Shown: positions 1-64,000 of the stretch, piece by piece
Layout: every line of letters starts with the position of its first letter
Numbering within the stretch: the first letter of the stretch is position 1
DNA from: Zygnema cylindricum
Taxonomy: Eukaryota; Streptophyta; Zygnematophyceae; Zygnematales; Zygnemataceae
Length of the DNA stretch: 64,000 bases
Assembly (NCBI GenBank): GCA_037447655.1
Contig: JBBHKE010000580.1
Coordinates: 47,250-111,249, forward strand
Direction: 5' to 3'
The notes under the pieces: generated by a model
Databases searched by the model: none
What the model was told of the DNA's origin: nothing
The model's input: the letters and a program-made list of their open reading frames with translations, nothing else
Translations under genes and position numbers: made by a program

Positions 1-884
1 GGATGAGGAGCCCTGGCGAGTTAAGTGCACTCAGAGAGAGACTCACGTGAATTGAGCGGTCCCGAGGAGTAGGTTGAGACTGGAGGGCGATACCATTTAG
101 GACTTTGCTGACTCCGGAGAGAGAGAAGCCACCACACTATTATTGTGGATAGCAAAAGAACAAAAATTGCTCCCAACACCACATAGCCTATAGCCCATGT
201 TGGAAACCCTCCTGCATTCCCATTAGACGAGAGGAAACGAACAAAAATGAGAAAAATGGAACCCCAGGATCCAAATTTAATCTCACGTCGAATTTAAATT
301 ACGACTATAAACTTTTTTAAACTCGTTCAAATGAAAATCTAAATTTAATTTCTGGTTTAAATTTTATTTTACAGCTCTTTGAAGTAAAAGTAAATTCCAA
401 TGTTTAGTTTCGGGTTCCAAGTTTATTTTTAGTTTTGAGAAGTATATGTTTCTGAATTCAAATTTTTAGCGTCAGTTTAAACTAAATTAAACCGAACCTG
501 TTTAACCTGTTTACAATGATAAAACGAGATAGGTAATAACACACATGTTTTACTGTGTACTTTGGGGCATTTTTTGTTTGTCTATTTGTTTATTTATATA
601 TTTATAAATTTTGGGGTTTTCTAAGTTGCTTACCGTCGTCACCTCCCACGATACTGGGTGGAGCCAAAGGGGGTAAAGCTGCAATATTTAAAACGATAAA
701 AAAAAGAGGGAGGAGGAGAGGGAGGGAGAGGAGGGAGGGGAGGGAGGGGGGGGGGGGGGAAATTTTTAGCAATGCGGCACACAACTTGAAAAAAGAAACC
801 AACTACTCTCCTAATTTAAACCAACGAAAAGGAAATAACGGTGAACAAAATCTAAAAAAAGATATTGAAAAACGACAAGCGAGG

Positions 885-920
<36 letters not shown>

Positions 921-3164
921 AAGGATTGGATTCTTTTTTTCTTTTTTTTCCTGACCGTCAGTTGGAGGTGGAGAAGATTGAATTTCTGTCGATGTCTCAA
1001 AACTGACGTCGAGAACTGTCACACGTCCAAAATACGAACCGAAATCGAGAGATGTATTGTGTAAAACTTGTAAAAGAGAAAAAATTTCATCGAAAGAAAA
1101 CGCGTCCGATGACGCGGGAAAAATTTGAAGGTCGACAAAAGTGATATTTACACCCGTGTTATTTGCAGTTTTTACCCAAACCTGACAAAAAAAAAGGGGG
1201 TGGGGGAAGAGATGGAAAAGAATGAGAGAAGAAAACAGGACGTCTCTATGAAAAATTTGAGAATTCTTAAGTTTTGACGCAGAAGAATCATTGTTTCTCC
1301 TTCTTTTTCCAAATCAATGGGTAATTGTTTGAGAAAAAAAGGGCATCATGATTCAAACAATGCTTACTACTATGTATTACAGTAATGAATTTATTGCTGG
1401 TAATACGCAAATAAAAATAAACGAACATAACAAAAGTATGTAAAAAAAAAGGAGAGATGGAGTGTTAAGAAGAGGAAAAGGGGGGCCTGTCAAATAAAAA
1501 ATCCTGCTTTTCTGCTCTACTCCTCCCCCCTCTCCCCCGCCCCCCCTTTGCGCTTCCCAAACTCCCTCCCTCTCTAGATCAAAGTTAGCCCTTATAAGTC
1601 CTTTTAATTACCACTCTAGTTTTTGTTTGAAATCTAGTTCATATCGAAATCCAGAATTCCTTTAGTGTGTTATATTATCTCAGATTTTGATATTTAGCTT
1701 TTTCCTTTTCTCTCTAATTAGATTTTTCTACGTACTTTAGGATCCAAAAGTACAATTGTATTCCGGTCAAGATCTGTCTATAACAGATCCTTCTCCTTCT
1801 CCTTCTTCTTCTGTCTTCTTGTTCCTTCTCTCGGGATATTTTTCTCCTTCTAATTAACTCTGTCTTTTCAATTTATTTGATAATCAATTTCAGAAACCTT
1901 TTCAAGCTGTCTATCTTTCCACTCTATTTCTGCCATCATGTCTTCTAATCTATTAGCTCCTCCTCCCCCTCCCACCGACAAAAGAGCAGTGTAAACATAT
2001 CATTTAAACTAAGGTTTTCGGGCTAGTGTGGTCCACAGTATATCAGTAAAAAATGGTCATTTACTTTCTTTTTTGAGCATGACAATCGGCAATTTGATTG
2101 GAAAACCATACTTACTCCCCGTTACAGACAACCAGAAAAGTAGGAAAATGTATGACTAGAGAGTAGATTCAAATCTATAACAATAATAATAACTTGGATT
2201 AACCCGTCGTTTTCTTTGACATTAATTTTCTATTTTTCTTACACGTGAAAAAAATTACAGGAAACGTTTTTATGCAAAGTAGAAAGGTATGTTTCTATAT
2301 TATGTTCTTTTCTCTTATCGAAATAAATATATGTGTTTTCCAGTAAAAGAAAAAAACGCAATACACACCGCCCATAACTACTAGAGTTATTGAAACATTA
2401 GTGTTAACGCTTTACTAGAATTAACCAATTAAATTATGTTTTGCCACGTGGCTCCTTATGGGTCACTTAATTACATCGTGGTTTTAACACTAATTTATGA
2501 TTTTGGTTCAAAAAAAACTCGGACTTGAAATAATGATACTAACTCTAATACTGATGGGCAGTCTATATTGCATTTTTTCTTTGTCTTATCTTTTGAAGCA
2601 TGAACTTTCTTATGTTTTATCGACACAATGACTTGATAAATAAGTTAATGTAAGCAGTCAAAAGAGCCCGAGAAAGGACAAAATAAGGGGAGAAGAGGGG
2701 GGGAAGAGGGGGAGAGACAAGAAGAATACTTGTTCGATTACAATTGACTTCAGGTATCAAAAAATCATCTCTTTCCAAGTGTTACGACATTTAAGGTGAT
2801 ACTTTTTCCATTTTTCTCCCCGTATCTGTTTTGCAGAATGCTGTTTGGTAAAACACACAAATTCTGGTGTGGGTAGTCAAAATAGACATTATCTTAAACA
2901 ATGCATTCCACACTAAATAGAGTGCGACCACACAACAAATCGGTATTAAAGTAGGAGGGCATGAGGATTGCTTCCCGGTTAACGGTTCTTATTTCGTGTG
3001 ATCCACACTAAAAAGTGTGTGACTACAAGACAAATCGGTATCACAGTAAGGAACTTATCAGTACGAGGACTGTCTTTAGCATTAAAAATATCAATTTTGA
3101 AATTGGTGTTAGAGTGGAGAAATTATTTGTCTGAGGACCGTTGCATTGAGATACGACCGATTCC
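1..3164. other. gene-free AT-rich flank with low-complexity tracts
   Basis: I see no credible gene here. Open frames on either strand owe their length to low complexity: a GA/G-rich tract near 700-760, a long A run near 888-918, and pyrimidine-rich CTT/CTC tracts near 1781-1840. The rest is AT-rich with no recognisable domain, tRNA or element ends. Confidence 0.6.
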
Positions 3165-3382
3165 AGTTTAGTTTGTTTTGGTTTATTCTAGTTTACTCTA
3201 GTTTATTTTAGTTTTTTCTAGTTTTCTCAAATTATTATAGTTTATTCTAATTTACTCTAATTTATTTTAATTTATTCTAATTCATTCTAGTTTATTTAAT
3301 TTATTTCATTCCGCTTTAGTTTATTTCAGTTTATTTAATATTGTTTTAGTGTATTTCAGTTTTACTTAATATTATTTTAGTT
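3165..3382. repeat. degenerate AT-rich minisatellite (TAGTTTATTY-like)
   Basis: About twenty imperfect copies of a 10-11 bp unit close to TAGTTTATTC or TAATTTATTT run head to tail. Drift between CTAG and TAAT versions suggests slippage-driven growth. No coding potential. Confidence 0.8.
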
Positions 3383-4183
3383 TATAAGAGCAGTTTATTA
3401 CCTCTTCTTACCATTGTTACGAACGTACGAATTAATGTTGACAATGCCATTTTACCGTCCAAGGCCATTTTTACAAAGCGGTCCTACTGTTGTGACACCG
3501 AGACAAAACCCTAAATCACTGCACCAAACTGCGCACTCCGAGACTCACACAAATCCTCAACGCATGCATTTCTTCCCTCTTCCTATCTCCGCTATCCCCG
3601 CGGATTCCCGCCTTCTACCCTTCTCCAGACTAAACGACAAAACCAAACCCAACCCAACCCAACCCGACAAAAAAAAACAAAAAAACTCAAAACGTCCAAC
3701 CTCCCCTCCCCTCCCCACCCACCCACTAAACCCCCCCCTGCGTTGCGTTGACCCCCAGTCTGTCCGCCCCCCATGGCCCGAGCTCGTTTGCTGCGCGCGG
3801 GCTGGGAGGCGGGTTGTCAGCGGTGCATGATTTGATGTTTGAAAGCGTCGCGCCGAAGGATCGAGTCCGGATAAACGGTCAGTCAGTTACACCTCAGTTC
3901 GCATGCAAGGAATTTTCCGTACAACTATGGGTTTGACGGGGCCACTCAACTGCGTCAGAATATTTGCGCTCGTATGGACGAGCGCTAACGCTATCTCTGA
4001 CGAGTGTGGAGTCCCGGCCAGCTGATAGGAAGTTGAAAGTACGGATTCCTTAACATGACTGGCCACTGACGTTTCGCACGTGTCAATTTTTCAGCGTTGA
4101 CGGGCCCGTCAACAGGCGAACCGAACCGACTGTTTCCAGCTAACCCGTTGTTATTTCTAGTACGTACTTTTCACTGACTGCAA

Positions 4184-4250
4184 TACAGTACTGTACAGTA
4201 CAGTACAGTACAGTACAGTACTGTACAGTACTGTACAGTACTGTACTGTA
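4184..4250. repeat. GTACA/GTACT palindromic microsatellite
   Basis: A 67-bp tract alternates CAGTA and CTGTA, giving overlapping TGTACA and AGTACT palindromes. It should form hairpins readily. Confidence 0.9.
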
Positions 4251-5904
4251 GTTCCCTGCGGTCTGCTGCCCTGCTGTCCTGTGACTGGCTCAGTGGTCGC
4301 AGTGTAGAAATTGATATTTTCACACACGAAAAATATTTGTTTGCAGCAAATAGTCGGTTCGGTACTGTACTTCAGTAGGCGGTCCGTCCACTCAGAAAAA
4401 ACGAATACCTGCGCGATGCCACGTGGCTCACCATATCTAGATATCTCTACCTTTCAACCATTGTCGGCGTCTCCATGCGCGATGTCAGAGATGTTGCCAC
4501 AGTAAAGTACAGTACTGTAGCGGCCGAATGTACGGATGAATTTCTTTGACGCACTTGGGTGGACACTCCTCAAAACCAGTAGGTGTCCTGGAAAGTGTAC
4601 GTTTACGTACGGCAGTCATTTTGCGTGTCAGCCGAGAAGTTTTGGGTGTCCGCCCAGCAATTTCCCTACAGCGCTGGACGGATATGATAGTACGGTGTGC
4701 GGCTATGCGATATGTACGAACTGGTACCTTCGGGCCGTGGATCTGCGCCTCCAACGGGAAGTTGGGCGGGAATCGCGCGATTCGCCCGGGGCGGCGAAGA
4801 ATTGATGGAGGCCTCGTACCGCACGCCCGCGGAATCTATGACAAATTGTACTAAAATTATCGGAAAAGCGGAAATGGTGCGCTCAAAATGCAGCACTGCC
4901 GTACGGTACGGCGGGTCGCAGCCCGCACGTTAGTGGATCCAGTTTGGCGATCCTAAGATTGTCCCGCTCCAATGCGACAGGCGCAGGGCAGTTTTCGTAC
5001 ATATGAAGTACGGCTCCTCTGTCGCGAAGCTGAAAAGTCACGAGCCGTTTGTTGGAGCTCGGAGGTCAGTAGAGCAGAAGGCGTTTCTGGTGTCCGTTGT
5101 GCAGCGTGTCTCTGTGTAACGGGCTGTTAGACCGGACAGTTGGCAGTAACGACTGATGGGGAAAATATCTGGCATGACATAAATGAACAACTTCGTCTGT
5201 TTGCGTCCCGACAGAGCTTTGTGACCAGCCGTACTCTGCGTAACCGTCCAAAGTGTGGATAGCTGCTCCCGACAGCAGGGGCACAGGTTTTCTCCTGCAA
5301 AACGACAACCGAGTCCTCTCTTAGCAAAGATGGCTCCTTCTCGCACATGTAGCGTACGGAATCGGTGAAGTACGAAAGGTGTACGGCAGCAGCTTACGGC
5401 GTAGTTACGGGACATAAAAGAGCTACATCTGCGCACCTCGGAAAATCCGCTGTAACGCCCAAACCATAGTTGTAAGATGCGGTAGAAAATAGGTACATGT
5501 AAAAAAACAGAAAAGCATCATTTTTCACCGCAGTGACACGTGTAAAACGATTTATCGCCAGTTGGATCAAGTTCCCACGAAATTCCAGAAGACGAAATAT
5601 TTACGGCCCAAAATATTTGTAGATTTGTCCAACAACAATTTGATGTTTTTTTTGCGGTATCCACGTTGCACTCTACACTGCCCCTCGTTATTAGTGTTAA
5701 TAACACTACGTCAGCCCCGGCTTCTTTTGGCCGAGAACCATCAGTTAATGTTAGCAACACTATTCAAAAGCGTGGATCAACACTATTATTGATTAATTGC
5801 ATATTCTAATTTCGCTATTACAGAAAAAAATCCTAACGCTGATAAGTAAAAACGGTGGGCAGTGTATAGTAGAAAGTTTCCGGTGTCAACACTATTTTCT
5901 CTGG

Positions 5905-5938
5905 CGTGTGTGTGTGTGTGTGTGTGTGGGGGGGGGGG
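5905..5938. repeat. (GT)n microsatellite running into an 11-G tract
   Basis: A GT dinucleotide run ends in an uninterrupted G tract. Confidence 0.9.
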
Positions 5939-5968
5939 ACATTTCTAGTTTTCAACTACACCTGAATG

Positions 5969-6162
5969 GCTATTAGGGTTAATGTTTTTTTCGTCTCTTT
6001 AAACATATTTTCTCCGTACACACTTGTTTGATTTTCAATTGGAGACCGCCAATCGGAAGCAGAGAATCATAACTTTCAATCTCAACCGTCAGATCTAAAA
6101 TCCGACAAAATTGTACGGAGAAAAGATGTTTTAAGTGAAAAAAAAACATTAACACTAATAGC
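5969..6162. mobile_element. foldback MITE-like element
   Basis: Two arms of about 50 bp (5969-6019 and 6110-6162) are imperfect inverted complements. The left begins GCTATTAGGGTTAATG and the right, read on the minus strand, begins GCTATTAGTGTTAATG. Both arms end in TTCTCCGTACA. A related half-site occurs near 5688-5704. No coding capacity and no clear target duplication. Confidence 0.6.
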
Positions 6163-6180
6163 GATACACGGTGTACTGTA

Positions 6181-6311
6181 GTGTTGGGTATCGGGTAATT
6201 CATATCGCGATAATCTCGTATTCGATATATCGATTATCGATCAAGCAGAAATCTCAATATATCGTACCGGGACCAACATAAATGATCGCGATATATTTCG
6301 CGATATATAGT
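6181..6311. repeat. hAT-like terminal repeat, copy 1
   Basis: Begins GTGTTGGGTATCGGG and continues with dense TATCG/CGATA palindromes. It matches 7008-7131 in the same orientation over more than 100 bp. GTGTTGGGTATCGG resembles the TIR style of hAT-superfamily non-autonomous elements; that assignment is by resemblance only. Confidence 0.5.
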
Positions 6312-6414
6312 ATTTTTTAAATTTAATATTTTATATAATTTGTTATTTTATCGAAAAAGACAAATTGTCTAATACGCCACGTACGACAGGATTTTCGTTC
6401 CGTTACTTTCAAGG

Positions 6415-6919
6415 TACACCGCGAATCGTAATTAGAGTAAAGAAAAAATTAGAGTAAAAAAAGATAAAAAGATAATTAGGGTTATGAACTCTAATTTGTG
6501 AGATATAACTTTTTCAAAAAGGAATTTACTCTAATTTATTTAAGTATTCTAATTTGACGCGCTGAATATCTCTACTGTAAATTAGGTATTCGTACAGAAC
6601 CTGACACAACGTACAGTTTATCGTCACTATCACGTTTGCACTACGTGGTTTGTTAAAACGCAGTTACATGATAACGGCCTGTATTAAACCGTTATTTGTA
6701 CATCTTTACTTTATAAAGTACAATTTTGCACGGTCAGACACCGACCGTACGCCACACTATTTAAAACGACACTGTATTAAAGTTATTAACGCTCATTCAA
6801 AAAGTACCTTAAATAGTATAATGAAAAATTTAGAATCATTTACTCTATTTAACCTGATAGAGTCGAAATTTAGGGCGACTGAATTAGCGTTATTTACTCT
6901 AATTACGATTCGCGGTGTA
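6415..6919. mobile_element. 505-bp MITE with perfect 27-bp terminal inverted repeats
   Basis: Positions 6415-6441 and 6893-6919 are exact reverse complements over 27 bp, starting TACACCGCGAATCG and ending AGAGTAAA. The interior has no recognisable protein. I could not find a convincing target-site duplication, so the superfamily is open. It lies between the two hAT-like direct copies at 6181 and 7008. Confidence 0.7.
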
Positions 6920-7007
6920 GACACCGCAAAATGTAACCGACAAAAAATTGCTACTTCCAAAATGTAACCGACGAAAAATTACTAATTCTGTAATTCATAT
7001 AATTAGT

Positions 7008-7131
7008 GTTGGGTATCGGGTAGTTTCATATAGCGATAATTTCGATATTCGATATATCGAATATCGATCAAGCAGATTCCTCGATATATCGTACCGGGAC
7101 CAACATAAATTATCGCGATATATATCGCAAA
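7008..7131. repeat. hAT-like terminal repeat, copy 2
   Basis: Same orientation and same start (GTGTTGGGTATCGGG) as the copy at 6181, including the shared phrase TACCGGGACCAACATAAAT. Confidence 0.5.
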
Positions 7132-7204
7132 AATTGCATATCCGTACAGTCAGAGTACGGAAAACCGTACGAAAAAGAGTACGGAGAATCGTACGGATAT
7201 TTTG

Positions 7205-7255
7205 CCCCCCCCCCCCCCCCACCAAACACGGGGGGGGGGGGGGGGGGGGGGGGGG
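7205..7255. repeat. C16-spacer-G26 homopolymer pair
   Basis: Sixteen C, a 9-nt spacer and twenty-six G form a near-perfect hairpin-forming or quadruplex-forming block, placed immediately before the orphan copia fragment. The exact run lengths may reflect assembly uncertainty. Confidence 0.8.
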
Positions 7256-7257
7256 TG

Positions 7258-7767
7258 GAAAACTTATCGGATGTAAGTGGGTTTGAAAATTAAAACTCAA
7301 TCCTGACAATACTATTGAGAGGTATAAGGCACGGTTAGTGGCCAAAGGTTTTACTCAGAAGAAGGGAATAGACTGCGAAGAAACCTTTGCTCCAGTCATC
7401 AGATTTCCCTCGGTCTGGATACTTCTCAGTATGGCAACTGTAGAAGACACGGAAGTACACCAGATGGACATCAAAACTGCCTTCTTGTATGGAGAACTAG
7501 AGGAGGAGATCTTCATGCGACAACTGGAAGGATTCGTGGAACAAGGAGAAGAAAGTAAGGTATGCCGGCTGATCAAATCTCTCTATGGTTTGAAACAGGC
7601 ACCCAGACAGTGGAATAATAAACTTGATGAGTTCGTTATTGGTTTGGGATACATTCGGATCAGTTCAGATCATTCAATTTATGTTTTTGAAGAAGAGAAA
7701 GGTGTCATCTTTATTGCAATTTACGTTGATGATTTGCTTGTTTTGAGTAAGTCAATGGAGAAAATTC
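7258..7767 (+). pseudogene. orphan Ty1/copia reverse transcriptase fragment
   Basis: Encodes the amino half of a copia reverse transcriptase. In order it shows ERYKARLVAKGFTQ, the block FAPVIRFPSV, MDIKTAFLYGELEEEIFM, LIKSLYGLKQAPRQW and the catalytic YVDDLLVLS. There is no Gag, integrase, RNase H or LTR around it. It is closest to the family-B copy at about 38760-39260. The upstream edge abuts the G26 run and the downstream edge abuts A20. One in-frame stop precedes the long open part. It is either a captured fragment of a B-like element or a processed retro-copy. Confidence 0.85.
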
Positions 7768-7787
7768 AAAAAAAAAAAAAAAAAAAA
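7768..7787 (+). repeat. A20 run ending the orphan copia fragment
   Basis: Twenty A residues directly follow the reverse-transcriptase fragment at a point where the related family-B element has no A run. Confidence 0.85.
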
Positions 7788-7992
7788 CTAATCGAAAAGT
7801 TCTCAAGAACCTTGCTCTTCACATTTGGAGTGAACGACAAAAAACATTCAAGTTTTGAAAAATGGGGGATGGATACGGAATTGAATTGAAGTAAAAATTG
7901 AAAATGAAGGATATTTTGAAATTTCTTTGACCCCTTTGGATAAAAATACTTGAATTTTTTTGCAGTCTAATTCCACTAAACGGTTTGAATTA

Positions 7993-8115
7993 AGGTTTAG
8001 GGTTAGGGTTGAGAGTTAGAGTTAGGGTAAAGGTTAGAATTAGGGTTAGGATTAGGGATAGGGTTAGGGTTAGGCTTGAGTTTTAGAGTTAAGCTAGGGT
8101 TAAGTTAGGGTTGGG
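7993..8115. repeat. degenerate interstitial TTAGGG-like tract
   Basis: About 120 bp of TTAGGG, TTAGAG, TTAGGA and GTTAGGGT variants in one orientation. Too degenerate and internal to be a chromosome end. Confidence 0.8.
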
Positions 8116-8551
8116 CCCGGTTCGTACCGAACTAAATACACCGTTTTTTCGCTAATTCATTTTCGTTGATTCGATAACGGTTTAAGCCGGCATGGTTCGG
8201 TTTTTTACGATTTTAAGAACCGGTTGGTTCATTTTTATCATGTTCTTTTTTTTTCTTTTTTTCCACTCCTTTTGTACCTCGATGGTTTTTTTCCCATCGC
8301 ACTTTTTGTAGTAAAGTACAGCTGTACCTTTTTTCGTTTGTCTGATCACGCCAAACCCGGTTTGAACCGACGTACGAATGTACGGAAATTAATTACAAAC
8401 AATATCGTAAATTACAAGTTTTACAAGAATAAAAGAACGTAAAAGGACAGATTATGGGAGTACTGTACCAAATAAGTAGAATCTAAACGACATTTCGGGA
8501 CATTTTTAGGTACTGTAGTTTTAGCGTTTTTACTTTTTAGGATGTGTAAAA

Positions 8552-10416
8552 ACGTGTTGTGTATCGGTAAGGATTTGCCGATAACCGATATGGACCCATT
8601 TTCGGGTACCCGATAATCGATATATTGGTACGATATATCGCTATCGGTGTTATCGCCGATAAATAACCGATGTTTATCGGTATTTATTGGCGATAATACC
8701 GATATCGATAACTATCGGCGATATATGTACGAACCGTACAGATAAATGTACGGCAAGTACACTCAACTGTACGTCATATTCCACGGACGCGCCCTACTCA
8801 CAACCCTATCTACTGAGGTGTCAACCAATCAGATCATTGTTATTGTACAGTTGTACAAGCACAAAAAGTACAGTAGCCGCCATGAGGTCTGTACGGTTTT
8901 GGTACGGATCTAATAAAACGATGTACCTTTCATATCCGACGCCATGGCTTTGTCCCTTTCTTCCTTGTGATCCACTGGAGACCTGCCACGTGTCAATCTA
9001 TCGGCTTTTTTGGCATAAGCCGCCAAAAGAGCCATTCCGGGATGCCGGCGCTTACGCTGGCCGTCCGCTCGTATTTTCTCATTCCAAGTCGTCCGTTCAA
9101 TTCCGGCGGCTCGCAGAATGTTATTTTGCGTCCGTTGTACTTTGTGTCCGCCGTCCTTTTTCCGTTCTATGTTCACCAGTTCGTCGGTACAATTCCGTAC
9201 GTTTCTGTAAAATCGATGTTCAGTTAACCGGCCAAAAACTACTACAAAGTGCAACGTATCTTTATAAATTATTATCGGCGATAATGTCGATATCGATAAC
9301 TATCGGCGATATATGTACAGACCGTACAAAGAAATGTACGGCCAGTACACTCAACTGTACGTGTTATTCCCGGGACGCGTCGCGGACCCCCTTCCCCCCG
9401 ATTTCAATAAAAAACCGCGATATTTCCTTCATTATTTATAATTTATGGGGGTTTTACTTGGGTACCCCTTCCAAAATGTCCTTTTGACTATTATTTTTTT
9501 ATAAATGGCATTTAATGGCGGCAGTCTGACATATTTTTTCGTCTGCTTTGTTCGTCTATTCGTCTGGTTTTCGAAAATGTTTTATTTTACAAATTTACAA
9601 TGTATTTTAGTTTGTTCGTTCCGGTTTTATAATTTTATAACTATAAAATATTATTTTTAATTTGTCAACGTTAATGCGTCGCGCTATCTGTAATAAAGTT
9701 CAGTTAAACAGCGTACGGAACAAATTCTTACACGTGTCATACCACACTATATACAGTCAATAATATAATACATTATATTATAAAATACTATTGTATGCAT
9801 ACTACATTTTTTTAAGTTATCGCAGATATGGAATTTGTTGGTCTCTGACCGATATATCGGAACCTCTGACCGTTCGATAACCGATAACTATCGGTATCGG
9901 TGTTATCGCGATAACTTTTTTACCGATGCACACCACTACTATACATGGCTAAACGTTTTTGTCTTTGGAAACCAAAATACTACACAATGTTTTTTTTGGC
10001 TTTCCGATAATAAATTTATTGGCACAATATACCAACACCAGTGTTATCGCCAATAAAAAACCGATAATATCAATTTTTTATTGCGATAACACAGGTACCG
10101 ATAACTATCGGCGATAATTGTACGGATCATGTCGAACAATTGTACTGTTTAATCCGAACCGAACAGTCGTTATTACGTTACATAAAGTACGGAACAGATT
10201 ATTACACATCTCATACCACGCTATATACGGTAAATATAAATATATATATATAATATAGTATATTATAAAGTTATATTATACGTACTATAATTTTCACTTA
10301 TCGTCGATAAAGAATCTGTTGGTCTCGGAGCGATATATCGGGACCCTTCACCGTTCGATAACCGATAACTATCGGTATCGGTGTTATCACGATAATTTTT
10401 TTGCCGATACACAACA
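8552..10416. mobile_element. hAT-like element block with nested duplicated ends
   Basis: The left edge reads GTGTTGTGTATCGGTAA; the right edge, on the minus strand, reads GTGTTGTGTATCGGCAA, so the block has matching inverted ends. The interior is full of ATCGG/CCGAT palindromes. A third end-like copy finishes at about 9945 (GTAGTGGTGTGCATCGG on the minus strand). The segments 9690-9945 and 10170-10416 are direct duplicates, as are 8687-8785 and 9270-9370. No transposase is recognisable, so this is a non-autonomous composite. An 8-bp target duplication was not found. Confidence 0.55.
8790..9240 (-). mobile_element. LTR-like relic resembling family G
   Basis: The order of phrases follows the family-G LTR at 61923-63022: AACCAATCA, a GTACAG/AAAGTACAG cluster with AGCCGCC, CTGCCACGTGTCAAT, ATTCCGGGATGCCGG, then a GGCCGTCCG and CCGTTCAATT block. 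Divergence is high. It sits between the 100-bp direct repeats at 8687 and 9270 inside the hAT-like block. Confidence 0.4.
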
Positions 10417-10689
10417 CAACAAAATACTTTGTTGAGGGCGTTGTACTGCAAATCGAGAACTGGACCATTTACTGCAGCTTGTTATGTACATTTAAATAGA
10501 ACAACTTATGCATTTGTTTCAAAATGTATATGAAAAATATTGTTAACGTTAAGGGTTTTATAGCTCTAGATTAAGTGAACTCTATAAAATGCAATATTTT
10601 GTTTATACTCTCTACATAAAAATCCAATACACACTTTTATTAAATCAAATAACCGGTAAGATGTATTGTACGAGACATTTTCACCACAA
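10417..10689. other. unassigned AT-rich spacer
   Basis: No gene, repeat end or regulatory signal that I can support. Confidence 0.5.
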
Positions 10690-11440
10690 ACAATTGAAAA
10701 GGGACGCAAAGGGAGCCAGAGGGAAGAAAACAAAGGCAAACAAAGGTAAACGAAGGCAAGCCAAGGTAAATGAAAGCAAGCGGAGTTAGTTGGAGGCAAA
10801 TCGAGGAGAAGTTAGGCAAAAATAGGCAAAGCGAGTCAAAGGGAGGCAAGCAAATGTAAGGTAGTAACGGGAGGCAAAGGGAGGCAAGTGGAGGAAAACA
10901 GAGGTAAAGTGTCGCAAAGAGGGACAAACCGAGGCAAACGAAGGCAAACGGAGGTGAACAAAGACACAAGGAGTATAATCGAAGCAAATCAAAATAAAAG
11001 GTTGCAAACAAAGGTAAACGAAGTAAAATGGAGGCTAAGGAAGGCAACGAGTGTTTAATGGAGGCAAAAGAAGGCTAAGGGAGACCGGCGAAAACAAACG
11101 AAGGCAAAAGGGGTCAAAAGGAGGCAAATGAAGGCTAAGAGGGTCAAAGGGAGGCAAACAAAGGCTAAGGGGGTCAAAGGAGAGAAATGGAAACTAACTA
11201 ACGGATGCAAACGAAGGCAAACCTAGTCAAATGGAGGTAAATGCAAGGAAACGTAGCAAAGGGGAGTAAAGGGAGGCAAAGAGAAGCAAACAGAGGTAAA
11301 AAAAGGCAAAGAGAGGCGAAGAGAGGCGAAGAGAGGCAAAGAGAGGCAAAGAGAGGCAAAAGGAAGCAAAATGAGGCAAACGGAGGCAAAAAAGGCAAAC
11401 GGAGGAAAACAGTGCGAAAGATGTGAAACGGAGACAAATC
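10690..11440 (+). repeat. purine-strand minisatellite, GGAGGCAAA-like
   Basis: About 750 bp of degenerate 8-10 bp units such as GGAGGCAAA, GAAGGCAAA and GAGAGGCAAA. The plus strand is almost free of T. The complementary strand reads as long repeated FASLCLPL-type frames, a by-product of the unit rather than a gene. Confidence 0.85.
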
Positions 11441-11971
11441 GAGGCAAGCACGTATGGTAAAGAATTTGTACCAATATGTCGACTTTGTAGTGTTTACTTT
11501 GAGTTTCATTTTTTTGCGCAAATTTTTTGGCAAATGTAATGTTTGGTGAAGATTTGGCGAGAAATATTCTCTGTTCAACAACATTGAAACCATATGTAAT
11601 TAGTGAATTAACACTATACACTTAGGGAATTGATCATGGCAGTGACTGTTTTGGTTGCGCACAGTCACATACGTCATTTTATCAAAAATCGTAATTTTAA
11701 AATATATATTGGTACAAATAAAGTACCGTTGAGTCTAAATTTGACGGTCAATCGGTTTTACAACTTTGACTTTTAAAATATTGTTTAAGCCGCTTAAAAT
11801 TTTGGCGCGCTGGCGAACGTCGACCATCATAATAAAATTAACAATTAACACGGCCGACGAACGTTTACGGTAATAAAACTGCGGTAACCACATGTAAATA
11901 AAAGTGTTGCATACAGTCACTTTTTGTCTTTACGCAAGCTCCACGGTGAGAGCACGTTGGATAATAACTTA
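11441..11971. other. unassigned spacer before the nested complex
   Basis: AT-rich sequence without a recognisable gene. It ends in TTA at 11969-11971, the left target duplication of the Harbinger-like element. Confidence 0.5.
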
Positions 11972-12128
11972 GGGTACGTCCCCATGTGAGCTATACTCTG
12001 AAAAGTACTTTGGATTGTAGTGAAGTGTTCTGTACTACTTTGAAAAGCGTCCCTATGTGCAAAAATGAAATCAGAACTTTGACATGTGACGATTGTAGAC
12101 GTAGGTACAACTTTGTGACGGTTGACGA
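11972..12128. mobile_element. Harbinger/Tourist-like element, left part
   Basis: Begins GGGTACGTCCCC and is preceded by TTA. The right part (45943-46743) ends in the inverted copy GGGGACGTACCC followed by TTA. TIRs starting GGG with a TTA duplication are typical of PIF/Harbinger and Tourist MITEs. The intact element would be about 960 bp; 33.8 kb of nested LTR elements now divides it. Confidence 0.7.
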
Positions 12129-12536
12129 TGCAATTGTGTGTCCTCCATTGGACCACAGAATACAGGATGCCTCTCGATAGTATTTAACTAACCCAATTCA
12201 AACCACAACCACTGCTGTTCAGGAAAGCAAAGTGACTATTTGAATGCAATCCTGTGCAACTTGGACTCCCCTGAGTCCGTAGCAAAAAGATTCACTCAAA
12301 ACGGCCAATTAGCCGATGAGTTAATAGCCGGCAAAAATGCCAATTTTATTCAAAGCTCTCTTAGAGAGAGGTGACTGCCTACCAAATTTCCTAAGTCCTA
12401 AACCCCTCTCACAACCCCTATCCACTGAAATACGAACCAATCATATGATTGTAAAGTACAGAAAGGTACTACGACCGATGTCCTTTCTATACGTCGTGTG
12501 TACGACATGGCCACTGAGTGGACGCGTGTCAATTTT
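12129..12536 (-). mobile_element. family-D solo LTR, left part (3' portion)
   Basis: Minus-oriented LTR whose 3' end lies at 12129. Flanks GACGA before it and AACGA after 45942 give a 4/5 match for a 5-bp target duplication. It carries the shared LTR modules in reverse: CCTCCATTGGACCA near the end, the GGACTCCCCTGAGTCC hairpin (about 12265), the palindrome CTCTCTTAGAGAG near the TATA region, CCAATCA and a GTAC cluster. It is interrupted at 12536 by gypsy-1 and resumes at 45340. Confidence 0.75.
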
Positions 12537-13018
12537 TGTAAAATGGACAACGATACTTCACAACACACCACAATGCACAGCGGAAGGCTCATAGAATCTC
12601 CCCATGGCAACAGCAAAGGTACACATCAGTCATTGGGAAAGGTTGAGCTTTATTAATCGAAAAAAGATTACAAAGTTGAAAGCTCGCTGCAAAGGTCTAC
12701 TCAAAGAGTATGCTTGTTGACTAAGTCTACTCCGCTATTTAAACTAACTATCCACTAGTCAACCCAGTACTTTACAGATCTACACATGGACCTTCACGGT
12801 CAACCTATATCTATCCAAACTATACTTCTAGAACTTTGCAATTTGATCTACATTCTGCGGCGTTGCTATATTGCTACGCTGCGCTGCTATACTATGCTGC
12901 TAAGTTGCTACGTTGCTCTGCTGCGCTTCTCTAACGTTGCAGCTGCGCTGCTTTGAAACCGCAACTACCGGAGCTTCATTTCTAACAATATGGTACACCT
13001 TTGTGTTACCTTGTTACA
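12537..13018 (-). mobile_element. gypsy-1 3' LTR
   Basis: 482 bp, same length as the 5' copy at 44858-45339, and alignable throughout (shared GTTGAGCTTTATTAATCG and GTCGACT/TACTCCGCTAT blocks). On the minus strand it starts TGTAAC and ends TTTTACA. The outer flanks ATTTT and CTTTT give an approximate target duplication. The polypurine side is 13019-13035. Confidence 0.9.
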
Positions 13019-13122
13019 ATGCCTCCGACTAGGGATTCAGCATCTCGCTGAACCTTACTTACTCAAGGAAACTGAAGTCCACGGAGTATGCCGTAAGTCT
13101 CCTCGCGGTACTCCTCAAATTC

Positions 13123-14314
13123 CTATTGAAGAGTGTCAAGTTGACTTTGGAGCTGCTCACATCGAGTCTCAAGCAACGCAATATGATGGTCCACCGCTGC
13201 CAAGCGACTCCCAGTGATTCGCTCCCGAACTTGGTCTTCCCATTCCTCCGGTACCTCCGCTGGTGCCTCGGGTTGCGGCGGAATGGTCGCCGGGACAAGA
13301 TTTTCAGATGCCGAAACTTGGGGAGCTTCGGGTTCTTCGGCTTGCTGTGTTCCTTGCGCCACCTCCTCTGCCGATTCCCACTAAGGTACTTTCTTTAATT
13401 GAAAGGAGACGTGTTTCCTGGCAGCTCGGGCCCGCAACGGAGCGTTCTTCCGAGCCAGCTTGAGTGCCCGTGCCTCAAGTGTGACCTCTGCCCGAGGAAT
13501 GATGTCATGTATATGGACATCCCACCTGTGGTAATGGCGGAGTAACCTGGGAACATGCATCTTATACCAATAGTGTTCTTCAACGACTTCCACAAATGGT
13601 AGGGCATGAGGGTTTAGTTGCACGTAACCCTTATGGTTGTTCCCTAGATTTTTCGTCCTCACATCGGCGGGGATATAGATAGGGACCCCAGGTTTTCTTG
13701 TGGGCCACGTTGTTGGCCATTTCAAAGGATCCCTATAGTAGCGTTTGGCGAAGCTGAAGAAAGGGTCCGGATGCTGGGTGTCGATAGGGGGTGAGAAGAG
13801 GTAATCAGGAATTCCCCCCCCTTCTCACTTTCCCCGTCCGTGTCCCCTCTTTTTCTTCCAAGGAGAAATACATTGTCTCCACTGGGGTATTGTGCTCCCG
13901 CCTTCTTTTTCGAGCTTTCTAAAGACTGCTCGTCTGCGGTGCTCTCCTTATTAGGGTCCCTACTAAACTCCAGATCGAAGGCAAGCTCCTCAATTGGCGG
14001 GGGTGTCAGTTTCCGTCCCGGCTCCTCTGCATCCGAGATCTCATGATCATCCTCATCCTTCGATCCCCTTCTTGGAGTGGGTTGTACTCGGGGTCTTGTG
14101 AGTTTTTTGACCCCTCTCCTCTGTTGGTCTCTGCTGGTCTTGCCTCGCTGCTGGGTGTCTCTTCCGGTTCAGGAACCGCCTCTACTTCCTTCCTCCGGTC
14201 TACCTCTACCATGACCTTCGCCACCGCTAACAATCTATCAGGGTGGGGTACATCCGCCTACCCCACCCGGACAAGTCTCCTCCTTTTCGGTGGTGGAGAG
14301 GAGGATGACGCCAT
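13123..14314 (-). pseudogene. gypsy-1 accessory ORF downstream of pol (unknown function)
   Basis: Between the chromodomain and the 3' LTR lies about 1.2 kb with protein-like coding on the minus strand, broken by one early stop and frameshifts (one near 14080, one in a G run near 13817). It opens MASSSSPPPKRRRLVRVG, a basic patch like a classical nuclear localisation signal. It continues with an E/P-rich part (VEAVPEPEETPSSEARPAE), an acidic stretch (DEDDHE), a lysine-rich patch, a basic middle region with PTTWPTRKPGVPIYIP, a P/E-rich part and a coiled-coil tail (LETRCEQLQSQLDTLQ). I recognise no family. It may be an extra retroelement gene or a captured host segment. Confidence 0.5.
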
Positions 14315-14809
14315 GGATGCTGTTGTACAAGATAATTCAGGTAGTTCGAGGAGAGAAGGTAAGTTGGATGTGTAAAGCGAAGCACTCTCCAAACCACATC
14401 GATTAGGTGGTCCGCGAAGGTTGATGGCAGTTTTAACCTTGAGGTTTGAGGGTTTTACAGTTGGACTTCTCCAACCGTCGCATCGTGCAAGGGTATCGCA
14501 GCGTCCAACATTTGACAAACTGCACCGCTGCGACGAAACCGAGGGTTCGTCGTCACCAATGTAGTGAAACACCAATGCGCCGATTTGCTTTCTTGTCACC
14601 GCAGCGATGGCGCTGCAATCCTCTGACGGCACCGCGACTATGCTGCGCTTCAGTGGCCGCGCACCCATAACGCTGCGGTATGTTAACATCGTCGCTGAGT
14701 TTCCTCTCCGCGTCCCCAATATGATCGTGACGGTTACGGTACCGCGATTGGTTCCTTTATCTTGTCCGCTGCGATTGCCCTTCCGGTGAAGCCGAGTGTC
14801 CGCACTCTG

Positions 14810-14960
14810 CGTAAACCGGTGCAGCAAGTCAAGTGAATGTAGATCCTCCTCGTTCACCCAAGAGTCGTCTTTGACGCAGTAACCTTTGCAGCACACCAAA
14901 TATTGAGTGGAGGGAGAATTTCGAGAGCGACGCGACTGAAGGATTTCCTCCACTTGGTAC
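14810..14960 (-). pseudogene. gypsy-1 chromodomain
   Basis: Contains YQVEEILQSRRS, QYLVCCKGY and DDSWVNEEDL, matching the chromodomain pattern Y.VE.IL, YLVKWKGY, .WEP.ENL. The WKGY position reads CCKGY and WEPEE reads WVNEE, so the aromatic cage is partly lost. It lies directly after the integrase tail, defining the element as a chromovirus. Confidence 0.8.
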
Positions 14961-15438
14961 TCGTCCGATGTACCCTGAATGGGCGGTAAAAGGGTATTCG
15001 GCAGTCGATTGGGAAAAATGGAATCGAGGTCGCGAAACGGTTTGAGAAGGGATACATGGAAGACATTATGGATATGATAATCTTTTGTGATATCCAAATA
15101 ATAGGCCACTTCTCCCACCATTAACACAACAGTGAAAAGCGCGTGAATCTCGGTGCCAATTTCTAGGAGAGGGCACCTGGTAATGACAAGTTAGCCATAT
15201 TAAGGCGAACTTTATCACGCGTACTGAAGGTAATGTCTTTTTGGTGAGCGTCGGACAGCAACTTTTGACGATATTTTCCAAGCTGGAGTGCCTTCGCCGC
15301 CTTTTCTAGATTCTCGTGCACCGCTTTGGCAAAATCCAGAGCCGCGGGTGTAGACCAATCCGCTGCCAATAAATTATGGGCGAGGGTTGGGTGTCGTCCA
15401 TTGAGGGAAAATGGCGTAGCATTCGTGGACGAATGTAT
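14961..15438 (-). pseudogene. gypsy-1 integrase, C-terminal part
   Basis: Minus-strand coding resumes here after the family-B insertion: HSSTNATPFSLNGRHPT, ADWSTPAALDFAKAVHENL, then VGEVAYYLDITKDYHIHNV and FHVSLLKPF, the standard end of a chromovirus integrase. At least one frameshift lies near 15127-15163. The matching upstream half is at 41190-41513, so this and that segment are halves of one gene separated by about 25.7 kb. Confidence 0.85.
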
Positions 15439-16432
15439 TGTTGAAATTAATAGGTTTTCTTATGTATTTTCTAGGTTTCTTAATTATTTTCAATTGAAGA
15501 AGGAAAAGCAGAGGCAACCTGCTTCTAACTTCTCTCTCTAGCCCCATACTTGTTGTAGTCACTTGAGGTTAAAGAAGAATCTAGAGCCATGGCTGCCTAT
15601 GCTTCTCCTAGAGTCAGAAGGCAGTCTTTTGTTAAACTTACCAAAAAGGTTAACGGACCCAGGATTTGATCCTGGTACCTACCGTCCGTCCAAATAGCAC
15701 AGCATCGTTACCATGTAGCCTAGCACTTGTGTTGAAGTATATAGGGTACGATAGCTAGTTAAAGATGTGCAAATAGGAAAGTTCATTTAATTGACGAACG
15801 GACCACAATCACATAGACGCAGTTAGATAGAATCACATCGAAAAGTACTGCTTGTATTTTAACGGCTAAAAATTAAGGCTGATATCAATCGGACGGCAGA
15901 GGAAGAAGCCGGCATCGCGGAATGAACGTTTTGGGGGTTTGCGGTAACAGCCACACCGATTGACATGTGGCAACTTGACATCGGATGGCAGCATCTTCGG
16001 GACATACCATGGCGAACCCAGACATGGCAGGCGTCGTCTCCTTGGCCATCTCGTACAATGGCCGTACAGAAAGTACTCCAGGCAAGTACCTTTCTCTATT
16101 GTACACTAAATTGATTGGCTACATACTTCAGTAGTAGAGTGTTAAGAGAGGGGTTCAAGACTTAGAAAATATAGGTAGCAGCCTCTCTCCCAGAGCGCTT
16201 CTGTATAAAGGTCATCTTTGACCATTGATAATTTACAGCTCAAGGGAGCAAATTCAAGGATTCTTTTTGTGGCACACTCAGGGGAGTCAGCTCTACCAAG
16301 GGGTTCAGTTTGGTCAGTCTGTATTTTGTCAGAGTGTCGATAATACTCATACAAAGAATAAGGGATTGAGGTTATTCCAGAGGCTTCTGGTAAGCTACCT
16401 AATCTTAGTACCAATGGAGGTCTCAGAGTTGC
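15439..16432 (+). mobile_element. family-B copia LTR (left copy)
   Basis: Starts TGTTGAAATTAATAGG and ends CTCAGAGTTGCA. Modules in order: ACTTGTTGTAGTCACT, AGCCATGGCTGCCTATG, the antisense tRNA-like module, a G-box-like ACATGTGG, GTACAGAAAGTAC, ATTGGC (reverse CCAAT), CTCTCTCCCAGAG, TATAAA near 16205 and a shortened hairpin. It resembles the right copy at 40217-41188 at very roughly 85%. The sequence after its end lacks a primer binding site, so the 5' interior of B has been lost. Confidence 0.85.
15643..15727 (-). promoter_or_regulatory. antisense tRNA-like module, family B left
   Basis: On the minus strand: an A-box-like start TAGGCTACATGGTAACGACG, B-box-like GGATCAAATCC (15662-15672) and a T5 run (15643-15647) just after the tRNA-like 3' end. 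Confidence 0.6.
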
Positions 16433-17825
16433 AATATACCTTCAAGCTCCACAGTTGTTAGCCCTGCAAGCAACTCTACAGCTTGAGGGGGGGAGAGAGA
16501 CAAGAAGGGAAAAAATTGGCAAATTACATTCAGAGAAAACACTGAACCCAAGAGTTTCCTCAATGGGGGAGAGCAGAGGCTCAGAACAGGGCAGCTAAGA
16601 GGAAGTTGTCAGCAATAGCGTTTTAGCAGCTGAGCAAGGGACAAACCCACAGGTAGAACTGGAATTCGACATCTCCCTTTGGGGTCACCCACCGCAAGCC
16701 TTGGTGGCAGTGGAACCCGGTAAGATGGACTGGACTTTAGGGGAACAGATAGACCCACGACAGAAGGCCCGACTCTCAAAGGTGTTAGAGGAGAACGGGC
16801 AGGTGTTCTCTTGGTGTGACACAGATGTAGGGATCTATAAGGGGACCCCTTTTGCATTGACCTTACCGATGAGACGACGACTGTTTGGCAGAAACAGTAC
16901 CCTATCACCTTCAAGGAGAAGGAGTTCATCACCGCAAAGGTGCAAACTTTGGTGGACGCGGGGTTGGTGCAGGAATGTACAGGGCTACATGGGTTTGCCT
17001 CTTTGACAGTGCTCCCGCCCAAGAAAGACTCGTCCAGGAAAACGGTAGATTTTTGGATGTGTGGGGACTATCGGATGCTCAACGCGGCCACTAACTCTGA
17101 CTGTTATCCCATGCCCACCCCGGAAGAGATCTTCGACTCTCTTGCTCGGGCCAAAATTTACTCGACGTTGGATATGAAAAATGGGTTTCACCAGATTGCA
17201 ATGGAGCCTAGGCACCGAGAGAGGACTGCTTTTAGGGCCGGGTCCACGTTGTATCAATGGCTGTACATGCCATTTGGCCTCAAAAATGCACCCGCCAAAT
17301 TCCAACGATTCATGGACGAGGCTCTCCAGGGAATCGATTGCGCACGGTGTTACATTGACGATGTGATAATTTTCTCCAAGACATTCGAGGAACACTTGGA
17401 GCATATACAGATCGTTCTACAAGCTTTTCAAGGAGCGGGCTTGAAGTGTCACCCGGGGAAGGGCATTTTTGGAGTGCAGAATATCATTTATGTGGGTCAT
17501 GAGGTGACTCGTGGGATAGTGGGTCCCCACATGGTTAAGGTGGCAGCCCTCGACGCCTTTCAACCCCCGCAAGACATTTCTGCTCTTCGCACTTTCCTGG
17601 GACTAGCCAACTATTACCAGAGGTTTATTCCCGAATTCAGTAGCCATGCCCAGCCATTCAATCAATTATTATGAAAGGACCAAGAGTGGCAGTGGGCGGA
17701 ATAACAACAGACTGCTTTTCAATTCCTGAAAGATTCCCTTAAGCAACATCCCGTGCTTCATATGCCCAATCACTAGCGGCCTTTCTTCCTTTATACTGAT
17801 TGGAGCAGGTTCGGATTGGGAGCAG
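16433..17825 (+). pseudogene. gypsy-2 fragment, reverse transcriptase to start of RNase H
   Basis: A third gypsy lineage. After a degraded Gag/protease-side stretch, the polymerase reads VDAGLVQECTG, CGDYRMLNA, YSTLDMKNGFHQIAM, QWLYMPFGLKNAPAKFQ, the intact catalytic box CYIDDVIIFS, HPGKGIFG and FLGLANYYQRFI. It then runs frameshifted into the RNase H start YTDWSRFGLGAV, where a family-C LTR cuts it at 17826. No LTR or primer site of its own remains. Its left edge touches the end of the family-B LTR directly. It may be an older host for the C LTR or a piece captured inside B. Confidence 0.85.
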
Positions 17826-18191
17826 TGAAACTCTGAGACCTCCATTGGCCCTCAGAGTAAGCAGATCCAAAAAGAAGCTTATCTAGATAGTGCCGACTCC
17901 AAGTTGATATAAACCCAAATGACTGACCCCTTGACAATCAGAACCCAAATATAGATTCACCCCTGTGAAATAACACTTTCTGTGTGGTCAGTTCCACCAC
18001 AGAATGCAAAGTTAGAATATGAGATTTGGACACATTCACCCACTTTGACTTTCCCTTAGAAATACCGCCACCCTGGCAGACAAAAACTCTAACCGACTAC
18101 ACCCCTGTGTAGCTTGGACTCCCTTGAGTCCGCAGCAAAAAGAATCACTGAAAATGGTCAAGTAAATTGATAGTTATGGCTGGCCAAAGTT
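17826..18191 (-). mobile_element. family-C LTR, 3' fragment (minus)
   Basis: Begins TGAAACTCTGAGACCTCC, the inverted LTR 3' end, and follows family C through the GGACTCCCTTGAGTCC hairpin. At 18191 it switches to family-E sequence. The switch lies on TGCCACT, present in both families, so a microhomology join is likely. The same C segment recurs at 22048-22280. Confidence 0.8.
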
Positions 18192-18262
18192 TGCCACTGG
18201 CCGGATTTGAACCGGGGTCTGTAGACTGCTAGACAAACCAACGTCTTATCCATTAAGTCACT
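18192..18262 (-). promoter_or_regulatory. antisense tRNA-like module, family E left (truncated)
   Basis: Minus strand: A-box-like TGACTTAATGG, close to the consensus TRGYNNARNGG, and a canonical B-box GGTTCAAATCC (18203-18213). It resembles the tRNA-Arg D-arm style TAATGGATAAG. The acceptor stem does not pair, so it is not a working tRNA. The truncation removed the T4 run found in the right copy. Confidence 0.65.
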
Positions 18263-19088
18263 AACGAAACGATACACGTGCAATGTTTCACGCATATTTA
18301 ACTATTGATTCAAAGAACTAATTCGCAACATCCTAACGAAAACGCACATTAATCAATTCATGCATGGAAGCGAATCGAAGCCGTATAAATACATCTGATC
18401 AGACGACCATTTTTACAACCGCCAGCCACAATAAGCTTTCGGCGTGCTTTGGAGATAGCGTCACGCGGTGCCACGTGGCGCCATATTATTTGACATCGGA
18501 GAAGATGGGAGGAGGAACCATGGCTCCCTATTTGGCAGATGTCACCTTGTAGACCATGTCCTACAATGTTCGTACAATAACTACATCGCCCACCGTACCT
18601 TCTTGTCCTATATAGTGTTCCTCTTGGACTAGGGTTTAGTAGTAGGTAGTCATGAGTAGGCAAACTAATACTTAGTGATATTTCGGTACCTCTCTCTAAG
18701 AGAGCATGTAATTATAAATGTCATTTTTGACCAGCCATAACTTAATGCTTGGGTGAGCAAATTCAATAATTCTTTTTGCTCCGGGCTCAGGGGAGTCCAG
18801 GCAACATAGGGGTGTAGTCGCTCAGAGTCTTTGCGTGCGATGGTGGTACCTATTCTAAGGGAAAGTCAAAGTGGGTGAATGTGTCCAAATCTCATATTCT
18901 AACTTTGCATTCTATGGTGGAAGTGAGCACACAGAAAGTCTTCTTTCACAGGGATGAAGCTCTAATGGGGTTTTGACTGTCAAAGGGTCAGTCATTTGGG
19001 TTGATATCAAGTTAGAGTCGCCACTACCGAGATTAGCTTCTTTTTTAGATATGCGAATTTTGTGGGCAATGGAGCCCATAGAGTTTCA
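18192..19088 (+). mobile_element. family-E LTR, 5'-truncated (left copy)
   Basis: 897 bp, the same length as the matching part of the right copy (21151-22047). As far as I can read, the two are identical for about 820 bp and then differ repeatedly over the last 70. It lacks the first 200 bp present at 20951-21150. It ends TAGAGTTTCA just before the primer site. Contains CCACGTGGC, CTCTCTCTAAGAGAG, an AT-rich TATA region and the GGCTCAGGGGAGTCC hairpin. Confidence 0.85.
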
Positions 19089-19103
19089 GGCTATGGGCCC
19101 ACC
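19089..19103 (+). other. primer binding site, family E (half-tRNA type)
   Basis: GGCTATGGGCCCACC, one mismatch from the complement of the plant initiator tRNA-Met anticodon arm. It includes the ATG from which the Gag frame MGPPSRVP opens. Confidence 0.75.
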
Positions 19104-20950
19104 ATCTAGGGTGCCTATGCTTGATGGAAAAGACTTCACTTATCGGGGATTTATGATGGAGGGATTGCTTTTCGAGAAGCACTTATGGGGAATTGTTTTG
19201 GGACAAGTGAGGTGTCCGCCAACGGGCTTTGGAGGAGCTCACTTTGGAGAATCATCTTGGGGGTTCAGAAAACCAATCGGAGTTCAGATACAACGGCAGG
19301 TGAAGGGGAAATAGGGGAGAAGGATAAAGGGACACCTATGGTGGGGGGAGCTAGGCTCTCGACTATGGTTCCACTTGTAGGGGTTACAACTAAAACTGAA
19401 GAAAGTGACGGTAAAATCTGGGAGTATAAAAATACCATAACAAAATATCTCATACTTAGAAACGTATCTAAGTCTATAGCTATTACTCTTATAAATTTAA
19501 CCAAGTCTTGAGAAATATGGGAAGCTCTAGTTCAGATTTATAAGAGTGAGACTATTCAGAGGGAGCAATTGGTAAAACGGGAAATAGAGGCCTATGTTTA
19601 TAAAGGCGGTAACATGATAGAGTTTTGCAATGATATTGTTGCGTTATATGTTGAGCTTGCTAGTGCGGGATATGTAGAATCTGAGGAGAGGAACATTAAC
19701 ACACTACTCATGAAACTCCAAGATGAGTACAAAAACATCATCTGTCGTATGCAGGCAATGGATGGCTCCTCATGGACTTGGAGCTTTACCAAGGAGATAA
19801 TTCTTGTGAGGGAAAGCACTTTGGAGCTTCGTAGGGGAAGTGACAGGGTGAATGCGTTTACAGCTGGTGGTGATAGGTAGAAGCGTGATGAGTGGAACGG
19901 AGGTGACGAGCGAAAGCGTGATGATTGGAAGAAAGACAAAGGTAAACCTTATCGAAACTTTGATAGAAAGAGAGGGAGAGGAAAAGACACGGGAGTTTTG
20001 AAAAAGGGATTTGCTTCTTTTGTATGGAATTGGGTCATTATATGGAGGAATGCCCTTGTTTGGAAAAACTTAGAAGTTGGAATGTGGATGAGGAGGACGA
20101 AGGGGAAGAGGAGAAAGACGATGAAGATATGTTGGAGCTTCTCCGCATCATAGTATGGGGAAGAGAGAAAAGCTCACAGAAATTCCACGAAAGCAACAGT
20201 GTGCTTTTGGAGGTAAAAGGGAAGTAAAGAGAAAGGAGATACTTAAGAGAGTTCAAAATATTGAGGATAATTCTATAGATACTTTGGAAACACAAAACTG
20301 GTCGGAAATGGAGATTTCAACGGATTTCGAGGAAAAGGGAGAAGTAAAACTAGAGGGGGTTTTAAAAGATAGGGGAGAAGAGGAATATTTAATGAAAGGT
20401 TTTGGGGAGGAGAAATATTTATTGGGAATAAAAATAGAAATTGATAGCGGAAAGAATTCCATGGGAGAGAGTGAGGAAAGTTCAGAAAATGGGGGGAGTA
20501 TCATGGATAAAAATATGATTACGGAATACGTAGATCTTATGAGAAACTTAGTGGGGACACTTGTTTTTTGGGAAAATTTGGGGGGTAATGGATTTGACAT
20601 CACTAATGGGAGTGATGGCATTTATGAAGGTGTGCTTGTAAAAGGGTTAACATCTAGGTGTGGTTGCAGATTGGAGATGGGGCTGGCTGTTTGAATTGCA
20701 AGAGGGAAATTGGATTTAGTGTGGATGGAAAAGAAATGAGGTGGATAAAAGATTTTCTCGGATTTATGAAAAATGGCATTCAAAAAAAAAATGTGTGATG
20801 TAATTATTATTTCGGTTAATCTAATACACTACTTTAAATACAAGGGTATTCAATTGGAGTTTTATGAGGAGAAAAGAAAGAAGAAAAAGAAAAAAAAAAA
20901 TTTGTGTTTAGTGGGAGTTGAAAAGAAAGTAGACTAGAAAGTAAATGGAG
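19093..20950 (+). pseudogene. family-E non-autonomous interior: gag plus RT/RNase H remnant
   Basis: Gag opens at the ATG inside the primer site (MGPPSRVPMLDGKDF) and passes KHLWGIVLG, the copia Gag helical region (YVKGG-like YKGGNMIEFCND) and a full CCHC knuckle CFFCMELGHYMEEC. Then comes an acidic linker and a shrunken polymerase tail: GFGEEKYLLGIKIE corresponds to the copia RT end (GEAKYLLGI) and GFDITNGSDGIYEG to RNase H TDITTWSDASYGD. Integrase, protease and most of RT are absent. Several frameshifts are present. It is closely related to the interiors at 25578-27237 and 28560-30423. Confidence 0.8.
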
Positions 20951-22047
20951 TGTTGAAGTTTATGTATTTTCTAGGTCTGTATTGGAAAAAAAAATAAAGT
21001 GTTGAAAGAGGTGATTAATAGTTCACTTCTATATGTTAGTTAGAATGTAAAGAGAAAGAAAGAGAAAACCAAAGGCACGCCATGGGTGCCGCATCATTTA
21101 GAAGGAGGCAGAATGAATTAGAAGGTATTTTAATAGTTTTAGCAAAATACTGCCACTGGCCGGATTTGAACCGGGGTCTGTAGACTGCTAGACAAACCAA
21201 CGTCTTATCCATTAAGTCACTAACGAAACGATACACGTGCAATGTTTCACGCATATTTAACTATTGATTCAAAGAACTAATTCGCAACATCCTAACGAAA
21301 ACGCACATTAATCAATTCATGCATGGAAGCGAATCGAAGCCGTATAAATACATCTGATCAGACGACCATTTTTACAACCGCCAGCCACAATAAGCTTTCG
21401 GCGTGCTTTGGAGATAGCGTCACGCGGTGCCACGTGGCGCCATATTATTTGACATCGGAGAAGATGGGAGGAGGAACCATGGCTCCCTATTTGGCAGATG
21501 TCACCTTGTAGACCATGTCCTACAATGTTCGTACAATAACTACATCGCCCACCGTACCTTCTTGTCCTATATAGTGTTCCTCTTGGACTAGGGTTTAGTA
21601 GTAGGTAGTCATGAGTAGGCAAACTAATACTTAGTGATATTTCGGTACCTCTCTCTAAGAGAGCATGTAATTATAAATGTCATTTTTGACCAGCCATAAC
21701 TTAATGCTTGGGTGAGCAAATTCAATAATTCTTTTTGCTCCGGGCTCAGGGGAGTCCAGGCAACATAGGGGTGTAGTCGCTCAGAGTCTTTGCGTGCGAT
21801 GGTGGTACCTATTCTAAGGGAAAGTCAAAGTGGGTGAATGTGTCCAAATCTCATATTCTAACTTTGCATTCTATGGTGGAAGTGAGCACACAGAAAGTCT
21901 TCTTTCACAGGGATGAAGCTCTAATGGGGTTTTGACTGTCAAAGGGTCAGTCATTTGGGTTGATATCAAGTTGGAGTCGGCACTACCGAGATTACCTTAT
22001 TTTGTGGAAATGCAAATTTTGTGGGTAATGGAGCCCATAGAGTTTTA
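20951..22047 (+). mobile_element. family-E 3' LTR
   Basis: 1097 bp, starting TGTTGAAGTTTATG after a purine-rich tract (AGTAAATGGAG) and ending ATAGAGTTTTA. The first 200 bp are divergent from other families but keep a GCCATGGGTGCC counterpart of the shared AGCCATGGCTGCC. It runs directly into a truncated minus-strand C LTR at 22048. Confidence 0.85.
21144..21221 (-). promoter_or_regulatory. antisense tRNA-like module, family E right
   Basis: A-box-like TGACTTAATGG, B-box GGTTCAAATCC (21162-21172) and T4 on the minus strand (21144-21147), three bases past the tRNA-like 3' end. This is the best-formed example together with family D. Confidence 0.7.
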
Positions 22048-23080
22048 GAAGTAACACTTTCTGTGCGCTCAGTTCCACCACAGAATGCAAAGTTATAATA
22101 TGAGATTAGGACACATTCACCCACTTTGACTTTCCCTTAGAAATGTAGCTTCCCTCGTAGACAAAAACTTTGACCACCTACACCCTTGTGTAGCCTGGAC
22201 TCTGCTGAGTGCGGAGCAAAAAGAATCACTGAAAATGGTCAAGTAAATTGATAGTTATGACTGGCCAAAGTTTTCCATTTATACAAGGTGCTTTCTAGGA
22301 AAGGCAGCTACCTACCCAAAATTTTATAAATCCTATTCCCCTTCTAAAACTCCATCTTCTGAAGTACGGCACCGATCAAATCACTGTGTCGTACAGTAAA
22401 GTATAGGTGGTGGTGTACTTTCTGTACGGCCATTGTACAACATGCAAAAAATGTCGACACGTGTCATATAGGGATTCGTTCTTGTAATCCCCGGAGATGC
22501 CGCGATCCAATGCGGTTGTTCCACGTGTCAGTTGACGTGGCGTTGACCGGAAACTGCCAAAATCATATTCTGCGATCTCGGCATCATTCTCGGCCGTCCG
22601 ATCAAACCCAAATTCACTCTTAGCCGTTATAAACATTTGAGCGATATTTGTTTCACGTTTGAAACAATTTCGAGATACCTGTTTCGAAATGTTTCGTGCA
22701 CCGTACAATGTCAAGTCTATCTATGTACTAAGTATCTATTTGTTGTTAAACGAATTAATCTACGTGTGACAATTTATATGAATGTTAAACCCTATATTCG
22801 TAACACTAGTCCTAGTCTTAACGGTTAAAACTAACGGCTACGGCGACATAACGGACGGTAGTTACTAGGATCAATTCCTGCGTTCGTTAGGCGCCTTTTG
22901 GTAAATTTACCTAATCCACCCTCTGTATCTTTAGTGAGCTTAGACAGCCATGGCTCTAGCTCCCTATCCAGCTTTCAGTGACTACAACAAGTGTGGGGGC
23001 TTGGAGAGGGGAGTTAGAGGTAGACTGCCTCTGCCTTTTTCTATCCTATTACAGACCTAAAAAAAACACAAATATCAACA
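22048..23080 (-). mobile_element. family-C LTR c (minus), 3'-truncated
   Basis: Minus LTR ending at 23080 with inverted TGTTGATATTTGTG. The LTR 3' end is missing: it starts at an internal AACACTTTCTGTG point, directly after the family-E LTR. Contains TGACACGTGGA-type boxes, GTAC clusters and the shared AGCCATGGCT block. From 22414 to 23080 it matches LTR b (24912-25577) almost base for base. Confidence 0.85.
22818..22899 (+). promoter_or_regulatory. antisense tRNA-like module, family C (LTR c)
   Basis: Plus strand here because the LTR is minus: AACGGCTACGGCGACATAACGG start, B-box-like GGATCAATTCC (22868-22878), T4 at 22896-22899. Confidence 0.55.
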
Positions 23081-24541
23081 CTTTTCAGCTGTGAAGTACA
23101 CTTCATCCTCATAGCTAGCAACAAAGACTCCCTTTTTAGTACTAGTCTCAAAACCCTTATCATCTAAAAACGACGTAGAGATAAGATTCTTGTTCAACTC
23201 TAGGATAAAAAGAACATCAGAGAAAGTGACAATGGATGCTTTTCCATCAACTAAGACTTTAAGATGCACAGATCCTACTAGATTAGTGGTGACTATTCTC
23301 CCATCCCCGTACTCTATCTCTACAGTAGGGATCTTTCTCATTTTGGTAAACAATGGTTTTTCTCTACACATATGCATAGAGGCTCCTGAATCAATATTCC
23401 ATCTTTCTTCTGGAGCTTCTCTTACTCCACCGAAAGCACACTTTTGCCTCCTTGGAATCTCTAACTCACCTTTCATCTCCAGCTCCTCGTTGAGGAGGAG
23501 TTCTCCATCGTCCTCATCGGAGTCCTCTTCGATGACTTGTGTTGCCACAAATGCCTTATTTTTCTTTGCGGCTGGTTTTCCGGCATGTTCCTCCTTCAAT
23601 CTCAGCTTTGTCAGTTTAGTACACTCCGCCATGTAATGTCCCGGCTTCTTACAAAAGTGACAAAGCCCCTTCGGAGGCCTCGATCCTGATCCTTCCGATT
23701 GATTTCCTCTTCCTCCTCCACCAAAGTTTCCATAAGGTTTCTTGGAATCCTTATCTCCCCAATTAGTTCTTGCAGCCAACGCTTGAACACTCTTTCCTCC
23801 TCTCTGAATCTCAATTGTGTTTTCCCGAACCAAAATCATTCCCACAACGGAGTTCCAAATCCATCGATGATCTGGCAAGTCCTGAACCTTGTTAACAATG
23901 TTTTCATAATCATCCGGGAGTTTCATCAACAAATTATTCACCTTCTCTTTCTCGGTCTCCCTTTTCCCGGCACTCTCCAACTCCATAAATAACCCGACCA
24001 AGTCATTACAAAAATCTAACATCTTTCCCCCTTTGTACACATATGCTTGTACCTTGTGACCTGCTAGCTTTTGCTGTTGAACCGTACCACTCTTGTAAAT
24101 GCTGACAAGAGCCTCCCACAACTCGTTCGCCCTGTCTACATGAAAATGAGGTGTAGCCACTGCTTGGGTGAGACGCCCGAGAATAAAATGAGTCGCCACG
24201 GTATTGTTGAAATCCCAGATTATACTATCATTAGCCTCGGTTTTCTGAAAATCTGCTGCCAAAACCGATCTAGTAGGCATCGATGTGAGTTTCTCCTTCC
24301 CGTTCTCCTTCCCTATGTCCGACACGATGCTTTCTCCAACATCCTCTTCCACCTCTGCCCCTGTAGATCCTCCTTTGGACCGAGATCCTTCAAACCCTGG
24401 TGGAACTCCCAATTTCGCGGATGGCCGACGCACACTACCACTCACAATGCCCCATAGTTGTTTTTCAACCTGGGCACCCTTTATCATGGTTTCTCAATAA
24501 ATGAACCCTGTTCCATTAAAAATGGGCACCCTAGAGGGTGG
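23081..24541 (-). CDS. Gag-protease polyprotein of a minimal non-autonomous copia element
   Basis: The frame opens at the ATG inside the primer site (MGPPSRVPIFNGT) and meets one TGA at a tryptophan position; from 24487 it is open for 470 codons. Order: KQLWGIVSG; the copia Gag region with YVYKGGKMLDFCNDL and LMKLPDDYENIV; an intact CCHC knuckle CHFCKKPGHYMAEC; an acidic linker; and protease with the active-site WNIDSGASMHMC. It stops at TAEKC as it enters the 3' LTR, because the whole integrase-RT-RNase H region has been deleted. The product could be packaged by, or compete with, a full element. W-to-stop near the start is the only clear lesion I see. Confidence 0.8.
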
Positions 24542-24551
24542 GCCCATAACC
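24537..24551 (-). other. primer binding site, Gag-protease element
   Basis: GGTTATGGGCCCACC on the minus strand, directly after the LTR end. Complementary to the plant initiator tRNA-Met anticodon arm and containing the Gag ATG. Confidence 0.85.
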
Positions 24552-25577
24552 TGAAATTCTGTGACCTCCATTGGTACACAAAATGTCCAGCTTATATGAA
24601 GCCTCTAGGATAATATTTGCAGTTTTGACTTTGGCAATGAATAAGTGCCACCCTGGCACGCAAAAACTCTGACCGACTACACCCCTGTGTAGCCTGGACT
24701 CCCCTGAGTCTGCAACAAAAAGAATCACTGAATTTGCTCACCCGAGCATTAAGTTATGGCTGTTCAAAGACAGCATATTTATACAGATGGCCTCTGGGAG
24801 AGAGAGGACTTTTCAATATTTTTCTAAGTCCTGAAAAACTCCTAATAGCAATTCTAAACCAATCAAAAACCATTACCCTAATTATCGTACATATAAAGTA
24901 CAGAAGCCGCCGTACTTTCTGTACGGCCATTGTACAACATGCAAAAAATGTCGACACGTGTCATATAGGGATTCGTTCTTGTAATCCCCGGAGATGCCGC
25001 GATCCAATGCGGTTGTTCCACGTGTCAGTTGACGTGGCGTTGACCGGAAACTGCCAAAATCATATTCTGCGATCTCGGCATCATTCTCGGCCGTCCGATC
25101 AAACCCAAATTCACTCTTAGCCGTTATAAACATTTGAGCGATATTTGTTTCACGTTTGAAACAATTTCGAGATACCTGTTTCGAAATGTTTCGTGCACCG
25201 TACAATGTCAAGTCTATCTATGTACTAAGTATCTATTTGTTGTTAAACGAATTAATCTACGTGTGACAATTTATATGAATGTTAAACCCTATATTCGTAA
25301 CACTAGTCCTAGTCTTAACGGTTAAAACTAACGGCTACGGCGACATAACGGACGGTAGTTACTAGGATCAATTCCTGCGTTCGTTAGGCGCCTTTTGGTA
25401 AATTTACCTAATCCACCCTCTGTATCTTTAGTGAGCTTAGACAGCCATGGCTCTAGCTCCCTATCCAGCTTTCAGTGACTACAACAAGTGTGGGGGCTTG
25501 GAGAGGGGAGTTAGAGGTAGACTGCCTCTGCCTTTTTCTATCCTATTACAGACCTAGAAAATACACAAATATCAACA
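24552..25577 (-). mobile_element. chimeric LTR b (families G and C, minus)
   Basis: 1026 bp. From 24552 to about 24911 it matches the family-G solo LTR at 61923-62275 (CTCCATTGGTACACAAAATG, AGTTATGGCTGTTCAAAGAC). From 24912 to 25577 it matches family-C LTR c almost exactly. The switch sits on GTACTTTCTGTACGGCC. It serves as 5' LTR of the Gag-protease interior to its left and 3' LTR of the interior to its right. Confidence 0.85.
25313..25396 (+). promoter_or_regulatory. antisense tRNA-like module, chimeric LTR b
   Basis: Same layout as LTR c: B-box-like GGATCAATTCC at 25365-25375 and T4 at 25393-25396. Confidence 0.55.
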
Positions 25578-27233
25578 CTCCCCTTATTTTCTAGTCTATT
25601 TTCCTTCAAACTCCCACAAAAAAAAAAAAACCAAAATACCCTTTTTTTTTCTTTTTCTTTTCCTTTTCCATTTATAAACCTTTATGACAATACCCTCACA
25701 TTTTAAAAGGTCGATTAGATAAGCTGAAATAAACATTTTATCAAGCATCCCAATTTTCATAACCTCGAGCAAAGATTCTATCCACCTCATCACTTTTTCA
25801 TCCACTACCAACCCAATTTCCCTCTTGCAATCCAAACAGCCAGCCCCATCTCCAATCTGCAACATACACCCAAATGCTAACCCTTTTACAGGCACACCTT
25901 CATAAATACTATCACTCCCTTTAGCGATGTCAAACCCATTGCCCGTAAAAATTGAGCTTTCCTCCCTCTCTCCCATAGATTTCTTTCCACTCTCTCTTTC
26001 TAAGTTTATTCCCAATAAGTATTTCTCCTCCCCTAAACCTTTCATAAAATAATCAACTTCTCCCTTATCTTTTAAAACCTCTTCGAGTTTCACTTCTCCC
26101 CTTTCCTCAAAATCCGTTGAAGTCTCCTTTTCCCACTAGTTTTATGTTTTTCTAAGATCTTATCGCCATATGGATCTAGATCTGATTTTTGAAATACTCC
26201 TAGACATCTGTTTTTTTTCCTTTATATCAAAAGCACATGCTGGAATTTCAAGCTTTCCCTATATTGATCGAGAAGTGGTATCGACCTCCGATCCTCGTCT
26301 GTCATCCATTCCAACTTTGCCAAACAGGGATTCCTCCGACCCCGACCCTTTGCGGCGAACTTTTTCTTTCTTTCCCAGTTCGACGGTTTGCTTTCCTCGC
26401 CACGCCATGCATCACTGTTATATCACGCTTTCGCCAATCACCCCAAAAAAAAACGCATTCACCCGGTCACTTCCTCTACGATCCTCCAAAGTGCTTTCCC
26501 TCACAAGAATTTTCCCCATGGTAAAGCTCCAAGTCCATGAGGAACCATCCATTGCCTAAATATGACAAATGATGTTTTTGTACTCATCTGGGAGTTTCAT
26601 GAGTAGTGTATTAATCTTCCTCTCCTCGGATTCTACATATCCCGCACTAGCAAGCTCAACATATAACGCAGGGATTTCATTGCAAAACTCTATCATGTTA
26701 CCGCTTTTATAAACATAGGCCTCTATTTCCTGTTTTACTAACTGCTGCCTCTGAATAGTCTCACTCTTATAAATCTGACTTAATGCCTCCCATATCTTTG
26801 AAGACTTGGTTAAACTTAAAAGAGTGATAGCTATTGACTTAGACACATATCTAAGAATGAGATGTTTTGCTAAAGTGTTTTTGTATTCCTATATTTTCCT
26901 GTCATTTTCTTCAGTTTTAATCCTTAGAAGTGGTACCATAGCCGAGAGCCTAGCTCCCCTCACCATAAGTGTCCCTTTTTCCTTCTCCCCTATTTCCCAA
27001 TCCACGAAAATGTTTTTCCCTTCACCTTACGCTGCATCTGAACTCCGGTTGATATTCTGGGCAGTCTCAGATGATTCTCCATAGTATGCTCCTCCAAAGC
27101 AAGGTGGCAGACATCTCACTTGTCTTGAAACAATTCCCCATAAGTGCTTCTCGAAAAGCAATCCCTCCATCGTGAACTCCTAATAAGTGAAGTTTGTTCC
27201 ATCAAACATAGGCACTTTAGATGGTGGGCCCAT
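25578..27233 (-). pseudogene. family-C non-autonomous interior (minus): gag plus RT/RNase H remnant
   Basis: The minus-strand frame opens from the primer-site ATG (MGPPSKVPMFDGTNF, then TAG at the tryptophan position). Gag passages at 26556-26846 include SKSIAITLLSLTKSSKIWEAL and YVYKSGNMIEFCNEI. A middle segment (about 26160-26450) is foreign or deleted: the zinc-knuckle area is not recognisable. The tail 25596-26093 is open for 165 codons with GLGEEKYLLGINLE, GFDIAKGSDSIYEG and RWIESLLEVMKIG, then a Lys/Arg-rich end. A purine tract (AAAATAAGGGGAG on the minus strand) precedes LTR b. Confidence 0.75.
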
Positions 27234-27237
27234 AACT
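27223..27237 (-). other. primer binding site, minus C element
   Basis: AGTTATGGGCCCACC on the minus strand, one mismatch from the other copies; contains the Gag ATG. Confidence 0.75.
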
Positions 27238-27393
27238 TGAAACTGTGAGACCTCTATCGGCCCTCAAAGTAGGCAGATCCAAAGAAGTTAATCGAGATAG
27301 CGTCAACTCCGAACTTTATATAAACCCGAATAATTGACTTGTTGAAGGTGGGAAACCCAATATAGATTCACTCCTGCAAAATAACACTTTGTG
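27238..27393 (-). mobile_element. family-C LTR a (minus), first part
   Basis: The LTR 3' end (TGAAACTGTGAGACCTC) and about 150 bp more, cut at 27393 by the plus-strand C element; the remainder is at 31606-32626. Confidence 0.85.
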
Positions 27394-27575
27394 TGTTGAT
27401 ATTTGTTTATTTTATAGGTATGTAATAGGATAGAAAAAGGCAGAGGCAGTCTGCCTCTAACTCCCCTCTCCAAGCCCCCACACTTGTTGTAGTCACTGAA
27501 GGTTGGATAGGGAGCTAGAGCCATGGCTGCCTATGCTCTCTAGAGAAGACATAGGGTAAATTAGTAAGACTTACC

Positions 27576-27658
27576 AAAAGGTACTTGACGAACCGAGGAA
27601 TTGATCCTAGTACCTACCGTCCGTCAATCTGACCTTAGCCGGTGACTTTAGCCGTTTA
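27576..27658 (-). promoter_or_regulatory. antisense tRNA-like module, plus C 5' LTR
   Basis: B-box-like GGATCAATTCC (27597-27607) and T4 (27576-27579) on the minus strand, with an AAACGGCTAAAGTCACCGG start. Confidence 0.55.
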
Positions 27659-28104
27659 GACTAGAGCTAATGTTACAACGTATGGGGTTTGATAAATATT
27701 TAAATAGTTACACGTAGACTAGTTCATTTAACTGGAAATATATACGTATTGCATAGATAGAGTTATGATAGTACGGAGTACATATTTCTTTATTGAAACG
27801 GAAACCGCGCATTTGGTTCGACCGCGAAACAAATACCGCGTGTCTAATTTCAACGGCTAGAAATGTAGCCGGATTTGATCAGACGGCTGCAATAGGCACC
27901 GCGATCACGAATATGTAATTTTGGCGGTTTACGGTCATCGCCATATAGGATGACACATGGCACGTCAACATTGGATTGCGGCGCCACCGAAAATTACGGG
28001 AACAAATAGATATATATCATGTGTCGACATTTGAGCCATATCGTACGATTGTCGTATAGAAAGTACACCGGCACTTGTACTTATCTGTACGGTACAGTAA
28101 AGTG

Positions 28105-28203
28105 ATTGGTGACGTACGTCAGTAGATAGGGTTTTAGAGTGAGAATAGGACTTAGAATATTTTCACTAGGTAGTCGCCTCTCCCAGAGAGCATCTTATAT
28201 AAA
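28105..28203 (+). promoter_or_regulatory. Pol II promoter of the plus C LTR
   Basis: Reverse CCAAT box (ATTGG, 28105-28109), the conserved palindrome CTCTCCCAGAGAG (28178-28190) and TATATAAA (28196-28203). The palindrome stands at the same place, immediately upstream of the TATA position, in every family. Confidence 0.65.
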
Positions 28204-28559
28204 TGGCTAACTTTGGGCAACCATACCTATCAATTTACTTGACCATTTTCAGTGGACTCAGGGGAGTCCACGCTACACATGGGTGTAGTCAATCAGAGTT
28301 TTTGTCTGCCAGGGTGGCGGTTCTTCTAATGGAAAGTCAAAGTGGGTGAATGTGTCCAAATCTCATATTCTAACTTTGCATTTTGTGGTGGAACTGACCA
28401 CACAGAAAGTGTTATTTCACAGGGGTGAATCTATATTTGGGTTCTGATTGTCAAGGGGTCAGTCATTTGGGTTTATATCAACTTGGAGTCGGCACTATCT
28501 AGATAAGCTTCTATTTGGATCTGCTTACTCTGAGGGCCAATGGAGGTCTCAGAGTTTCA

Positions 28560-28574
28560 GGTTATGGGCCCACC
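28560..28574 (+). other. primer binding site, plus C element
   Basis: GGTTATGGGCCCACC immediately after the LTR; half-tRNA type, with the Gag ATG inside it. Confidence 0.85.
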
Positions 28575-30417
28575 ATCTAGGGTGCCTATGTTTGATGGAA
28601 CAAGCTTCACTTATTCGGCGTTTACAATGGAGGGATTGCTTTTCGAGAAGCACTTATAGGGAATTGTTGCGGGACAAGTGAGATGTCCGCCACCTGGCTT
28701 TGGAGGAGCTTACTATGGAGAATCATCTGAGGCTGCCCAGAATATCATCCAGAGTTCAGATACAACGGAAGGTGAAGGGAAAAAATTTTCCGTGGATGGG
28801 AAAATAGGGGAGAAGGAAAAAGGGACACCTATGGTGAGGGGAGTTAGACTCTCAGCTATGGTACCACATGTTGGGATTAAAATTGAAGAAAATGACAGAA
28901 AAATATGGGAATACAAAAACACTATAGCAAAACATCTCATACTTAGATATGTGTCTAAGTCGATAGCTATCACTCTTTTAAGTATAACCAAGTCTTCAGA
29001 GATATGGGAAGCACTAAGTCAGATTTATAAGAGTGAGACAATTCAGAGGCAGCAATTAGTAAAACGGGAAATAGAGGCCTATGTTTATAAAGGCGGTAGC
29101 ATGATAGAGTTTTGCAATGATATTGCTGCGTTATATGTTGAGCTAGCTAGTGCGGGATATGTAGAATCTGAGGAGAGTAAGATTAATACACTACTTATGA
29201 AACTCCCAGATGAGTACGAAAACATCATTTGTCGTATGCAGGCACTTGATGGTTCCTCATGGACTTGGAGCTTTACCATGGGGATAATTCTTGTGAGGGA
29301 AAGCACTTTGGAGCTTCGAAGGGGAAGTGACAGGGTGAATGCCTTTACAACTGGTGGTGATTGGCAGAACCCTGATGAGAGGAACGGCGGTGACGAGCGG
29401 AAAGCGTGATGAGAGGATGAAAGACAAAGGTAAACCTTATCGGAACTTTGATAGAAAGAGAGGGAGAGGAAAAGACACGAAGCTTTGAAAAAAGGATTTT
29501 GCTTCTCTTGTAGGGAACCGGGTCATTATATGGAAGAATGGCTTTGTTTGGAAAAACTTAGAAGTTGGAATGTGGATGAGGAGGACGAAGAGGAAGAGGA
29601 GAAAGAGGATGAAGAAAAATTGGAGCTTCTTCACATCGGTAGAATGGGGAAGAGAGAAAAGTACACAGAAATTGCACGAAGGCAACAGTGTGCTTTTGGA
29701 GGTATAAGGGAAGTAAAGAGAGAGGAGGTACTTGAGGATGACGAGGAGTGTAAAGTGTATGACTTAGAAATGAGAAAGTCAGATCTAGGATCCATAAGTG
29801 AAAACGGGAAAGATAAAATTAATGAGGATAATTTTATAGGTATTTTGGAATTAGAAAACTGGTCGGAAAGGGAGACCTCAATGGATTCCGAGGAAAGGGG
29901 AGAAGTGAAACTAGAAGGGGTTTTTAAAGATAAGGAAGAAGAGGAATATTTAATGAAAGGTTTAGGGGAGGAGAAATACTTATTTGTAATAAATTTAGAA
30001 AGAGAGAGTGGAAAGAAATCCATGGGAGAGAGTGAGGAAAGTTTAATTATTGCGGGTAATGGGTTTGACATCGCTAAAGGGAGTGATGGTATTTATGAAG
30101 GTGTGCCAGTAAAAGTGTGTGCATCTGGGTGTATGCTGCAGATTGGAGATGGGGCTGGCTGTTTGGATCGCAAGAGGGAAATCGGTTTGTGTGTGGATGA
30201 AAAAGTGATGAGGTGGATAAAATCTTTGCTCGGATTTATGAAAAGTGGGATGTTAAATAAAATGTGTGATGCAATTATTATTTCAGTTCATTTAATGCAC
30301 TGTGTCAAAATGCTTAAGTTTTTTGAAAGGAAAAGGAAAAAGGAAAAAGAAAAAAAAAAGAGGAGGTGTTTGTTTACTTGTTTGTGGAAGTTGAAAGGAA
30401 AAAAGACAAGAAAATAA
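28564..30417 (+). pseudogene. plus C non-autonomous gag with long open RT/RNase H-remnant ORF
   Basis: Gag starts MGPPSRVPMFDGTSF at the primer-site ATG, meets TAG in KHL*GIV, then is open from 28678 for 243 codons (SKSIAITLLSITKSSEIWEAL, YKGGSMIEFCNDI, LMKLPDEYENII). After a frameshift a 310-codon frame (29485-30417) holds the knuckle CFSCREPGHYMEEW, whose last Cys is Trp, and a long acidic linker. It then holds GLGEEKYLFVINLE (RT end) and GFDIAKGSDGIYEGVPV with IGDGAGCLD and RWIKSLLGFMKSG, which align with copia RNase H. The last part is Lys/Arg-rich. Protease, integrase and most RT are missing. The first RNase H Asp survives; the Glu region is deleted. Confidence 0.8.
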
Positions 30418-30423
30418 AGGGAG

Positions 30424-31605
30424 TGTTGATATTTGTGTATTTTATAGGTCTGTAATAGGATAGAAAAAGGCAGAGGCAGTCTGCCTCTAACTCCCCTCTC
30501 CAAGCCCCCACACTTGTTGTAGTCACTGAAGGCTGGATAGGGAGCTAGAGCCATGGCTGCCTATGCTCTCTAGAGAAGACAGGGGGTAAATTAGTAAGAC
30601 TTACCAAAAGGTACTTGACGAACCGAGGAATTGATCCTGGTACCTACCGTTAGTCAATTTGACCTTAGCTGGTGACTTTGGGCGTTTAGAATAGAGCTAG
30701 TGTTACAACGTATGGGGTTTGATAAATATTTAAATAGTTACACATAGACTAGTTCATTTAACTGGAAATATATACGTATTGCATAGATACAGTTATGATA
30801 GTACGGAGTACGGATTTCTTTATTGAAACGGATACCGCGCTTTTGGTTCGACCGCGAAACAAATACCGCGCGCCTATTTTCAACGACGAGAAATGTAGCC
30901 GGATTTGATCGGACGGCCGCGATAGGCGCCGCGATCACGGGATATGTACTTTTGGCGGTTTACGGTCATTCCCACATAGGATGACACGTGGCACGTCAAT
31001 ATTGGATTGCGGCGCCACCGGAGATTACGGCAACAAATAGATATATAACATGTGTCGACATTTGAGCCATATCGTACGATTGTCGTACAGAAAGTACACC
31101 GGCACCTGTACTTATCTGTACTGTACAATAAAGTGGTTGGTGCCGTACGTCAGTAGATAGGGTCTTAGAGTGAGAATAGGACTTAGAATATTTTCACTAG
31201 GTAGTCGCCTCTCCCAGAGAGCATCTTATATAAATGGCTAACTTTGGGAAACCATAACTATCAATTCACTTGACCATTTTCAGTGATTCTTTTTGCTGCG
31301 GACTCAAGGGAGTCCACGCTACACAAGGGTGTAGTCAATCAGAGTTTTTGTCTGCTAGGGTGGCGGTATTTCTAAAGGAAAGTCAAAGTGGGTGAATGTG
31401 TCCAAATCTCATATTCTAACTTTGCATTCTGTGGTGGAACTAACCACACAGAAAGTGTTATTTCACAGGGGTGAATCTATATTTAGGTTCTGATTGTCAA
31501 GGGGTCAGTCATTTGGGTTTATATCAACTAGGAGTCGGCACTATCTAGATAGGCTTATTTTTGGATCTGCTTACTCTGAGGGCCAATGGAGGTCTCAGAG
31601 TTTCA
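30424..31605 (+). mobile_element. family-C 3' LTR (plus-strand element)
   Basis: 1182 bp, preceded by the polypurine tract AAGAAAATAAAGGGAG and starting TGTTGATATTTGTG. It ends CAGAGTTTCA at 31605 and is followed by the other half of the minus C LTR. Close similarity to the 5' copy makes this one of the younger insertions. Confidence 0.9.
30606..30688 (-). promoter_or_regulatory. antisense tRNA-like module, plus C 3' LTR
   Basis: B-box-like GGATCAATTCC (30627-30637), T4 at 30606-30609. Confidence 0.55.
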
Positions 31606-32626
31606 TTCTTTGTGCTCAGTTCCACCACAGAATGCAAAGTTACATTATAAGATTAGGACACATTCACCCACTTTGACTTTCCCTTAGAAATGCAGCCTCT
31701 CTGGTTGACAAAAACTCTGACCGATTTCACCTCGTTTTACGTGGACTCCCCTAAGTCCGCAACAAAAAGAATCACTGAAAATGGTCAAATAAATTGATAG
31801 TTATAATTGGCTATAGATTGCCACTTATACAAGGTGCTCTCTGGGAGAGACAGCTACCTACCCAAAATTTTCTAAGTCCTATTCCCCCTGTAAAACTCCA
31901 TCTTTTGAAGTACGGTACCAATCAAATCATCGTGTCTTACACAAAAGTACAAGTGCCGGTGTACTTTTTGTACGGCCATTGTACAACATGGACAAAATGT
32001 CGACACGTGTCATATAAGGATTCGTTCTTGTAATCCTCGGAGATGCCGCGATCCAATGTAGTTGTTCCACGTGTCAGTTGATGTGGAGGTGACTGGAAAT
32101 TGCCAAAATCGTATTCCGCGATCTTTGCATCATTGTCGGCCGTTTGATCAAACCGGAATTCACTCTTAGCTGTAGTAAACATTTGAGCAATACTTGTTTC
32201 ACGTTTGAAACAATTTCGAGATACCTGTTTCCAAATGTTCCGTGCGTCGTACAATGTCAACTGTATCTATGCACTAAGTATCTAATTGTCGTCAAACGAA
32301 TTAATCTACGTGTGACAATTTATATGAATGTCAAACCCTATATTCGTAACACTAGTCCTAGACTTAACGGTTAGAACTAACGGCTACGGCGACATAACAG
32401 ACGGTAGGTACTAGGATCAATTCCTCGGTTCGTCAGGTGCCTTTTGGTAAATCTACCTAATCCACCCCCTGTGTCTCTAGTGAGCTTAGGCAGCCATGGC
32501 TCTAGCTCCCTATCCAGCCTTCAGTGACTACAACAAGTGTGGGGGCTTGGAGAGGGGAGTTAGAGGCAGAGTGCCTCTGCGTTTTTCTAACCTATTACAA
32601 ACCTAGAAAATACACAAATATCAACA
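31606..32626 (-). mobile_element. family-C LTR a (minus), second part
   Basis: Completes the minus LTR begun at 27238. Junctions share TTTGTG, compatible with a slightly eroded target duplication. It ends with inverted TGTTGATATTTGTG at 32626. Carries GACACGTGTCAT, CCACGTGTCA and GTAC clusters. Confidence 0.85.
32365..32445 (+). promoter_or_regulatory. antisense tRNA-like module, LTR a
   Basis: ACGGCTACGGCGACATAAC start, GGATCAATTCC (32414-32424), T4 at 32442-32445. Confidence 0.55.
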
Positions 32627-32947
32627 ACCACAAAATTATTTAGGATCAGTAGATATGAAAGTCGTAGTGGAGGGAAAAACCTCAATAGTTACGTTCTCCG
32701 ACGTATTGTTTACTTCAGAGTTCAACAAAAACCTTATATATACATCTGTATTAGATGATAAAGGTTTTGAAACTGGCACAAGAAAAGGAGTTTTTACAGC
32801 TAGCTTTGATAAAGATGTGTACTTCTCTGCTGAGAAAGGTAGCCAAGGAATGTTTAGGCTTGCTTTAAGTAATGACAAACTCAAAATTTACTATGCTGGT
32901 GTCAATGATATTATGTTGTGGCATAAGATATTTGGGCATGTGAATCT
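32627..32947 (+). pseudogene. family-B copia interior, protease/integrase N-terminal part
   Basis: Plus-strand coding resumes mid-protease region with EGKTSIVTFSDVLF, LDDKGFETGTRKGVF, AEKGSQGMFRLAL and the integrase zinc finger start IYYAGVNDIMLWHKIFGHVNL. The family-A element interrupts it after GHVNL; the same frame continues at 37423. The 5' part (primer site, Gag) is not present to the left, where the C complex begins. Confidence 0.85.
32943..32947. repeat. target-site duplication AATCT, left (element A1)
   Basis: AATCT before the A1 5' LTR; identical AATCT at 37418-37422 after the 3' LTR. Confidence 0.9.
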
Positions 32948-34001
32948 TGTAGAAATTAATGGTCCATTTTTAGTATTTTCTAAGTCTAAATAGAAATATA
33001 GAAAGAAGCCGAGGCAGTCTACCTCTAACTTCTCTCTCCAACTCTCAAACTTGTCGCAGTCACTGAGAAATTGGAGAGGGAGCTAAACCATGGCTACCTA
33101 AGCTATCCAGAGGTTTACGGGAAATATATATTAGTAAGGGGTTTATTTACTAAAAGGTATGTGCCGGCCACAGGATTTGATCCTGATACCTACCGGCCGG
33201 CAGACAGACAGTAGCCGGTAGCCTTAGCCGTTAAGTCTAGAACTAGTGTTACGTACAATTTGGTTTGATAATTAACTAAACATTAATACGTAGGATAATT
33301 CATTTAACTGTAATTGTTTACGGGATACATAGATCCGGTAATATAAAAGTACGGATTACGGTACGGATAAGAAATCAATACGACGCATTTATTTTTTTAG
33401 CGAAACGAATACTGCGCATTTATTTATTACGGCTACGATTAAATGTGAATTAAATCGGACGGCCGGAATTAGCGCCGAGATCGCGGAAGAAGATTTCGGC
33501 GTTTTGTGGTCATTGCCACATCGGATGACACGTGGCGAAATTACATTGGATCGTGGTATCTTCGGAGATTCCGGCACCGAATCCGGATATGACATGTGTC
33601 GACATTTAGGCCATATCATACAGTGTCCGTACATAAAGTACAGCAGCAGCTGTTCTTTTGCGTACAAAACTGTAATCTGATTGGTTTCGTACATCAACAG
33701 GTAGAGTTTGTGAGAGAGATAGGACTTAGGAAAATTAGGAGATAGGACCCTCTCTTCCAGAAAGCTTCGGTACAAAAGGTCAACTTTGACCCTCCATAAC
33801 TTACTGCTCAGGGGAGCAAATTCAGAGATTCTTTTTGCTATCGACTTAGGGGAGTCTTGTCTTCACAGGGGTGCTGGTGGTCAGAGTTTTTGTTTGCCAG
33901 GGTGGTAGTTGTTTTTGCTGAAACACAAAGGGGTCAGGATTATCCTAGAGGCTTCTTGAAAGCTGTCCACTCTGAGGACTTATGGATGTCTCAGAGTTTC
34001 A
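32948..34001 (+). mobile_element. family-A copia A1, 5' LTR
   Basis: 1054 bp, TGTAGAAATTAATGG to CAGAGTTTCA. Modules as in the other families, with TGACACGTGGCG, a GTAC cluster, GATTGG, and CTCTCTTCCAGAAAG. The TATA position reads GTACAAAA, so the core promoter is weak or lost. The hairpin region reads GACTTAGGGGAGTC. Confidence 0.9.
33152..33236 (-). promoter_or_regulatory. antisense tRNA-like module, A1 5' LTR
   Basis: Start TTAACGGCTAAGGCTACCGG, B-box-like GGATCAAATCC (33173-33183) within a CAGGA...TCCTG T-arm, T4 at 33152-33155. Confidence 0.6.
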
Positions 34002-34016
34002 GGTTATGGGCCCACC
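34002..34016 (+). other. primer binding site, A1
   Basis: GGTTATGGGCCCACC abutting the LTR; Gag ATG at 34006. Confidence 0.85.
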
Positions 34017-35093
34017 CTCTAGGGTACCAATCTTTTATGGAACTAGCTTCATATACTGGGAAAGTATGATGATAGGAGCTCTATGCGAAAAAAGGTTTTG
34101 GGGGATAGTGAGTGGACGGTTGGGGCGTCCATCAAGTCTTGGAATTCCTCCAGGGTTTGGAGGAAGCAGATTCACCAAGAAAGAGGATCCACCTTCAATC
34201 GAGGAAACAAAAGAAGGAGAGGTGGTGGACAAAGGAAAGGAGAAGGAGGCGACCACACCAATAGCAACTTGTTCGGCATTCATGTCACCTATTCCGAGGA
34301 ACGAGGAGAATGATACACAAACCTGTACTTCAACAATATGGCGGTAATGCACCTCATCCAACGCCATCTCACTCAAGGACTTCCATGTCCTCATTTGCAG
34401 GTAGAAAGGACATCCGATCTTTGGATGGCTCTCATAGAGATGTACCGAAGTAGTACGATTCAGTAACAACAGTTGGCTGATCAGAAAGTTAAGGAGCATG
34501 TATACAAAGGGGGGAAGATGTTGGATTTTTGTAATGAGCTTGCTACACTCTTCATGGAGCTAGAGAGTGCGGGAAAAGATTTTAGTGGAAAAGAAAAGGT
34601 TAACTGTTTACTGATGAAGTTACCCGATGAGTTCGAGAACATAGTCAACCGTGTGCAAGACTTGCCTGACTCAAGGTGGATATGGGACTCAGTGGTAGGG
34701 ATGATTCTCGTTCGGGAGAATACGATTGAGATCCGAAGGGGAGGAAAGAGTGGCCAAGCCTTGGCAACTGCGACCGATTGGAGGAACAAGGATTCCCGGA
34801 AACTGGTCAGAAACTATGGGGGGAGGGAACACAAAAATTAGACTGACGAGTTCGGACCAAGGGCTCCCAAAGGTTTATGTCATTTTTGTAAGAAACCTGG
34901 GCAATATATGGTAGAGTGCACTAAGCTAAACGAGCTTCGGTTAAAGGAGGGGCGGACCGATGGTACCGCGAGAAGAAAGAAAAAGGCCCTTGTGACACAG
35001 GTTCATGAGGCGGAATCCGAGAACGAGGACGATGAGCTCCTTTTAGATGAGGAGTTGGAGGCGACAAATGAGGTCGAAATTCCACGAAGGTAG
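34006..35093 (+). pseudogene. A1 gag
   Basis: Opens MGPPSRVPIFYGTSFIYW; this is the only copy in the window that keeps the tryptophan codon. It reads KRFWGIVSG, breaks near 34340, then resumes with YKGGKMLDFCNEL and LMKLPDEFENIV (34473-34841). After another frameshift comes the knuckle CHFCKKPGQYMVEC, in which the zinc-binding His is Gln, then an acidic tail. Confidence 0.85.
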
Positions 35094-35111
35094 AAATGTG
35101 CTTACGGTGGA

Positions 35112-36182
35112 TTGAAAGGTGAAGCTGGTTGGATTGTAGATTCAGGTGCCTCCATGCACATGTGTAATGATAGACACCTGTTCACTAAGATAAGAAATAT
35201 TCCCACCGTAGAGATAGAGTACGGGGATGGGAAGATAGTTACCACTACTCTTGTAGAATCGGTAGATTTGAAAGTGTTAGTAGAAGGAAAGACATCCATA
35301 GTAACATTATCCGATGTATTGTTTATTCCGGAACTGAACAAAGACCTCATCTCTACATCCGTATTAGATGATAAGGGTTTTTTTACTAGCACTGGGGAAG
35401 GAGTCTTTACTGCTAGTTTTGAGGAGGATGTCTATTTCATTGCAGAGAAAGGTAGCCATGGGATGTTTAGGCTGGTTTTAAGTAATGAAAAGAAGAAACT
35501 TTATTATGCTGGTGTTCATGATATTATGATGTGGCATAAGAGGCTTGGGCATGTGAATCTAGACAAGTTAAGAGAGATGAAAAAGATGGGAGTGGTGGAA
35601 GGGATTAAGTTTAGTGAGAATGATAATATAAGTGATTGTAGTGGATGTGCTCAAGGTAAAACACACAGATTACCCTTTCCTAAAACAACCACCTATAAGG
35701 GAGAAAAAATTCTAGATCTAGTACACACAGATATTTGGGGACCGGCTAAAGTGCCCTCACCGGGGGGGAAGAGATTTATGATGACTATCACTAATGATTG
35801 GTCTCGGTATTCCCGAGTGTATTTTTTGAAAAACAAGTCCGAAGCTCAGGATTGTTTTAGACAATATAAAGCATGGAGCGAAAAACTCCATGAAACTCCA
35901 ATCAAGAGAATAAGGAGTGACAATGGTGGAGAGTATACTTCTAACCAGTTTGAGGATTTTTTGAGGGAAGATGGGGTCCAACACCAAAAGACAGTTCCAA
36001 AAAACTCAGAACAGAATCGGAGAGCTGAAAGGTTAAATAGAACACTAAGTGATAGTGCTAGAAGTATGTTGTCAGATAAGAAGATAGGAAAAAGGTTTTG
36101 GGCAGAAGCAATGAACTGTGTTAATTACCTCAAAAATAGAGTTCTTACTTCAACCATAAAAGATCAAACACCTTATGAGTGA
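35112..36182 (+). pseudogene. A1 protease and integrase
   Basis: Open for 356 codons. Protease active site WIVDSGASMHMC at the start. Integrase zinc finger with WHKRLGH and CSGCAQGK; core catalytic residues visible as VHTDIWGP, RSDNGGEYTS and AERLN (Asp, Asp, Glu). The usual QNGVAER reads QNRRAER. It ends at a TGA just after the core (YE*); coding similarity continues. Confidence 0.88.
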
Positions 36183-37040
36183 TGGACATGCCGGAAACCA
36201 GACGTATCTCACTTAAAGGTTTTCGGCAGTCAAGTATTCAGTCTAGATACAGATCGGTCTAATTGGAAGTTAGATCCTAAAGCAAATCCGTGATACTTAT
36301 TAGGATATGGTGAGGATGTTAAAGGATATAGAGTTTATGATCTAAAAAGGGAAGATATAATCTTAATAAAGCATCTAGTAGTTATAGATGAAGGAAAGTC
36401 TGTGGATCCCTTCAAATATACGAAGTCAATAAAAATCAGATTTGAGTCAGAAAATTTTGATGACTTTAAGCTTCCTAACTATCCAGGTTTTAGAGAAGAT
36501 GACATTCTTGCAAGTACAAATCAGACCGAAAAGGACTCGGCTGTGGAAACTCCAGTGACAACTCTACCCGAAGCGGAAGATGTGGTGGAAATTGATTCGG
36601 AATCAAGGGATAGGGGAGAAGCCGAGTTTGTTCGAAAGAATCCACGAGAACCATCTATTCCGGCCTCAGATTTTGAGGGGGGAATGAGAAGTAGCAAAAG
36701 ACTACAAGAAAAACAGGTTAATAACAAGGTAACTAAACTATCTCATCAAGATGAACCTCATACTTATGGAGAGGCGATGACTTGTCCAGAAAGAAATCGG
36801 TGGAAAACAACCATCAATGAGGAGATGGCCTCAATTATGGCAGCCGATACTTGGGAGTTGGTGGATTGTCCACCTAATCGAAAAACAATCAGTTGTAAGT
36901 GGGTTTTCAAATTAAAACTGAACGCTGATAACACAATCGAGCGCTACAAGGACCAACTAGTGGCAAAGGGATTTACACAAGAGGAGGGAATTAACTACGA
37001 GGAAACCTTTGCCCGGTGGTCAGATTTCCCTCGCTCCGCA
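36183..37040 (+). pseudogene. A1 integrase tail and start of reverse transcriptase
   Basis: Continues with HLKVFGSQVFSLD, GYRVYDLKR, an acidic linker (36402 onwards) and the RT start: CPERNRWKTTINEEM, WVFKLKLNADNTIERYK and LVAKGFTQEEGINYEETFA. Coding stops at about 37040, where sequence jumps into the middle of a family-A LTR. The catalytic half of RT and all RNase H are deleted. Confidence 0.85.
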
Positions 37041-37417
37041 AAAACAAAGTAAAGTACAGCGGCAGCTGTACTTTTGCGTACAAAACTGTAATCTGATTGG
37101 TTCCGTACATCAACAGATAGAGTTTGTGAGAGAGATAGGACTTAGAAAAATTAGGAGATCGGACCCTCTCTCCCAGAGAGCTTCTGTACAAAAGGTCAAC
37201 TTTGACCCTCCATAACTTATTGCTCAGGGGAGCAAATTCAGATATTCTTTTTGCTATCAACTTAAGGGAGTCTTGTCTTCACAAGGGTGCAGGTGGTTAG
37301 AGTTTTTGTCTGCCAGGGTGGCAGTTGTTTTTGCTAAAACACAAAGCGGTCAGGATTATCCTAGAGGCTTCGTGAAAGCTGTCCACTCTGAGGACTTATG
37401 GACGTCTCAGAGTTTCA
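37041..37417 (+). mobile_element. A1 3' LTR, 5'-truncated
   Basis: Last 375 bp or so of a family-A LTR, from the GTACAGCGGCAGCTGTAC region to CAGAGTTTCA, followed by AATCT. The deletion removed the upstream LTR, including its tRNA-like module and polypurine tract. Confidence 0.85.
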
Positions 37418-37422
37418 AATCT
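37418..37422. repeat. target-site duplication AATCT, right (element A1)
   Basis: Identical to 32943-32947; removing 32948-37422 restores the family-B reading line. Confidence 0.9.
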
Positions 37423-38510
37423 AGAAAAGCTAAAAGGAATGAAAAAGATGGGAGTAGTTGAAGGGATACGTTTTTTGGAAAATGATAATTTAAGTGATTG
37501 CAATTGGTGTGCTTAGGGTTAAACACACAGGTTACCATTTCCAAAAGAAGCAACTTATAAAGGAAAAAAAGCCCTTGATTTGGTACACACGAACATTTGG
37601 GGACCGGCAAGAGTGCCATCACCTGGAGGAAAAAGATTTATGCTAACCATTACCGATGATTGGTCTCTGTACTCCCGGGTATACTTTCTGGAAAACAAAT
37701 CAAAAACTCTGGAGTATTTCAAACTATATAAAGCATGGGCTAAGAAGCTTCACGAGACCTCAATAAAAAGAGTAAGAAGAGACAATGGAGGGGAATATAC
37801 CTCCAATCAGTTTGAGGAGTTCTTAAGAGAGGATGGTGTGCAACATCAAAAGACAGTTCCGGAAAACCCGAAATAGAATGGTGTTGCCGAGAGATTAAAT
37901 ATGACACTGAATGATAGTGCCCGGAGTATGTTGTCAGATAAAAGGATAGGAAAACGATTTTGGGCCAAGGCTATGAATTGTACTAATTATTTGAGAAATA
38001 GAGTACTTACATCGGCGGTGAAATACCAAACTCCATATGAGAGATTGACCGACGGAAAACCAAATCTATCTCACTTAAAGGTTTTCGGTAGTAAAGTCTT
38101 TAGTTTAGATACAGAAAGATCTAACTGAAAACTAGATCCTAAAGGGAAACCCGGATACCTACTAGGATATGATGAGGATGTAAAAGGGTATAGAGTGTAT
38201 AATCGAAAAAGAGAAGATATAATTCTAGTAAAACACCTGGTAGCTATGGATGAAGGGAAGTCAGTAGATCCCTTCAAATCCTCAAAGTCTGTCAGAATCA
38301 GATTTGCGTCAGACAATTCTGATGACTTTCACCTTTCTAACTATCCGGGTCTCCAAGAAGATGATACTCTTGCAGGGTCGGACGATATCCTTGCAGGCTC
38401 AAAACAGACTGAGAAAGACTTGAAAACATCGATGACACCTATATTTGAAGCGGAAGGCGTGGTGAAACTGATATGGATCAAAGGGACGGGGGAGAAGCCG
38501 TGGTGATTCA
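37423..38510 (+). pseudogene. family-B integrase (continued)
   Basis: Continues from GHVNL: MKKMGVVEGIRF, CNWCA-stop, THRLPFPKE, then the core VHTNIWGP with the first catalytic Asp changed to Asn, RRDNGGEYTS and, after a TAG in ENPK, NGVAERLN. The tail shows HLKVFGSKVFSLD and GYRVYNRKRED. At least four stops. Confidence 0.85.
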
Positions 38511-40203
38511 AAAGAATCCACGCGAACCCTCTATTCCGGCTGTAAATTTTGATGGAGGAAGAAGAACCTGCAAAAGGCTTGAAGATAAACAAGTTAACAA
38601 CAAGGTAACTAAACTTTCTCATCCTGATAAACCTCAAACATATGGAGAGGCAATGAACTGCCCGGAGAGAAACGGGTGGAAGACAGCCATTAATGAAGAG
38701 ATAGCTTCAATCATGGCGGCTGATACATGGGAATTGGTGGATTGTCCACCTGATCGCAAACTAATTGGATGAAAGTGGGTTTTCAAGTCAAAACTAAATC
38801 CTGACAATACTATTGAGCGGTATAAGGCACGGTTAATGGCCAAAGGTTTTACTCAGAAAGAGGGAATAGACTACAAAAAAACCTTTGCTCCGGTCGTCAG
38901 ATTTCCCTCGGTCAGGATACTTCTCAATCTGGCAGCTGTAGAAGACATGGAAGTACACCATATAGTCATCAAAACTGCCTTCTTGCATGGAGATCTAGAG
39001 GAGGAGATCTTCATGCCACAACCGGAAGGATTCGTGGAACAGGGAGAAGAAAGGTATGCAAGCTGATCAAATCACTCTATGGTTTGAAACAGGCGCCCAG
39101 ACAGTGGAACAAGAAACTTGATGAGTTCCTTACTGGTCTGGGATACATTTGGATCAGTTCAGATCATTTAATTTATGTTTTTGAAGATGAGAAAGGTGTC
39201 ATCTTTATTGCAATTTACGTTGATGATTTGCTTGTTCTGAGTAAGTCAATGGAGAAAATCAACAACTAAAAACTTAACTGAAGAGAAGATTTGAGATGAA
39301 GGACATGGGGGAGGCAAGATATATTCTGGGAATACAAGTAGGAAGAGATAGAGAAAAGACAATAGTTAGACTAACTCAGAAAGAGGCATTTAGAAACATG
39401 TTGGAAAAATTTCAGATGGACAAAGCCAACAGTTGTACAACTCTATCTAAAGAAGGGAAGTGAGGGGAATGAAGAAGGAGACATCCTAATTCTAGATGAT
39501 GAACTAGGTCCAGAAGAGAGAAAGTTCATGCACACTATGCCATATAGATAGGTAGTGGGTAGTCAGATTTATTTCATGAATTGTACCAAACCGGATTTGG
39601 CAGTAGCTGTAGGAGTGCTAAGTAGGAGTCTAACTCCTACCAAAAGGGATTGGGAAGCTGCTAAGAGGGTCCTCAGATATCTCATAGGAACTAGGGATCT
39701 ATGGTTGTATCTGGGTGGGGAAAATACTGACATCACCACTTGGAGTGATGCCAGCTATGGGGATGCTCCGATGCGAAGATGTACATCTGGATATGTGTTG
39801 TATGTGGGGAATGGTGCTTGTTGCTGGAGCAGTAAGCAGCAAAAGGTCATTGCTCAGTCCACTATCGAGGCTCAGTATATGGCATCTTGCTCTACTGTGA
39901 AAGAATTGATGTGGGTCAAATCCTTGCTTGGTGAATTGGGACATCTTAAGATTGGAATTCAGAAAAATATTATGTGATAATCAAGCAGCGATTGCAATTG
40001 CTGTTAATCCTAAACATCACTTCAAAGAAAAGCAAATGGATATCAGACTTAGCTTTGTTAGGGAAAAGGTGGAGAACAAAAATATAAGTCTAGAATATAG
40101 ACCTGAAAGTGAAATGGTGGCAGACATGATGACAAAGCTTGTGCCTTCTTCTAAATTAATATTTTGCAAAGAGAAGTGTGGACTTAAACTAAAAGGTGAC
40201 TAG
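38511..40203 (+). pseudogene. family-B reverse transcriptase and RNase H
   Basis: RT blocks: WVFKSKLNPDNTIERYK, FTQKEGIDYKKTFAPVV, VIKTAFLHGDLEEEIFM, LYGLKQAPRQWN and the intact FIAIYVDDLLVLS near 39200. RNase H: TTWSDASYGDAPMRRCTSGY, VLYVGNGACCWSSKQQ, STIEAQYMASC (the usual AEY is AQY) and FKEKQMDIRLSFVREKV. It ends with MVADMMTKLVPSS and a stop at 40201. Stops and frameshifts at 38772, 39066, 39269 and near 39470. Confidence 0.88.
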
Positions 40204-40216
40204 AAAATAAGGGGAG
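40204..40216 (+). other. polypurine tract, family B
   Basis: AAAATAAGGGGAG directly before the LTR TG; the same motif precedes the A2 3' LTR. Confidence 0.75.
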
Positions 40217-41188
40217 TGTTGAAATTAAAAGGTTTTTTTATTTTTTAATGAGGAAGGAAAAGCAAAGGCAGCCTGCTTCTAACTTCTATCTCTAGCCCCA
40301 TACTTGTCATAGTCACTGGAGGCTGAAGAACAAGCTTAAGCCATGGCTGCCTATGCTTTTCCTAGAGTCAAAAGGTAGTCCTTTGTTAAACTTATCAAAA
40401 AGGTTAGCTGACCCAGGATTTGATCCTGGTACCTACCGTCCGTCTTTTTAGACAAGCGTCGTTACCATGTAGCCTAGCACCTGTGTCGAGGTATATAGGG
40501 TACGATAGCTACTTAAAGATGTACAAATAGGAAAGCTCATTTAACTGATGAACGGACCATAATCACATAGATATAGTTAGATAGAATCACATCTAAAAGT
40601 ACTGCTTGTATTATAACAGCTATAAATTAAGGTCGATATCAATCAGACGACGGAGAAAGAAGCCGGCATCGCGGAATAGACGAATTTGTGGTTTGCGGCC
40701 ACAACCACGTCAGGTGACACGTGGCAACATTACATTGGATATCTACATCTCCGAGACATACCATGGCGAACCCAGAAATGGCAAGCGTCACCTTCTTGGA
40801 CATGTCGTACACTGGCCGTACAGAAAGTACTCTGGGCGAAGTACCTTTCGGTACTGTACACTTAATTGATTGGCTTTGTACTTTAGTAATAGAGGGATAA
40901 GAGAGGGGTTCAGGTCTTGGAAAATATTTGGTAGCAGCCTCTCTCCGAGAGTGCTTTTATATAAAAGGTCATCTTTGATCATTGATAATTTTTTTACTGC
41001 TCAAGGGAGCAAATTCAAGGATTCTTTTTGTGGTAGACTTAGGGGAGTCAGCTCTTCCAAGGGGTGCAATTTGGTCAGTCTGTATTCTGTCAGGGTGTCA
41101 ACAATATTCAAACATAGCTTAAACAACTGAGGTTATCCTAGAGGCTTCTAGCAAGTTGCCCACTCTGAGTACCAATGGAGGTATCAGA
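40217..41188 (+). mobile_element. family-B copia 3' LTR
   Basis: Starts TGTTGAAATTAAAAGG; it ends near GGTATCAGA with the last few bases and the target duplication eroded. Contains GGTGACACGTGGCAAC, GTAC cluster, ATTGGC, CTCTCTCCGAGAG, TATAAAA near 40960. To its right gypsy-1 integrase coding (minus) resumes. Confidence 0.85.
40397..40480 (-). promoter_or_regulatory. antisense tRNA-like module, family B right
   Basis: TAGGCTACATGGTAACGACG start, B-box-like GGATCAAATCC (40416-40426), T5 at 40397-40401. Confidence 0.6.
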
Positions 41189-41189
41189 T

Positions 41190-41513
41190 TTGCTCGCACT
41201 GTTGTACGCCAACTCAATTGCCGTCAAATGGGTCACCGTGATGGCGGAATATCTCACAAAAGAATAAATCTGCCACATCTCGCGCTGTGGCTGTGGTTTT
41301 CGTGGGTAAGAAATGGGCCATTTTTGTCAAGTAATCCACGACGACCAAGATGGAGTCATAGCCTTCCCAAGTAAACCCAAAAGCCACGATGAAATCCATC
41401 GAAATTGCCTCCCAAAGAACAGATTGGTATCGGGAGGCGTTGTAAATGGCCTTAGTGATTCGATTCCGATTTATTCCTATTACAAGAGTCACACGTCCGG
41501 ACATACTCCGCAA
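41190..41513 (-). pseudogene. gypsy-1 integrase core, N-terminal half
   Basis: Reads YQSVLWEAISMDFIVAFG, ILVVVDYLTKMAHFLP, then FRHHGDP. After an apparent deletion of the second catalytic Asp region it continues with IELAYNSASK, where family B interrupts it; the continuation HSSTNATPF is at 15438 and below. Confidence 0.85.
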
Positions 41514-42039
41514 CGTCTCGTGTCATGTTCGACCAGTAATACGCCTTAGCGACATGTGTAATTGTTTTATCACGCCCGAAATGTCCACTGAGCGGCTCAT
41601 CATGATTTCGTTGAAGTATCGCATGGCGTAACTCATGGTTTGTTGGAACGTAAAGTCTGGTTGTCTGACTTTGTCTGTACCGCCACATACCATTGGCGTT
41701 TCCAATTAATACCTTCCATTTACTGAGTTCCTTGATTGTCTTGTCTTCGTCGTATGCGGCTTTAATCCTCTTTAACCATAGTTCGTCCACTTGTACCGTA
41801 ATGGTCACTACGGTGAGTTTCGGATCTTGCGCTTTGTCCGGCGCTGCGGTGTTCTTTTTCACAGGTCTTTTGTTTCCCTCCTCCGATGCTTGCAGTCGTT
41901 GCTCCGTCACTTGCGCAGCTACTCCGGGTCTCCTCGACAGCGTATCTACCAGGTTTGTCTTACCCGGTTTGTACTCAATAGCGAGTTCCGGCCCGAAGGT
42001 CTTAAGAAACGTCATCCATCGCACTTGTTTCTTTGACAA
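41452..42039 (-). pseudogene. gypsy-1 RNase H end, linker and integrase zinc finger
   Basis: Open for 195 codons. VRWMTFLKTFGPELAIEYKP and TNLVDTLSRRP (usual VADALSRRP) close RNase H. A charged linker follows, then the zinc finger as HDEPLSGHFGRDKT and CDSCNRNKS. Confidence 0.85.
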
Positions 42040-42102
42040 CTTCAGCTGTGTTTGAAGATACCGTACGGCGTGGTGATCGGTGATTATCGTGATTCCCTTC
42101 CC

Positions 42103-42393
42103 TTAAAAGTAACACTTCCAAACTTCCAGCGCATTATTAATTGCAATTGTCTCCTTTTCATGGGTGGCCCAGTTAAGTTCCGATGCCTTTAGTTTTCGAC
42201 TGTCGTAGGAAATGGGTTCGAGGCCTTTCCCTTGATCTTGCATAAGGATCGCTCCAATAGCCGTATCGCTAGCGTCGGTGATTATCGTCCAAGGTAACTT
42301 CGGGTTGGGGACAGCAAACATAAGGACGGTAACTAACCGCTCCTTGAGCGTGTCAAAGGCTGCCTTTTGCGTCGTTTTCCACTCGAAGGGCAC
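42103..42393 (-). pseudogene. gypsy-1 RNase H
   Basis: FEWKTTQKAAFDTLKERL, then IITDASDTAIGAIL with the first catalytic Asp, PISYDSRKLKASELNW and HEKETIAINNALEVWKCYF with the catalytic Glu. Bounded by frameshifts on both sides. Confidence 0.85.
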
Positions 42394-42465
42394 GTCATTC
42401 TTGAGTAAGTGCGTAAGTGTTGTAGCAATTTTTGCAAAACCTTCGACAAAATGATGATAATAGGA

Positions 42466-43274
42466 TCATAGTCGTAGAAAGTTATGCAACTTTGTAATGT
42501 TCGTCGGATGCGGCCACTCCTTCCCTGCCCTGGTTTTATTCGGATCCACTGCGATCCCGTCTTGGCTCACCACATGACCCAAAAACTCCATTTTCTCTTT
42601 CAAAAAGTCACATTTACTCCTTTTTGCGTACAACTTGTTCTTCCGAAGGACTTGTAGGATTGTCCGTAGATACTCCAAATGATCCTCCAACATTCGGCTA
42701 TACACTAAGATTTCATCAAAAAAGACGATTACAAAAGCGTCCAAATATTGCCGAAAGATAGATTTTATCAAGTGCATAAAGGTTGTCGATGTGTTGGTTA
42801 ATCCGAACGGCATAACCCGGAATTAGAAATGACCATATCGAGTCCCAAATGCCGTCTTTTCCACATCTTCCTCGGCAATTCTGATTTGGTGATAACCGAT
42901 TCTCAGGTCTATTTTCAAAAAATATTTAGCACCTCGTAGTCAATCCAATAATTTGTTTATCCTCGGTAGAGGGTACGCATTTTTCACTGTTAACTTGTTT
43001 AGTGCTTTGAAATCCACACACATACGAAAACCTCCATCATTCTTATTTACGAAGAGAACGGGGGCTCCGTACGGTGACTTGCTCGGTTTAATTGCTCCGG
43101 CTTCGACCAACTTCGCAAGTTGCTTTTTTGAGTTTGTCCAATTGGCATTCGATTAGCCGGGGGTACTACTCCGAGAATAAGCTCTATCTTGTGCTCCACT
43201 TCGTGCTTCGGAGGTAAGCGATCTGGGAGCGTCGGGGGAAAGACATATACATACTCCTCGAGAAGTTTTGTCAC
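42466..43274 (-). pseudogene. gypsy-1 reverse transcriptase
   Basis: N-terminal LPDRLPPKHEVEHKIEL region, a broken middle, then MPFGLTNTSTTFMHLI and IVFFDEILVYSRMLEDH, in which the second catalytic Asp of the DD pair is Glu. It ends with AKRSKCDFLKEKMEFLGHVVS and HNFLRL. Stops near 42824 and 42939. Confidence 0.85.
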
Positions 43275-43636
43275 GACTTCCGGGGCCTCTTCGGAAGTCT
43301 TTATGGTGTCGTCACTTTCTTTTGAGTCGAAGTCGGGGTCTTTCTAACTCCATTCCTCCGGAATTCCCTCCTTGGCCTCCTGCAGAGGCTGACGACCGCC
43401 ATACTAATTGTTTCCCCTTTCTAGAGTGCCCTCTTTAGCTGTATGGCCGAAAGCAGGCGTCCCTTTTCCGGTCCGTTACCAGCCGCTCCCGCTTTTACCT
43501 CAAACTTTTCTTCACCTTTCCTCACTCTCATCTCGCCACTTCTCCAATCGATTGTCGGATTCCATTTTTGGAGCCACGACTTCCCCTAGATTACCTCATG
43601 GTCTCTAAGAGGTAATACATGAAGAGTGGCATACCA

Positions 43637-44170
43637 TTAGAACTTCCCAATTCTGACGCATAACCTCGGCGTACGATGAGTAATGGATAGGGAACTCGCG
43701 TCGGCCAATTGCACCGAATGACGATCTTTTAGCACCACGAGAGGAAGCTTCAACTTTTTTACCGTCACCTCATTGATGAAATTCCCAGATGCACCAAAGT
43801 CTACCATGAAGCTAGCTGCGCTCACTACAATTCGACCTTGGAATATTAAAGGATCTCCTCCATCACCGGCTAACTTCATGATGTTAAGCTTGCCCTTTTT
43901 AAGACCTTTCCTTTTTGGGCATTCTCGGGCCATATGATCTGGGGAACCGCATTGGAAGCATAAGCCGTTTTGCCTCCTCCGTTGGAGCTCCTCGGGGGAC
44001 AAGTCATTAGTCTTGGCCTTGGTGGTCTTCTTCTTCTTCCGAATCACATTGACCACTTCTTTATCCCCGTCAATTGCTCCGAGCTCTATGGGGGTTGGAC
44101 CATCGTCTCCTCGACCTCCTCCGCCATTGTTTGACCCATACTGATAAGGTCTATGGAAGGTGAAGTCCAC
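43637..44170 (-). pseudogene. gypsy-1 Gag zinc knuckle and protease
   Basis: Open for 177 codons: Gly-rich spacer, a basic KKKKTTKAK patch, intact CCHC knuckle CFQCGSPDHMAREC, another basic patch, then protease FMVDFGASGNFI. The usual DSGA reads DFGA, which should disable the protease. Confidence 0.85.
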
Positions 44171-44376
44171 CGAATCGGTCCGTTCTGCAAACTGAATGAT
44201 GGCCGAGAGATTAGGGGTCGTACTTTCCCGAGCAAGCTAGTGCTCTACATCCCTCCGAATGGAGATTTTAAGCCCCTTCAGGTAACGATCCACGGCTTCA
44301 TCCTCTGTCATCGTAGGTATTTAAACTTTACACTCCAAGAACCACTTTGTATACTCCAACACCGAGGTTCGTTGCC

Positions 44377-44793
44377 TCATAACTGCGATCTTATCCCTTC
44401 CAGACTTAACTGTGTTAACGGGTTAACAAGAGTCACGGATGAGTTGTATAAATAAAGTCCAAACCGTCGTATCTCATCACTTTCCACCAGTGTCCTCCAC
44501 CATGCTCCCACTGCCTCTTTAAGAAGACCACCCATGTATTGAATCTTGTCACTATGTAATAGGCTAGGAAAATTTTCGAGATAGTTCGCAACGGAGAACA
44601 GCCACGCGTCAAGGTTCTTTTGCCAAGACAGGTCAAACTCGTCGGGAAGCTTTAACTTCGGTCTCCTTAAGTCTCTTTCCATGCCTCCATGAGGTCGTTC
44701 ACTAAGACGAGATTCCAAGGTTGCGACGGTATTGCTCAGTTGAGCATTTTGTAATCTAACGCCTTCTAACTCCCGGAGAACTTGCGCTAACAT
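44377..44793 (-). pseudogene. gypsy-1 Gag N-terminal part
   Basis: Starts MLAQVLRELEGVRLQNAQLS, a coiled coil, then LKLPDEFDLSW and DAWLFSVANYLEN, typical of the retrotransposon Gag core, ending in a frameshift. It lies just inside the 5' LTR and primer site. Confidence 0.8.
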
Positions 44794-44840
44794 TTCCTTG
44801 GTGGATATGTCGTGTTTTTCTATGTTGTCGAGTCACGAGG

Positions 44841-44857
44841 GATTGCTCCAATACCAG
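44841..44857 (-). other. primer binding site, gypsy-1
   Basis: CTGGTATTGGAGCAATC on the minus strand after the LTR end. It resembles, but does not match, the TGGTATCAGAGC initiator-type site; the primer tRNA is uncertain. Confidence 0.6.
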
Positions 44858-45339
44858 TGTAAAAGGGACAATGATAATTCACAACACACCACAATGCACA
44901 GCGGAAGGCTCCTAAAATCTCCTCGTGGCAACAGCAAAGGTACACAGCAGTCATTAGGAAAGGTTGAGCTTTATTAATCGAAAAAAGATTACAAAGTTGA
45001 AAGCTCGCTGCAAAGGTCTACTCAAAGAGTCTGCCTGTCGACTAAGTCTACTCCGCTATTTCAACTATCTATCCACTAGTCAACCCAGTACTTTACTGAT
45101 GTACACGTGGACCTTCACGGTCAACCTAGATCTATCCAAACTGTCCTTTTAGAACTTTGCAGTTCGATCTACATTCTGCGGCGTTGCTATGCTGATACGC
45201 TGCGCTGCTATACTATGCTGCTAAGTTGCTACGTTGCTATGTTGCGCTACTCTGGCGTCGCATCTGCGCTACTCTGGAACCGCAACTACAGCAGCTTCAC
45301 TTCTAACAATATGGTACACCTTTCTGTAACCCTATTACA
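44858..45339 (-). mobile_element. gypsy-1 5' LTR
   Basis: 482 bp, TGTAATAGGGTTAC to TTTTACA on the minus strand; partner of 12537-13018. Confidence 0.9.
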
Positions 45340-45942
45340 CTTTTCAACTCGTCCGTACATTCCTCGGACTTCTCGCGACCGAATGTCATCCTTCCACGCG
45401 GTGCCAAGTCATGCCACGTCCATAAAAGCCAAAGTGACCATTCCGCGATCTCGGCGATGATATGTGCCGTTAGATTAAATCCGACATTAAATGTTGACCG
45501 TCTAAACAAATAACCGATTCATTTGTTTCGTGCGAAATGACGTCCGCACTAAACTTTAACAAGTTATATGTTCCTTCGTTCAATTTCCAATTAATTGATT
45601 TCAGTAACATACAATAGTTTAAATAAATATTGAACCCTATATCTCCTAACAGACTTCTACGACAAACTGGTTAGAACTAACGGCTACGCCGCGCTCTGCT
45701 AGTTGAAGGTTCGAGTCCTACCGGACTCAACCTTTTATTGAGAGTGACTTAAGTCACTCTTTAGTTGAGCTTGTTGAGCTAGGGCAGCCATGGCTCAACC
45801 ACCCTCTCTATCCCTCAGTGACTACAACAAGTATGGTGGGTAAAGAGAGGAGGTGGAGGCAGGTTGTCCGCTTTTTTCTTTTCCTTTATGTACTAAATTA
45901 TTAAGACCTTGAAAATACCACAAAAATCTAATAATTTCAACA
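45340..45942 (-). mobile_element. family-D solo LTR, right part (5' portion)
   Basis: Continues the D LTR after gypsy-1: CGCGGTGCCAAGTCATGCCACGTCC area, ATTCCGCGATCTCGGCG, the tRNA-like module, AGCCATGGCTCAACCACC, TCAGTGACTACAACAAGT and inverted TGTTGAAATTATTAG at 45942. Followed by AACGA. Together with 12129-12536 it makes about 1.0 kb. Confidence 0.8.
45668..45736 (+). promoter_or_regulatory. antisense tRNA-like module, family D
   Basis: Perfect canonical B-box GGTTCGAGTCC (45708-45718), tRNA-like 3' end CCGGACTCAACC, and T4 at 45733-45736 immediately after it. The A-box region (AACTAACGGCTACGCC) is degenerate. Orientation is opposite to the LTR. Confidence 0.65.
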
Positions 45943-46743
45943 AACGACGACTACGAAATTGGTGACGCCAACAAAAACAACGACAGTTGTAGACGTATAT
46001 ATTTTTGCAATTTTGTGACATGGCATATGTTTAGGGTTTTATAACATTGTGACGTCACACTCACTTGTGACGTCACAAATTCGAAAACTTTCGACCATGG
46101 ATTCCCAATGTCGTTTTCTCTACTTTTTCACTCCACTTGACATAAAAGTATACATAAAGGTAGTCAAAATAATTATTTTTCAAATATCTTTCATTTCATA
46201 CCAGTTTTGTCGTGCGTCGTTCTAAAAAGTGTAAGATAAAAGTGATAGTGTGAGAGGGAGAGGGGAGGGTCGACGACGATGCAAAATTCTACCGAGGACC
46301 CATAAATGAAATTAGAGGTCCGAGAAACTTGCAGATTGTTTTCTGTGCATCCTCGTATTTTCCGTACATGCACGTGACGGGCGGGGAGAAAAATAGCGAG
46401 TACTCTCCCTCGTCCTATAATTTCCCCACTCGTGAGGCGCTTGCGTGGGTTATTTTTCATTCGTTGTTTGGGTGGTACTTTCCATGAAATCAGGTCGGGA
46501 GGTGATTTTTGATGAAGTTATTTTACCGGCTGGATTCTCTTGCCCGGTGGTGGAATAAAGGAAAACACCAAAATGCGTTCACATGATGACAAACATGAAA
46601 TACATTCAAAGTATCGACTTGAAGTTTGCTGTACTTTTAAAGAATTGATTTTGTTGTACGGCTAAAGTTTTTCTCGTATAGAATTGCGTTTTGGGTGAAA
46701 AAGAGAGATTAAAGTCGATGCTTTAAGACAGGGGGACGTACCC
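45943..46743. mobile_element. Harbinger/Tourist-like element, right part
   Basis: Non-coding. Ends GGGGACGTACCC followed by TTA. An ATTGTAGACGT-type phrase recurs in both halves and in the related element at 46947-47725. Contains two TGTGACGTCACA palindromes at 46048-46059 and 46066-46077. Confidence 0.65.
46048..46077. promoter_or_regulatory. two CRE-like TGACGTCA palindromes
   Basis: TGTGACGTCACA occurs twice, 6 bp apart. TGACGTCA is a bZIP core in plants and animals; no gene is attached. Confidence 0.4.
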
Positions 46744-46785
46744 TTAGCCGCAAATTTGAAATTTAGTTGTCTAAGCGTTACATTG

Positions 46786-47778
46786 AACCTAAACGCAAAT
46801 TGAAACGAACCCTCTCTAAACTGAAGTACTGTAAGTATTGTGCAGAATGTTAAGATGAAATTGAGCCACATTATCTACGAATCACCATTCTTACATTAAC
46901 AACAAAATTTTGTTTCGTGCGTTTTAATATTTTCGTACAAGACTTAGGGTATGTCCCTATGTGCATAAGTAAGGGTTTTTTTTATGTCGTTTTCCTGTAA
47001 TACATAGCACCGTACTGCCTAAGTTGCAACTGTACGAAGGAATCGCAAGTTTGTAGAGTACAATTTGCGTCATCCTCGAGCTTAGGATGTACAAAAAATT
47101 ATCGTCTTGTGTTTTTCGATCCACTTCCACGACAAAACACGTCATCTTCAAACTTATGTTTAAAACACATAAACGATGTGTTTTAAAACTAGGTATTTTC
47201 GAAAAACAAATATGAACATATATTCGCACGTGCCGTAATTTTTGAAAATTTTCATACGATTTCCAAAGACAAAAGAAAGTACAAAATCAGTTATGTTTTG
47301 ACGGCTTCCGTTCAATACGACGAATAAAAGTACACAATTTGTTTGTTTTTGTCCGTTTTCGTTCAGTACGGATTTTTTTTTTGCAAGGGTCTCGAAATTA
47401 CGATGTCATTTCACGTCGACCGGACAGGAGACACAAAGGCAAAGCACATCTTCTTCATCCGTGAAACGACACAGGCTAGAAGGCGATACGTATACAATGT
47501 CACGGTAAAAAATGCGACGTCACAAGCAATTATATAAAATAACGCGCGACAACACAGATTGTAGACATTGACAGTCGTCACAGGTACTGTTGACGTCTAC
47601 AATAGTCACAAATATAAGTTACAACTTCGTTTTTACGAATACGGACACTTGAAAACCGGGTCCGGCGGATCCACGCTAAAATTCAAAATAAGTTTGCTAA
47701 GTTACAAGTAAATGAGGACATACCCTTACAATACTTCAGTTTAGAGAGGCTTCGTTTCAATTTGCGTCTAAGGGTGGA
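46786..47778. repeat. inverted repeat flanking the second Harbinger-like MITE
   Basis: The arm near 46792-46842 (CGCAAATTGAAACGAA, CTCTCTAAACTGAAGTA) is repeated inverted near 47729-47775 (TACTTCAGTTTAGAGAG, TTCGTTTCAATTTGCG). The loop contains the MITE. Confidence 0.7.
46947..47725. mobile_element. Harbinger/Tourist-like MITE, intact
   Basis: 779 bp, GGGTATGTCC at the left and GGACATACCC at the right, flanked by TTA at 46944-46946 and 47726-47728. No transposase. Same family as the split element at 11972-46743. Confidence 0.75.
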
Positions 47779-48391
47779 CTTCCATTAGGCGTCTCAGTGA
47801 TTGTACGGAAAATTTTACTGAAAGACGTGCCTTCCATTAGGTCGCAATGGTAAACTTCTTTTTATTTGCGTGGCTTATTCTGGTTGTAACACGTAGGTTA
47901 ATGTTAGATACTTAAAATCTTGAAAAAATCTTAGAATGCAAATTTTCAACGCAATATCTGTACGATCAGAAGTAATTAATGACACGTACATATGGCAATA
48001 AATGCACTACCCATAATTTCAAAATGCAATGACAAAAAGGCGGCGACAAACTTTGATGGTGGGAGCGTGACGGACTAATTTTGGCAAATTCGCAACCACC
48101 CTTGCGGAACGCACGTGGCACTTGCGACGTGTACGCACATATGCGCGCACTCCTCGTGGTTTTTTTTTGCTTTTTCCACGCGACCTATTTTTACACATTC
48201 TATATTTGAGAATTGTCCTCGTTGTGCACGGACTTAACAAACTGTAGGGTTGGTGATGTGGCGTCTTGGATAAATAGTGTAATATAATCCGACAGTCTGA
48301 AATTACGCCTACAACATTGGACATTTTTCCGTAATATTGCTTTCATTGGATAAAAAAAATCCGTACGAAGATATACGAAACGGTACGGCCG
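47779..48391. other. unassigned spacer
   Basis: No supported gene. Ends GGCCG before the gypsy-3 LTR. Confidence 0.5.
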
Positions 48392-49359
48392 TGTAACAGT
48401 AACAGCAAATCGAACTTGCTTGTAAAGGGATATTTAGGTGTTGTGAATATAGAGTACTAAATCTGGTGGACGTCCGCGAAAGAATCACGCTATTTAGAGT
48501 CCTATTTCAAAAGATATAGCGATGGGTGTACTTAGGTGGCAGCTAGGGGTCAAAATAACAGGTGGGTAACATTGAAACGGGTTAAGGGTCAAAGTAGCCG
48601 AGGAATTTAAGGTGTACGTCTATATAAAGTACTAATTGTGGTTTGGTACCTATTATGGTTCGTTTCGTAAATTTTTTAGTACGAAACGTTATAATTCAAA
48701 TCTGTAAGTTTAGTAGGTAGTTTCGCAAGTTAAATTCGCGACGCGCGATTCTGCGAAATCGCGTTTCGATTTGTGTGCACTTTTGCACGTAAATGCTACG
48801 TAGTAAAATGTAGTGTTTGATTGGTTAGTAAATGCTACGAAGTTAATGGAAGATTTTGCACGCTTTTGCATGGGTCAAGCCGAGTCCTAGCTGATCAATG
48901 ATTGGCCCAGGTAGAAGCATGTTCAACGGAGAGTTAACTCTAGCCTGGCGAGTCCAAGGCAATGATGGATCAATAAGGAAATGTAAGAGGAGAGTAGACA
49001 TCTTTTCCTTTGGGAAAAGTGTGTGGAAATTTTGACTGATCTTGGTCTTGAGCGATTACAATCAAATTGGAGAAGTGGCATTTTGGCATTGAAATCTCTT
49101 ACTAACTAAGAAGTGTTTTAGTAGTTAAAAGATAGAATTATTTAAGAGTGGAGAGTAGAGGAGAACACTTTAAAAAAAGGGTTGAGCCACGAGGGCAAGA
49201 GACCAAGCTAATGTTATGTGGACAGAAGCTTCTTCTAATTTAAAGTTTATCCTTATGTGAGTGTTTTCCAATGTGGATGTGTATTTTCCAATGTGTGGAA
49301 TGTGTGGTTAAAATTGTTTGTAGTAATGGGATTCTTAAGAGGTAGGAGATCCTGTTACA
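48392..49359 (+). mobile_element. gypsy-3 5' LTR
   Basis: 968 bp with matching ends TGTAAC and GTTACA. The first 121 bp recur at 60849-60969 as the start of the 3' LTR. It is followed by a TGGTATCAAAGC primer site. Confidence 0.85.
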
Positions 49360-49361
49360 TA

Positions 49362-49375
49362 TGGTATCAAAGCTT
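49362..49375 (+). other. primer binding site, gypsy-3
   Basis: TGGTATCAAAGCTT, one mismatch over 12 nt from the complement of the plant initiator tRNA-Met 3' end (TGGTATCAGAGC). Confidence 0.8.
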
Positions 49376-50111
49376 TAGTTAGAAACCGGGGAGAAGTTTG
49401 CTCACCCAAAAATCGATTGCCGTGACCGATGAGGGTGCTCTGAACTGTGTCGGTGGAACCACAATGTGAAGTGGTGGAGGATTGGAGGGAAACTAAGTGA
49501 CCACACTGCCAGCGGGCGATGGTTAGATGTGGGGCGTGCTTAGGTCCTCATGACTAAGGCGGGGTGGGCAGTGTAGCCAGCGTTGAATCTCACTCCAATT
49601 ACATAGAGGCCAAACAAACTTGCCTTCTCCTAGCGATGATTCATCTGTAGAGGGAGGGTTTGAAGCCATGAAGGGTGAGGATTTGAGGATTAGACAACAA
49701 AAGATCATGATGTTGTGGGAAATGGGAAATTTGCTAATGGAGGAGAAGGAAATTGGAGCACTTTACTTTTTCGAGAGCAAAAGAGTCCAAAAATGACTTA
49801 AAACATTTCAAACCCTAAATTATTACCTTTGATTACTTTTTAATTTTGCTCTTGCAAAATTTGTGGTTGAATTTTACCTTTGAGAGCTTTTGCTGTTGCA
49901 AAATTTGTGGGGAAATTCTTACCTTTCTGTTTCAATTTTGAGGAAATTGCAGAACTGAATTTGCACTAACTTTCTTTCAACGTCTTTTCGATTTCACAGA
50001 TTTTGACCTTTTTGAAGGATTTGTTAGGGAGAAGAAGTCTTCGATTGGAGCAATCTGAGGACTTCAAATCTTCAACAAATTTCTTTAGGAAATTATATTC
50101 TATCTTTACTT

Positions 50112-50991
50112 TTGTTTGATTTCATTATAGTGTCAAATTCTGCATTGAAACGTGAAATGGAGAATGCCTTGAATGTATTGAAGAAGCGTACTGTGAAATT
50201 TGTCAAAAGATTAAATAATCATGTTGTCGTTGTGGATGAAACTATTTCCAAATTGAAAAGTGAATTGAAAGTTGTTAAAGAAAATGGAAATGTTTCAAAT
50301 GAGAAATTGGATGAACTTATTAACTTAATTTAAACCAAGAATGATGTTAATGACCAAAAGGGCGAGAGTAGTAAAAGGAATGCCAGTTTTAGGGAGGATG
50401 ATCATGATTGACCTAAAAAGATAAGAGATATAAATTGCCTATTAGTGAAACACCATCGTTTAATGGTAAGAAGATTGATGAGTTGGATGCTTAGATTTTT
50501 CATATGGAGTATTATTTGGAATTCAGAAATTGTGATCGTGACGATTACACTTCTTTTGCTATTAGTTGTCTGAAAGGTGATGCTTACATTTGGTATAACA
50601 CTCAAAGAAGGTCTAACTTAACTCTTGATAATGCTGATTGGGAGGCTTTTGAAACCGCGATCAAATCGCGTTACTTGTTTGTCACTTATAAATAATAATG
50701 GAAGAAAAGTGGCTGAACTATAAGCAGACTAGATAAGATAACATTGTGGAATTTGACTCATCTAGCATTCATATCATGGGTTTGACTCATGAAATGGCTA
50801 AGTTGCATTTTTTAAACTATCTGAATCCTATACTGAAATCAGAACTGAAACATCAAGAATTTAATAATTTGAAAGAATTACAAGACAAGTCATTGAAATT
50901 AAAGGATCAGTTGGGGCATAATCGGGAAACTCGATCGCTCAAGGGTAACTTGAATAAAGTATCAGAGTGGGATGAGAAGGAAAACCGTTGA
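50112..50991 (+). pseudogene. gypsy-3 gag
   Basis: In pieces: a coiled-coil segment (50112-50333, FIIVSNSALKREMENALN), then the Gag core MEYYLEFRNC, ISCLKGDAYIWYNTQ and WEAFETAIKSRY (50504-50695), then a C-terminal piece (50746-50991). No zinc knuckle is recognisable. Stops separate the pieces. Confidence 0.75.
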
Positions 50992-51701
50992 GAGTAATGG
51001 TTGATTCAGGTGCCATACATAATTTTATTTCACATAAGTTTATAGAGGAACATAAATATCCTACTGTTATAAGGGAAAAGCCTTTACATGTCCAAATAGC
51101 AAATGGTAATAAGTCCACATTAGACTTACAAACTGACACGATAGAAGTTGATATCCAGGGTCATAAAGTGAAAGTTGTACGTGAAATAATGAATTTGGGA
51201 AGTGAAGAATTAATTATGGGAAAGCCTTGGCTAACTGAAAAAAATCCTCAAATTAATTGGGAAACTAACACCTTGAAAGTGAAGTTTGAAAATGGTTTGA
51301 AAGTTTTGCAAGCATTATAATCTAAAAAATTGCATAGAAATCATATAAATAACATAAACAGATTGGGAGTTGAGGGTTTGATTTTTGCTATGCAATTTAA
51401 AAAGCACTTAAAAGATAAAACGAATCATGCTTTCTTGTTATTAGTAACTGATGCAGTTATTAATGAAGGGGGGGGAGAAAACACTAACATTGATGTCATA
51501 CCTAAATTGGACATGACTAAAACTCTCGAAAAACTAAAATCTGATTTTGTAATTGACATTAATACACCTGATGTTGCTGTTAAAGATTTGATTTTTGAAT
51601 CTCGAATATTTTCCCAAGTGATTTACCCTCAAGAAGACCACCTTCCGGAGATGTACAACATGTTCTTAACCTTGAACTTGGATGTAATCCTCTTGTCATA
51701 G
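50988..51701 (+). pseudogene. gypsy-3 protease and linker
   Basis: MRVMVDSGAIHNFIS gives an intact DSGA active site in a retropepsin-like fold that continues to LIMGKPWLTEKNPQINW. A stop at 51318 is followed by a second frame (51330-51701) with the region leading into RT. Confidence 0.8.
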
Positions 51702-52498
51702 GAATTTATAAGCATAGTTTCTTTGAGCGGGAGGAGTTAAAGAAACAGATCAAAGAGCTTTTTGAGAAAGACATATTCAGCCCAGCAAATCACCGAACGG
51801 GGTACCGGTTCTCTTCGTCAAAAAAGAACGACAGAACATTGAGAATGTGTGTCGACTATCGTAGTCTGAACAAGATTTCGGTGAAAGATAGGTATCCGTT
51901 ACCTTTAATTTCTAATTGATAGATCGTTTAAAAGGTGTTAAAGTATTTTTGTTGATTGATATGCGTAGTGGCTTTAATCAGGTTCCAATTAGAACTGAGG
52001 ATGTTGATAAATTTGCTTTCAGGACAAGGGTTGGTCATTTTGAATAGATAGTGATGCCATTCGGCTTAACGAATGCACCGCCTACTTACCAAATATTATT
52101 GAACCAAACCTTTTCAGATTACATAGATAAGTTTGTTCAGGTGTTAATAGATGAAATTCTTATTTATAGCGAATCTAAAGAACAACATGTAGTTCATTTG
52201 AGAAAAGTGTTGGAAAGGTTAAGAGAAAGGAAATTATATGGAAAATTGTCAAAATCCAACTGTTTTAAAAGTGAATAATTAATTTTTGCGACACATAGTT
52301 AGTGGGGAAGGTGTTAAAAGAGATCCATCCAAAATTACAACAATCCAAAATTGGAAGCAGCCTACTAATGTCACGGAAGCTAGATCATTTTTGGGATTGG
52401 CCACTTATTAAAAAGCACTTATCAGTTACTTCAACATGATCGCTGCACCTTTGACGGATTTACTTCAGGAGAAGAAGATGTTTATGTGGAGAGCTGAT
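51702..52498 (+). pseudogene. gypsy-3 reverse transcriptase
   Basis: RMCVDYRSLNKISVKDRYPL, LIDMRSGFNQVPI, MPFGLTNAPPTYQILLNQTF and QVLIDEILIYSESKEQH, where the DD pair reads DE. It then continues through a connection region to FLGLATY. At least three stops. Family-A element A2 inserts at 52499. Confidence 0.85.
52494..52498. repeat. target-site duplication CTGAT, left (element A2)
   Basis: CTGAT before the A2 5' LTR; the same at 58857-58861. Confidence 0.92.
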
Positions 52499-53553
52499 TG
52501 TAGAAATTAATGGTCCATTTTTAGTTTTTTCTAGGTCCAAATAGAAATATAGAAAGAAGCCGAGGCAGTCTACCTCTAACTTCTCTCTCCAACTCTCAAA
52601 CTTGTCGCAGTCACTGAGAAATTCGAGAGGGAGCTAGAGCCATGGCTACCTAGGCTATCCACAGGTTTACGAGAAATATATATTAGTAAGGGGTATATTT
52701 ACAAAAAGGTATGTGCCGGCTACAGGATTTGATCCTGGTACCTACCGGCCGGCAGACTTCCGGTAGCCGGTAGCCTTAGCCGTTAAGTCTGAGACTAGTG
52801 TTACATACTATAGGGTTTGATAACTAATTATACATTATCAAGTAGGGTAATTCATTTAACTGTAACTTTTTACGGCATACATAGGTCCATTAATGTAGAA
52901 GTACGGATTACGGTACGGATAAGAAACCAATACCGCGCATTTAACTCTTTAATGAAACGAATATCGCGTATGTATTTATTACGGATACGATTAAATGTGA
53001 ATCAAATCGGTCGTCCGAAATTAACGCCGAGATCGCGGAAGAAGATTTCGGTGGTTTGTGGTCATCGCCACATCCGATGACACGTGTCGGAATGACATTG
53101 GATCACGGTATCTCCGAGGATAAAGGGAGCGAATCCGGACATACCACATGTCGACATTTAGGCCATGTCGTACAATGTCCGTACAGAAAGTACACCGCCA
53201 ACTGTACTTTTGTGCACGGAACTGTAATGTGATTGGCTCCGTACATCAGCAGATAGAGTCTGTGAGAGAGATAAAACTTAGAAAAATTAGGAGATAGGAC
53301 CCTCTCTCCCAAAGAGCTTTTGTACAAAATGTCAACTTTGACCCTCCATAACTTATTGCTCATGGGAGCAAATTCAGAGATTCTTTTTGCTATCGAATCA
53401 AGGGAGTCTTGTCTTCACAAGGGTGCAGGTGGTCAGAGTTTTAGTCTGTCAAGGTGGCAGTTGTTTTTGCAGAAACACAAAGGGGTCACAATTATCCTAG
53501 ATGCTTCTTGAAAGCTGTCCACTCTGAGGACTTATCGAGGTCTCAGAGTTTCA
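52499..53553 (+). mobile_element. family-A copia A2, 5' LTR
   Basis: 1055 bp, TGTAGAAATTAATGG to CAGAGTTTCA; partner of 57804-58856 (1053 bp). GATGACACGTGTCGG, GTAC cluster, TGATTGG, CTCTCTCCCAAAGAG; the TATA position reads TGTACAAAA. Confidence 0.92.
52703..52792 (-). promoter_or_regulatory. antisense tRNA-like module, A2 5' LTR
   Basis: B-box-like GGATCAAATCC (52725-52735), T5 at 52703-52707, start TTAACGGCTAAGGCTACCGG. Confidence 0.6.
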
Positions 53554-53568
53554 GGTTATGGGCCCACC
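53554..53568 (+). other. primer binding site, A2
   Basis: GGTTATGGGCCCACC abutting the LTR; the Gag frame begins at its ATG (53558). Confidence 0.85.
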
Positions 53569-54905
53569 CTCTAGGGTACGAATCTTTAATAGAACAAGCT
53601 TCATATACCAGGAAAGTATGATGATTGGAGCTCTATGCGAAAAAAGGTTTTGGGGGATAGTGAGTGGACAGTTGGGGCGTCCATCAAGTCTTGGAATTCC
53701 TCTAGGGTTTGGAGGAAGCAGATTCACCAGGAAAGAGGATCCACCTTCAATGGAGGAAAAAAAAGAATGAGAGGTGGTGGACAAACGAAAGGAGAAGGAG
53801 GCGACCACACCAATAGCAACTGTTTCGGCATTCATGTCATTTATTCCGAGGAACTAAGAGAATGATACTGAAGCCTAGGACTTCAACAATATGGCGGCAA
53901 AGCACTTCATCCTACGCCATCTCACTCAAGGACTTGCATGTCTTCATTTGCATGTGGAAAGGGCATCCAATCTTTAGATGGCTCTCATAGAGATGTACCG
54001 AAGTGGTACGATTCAGCAACAACAGTTGGCTGATCAGAAAGTTAAAGAGTATGTATACAAAGGGGGGAAGATGTTGGATTTTTGTAATGAGCTTGCTACA
54101 CTCTTCATGGAGCTAGAGAGTGCGGGAAAAGATTTTAGTGAAAAAGAAAAGGTTAACTGTTTACTGATGAAGTTACCCGATGAGTTCGAGAACATAGTCA
54201 ACCGTGTGCAGGACTTGCCGGACTCAAGGTAGATATGCAACTCAGTGGTAGGGATTATTCTCGTTCGGGAGAATACGGTTGAGATCCGAAGGGGAGGAAA
54301 GAGTGGCCAAGCCTTGGCAACTGCGACCGATTGGAGGAACAAGGATTCCCGAAACTGGTCGGAAACTATGGGGGGAGGGAGCAGAAAAATCAGACCGACG
54401 AGTTCGGACCAAGGGCTCCCAAAGGTTTATGTCATATTTGTAAGAAACCTGGGCAATATATGGCAGAGTGCACTAAGCTAAACGAGCTTCGGTTAAAGGA
54501 GGGGCGGATCGATGGTACCGCGAGAGGAAAGAAAAAGGCCCATGTGACACAGGTACATGAGGCGGAATCCGAGAACGAGGACGATGAGCTCCTTTTAGAT
54601 GAGGAGTTGGTGGCGAAAAACGAGGTCGAAATTCCACGAAGGCAGAAATGTACTTACGGTGGATTGAAAGGTAAAGCAGGCTGGATTGTAGATTCAGGTG
54701 CCTCCATGCACATGTGTAATGATAGACACCTGTTCACTAAGATAAGAAATATTCCCACCGTAGAGATAGGATACAGGGATGGGAGGATAGTCACCACCAC
54801 TCTTATAGGATCGGTAGATTTGAAAGTGTTAGTAGAAGGAAAGACATCCATAGTAACATTCTCCGATGTATTGTTTATTCTGGAGCTGAACAGATGTCTA
54901 TTTCA
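53558..54905 (+). pseudogene. A2 gag and protease
   Basis: MGPPSRVRIFNRTSFIYQ (Gln at the tryptophan position), KRFWGIVSG, a stop at 53768, then EYVYKGGKMLDFCNEL and LMKLPDEFENIV (53978-54232), the knuckle CHICKKPGQYMAEC with Gln for His as in A1, an acidic linker and protease WIVDSGASMHMC. A deletion of roughly 120 bp relative to A1 follows FILELN near 54890. Confidence 0.88.
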
Positions 54906-55860
54906 TTGCTGAAAAAGGTAGCCATGGGATGTTTAGGCTAGTTTTAAGTAATGAAAAGAAGAAACTTTATTATGCTGGTGTTCATGATATTATGATGTGG
55001 CATAAGAGGCTTGGGCATGTGAATCTAGACAAGTTAAGAGAGATGAAAAAGATAGGAGTGGTGGAGTGAGAGTGATAATATAAGTGATTGTAGTGGATGT
55101 GCTCAAGATAAAACACACAGATTACCCTTTCCTAAAACAACCACCTATAAGGGAGAAAAAATTCTACATCTAGTACACACAGATATTTGGGGACCGGCTA
55201 AAGTGCCCTCACCGGGGGGGAAGAGATTTATGATGACTATCACTGATGATTGGTCTCGGTATTCTCGAGTGTATTTTTTGAAAATCAATTCCGAAGCTCA
55301 GGATTGTTTTAGACAATATAAAGCATGGAGTCAAAAACTCCATGAAACTTCAATCAAGAGAATATGGAGTGACAATGGTGGAGAGTATACTTCTAACCAG
55401 TTTGAGGATTTTCTGAGGGAAGATGGGGTCCAACACCAAAAGACAATTCCAGAAAACCCGGAACAGAATGGGGTAGCTGAAAGGTTAAATATAACACTAA
55501 GTGATAGTGTTAGAAGTTTGTTGTCAGATAAGAAGATGGGAAAAAGGTTTTGGGCAGAAGCAATGAACTATGCTAATTACCTCAAAAATAGAGTTCTTAC
55601 TTCAACCATAAAAGATCAAACACCTTATGAGAGATGGACAGGTCGGAAACCAGACATATCTCACTTAAAGGTTTTCGGCAGTCAAGTATTCGTCTAGATA
55701 CAGATCGGTCTAATTGGAAGCTAGATCCTAAAGGAAAACCGGGATACTTATTAGGATATGATGAGGATGTTAAAGGATATAGAGTTTATGATCTAAAATG
55801 GGAAGATATAATCTTAGTAAAGCATCTAGTAGTTATGGATGAATGAAAGTATGTGGATCC
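54906..55860 (+). pseudogene. A2 integrase
   Basis: Zinc finger WHKRLGHVNL and CSGCAQDK, with a frameshift between them. Core VHTDIWGPAKV, WSDNGGEYTS and EQNGVAERLN retain all three catalytic residues; the tail has HLKVFGSQVF and GYRVYDLKWEDI. Broken at 55697 and 55846. Confidence 0.88.
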
Positions 55861-57060
55861 CTTCAAATATACGAAGTCAGTAAAAATCAGATTTGAGTCA
55901 GAAAATTTTGATGACTTTAAGCTTCCTAACTATCCAGGTTTTAGAGAAGATGACATTCTTGCAGGTTAAAATCAGACTGAAAAGGACTCGGCTGTGGAAA
56001 CTCCAATGACAACTCTACCTGGAGCGGAAGATGTGGTGGAAATTGATTCAGAATCAAGGGATAGGGGAGAAGCCGAGTTTGTTCGAAAGAATCCACGAGA
56101 ACCATCTATTCCGGCCTCAGATTTTGAGGGGGGAATGAGAAGTAGCAAAAGACTGCAAGAAAAACAAGTTAATAACAAGGTAACTAAACTGTCTCATCAA
56201 GATGAACCTCAAACTTATTGAGAGGCAATGACTTGTCCAGAAAGAAATCGGTGGAAGACAGCCATCAATGAGGAGATGGCCTCAATTATGGCAGCCGATA
56301 CTTGGGAGATGGTGGATTGTCCACCTAACCGAAAAACAATCAGTTGTAAGTGGGTTTTCAAATTAAAACTGAACGCAGATAACACAATCGAGCGCTACAA
56401 GGCCCAACTAGTGGCAAAGGGATTTACACAAGAGGAGGGAATTAACTACGAGGAAACCTTTGCCCCGGTGGTCAAATTTCCCTCGGTCCGTATACTTCTC
56501 AGCCTGGCAGCAGCAGAAGACATGGAAGTGCACCAGATAAACATCAAGACAGCCTTTTTACATGGAGAATTGGAAGAGGAGATCTTCATGCGACAACCCA
56601 AAGGGTTTGTGGAGGAAGGAGAGGAGAGTATGGTATGTCGGCTGATTAAATCTCTTTATGGTTTGAAACAGGAGCTTCGACAGTGGAATAAGAAGCTCGA
56701 TGAGTTTCTTACCGGTCTGGGATATATCTGGATCAGCTTAGATCACTTAATCTATGTTTTTGAAGATGAGGAAGGTATTATATTTATTGCAATCTATGTT
56801 GATGATTTGCTTGTTTTAAGTAAATCAATGGAAAAAATTAATAAACTGAAAACTGATCTTAAGGGGCGATTTGAAATGAAACATATGGGGGAAGCAAAAT
56901 ATATGTTAAGAATTCAAGTAGAGAGAGACCGAAAAAGAAAGATTATAAGATTGACTCAAAAAGAAGCAATAGGGAACATGCTTGAAAATTTTCAAATGGA
57001 TAAAGCTAATAGTTGTACAACTCTAATGGAGTTGAAGAAGGGAACTGAGGGGAGTTAGGA
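55861..57060 (+). pseudogene. A2 reverse transcriptase
   Basis: From 56228 open for 276 codons: CPERNRWKTAINEEM, WVFKLKLNADNTIERYK, FTQEEGINYEETFAPVV, INIKTAFLHGELEEEIFM, LIKSLYGLKQELRQWN, the intact FIAIYVDDLLVLS and MGEAKYMLRIQVERD. This is the best-preserved copia RT in the window. Confidence 0.9.
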
Positions 57061-57790
57061 AGAAGGAGTCATAGTCTTAGACAAGGAATTATCTCCTGAA
57101 GAACAGAAGTTCATGCAGACTATTCCTTACAGGCAAGTAGTGGGAAGTCTAATCTATTTTATGAATTGTACCCGGCCAGATTTAGCTGCAGCTGTAGGAG
57201 TGCTGAGTAAAAGTCTAAATGCTCCCACTAAGAGGGATTAGGAGGCAGCTAAGAGAGTCTTTGGATATTTGATAGGAACTAGGGATCTATGGTTGCATTT
57301 GGGTGGGGAGAATACTGACATCACTACTTGGAGTGATGCCAGTTATGGTGATGCTCCGATGAGGAGATGCACTTCTGGATATGTATTATATGTGGGTGAT
57401 GGGGCTTGCTGTTGGAGTAGCAAACAACAAAAAGTTATTGCTCAGTCCACCATGGAGGCTGAGTATATGGCCTCTTGCTCTGCTGTAAAAGAATTGATGT
57501 GGGTCAAGTCTTTGCTTGGTGAGCTAGGTCACCTTAAGAGTGGTGTGCATAAATTTTTTTGTGATAATGAGGCAGCAATCGCTATTTCTGCCAATCCTAA
57601 ACATCATTTTAAAGCCAAATACATGGACATCAAACTCAGCTTTGTTAGAGAGAAAGTAGAAAATAAAATAATCAGTTTAGAGTACAGACCAGATAGTGAG
57701 ATGGTAGCAGATATGATGACCAAACCAGTGCCTTCCCCTAAGCTAATTTTCTGCACTGAGAAGTGTGGTTTGAAATTAAAGATTGACTAG
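57061..57790 (+). pseudogene. A2 RNase H
   Basis: From 57269 open for 173 codons: TDITTWSDASYGDAPMRR, VLYVGDGACCWSSKQQ, STMEAEYMASCSAVKELMW, CDNEAAIAISANPKHH and a closing MVADMMTKPVPSPKLIF. The catalytic Asp, Glu and Asp are all present. It ends at a stop overlapping the polypurine tract. Confidence 0.9.
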
Positions 57791-57803
57791 AAAATAAGGG
57801 GAG
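57791..57803 (+). other. polypurine tract, A2
   Basis: AAAATAAGGGGAG directly before the 3' LTR. Confidence 0.8.
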
Positions 57804-58856
57804 TGTAGATATTAATGGTCCATTTTTAGTATTTTCTAGGTCTAAATAGAAATATAGAAAGATGCCGAGGCAGTCTACCTCTAACTTCTCTCCACAACTC
57901 TGAAACTTGTCGCAGTCACTGAGAAATTCGAGAGGGAGCTAGAGCCATGACTACCTAGGCTATCCAGAGGTTTACGGGAAATATATATTAGTAAGGGGTT
58001 TATTTACTAAAAGGTATGTGCCGGCTACAGGATTTGATCCTGGTACCTACCGGCCGGTAGACTTCCAGTAGCCGGTAGCCTTAGCCGTTAAGTCTGAGAC
58101 TAGTGTTACATACTATAGGGTTTGATAATTAATTATACATTATCAAGTAGGGTTATCATTTAACTGTAACTTTTTACAGCATACATAGGTCCATTAATGT
58201 AAAAGTACGGATTACGGTACAGATAAGAAACCAATACCGCGCATTTAACTCTTTAATGAAACGAATATCGCGCATGTATTTATTACAGCTACGATTAAAT
58301 GTGAATTAAATCGGTCGGCCGGAATAAGCGCCGAGAACGCGGAAGAGGATTTCGGCGGTTTGTGGTCATCGCCACATCGGATGACACGTGTCGGAATGAC
58401 ATTCGATCACGGTATCTCCGAGGATTAAGGGAGCGAATCCGGACATACCACGTGTCGACATTTAGGCCATGTCGTACAATGTCCGTACAGAAAGTACACC
58501 GCCAGCTGTACTTTTGTGTACGGAACTGTAATCTGATTAGCTCCGTACATTAGTAAATAGAGTATGTGAGAGAGATAGGACTTAGAAAAATTAGGAGATA
58601 GGACCCTCTCTCCCAGAGAGCTTCTGTACAAAAGGTCAACTTTGACCCTCCATAACTTACTACTCAGGGGAGCAAATTCAGAGATTCTTTTTGCTATCGA
58701 CTTAGGGGAGTCTTGCCTTCACAGGGTGAAGTTTGTCAGAGTTTTTGTTTGCCAGGGTGGCAGTTGTTCTTGCTGAAACACAAAGGGGTCAGAGTTATCC
58801 TAGAGGCTTCTTGGAAGCTGTCCACTCTGAGGACTTATAGAGGTCTCAGAGTTTTA
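57804..58856 (+). mobile_element. family-A copia A2, 3' LTR
   Basis: 1053 bp, TGTAGATATTAATGG to CAGAGTTTTA, followed by CTGAT. Retains CTCTCTCCCAGAGAG and GACTTAGGGGAGTC. Confidence 0.92.
58009..58093 (-). promoter_or_regulatory. antisense tRNA-like module, A2 3' LTR
   Basis: B-box-like GGATCAAATCC (58030-58040), T4 at 58009-58012, start TTAACGGCTAAGGCTACCGG. Confidence 0.6.
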
Positions 58857-58861
58857 CTGAT
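58857..58861. repeat. target-site duplication CTGAT, right (element A2)
   Basis: Matches 52494-52498; gypsy-3 coding resumes beyond it. Confidence 0.92.
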
Positions 58862-59310
58862 CAGTAGAGAACATTCAAGGAACTAAAAGGGAAGTTGACC
58901 TCTACCCCTACACCGGTGTATCCGACCCTGTTGGGCAATTTGAAGTTTTGATCACTACTGATGCATTTGATAAAGGTCTAGGTGTAGTCATAAGTCAAAA
59001 GTCGGGAAACTCTTTCATCCCATTGCTTTTGAGTCCAGAAAATTAAATGATGCTGAAAAAAACTATCCAGCAAAGGAAAAAGAATTACTTGCAATTGTAC
59101 ATGCATTCGTGAAATGGCGTTTTTATTTGCATAATAAAGAATTTAAATTTCACTGTGATAATAAGGTACTCTCTTTTTCACAAAGATTAAGTGATCCACA
59201 GATTAGGACTGGCAAACCAGTTAGGTGGATGCAGAAATTAGCAAATTTCAAACTTAATGTCAAAGATATTCTTGGGAAGACGAATGTGGTAGCAAATCCT
59301 TTAAGTTGAT
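58862..59310 (+). pseudogene. gypsy-3 RNase H
   Basis: LITTDAFDKGLGVVIS with the first Asp; then, after a frameshift, AEKNYPAKEKELLAIVHAF and KWRFYLHNKEFKFHCDN (59109 onwards) with VRWMQKLANFKLNV. It ends VVANPLS, the usual VADALS region. Confidence 0.85.
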
Positions 59311-60642
59311 ATTTTGAAATAATTCTTATGGTCCAAGATAAATTATTTTTAGATGCTTTTGGAAATGGTTATGATAAAGATACTTATTTTGTTGCTATTT
59401 GAAAAAATATTTCATGAGGGAATTCTGACCTATTGAATAGAGGCATGTCAAAAACTTTACACTAGAAGATGGTTTACTGTATTTGCAAATTGGGGATAGA
59501 TTATGCATTCCTGAAGTGGGAGACTTAAGAAAACAAATTTTGCGAGAAGCTCATGAGCATTTGGGACATCTAGGTCGAGATATAACTCTTAGTTGATTGC
59601 AAAAGAGATTGTTTTGGCTCACGATGGCAAAAGAGGTGTCGAAACACATAGAAAGTTGTTTCCCTTGCCAATAGAGTAAAAACCAAAAACCAAAAACCTA
59701 GAGGTCTCTTAAAACCTTTCGATATCTGCGAAGAGCGTGGTAATTTGTCACTATGGATTTTTTTGTCAGGTTGACTAGATTATCTATAGAAATGACAGTA
59801 TCATGGTCGTAGTCGCTAGGTTCAGTAACATGGCAATATTTATCCTTTGCATAACTACTCATTCAATTGTCGATATTGCAAAGTTATATTTTGACAACGT
59901 GGTCAAACATCATAGAGTCCCTTTATCTATAGTTAGTGATAGGGATTCTAAATTTACGTCTGCATTTTGGAAAGAGTTACACCAAAAATTTAGCCACAGC
60001 ATTGAAAATGAGTACCTAGACAGTAAAGATGTACCTTACACTAGAGGAAGTGCTTAGGAGGAAGTGCTTAGGACGGTTTGCAGTGGCGTTTTAAACACAT
60101 GGGAATCTAAACTACCATTAAAGGAATTTGCATACAATTCATGTAAACATGCTTGTACAGGATTCTCACCATTTGAATTTATAAACGGATACCAACCTAG
60201 GGAAGCATTAGACTTTATAATTAGGGTCACTCAAGAGAATAGAGGTTCTGGAACAGAGTTTTGGGAATACGTTCAAACAGTTTGGAAAACTGTCCGGGAT
60301 GTATTAGTGGAGCAACAAAAGAGGCAAGAATTAAATGCTAACCGCAAACGGGGTGATTGGGTAGTACGCACATGTGACAAGGTCTTGCTTTCTACAACTC
60401 ATTACAAGTGCAAGATCGAGGGACGATCGGATCATACGGGGAAATTTGCTCCTAAGTACATTGGACCATTTACTGTAATCGAGATGATATCGTCAGTTAT
60501 TGCCAAATTGGACTTTCCGCCTTCAACAAATATTCATCCAGTAATACACATCAGCCAATTGAAACCAGCGAATCTTCGACCGACTGAAGGAGGATTGGAA
60601 TTGGATCCCTCAATAATTATAGAACCTGAGGTCCACAGATAG
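59311..60642 (+). pseudogene. gypsy-3 integrase
   Basis: Zinc finger HEHLGHLGRD and ESCFPCQ (59500-59680), core with VVVARFSNMAIF, FDNVVKHHRVP and SIVSDRDSKFTSAFW (59803-60057). After a stop it continues with LKEFAYNSCKHACTGFSPFEF, KFAPKYIGPFTVIE and HPVIHISQLKPA (60064-60642). The first catalytic Asp region is damaged. Confidence 0.87.
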
Positions 60643-60801
60643 GTAATAGATTGGGTTGGTCAATGGTTCAAGGTTGGAAATACTATATTCTAGCAAGTGC
60701 ACTATCTAGGAGGTCTAGAAGATGAATTGACTTTAGAAGATAAAAGTTTTGAGTTTTTACAAAGGTGTTGGAGGGAAAATAATATAGAAGTCCCGTCTTG
60801 A
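60643..60801 (+). pseudogene. gypsy-3 chromodomain-like tail
   Basis: VIDWVGQWFKVGN, a stop, QVHYLGGLEDELTLEDKSFEF and LQRCWREN follow the integrase. The spacing and GQ-F/K-G, Y-V-W-G, E/W pattern match degenerate chromodomains of plant gypsy elements. Confidence 0.6.
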
Positions 60802-60835
60802 GAATGAAAGAGTTTAACTGAGGTCAGTTAAAAAT

Positions 60836-60848
60836 AAAGAGGGGATGA
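60836..60848 (+). other. polypurine tract, gypsy-3
   Basis: AAGAGGGGATGA-type purine run before TGTAAC of the 3' LTR. Confidence 0.6.
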
Positions 60849-60969
60849 TGTAACTAACAGCAGATCGAACTTGTTTGTAAAGGGGTATTTAGGTGTTATC
60901 AATATAGAGTACTAAATTTGGTGGACGTTTGCGAAAGAATCGCGCGATTTAGAGTCCTATTTTAAAAGA
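60849..60969 (+). mobile_element. gypsy-3 3' LTR, first 121 bp
   Basis: Matches 48392-48514 (CAGATCGAACTTG, AGTACTAAATTTGGTGGACG). Cut between A and T by the Helitron; the remainder is not in the window. Confidence 0.88.
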
Positions 60970-60999
60970 CTAGTAAATCAATGCCCGTTACACGGGCAT
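60970..60999 (-). terminator. Helitron 3' terminal hairpin and CTAG
   Basis: Stem-loop ATGCCCGT-GTA-ACGGGCAT (minus strand), spacer TGATTTA, then CTAG. This is the replication-termination signal style of Helitrons. Confidence 0.85.
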
Positions 61000-61347
61000 A
61001 GACCGATTTGAATGTTATCACTTAATTTTTTGCCTCAAATAACAAAGTGTATCACCATCGTACATTTAAGATTTTAATGATTAATTTAACAGTATGTTTT
61101 ATGTCTACACAATCTCTTTACACCTTTTCTTGTTTATATCAACCATAGGGTGATTTGTTCGTAAACATAAATTCATTTTTAACAATTTCACATTGCAAGA
61201 TTGCCCCATTTATATTGTGTTTTTTTTTAGGTATATAAGCCTATATAGCCTACTTTTGAACATGGAAAACCTACTTGTGAATAAACCAAAGGAAATTATA
61301 TCCATCATTCATGTCTCATAGGACGTTAAAGGGTAAGACCCTTACGT

Positions 61348-61922
61348 TTATGTTTCATTATCAAGCATTGGTTCTTCAATCAACACTTTTACATTAGCTC
61401 GAGATGTGACTCGTGACATTGCGACATATAGTTGTCAATGTGCGAACACTGACTGTGGGAGATACAAACCCAAGTGGTGAATTGATTGTCCTTGAGCTTC
61501 GTTGATTATCATTGCAAATCCTACTTGCACTGAAAACTGGCGACGTTTGATCTGGAAAGGTAATGCTTTTTCTTTGCTAATCATTGGAATACGCGAAATG
61601 AATATATTGGTGATTTTAGCAACTCTTGTGAGTATCTTAGCGTGAATGCAGTTTCTGGTAAGACGCACCACCCGGTGTTTGATTCTATTGCAAAGTCTCT
61701 TTTCACCGTTGATATTACGCAACAAAATTATTGGTGTTCCTACCTTTAGCTTGAGCTTGTGCGGTGGTATGCCACTGATTGTCAAAGAATTGAGAAACTC
61801 TTATGGCAACAACAGTTGTTGGTCAGGGTTCTCGCTCTCCACAGTGTCGATTGATAGATATTCCTGCTCTATTTCTGTTATTTTCATCATGACCAAGTTG
61901 TTGACGTTGTTTACATCAACAT
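61348..61922 (-). pseudogene. Helitron helicase (Pif1-like), C-terminal part
   Basis: Minus strand: VDVNNVNNLVMM, a frame through EFLNSLTISGIPPHKLKLKV (one stop before EFLN), GTPIILLRNINGEKRLCN, IFISRIPMI, LPFQIKRRQFSVQVGFAMI, NEAQGQSIHHLGLYLPQSVF, then a TGA in place of a Gly codon and QLYVAMSRVTSRANVKVL. The final IEEPMLDNET ends at a stop near 61348. These are the last helicase motifs of Helitron RepHel proteins. Confidence 0.88.
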
Positions 61923-63022
61923 TGTGACCTCCATTGGTCCACAAAATGTCCAGCTTATATGAAGCCTATAGGATAATATTTGCAGCTTTGACTTTGGCAA
62001 TGAATAAGTGCCACCCTGACACGCAAAAACTCTGACCGACTACACCCCTGTGTAGCGTGGACTCCCTTGAGTCCGCAGCAAAAAGAATCAATGAATTTTC
62101 TCACCTGAGCATTAAGTTATGGTTGTTCAAAGACAGCATATTTGTACAGATGGCCTCTAGGAGAGAGGACTTTTTCAAATTTTGCCTAAGTCCTCAAAAA
62201 CTCCTAATAGCTACTCTAAACCAATCAACGTGAAGTATCCTAATTAGTGTACATATAAAGTACAGCAGCCGCCGTACTTTATAAACGGATATATTCGGCA
62301 CCATTCTTGGTCTGCCACGTGGCAAAAATAGGTCAATAGCATTCTGTCCTTTTTCTCTTCCGACATCCTATAGGATGATGCCACGTGTCATTTCCTTCCA
62401 TTTCGCCGAACTTCTCCCAGATAGTCGTTCCGGCATACCGGCACTCACGCGTGTCGTCCGTTCTTTTCACGGTGATCAATTTCAGCCGTTCGATTTGACG
62501 GCGCGCCGAATAAATGTTGACCGTTGAATTTCACCGGTCAAATTTCCGTGTTGACCGTTGAATTTCGACGGTCAACATTCCGTGTTGACCGTTTAAATTT
62601 TCTTCTTGCTTCGCGAGTCGTCGATCGCGACATTTAATTTCGTCCGTCGAAATCAAATGTCTGTTTCATTTATTTCGTGCGGTACTGCATTTCGTGCGGT
62701 ACCACACGTTCTATGTTTCGTTTCATTCCGTAAGTCGCTAAAAGGAAAATGTCGCCATGTATATTTTATATAGTTATTAAACGTACTCTATGCAACGAAT
62801 CATCAAGACGTAACGGATAAAGCGGACGCCTATTCCGTACGACCCATGTCAAGAGGTTTCAGGATCAAATCCTGGCTGTGTCAATAAAACTTTTGCATGA
62901 GCTTTGTCTTCTGTATATCTTCTCATCTGTCTAAGGTAGCCATGGCTGCCTGTCAATTCTCAATGACTACGATAAGTATGAAAACTGCAAGACTAAACAA
63001 AAAAGTAGAATACAAAATATCA
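61923..63022 (-). mobile_element. family-G solo LTR inside the Helitron
   Basis: Minus LTR from TGTGACCTCCATTGG (3' side, a few terminal bases eroded) to inverted TGATATTTTGTATTC. It carries the GGACTCCCTTGAGTCC hairpin, CCAATCAACG, CTGCCACGTGGC, GCCACGTGTCAT, the tRNA-like module and AGCCATGGCTGCC. Helitron helicase coding is split by it: DRAVLSI on the right side, NVDVNN on the left. AATG occurs at both junctions. Confidence 0.8.
62805..62894 (+). promoter_or_regulatory. antisense tRNA-like module, family G
   Basis: GTAACGGATAAAGCGGACGCC start, B-box-like GGATCAAATCC (62862-62872), tRNA-like end CCTGGCTGTGTCA and T4 at 62891-62894. Confidence 0.6.
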
Positions 63023-63130
63023 TTTTTCAATAGACAGGACCGCACGGTCAGAGAAGTACTCATCACTAAGGTAGTTCGCGGCCACGTCTTGAAAAGTGCA
63101 TGGAATAAGGTTTTCCATGTTCGTCTTTGC
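63023..63130 (-). pseudogene. Helitron helicase, upstream segment
   Basis: Minus strand: MENLIPCTFQDVAANYLSDE and YFSDRAVLSI, the block that precedes the ILTPTN-like motif in Helitron helicases. It directly adjoins the solo LTR. Further upstream coding is not recognisable. Confidence 0.65.
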
Positions 63131-63144
63131 ATAGTTGTTGCACG

Positions 63145-63990
63145 TTTTTTCTTGCCCTAAACAATGTTTAGAACATTCGTTAGTTTACGTATTGCATGAT
63201 TAATCTTTGAAGGTGTTTTTCATCTAAATAGTTTGTTTACACACTACACGGGTACCAAAATCCTTTTTAATCTTATTTTTTATTTTCTGGTTTCTTGTTT
63301 CGTCACGCTTTCTGTTGTCCTAAACAAAGTATATTATCAGTGTGTGTTTTTGGGTTTGATGTTGTTTTTTACTGGTTGCAATACTTCTCTTTATTTCACT
63401 ACGTTTTTCATTCTAACAACAACCATAGGGTAATTTCATTAGCAACACAAATGTATCTCTTACCCGTGAGTTGGGATTTTTTCGTTTCGTGTGCTGGTGA
63501 CCACTTCGGTTCTTCTTCAACTCGGGTAGGCGTACTAATGTTTTGAAGATTCTTTCTTCGATTTTGGCCTCTTGTTGTAGCACGCTTTCTTTTGCCTTGA
63601 ACAAAGTATAGAACGTTGGTTAGTTTACTTATCTTATGATTAATCTTTTAGGACGCTTTTCATCTAATTTGTTTTTCTACACTCTACATGGGTACAAAAA
63701 CCCTTGTTAATCTTCATTATTCATTTTTAGTTTTTTGATTTGATTATTCACTCTTTTTGTTGCTCTAAACAAAGTGTACAGCCATCATGTGTCTACATGT
63801 ATTTCATGTCTCCGTGTCGTAATGTATGATTATTACTTCAGTGTGTTTTTCATCAAACAAAGTGTACAACATCGTATGTCTATGTGTTCACTGTTTCTTT
63901 TTCCTTTTTGCGTTATATCCCAACGTTTTCTCTTCACTATACATGAAACAACAACCATATCGTGCTTTTTTTAGCGACAAAGACGGATCA
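63145..63990. repeat. tandemly repeated non-coding segment near the window edge
   Basis: Segments starting near 63150 (CCCTAAACAATGTTTAGAAC) and near 63593 (CCTTGAACAAAGTATAGAAC) align over more than 150 bp, about 443 bp apart. A partial third copy begins near 63763. The phrase CAACCATAGGGT at 63421 also occurs in the Helitron 3' region at 61139, linking these repeats to the Helitron. Confidence 0.6.
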
Positions 63991-64000
63991 CATACGTGAG

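Follow-up and report, generated by a model that had tools for sequence, protein, structure and literature searches.

Long terminal repeats (LTRs) of gag-pol retrotransposons in Zygnema cylindricum carry within U3, in antisense orientation to the element, a block that is conserved and predicted to yield a hairpin RNA, and judged from its sequence this block is likely a compact Pol III gene of about 250 nt, a reading to which we give roughly even odds (about 0.5). The window analyzed was a stretch of 64,000 nt (GCA_037447655.1, contig JBBHKE010000580.1, positions 47,250-111,249 of the forward strand), and all positions below are relative to it. The unit-bearing LTRs are ~1.0-1.2 kb long and belong to copia-type elements with internal gag, RT and integrase domains (gag/pol remains); one LTR (D45708) adjoins Ty3-type internal domains. 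LTRs of families A, B, C and F were alignable along the greater part of their length (about 67-80%), and those of G, E and D in parts only (up to 89%). Since these "families" can be aligned with each other, common descent is indicated, and they are therefore not independent instances of the unit. Primer-binding sites whose sequence can pair with the anticodon region of the host's initiator tRNA were found at the following positions.

28560..28574, + strand: primer-binding site after a 5' LTR
34002 and 53554, and 24551 on the - strand: further primer-binding sites

The window contained 15 matches to the B-box motif GGWTCRANTCC, where shuffles gave an expectation of 0.47. Fourteen of these fell one per LTR 5' part (14/14, the 5' parts being located by an HMM built from those same 14 copies), all antisense to the element, as an earlier note on this DNA had claimed; the remaining HMM matches in the window were two 24-base pieces only (E-value 2.5), and the 15th motif match (3858) lies outside these LTRs. 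The units are listed below with T runs given by their distance (nt) after the B-box, H1 being a ~100-nt hairpin downstream of the B-box on the antisense strand.

15504..15672, - strand: antisense unit, LTR A15662; B-box 15662-15672, T5 +14, H1 15492-15608, T4 +154
40258..40426, - strand: antisense unit, LTR A40416; B-box 40416-40426, T5 +14, H1 40246-40362, T4 +154, further T4 +42 and +185
27434..27607, - strand: antisense unit, LTR B27597; B-box 27597-27607, T4 +17, H1 27424-27542, T5 +158
30464..30637, - strand: antisense unit, LTR B30627; B-box 30627-30637, T4 +17, H1 30454-30572, T5 +158
22868..23040, + strand: antisense unit, LTR C22868; B-box 22868-22878, T4 +17, H1 22932-23050, T5 +157
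25365..25537, + strand: antisense unit, LTR C25365; B-box 25365-25375, T4 +17, H1 25429-25547, T5 +157
32414..32586, + strand: antisense unit, LTR C32414; B-box 32414-32424, T4 +17, H1 32478-32596, T5 +157
32992..33183, - strand: antisense unit, LTR F33173; B-box 33173-33183, T4 +17, H1 32992-33109, no T4 after H1
52543..52735, - strand: antisense unit, LTR F52725; B-box 52725-52735, T5 +17, H1 52543-52661, no T4 after H1
57848..58040, - strand: antisense unit, LTR F58030; B-box 58030-58040, T4 +17, H1 57848-57966, no T4 after H1
62862..63027, + strand: antisense unit, LTR G62862; B-box 62862-62872, T4 +18, weak H1 62928-63032 (24.6 bits), T5 +150
45708..45877, + strand: antisense unit, LTR D45708; B-box 45708-45718, T4 +14, H1 45772-45889, T6 +153
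20986..21172, - strand: antisense unit, LTR E21162; B-box 21162-21172, T4 +14 and +93, T9 +167, no H1
18192..18213, - strand: truncated copy of family E; B-box 18203-18213, end of the 99%-identity block at 18192, T4 missing directly after the box
27584..27627, - strand: example of a second hairpin, H2 (B27597); 8-bp outer stem, 8-nt bulge, 5-bp T-arm-like stem

Beyond the window, GGATCAAATCC occurred 6050 times genome-wide compared to 125 times for the reversed word, and 39 of 40 sites fetched among the first 100 matches listed lay inside related LTRs. A box-independent sample comprised 40 copies chosen by their primer-binding junction, again among the first 100 matches listed (2805 exact LTR/PBS junctions genome-wide; reversed control, 4). 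These PBS-anchored copies contained an antisense B-box with at most one mismatch in 32/40 cases, and the sense control in 1/40; in 20 random 10-kb tiles, the box was present at the same tolerance in 7/12 LTR matches. Across all 40 anchored copies, identity in the B-box window was 0.861 against a mean of 0.703 (rank 9 of 352) and the T run ranked 6 of 359 for conservation. Conversely, among the 25 closer relatives alone neither was exceptional (B-box rank 55 of 347, T run rank 75 of 354), so the conservation test that had been proposed was passed across families and not within this closer group.

The first T run (T4-T5) starts 14-18 nt after the B-box in 13/14 window LTRs (13/13 tested), in line with the T4 or T5 reported before. 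The exception is the E copy at 18203, where only TTT follows the box and the 99%-identity block stops at 18192, matching the description of the sole copy lacking the run as truncated there. LTRs sampled with GGATCAAATCC had T4 at +10..22 in 36/39 cases (background 0.082) and at +23..139 in 1/39, though 54% of 120-nt stretches contain T4; T4 followed 31 of the 32 antisense boxes in PBS-anchored copies. This combination, T4 directly after the box and then almost none over 117 nt, looks like Pol III termination. A second T run was present at +150..167 in 10/13 window LTRs, and 6/7 window families have one near or after H1. Against a Pol III reading, T4 at +140..175 was found in only 17/39 GGATCAAATCC-sampled LTRs (background 0.207), and T4 at +17 would halt Pol III ahead of H1 in hosts where four Ts suffice; the window F copies, with no T4 past H1, and the E-type LTRs, with box and T run but lacking H1, also weigh against it.

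Evidence for the upstream promoter half was uneven. The A-box consensus was not above chance in 9/13 window LTRs, with scores just as high at 60-76% of LTR positions; fewer positions reached the scores of B27597 (1.6%), C25365 (12%), C22868 (16%) and E (24%), and 12/39 PBS-anchored copies scored at least 7 of 8. A D-loop-like GG upstream of the B-box was conserved in 35/39 sampled LTRs, with an identity of 0.95 in PBS-anchored copies. Around the A-box-like start previously proposed, it is the GG that is conserved, the consensus being near chance in most copies; of three parts said to persist across families, B-box and T run do, the A-box is weak and the families are related. ARAGORN recognized no tRNA gene in the window and no tRNA in the LTRs of 43 loci, where the only tRNAs were three tRNA-Gln genes at one locus (L052), and Rfam scans gave no tRNA-family match. 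A tRNA-gene identity was rejected on these grounds, the cloverleaf being unrecognized by ARAGORN or the Rfam tRNA model in the scanned copies. The earlier idea of an antisense Pol III-like unit therefore survives in its constraint, which box-independent sampling supports, but with a weak A-box and a segment that is not a tRNA; the conserved stretch, put at 65-80 bp, is in fact longer and includes the ~100-nt hairpin that had been missed. A whole-window Rfam scan returned 0 matches to known miRNA precursor families, and the best match of one B copy was MIR5185 at 23.3 bits, below the cut-off of 101.7.

For H1, a consensus fold was obtained from the antisense strand of 34 genomic copies outside the window, with z -12.3 and compensatory changes at 8/19 pairs (50 cells), while the sense strand of the same copies had none (z +0.3), and antisense energy was below sense in 32/34. 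Within the window (11 copies), 93.5% of cells were paired versus at most 54% when slid, the antisense fold was lower than the sense fold in 11/11, and 0/500 shuffles equaled the observed values on three of five measures (12/500 and 314/500 on the other two). The antisense model matched in 28/40 PBS-anchored loci (five cut by the region edge, one partial). In a coarse scan, other LTR windows went down to z -6.5 (antisense) and -5.2 (sense) compared to -6.7 for the H1 window, and none was as low in energy. Strand preference was less clear-cut in other respects: a consensus could also be folded from the sense strand of the window copies (93.3% paired, no more than 52% when slid, z -3.6; pairing 3/500 and covariation 14/500 shuffles), H1 of F33173 folds equally well from both strands, weaker sense-strand matches occurred in 21/40 loci, and a wobble test was neutral (G-U 4, A-C 4 on 17 pairs predicted from both strands). 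Ten LTR copies, from families A, B, C and F, matched the H2 model from end to end. The outer stem of H2 was the sole one of 55,803 scanned stems to reach its pairing and compensatory-cell count together, and in 39 genomic copies its own arms paired 5.49 of 8 positions versus 4.74 for exchanged arms (0/2000); the T-arm can fold from either strand. Given the presence of H1, an RNA product is the better reading.

Following the Pol III reading, TFIIIC would bind the B-box, and Pol III would start upstream of the GG, read through or partly stop at the first T run and end at the second. The resulting hairpin may act in the manner of TMERs of a herpesvirus or pre-miRNAs of bovine leukemia virus, either entering processing by a Dicer-type enzyme or persisting as a stable RNA. 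As its sequence would be the complement of the U3 portion found at the genomic RNA's 3' end, its most likely target would be the element's own RNA, where its action would amount to copy-number restraint. Wherever the antisense hairpin has a G-U pair, the sense strand would carry an A-C mismatch, which would spare genomic RNA from cutting. In its boldest form, which we hold only tentatively, gag-pol LTR retrotransposons would run a second, opposite-strand, tRNA-promoter-driven Pol III hairpin-RNA gene in their LTRs, G-U-tuned to fold antisense-only so that genomic RNA is spared, and acting in trans against or for the element. An antisense hairpin-RNA gene in gag-pol elements would be a new way for a retrotransposon to make regulatory RNA without a cleavable hairpin in its genome, could give the host genome thousands of extra Pol III/TFIIIC sites, and would connect Pol III promoters with small RNAs and copy-number control in a way open to testing.

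Pol II could instead produce H1, a rather unlikely alternative in which a selected antisense hairpin RNA derives from a Pol II transcript, the B-box-like word is the T-loop-like tip of H2 and the T runs are incidental. The near-chance A-box, the position of H1 past the first T4 run and the covarying stem of H2, which a promoter box does not need, all fit it; the termination-like T-run pattern speaks against it, as does the retention of box, GG and T run in E-type LTR copies, from which H1 is absent in the window. Less probable again is a TFIIIC landing site that insulates or opens LTR chromatin with no RNA made, comparable to sites of the extra-TFIIIC type. A strong B-box with a weak A-box would suit such a site, and so would its location within U3, about 580 bp upstream of a sense TATA box that the alignment shows for families A, B and C, but the compensatory changes in H1 and H2 and the conserved T run would be left unexplained. 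A SINE of tRNA origin, or a tRNA gene, that long ago entered an ancestral LTR in antisense orientation and now decays neutrally was already disfavored and is improbable: the D-loop-like GG, the T-loop and the T run are typical of tRNA genes, and such an origin is also compatible with the Pol III hairpin gene, but neutral decay is not expected to give ranks of 9 of 352 and 6 of 359 or the compensatory changes in H1, and no free-standing copy was seen in 200 kb of tiles of the 353-Mb genome, a small sample in which 9/9 antisense H1 matches overlapped LTR matches, in keeping with the fetched box sites. Least probable is a second primer-binding segment in sense U3 for the initiator tRNA T arm, as in Ty3 (PMC5371799). 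In its favor, the antisense motif matches the host T arm at 15/17 positions in A, 13-14 in F/G and 12-13 in B/C, and this tRNA also fits the copia primer site through its anticodon region. Against it, D and E motifs match at only 10-11 of 17, the E primer site is one letter off those of other families, no D-arm match lies near the unit whereas Ty3 requires both arms, a half-tRNA primer would have no need of the T arm, and H1 and the T run stay unexplained.

For the Pol III hairpin gene, parallels exist in viruses and in LTR elements. TMER transcripts of murine gammaherpesvirus 68 end at a T run, and the pre-miRNA units of bovine leukemia virus (BLV) lie on the viral RNA strand. TMERs are 200-250-nt Pol III products with a tRNA-like element followed by hairpins (PMC4838037); order and size are alike here, where a tRNA-like box precedes a hairpin under selection and both lie on one strand, but for TMERs transcription is established and a tRNA-like element is predicted together with two hairpins, compared to a B-box with a weak A-box, one main hairpin, an LTR carrier and a putative gene. 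BLV, which likewise replicates by reverse transcription, has compact hairpin units that are read by Pol III and end in T4-6 terminators, with the B-box downstream of hairpin and terminator (PMC4267658, PMC3911700); the putative unit here is antisense with its B-box upstream of H1. Where LTRs are known to hold a Pol III promoter, as in Cassandra and Helenus, its described or expected use is transcription of the element itself. Cassandra, the precedent named earlier, is a non-autonomous TRIM transcribed from a 5S rRNA-derived Pol III promoter in its LTR (PMC10886601), a feature shared in kind, but the unit here is tRNA-like, antisense and in gag-pol elements, and Helenus TRIMs are closer. Helenus (TRIMp3; Kojima 2024, PMC10886601), the nearest known LTR element, comprises short non-autonomous TRIMs (311-1263 bp) whose LTRs hold conserved tRNA-derived A/B boxes, mostly without tRNA function and read as the element's own promoter, and in some fungal families priming is from the anticodon loop of the initiator tRNA. 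The primer site at the initiator-tRNA anticodon region is shared, and the LTR here likewise holds a B-box, with an A-box consensus near chance and a conserved GG; the long LTRs and gag/pol remains are not those of a short TRIM, the hairpin and the opposite orientation set the unit apart, and a box antisense in 14/14 window copies is not a promoter of the element itself. It has been argued that autonomous partners must use Pol II and would hardly have long stretches of LTR in common with a TRIMp3 (PMC10886601), and the sense TATA box found here fits the Pol II part of that argument.

The antisense tRNA-like unit that the earlier note described in the LTRs proved real but underestimated: its B-box appears, from sequence, to be part of a conserved antisense RNA block with hairpins. 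On the antisense strand the block comprises a D-loop-like GG, the B-box (GGWTCRANTCC, from which + positions are counted), a T run and a ~100-nt hairpin (H1), with the box itself inside a 44-nt hairpin (H2). The assembly is eukaryotic (353 Mb), and nested LTR retrotransposons crowd the window; by Pfam, several elements carry copia gag, integrase and RVT_2 domains and others have domains of Ty3 type. The copia LTRs are ~1.0–1.2 kb long and are followed directly by a primer-binding site (PBS) that complements the initiator tRNA's anticodon region, and the host initiator tRNA genes contain the matching sequence. As for Drosophila copia and Ty5, this was read as half-tRNA priming. Such sites lie at:

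28560 (+), copia PBS matching the host initiator tRNA anticodon region
34002 (+), copia PBS, same match
53554 (+), copia PBS, same match
24551 (-), copia PBS, same match

The alignment, inspected by eye, shows a sense TATA box near LTR position 790 in families A, B and C, which places the unit, near position 206, in U3. A conserved G-box-like CACGTG lies at LTR position ~554, in U3 upstream of this TATA box.

The box occurs antisense in all 14 LTR 5' parts of the window, where 0.47 occurrences are expected. The LTRs of A, B, C and F are related along most of their length and those of G, E and D in parts, so the agreement from family to family is partly shared descent, and a reading of the six families as independent was rejected. 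To part constraint from descent, inter-family conservation was ranked across LTR windows of the 64-kb stretch using seven or six copies. The box ranked 7 or 5 of 1019 windows, the D-loop 150 or 177 and the T run 174 or 49 of 1021.

One search of LTRs relied on the B-box word drawn from the same data, and the HMM, H1 and H2 models were all trained on window copies. Loci were also sampled independently of the box: the exact LTR/PBS junction word occurs 2805 times genome-wide, and 40 loci were taken from the first 100 junctions listed. All 40 matched the LTR; 16 carried an exact antisense box and 32 one with at most one mismatch, compared with 0 and 1 for the sense control. Of 12 LTR matches in 20 randomly chosen 10-kb tiles, 7 carried the box when one mismatch was allowed. 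The claim that box and T run are more conserved than their neighbours held across all 40 PBS-sampled copies (B-box rank 9 of 352, T run 6 of 359) but not among the 25 closer relatives alone (55 of 347 and 75 of 354), a set that already averages 0.81 identity. Among the 15 distant copies, mostly E-like, the most frequent box word departs from GGWTCRANTCC at one letter. In the 40-copy alignment, conservation over 11-base windows peaks at a CCATGG palindrome block in the lower stem of H1 (LTR position ~129–140, antisense +79 to +89); this block is also among the top two in window copies.

The D-loop GG had an identity of 0.95, yet its 6-mer ranked only 44 of 357 in the PBS-sampled alignment, and the A-box consensus was too weak to retain as a strong feature (at least 7/8 in 12/39 PBS-sampled copies). 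The T run after the box was borne out in 39 box-sampled LTRs, with T4 at +10 to +22 in 36 and thereafter, up to +139, in almost none (1/39). A second T run is present in 6/7 window families.

H2 has an outer stem of 8 bp, a bulge of 8 nt and a T-arm-like stem; the 3' strand of this last stem continues straight into the outer stem, the same continuity as between T stem and acceptor stem in tRNA. In the ten of 14 window LTRs that form its alignment, 85.5% of cells were paired (slid control ≤47%), and pairing, changed cells and covariation score were each reached by 0/500 shuffles; changed-pair and pair-type counts were ordinary (133 and 235 of 500). Over 13 distinct rows from all 14 LTRs, pairing was 77.3% versus ≤50% when slid. 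Among 55,803 8-bp stems of the LTR alignment, 28 others paired at least as well as the outer stem and 34 matched its changed-cell count, but none other reached its pairing and compensatory cells together. In 39 genomic copies H2's own arms out-paired exchanged arms (0/2000), with at least 6/8 outer-stem pairs in only 21. Within the window, the outer stem is absent from G, D and E in this register.

On the antisense strand, H1 follows H2 on the 3' side. Its alignment (A4) holds 11 of 14 window LTRs, excluding G and both E copies, with fold energies of -42 to -58 kcal/mol antisense and -31 to -47 kcal/mol sense. Over the whole region the consensus z of these 11 copies was -11.7 antisense and -3.6 sense; the sense strand is therefore not structure-free in the window set. 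Including G and one E (13 copies) weakened the consensus (-10.7 antisense, -5.9 sense, with no z attached), and two of five shuffle measures in window copies were less or not exceptional (reached by 12 and 314 of 500). A stronger test of the fold is a set of 34 other genomic copies, picked via the box word, excised with the H1 model and aligned by MAFFT without structure. Of the 40 box-sampled loci, 37 matched the antisense model, 34 of them strongly; the three weak matches and the three loci without a match were left out. A weaker sense match also occurred in 21 loci. On the antisense strand the 34 copies gave z -12.3 and 19 pairs with 93.5% of cells paired, including compensatory change in 8 pairs (50 cells); on the sense strand, z was +0.3 with 3 pairs. 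Among PBS-sampled loci, 28/40 matched the antisense model. The wobble count on 17 pairs predicted from both strands (4 to 4) does not alone settle the strand.

E-type LTRs (20953-21273; low-scoring PBS loci such as L085, L089 and L101) carry the box (often ending CT), GG and T run without H1, which could be an ancestral state or a loss. At 7183-7286, adjoining a copia RT fragment, a GC-rich inverted repeat scores weakly with the H1 model (20.6 and 18.1 bits on the two strands).

Several other readings were weighed. A tRNA-binding role in U3 is described for Ty3 in two papers (PMC5371799, PMC4974528), and a Ty3-like second PBS suits the A-family T arm (15/17) but not families D and E or the D arm, so it was rejected as the main explanation. 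MYB-type AACGG sites were rejected as the cause of the GG conservation, since they suit some families but not A or E. That a G-to-A mutation bias alone makes the two strands differ was rejected on A-G versus C-T differences of 151 to 120 in four copy pairs, although this mild excess may contribute. Neutral decay of an old SINE was rejected in view of the antisense H1 z of the 34 copies and by the B-box and T-run ranks among all 40 PBS-sampled copies. A true tRNA (ARAGORN and Rfam, window and sampled loci) and a known RNA family (Rfam scans) were dismissed.

What sequence establishes is a kept box, a kept T run, a T-poor stretch and an antisense hairpin under selection. That the antisense block is RNA under selection is well supported, and it is likely made by Pol III, the chief doubts arising from the weakness of the A-box and from the first T run. 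Pol III transcription would start from the box and yield a product of ~250 nt, whose hairpin would be processed or act directly, with the element's own 3' end as putative target. Hairpins within genomic RNA risk cleavage of that RNA, the usual argument as put in PMC3911700, and an antisense gene would spare it this risk. MHV68 TMERs share the order and size of the unit (PMC4838037), and BLV is a retrovirus with compact Pol III hairpin genes in which A and B box mutation reduces pre-miRNA (PMC4267658). Helenus and Cassandra have Pol III promoters inside LTRs (PMC10886601), but Helenus, as described there, differs in size, autonomy and orientation and is no home for the unit; "antisense" and "opposite" are absent from that paper's main text. 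Among the papers listed in the full-text literature searched, which lies outside most subscription journals, and mostly judged by their listings, none was found to describe an LTR with a Pol III unit on its antisense strand. The gag protein search and RT-based scans of viral and bacterial contigs gave no useful lead, and a pattern search of viral contigs gave one match.

In the D LTR (45942-44793, -), patches within the first ~480 bp are common to copia LTRs at 72-80%, and the last 482 bp match another stretch (12537-13018) at 91%; this LTR is followed by a primer-site-like word, TGGTATTGGAGC, a gag-like ORF and Ty3-type domains. It is possibly a copia/gypsy LTR chimera carrying the antisense unit. 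Two inverted LTR pieces, overlapping by ~4 bp, meet at 18192-18196, where the tRNA-like part of an E copy has its 3' end, and one sampled locus (L052:4371-6256) holds a cluster of three tRNA-Gln(CTG) genes.
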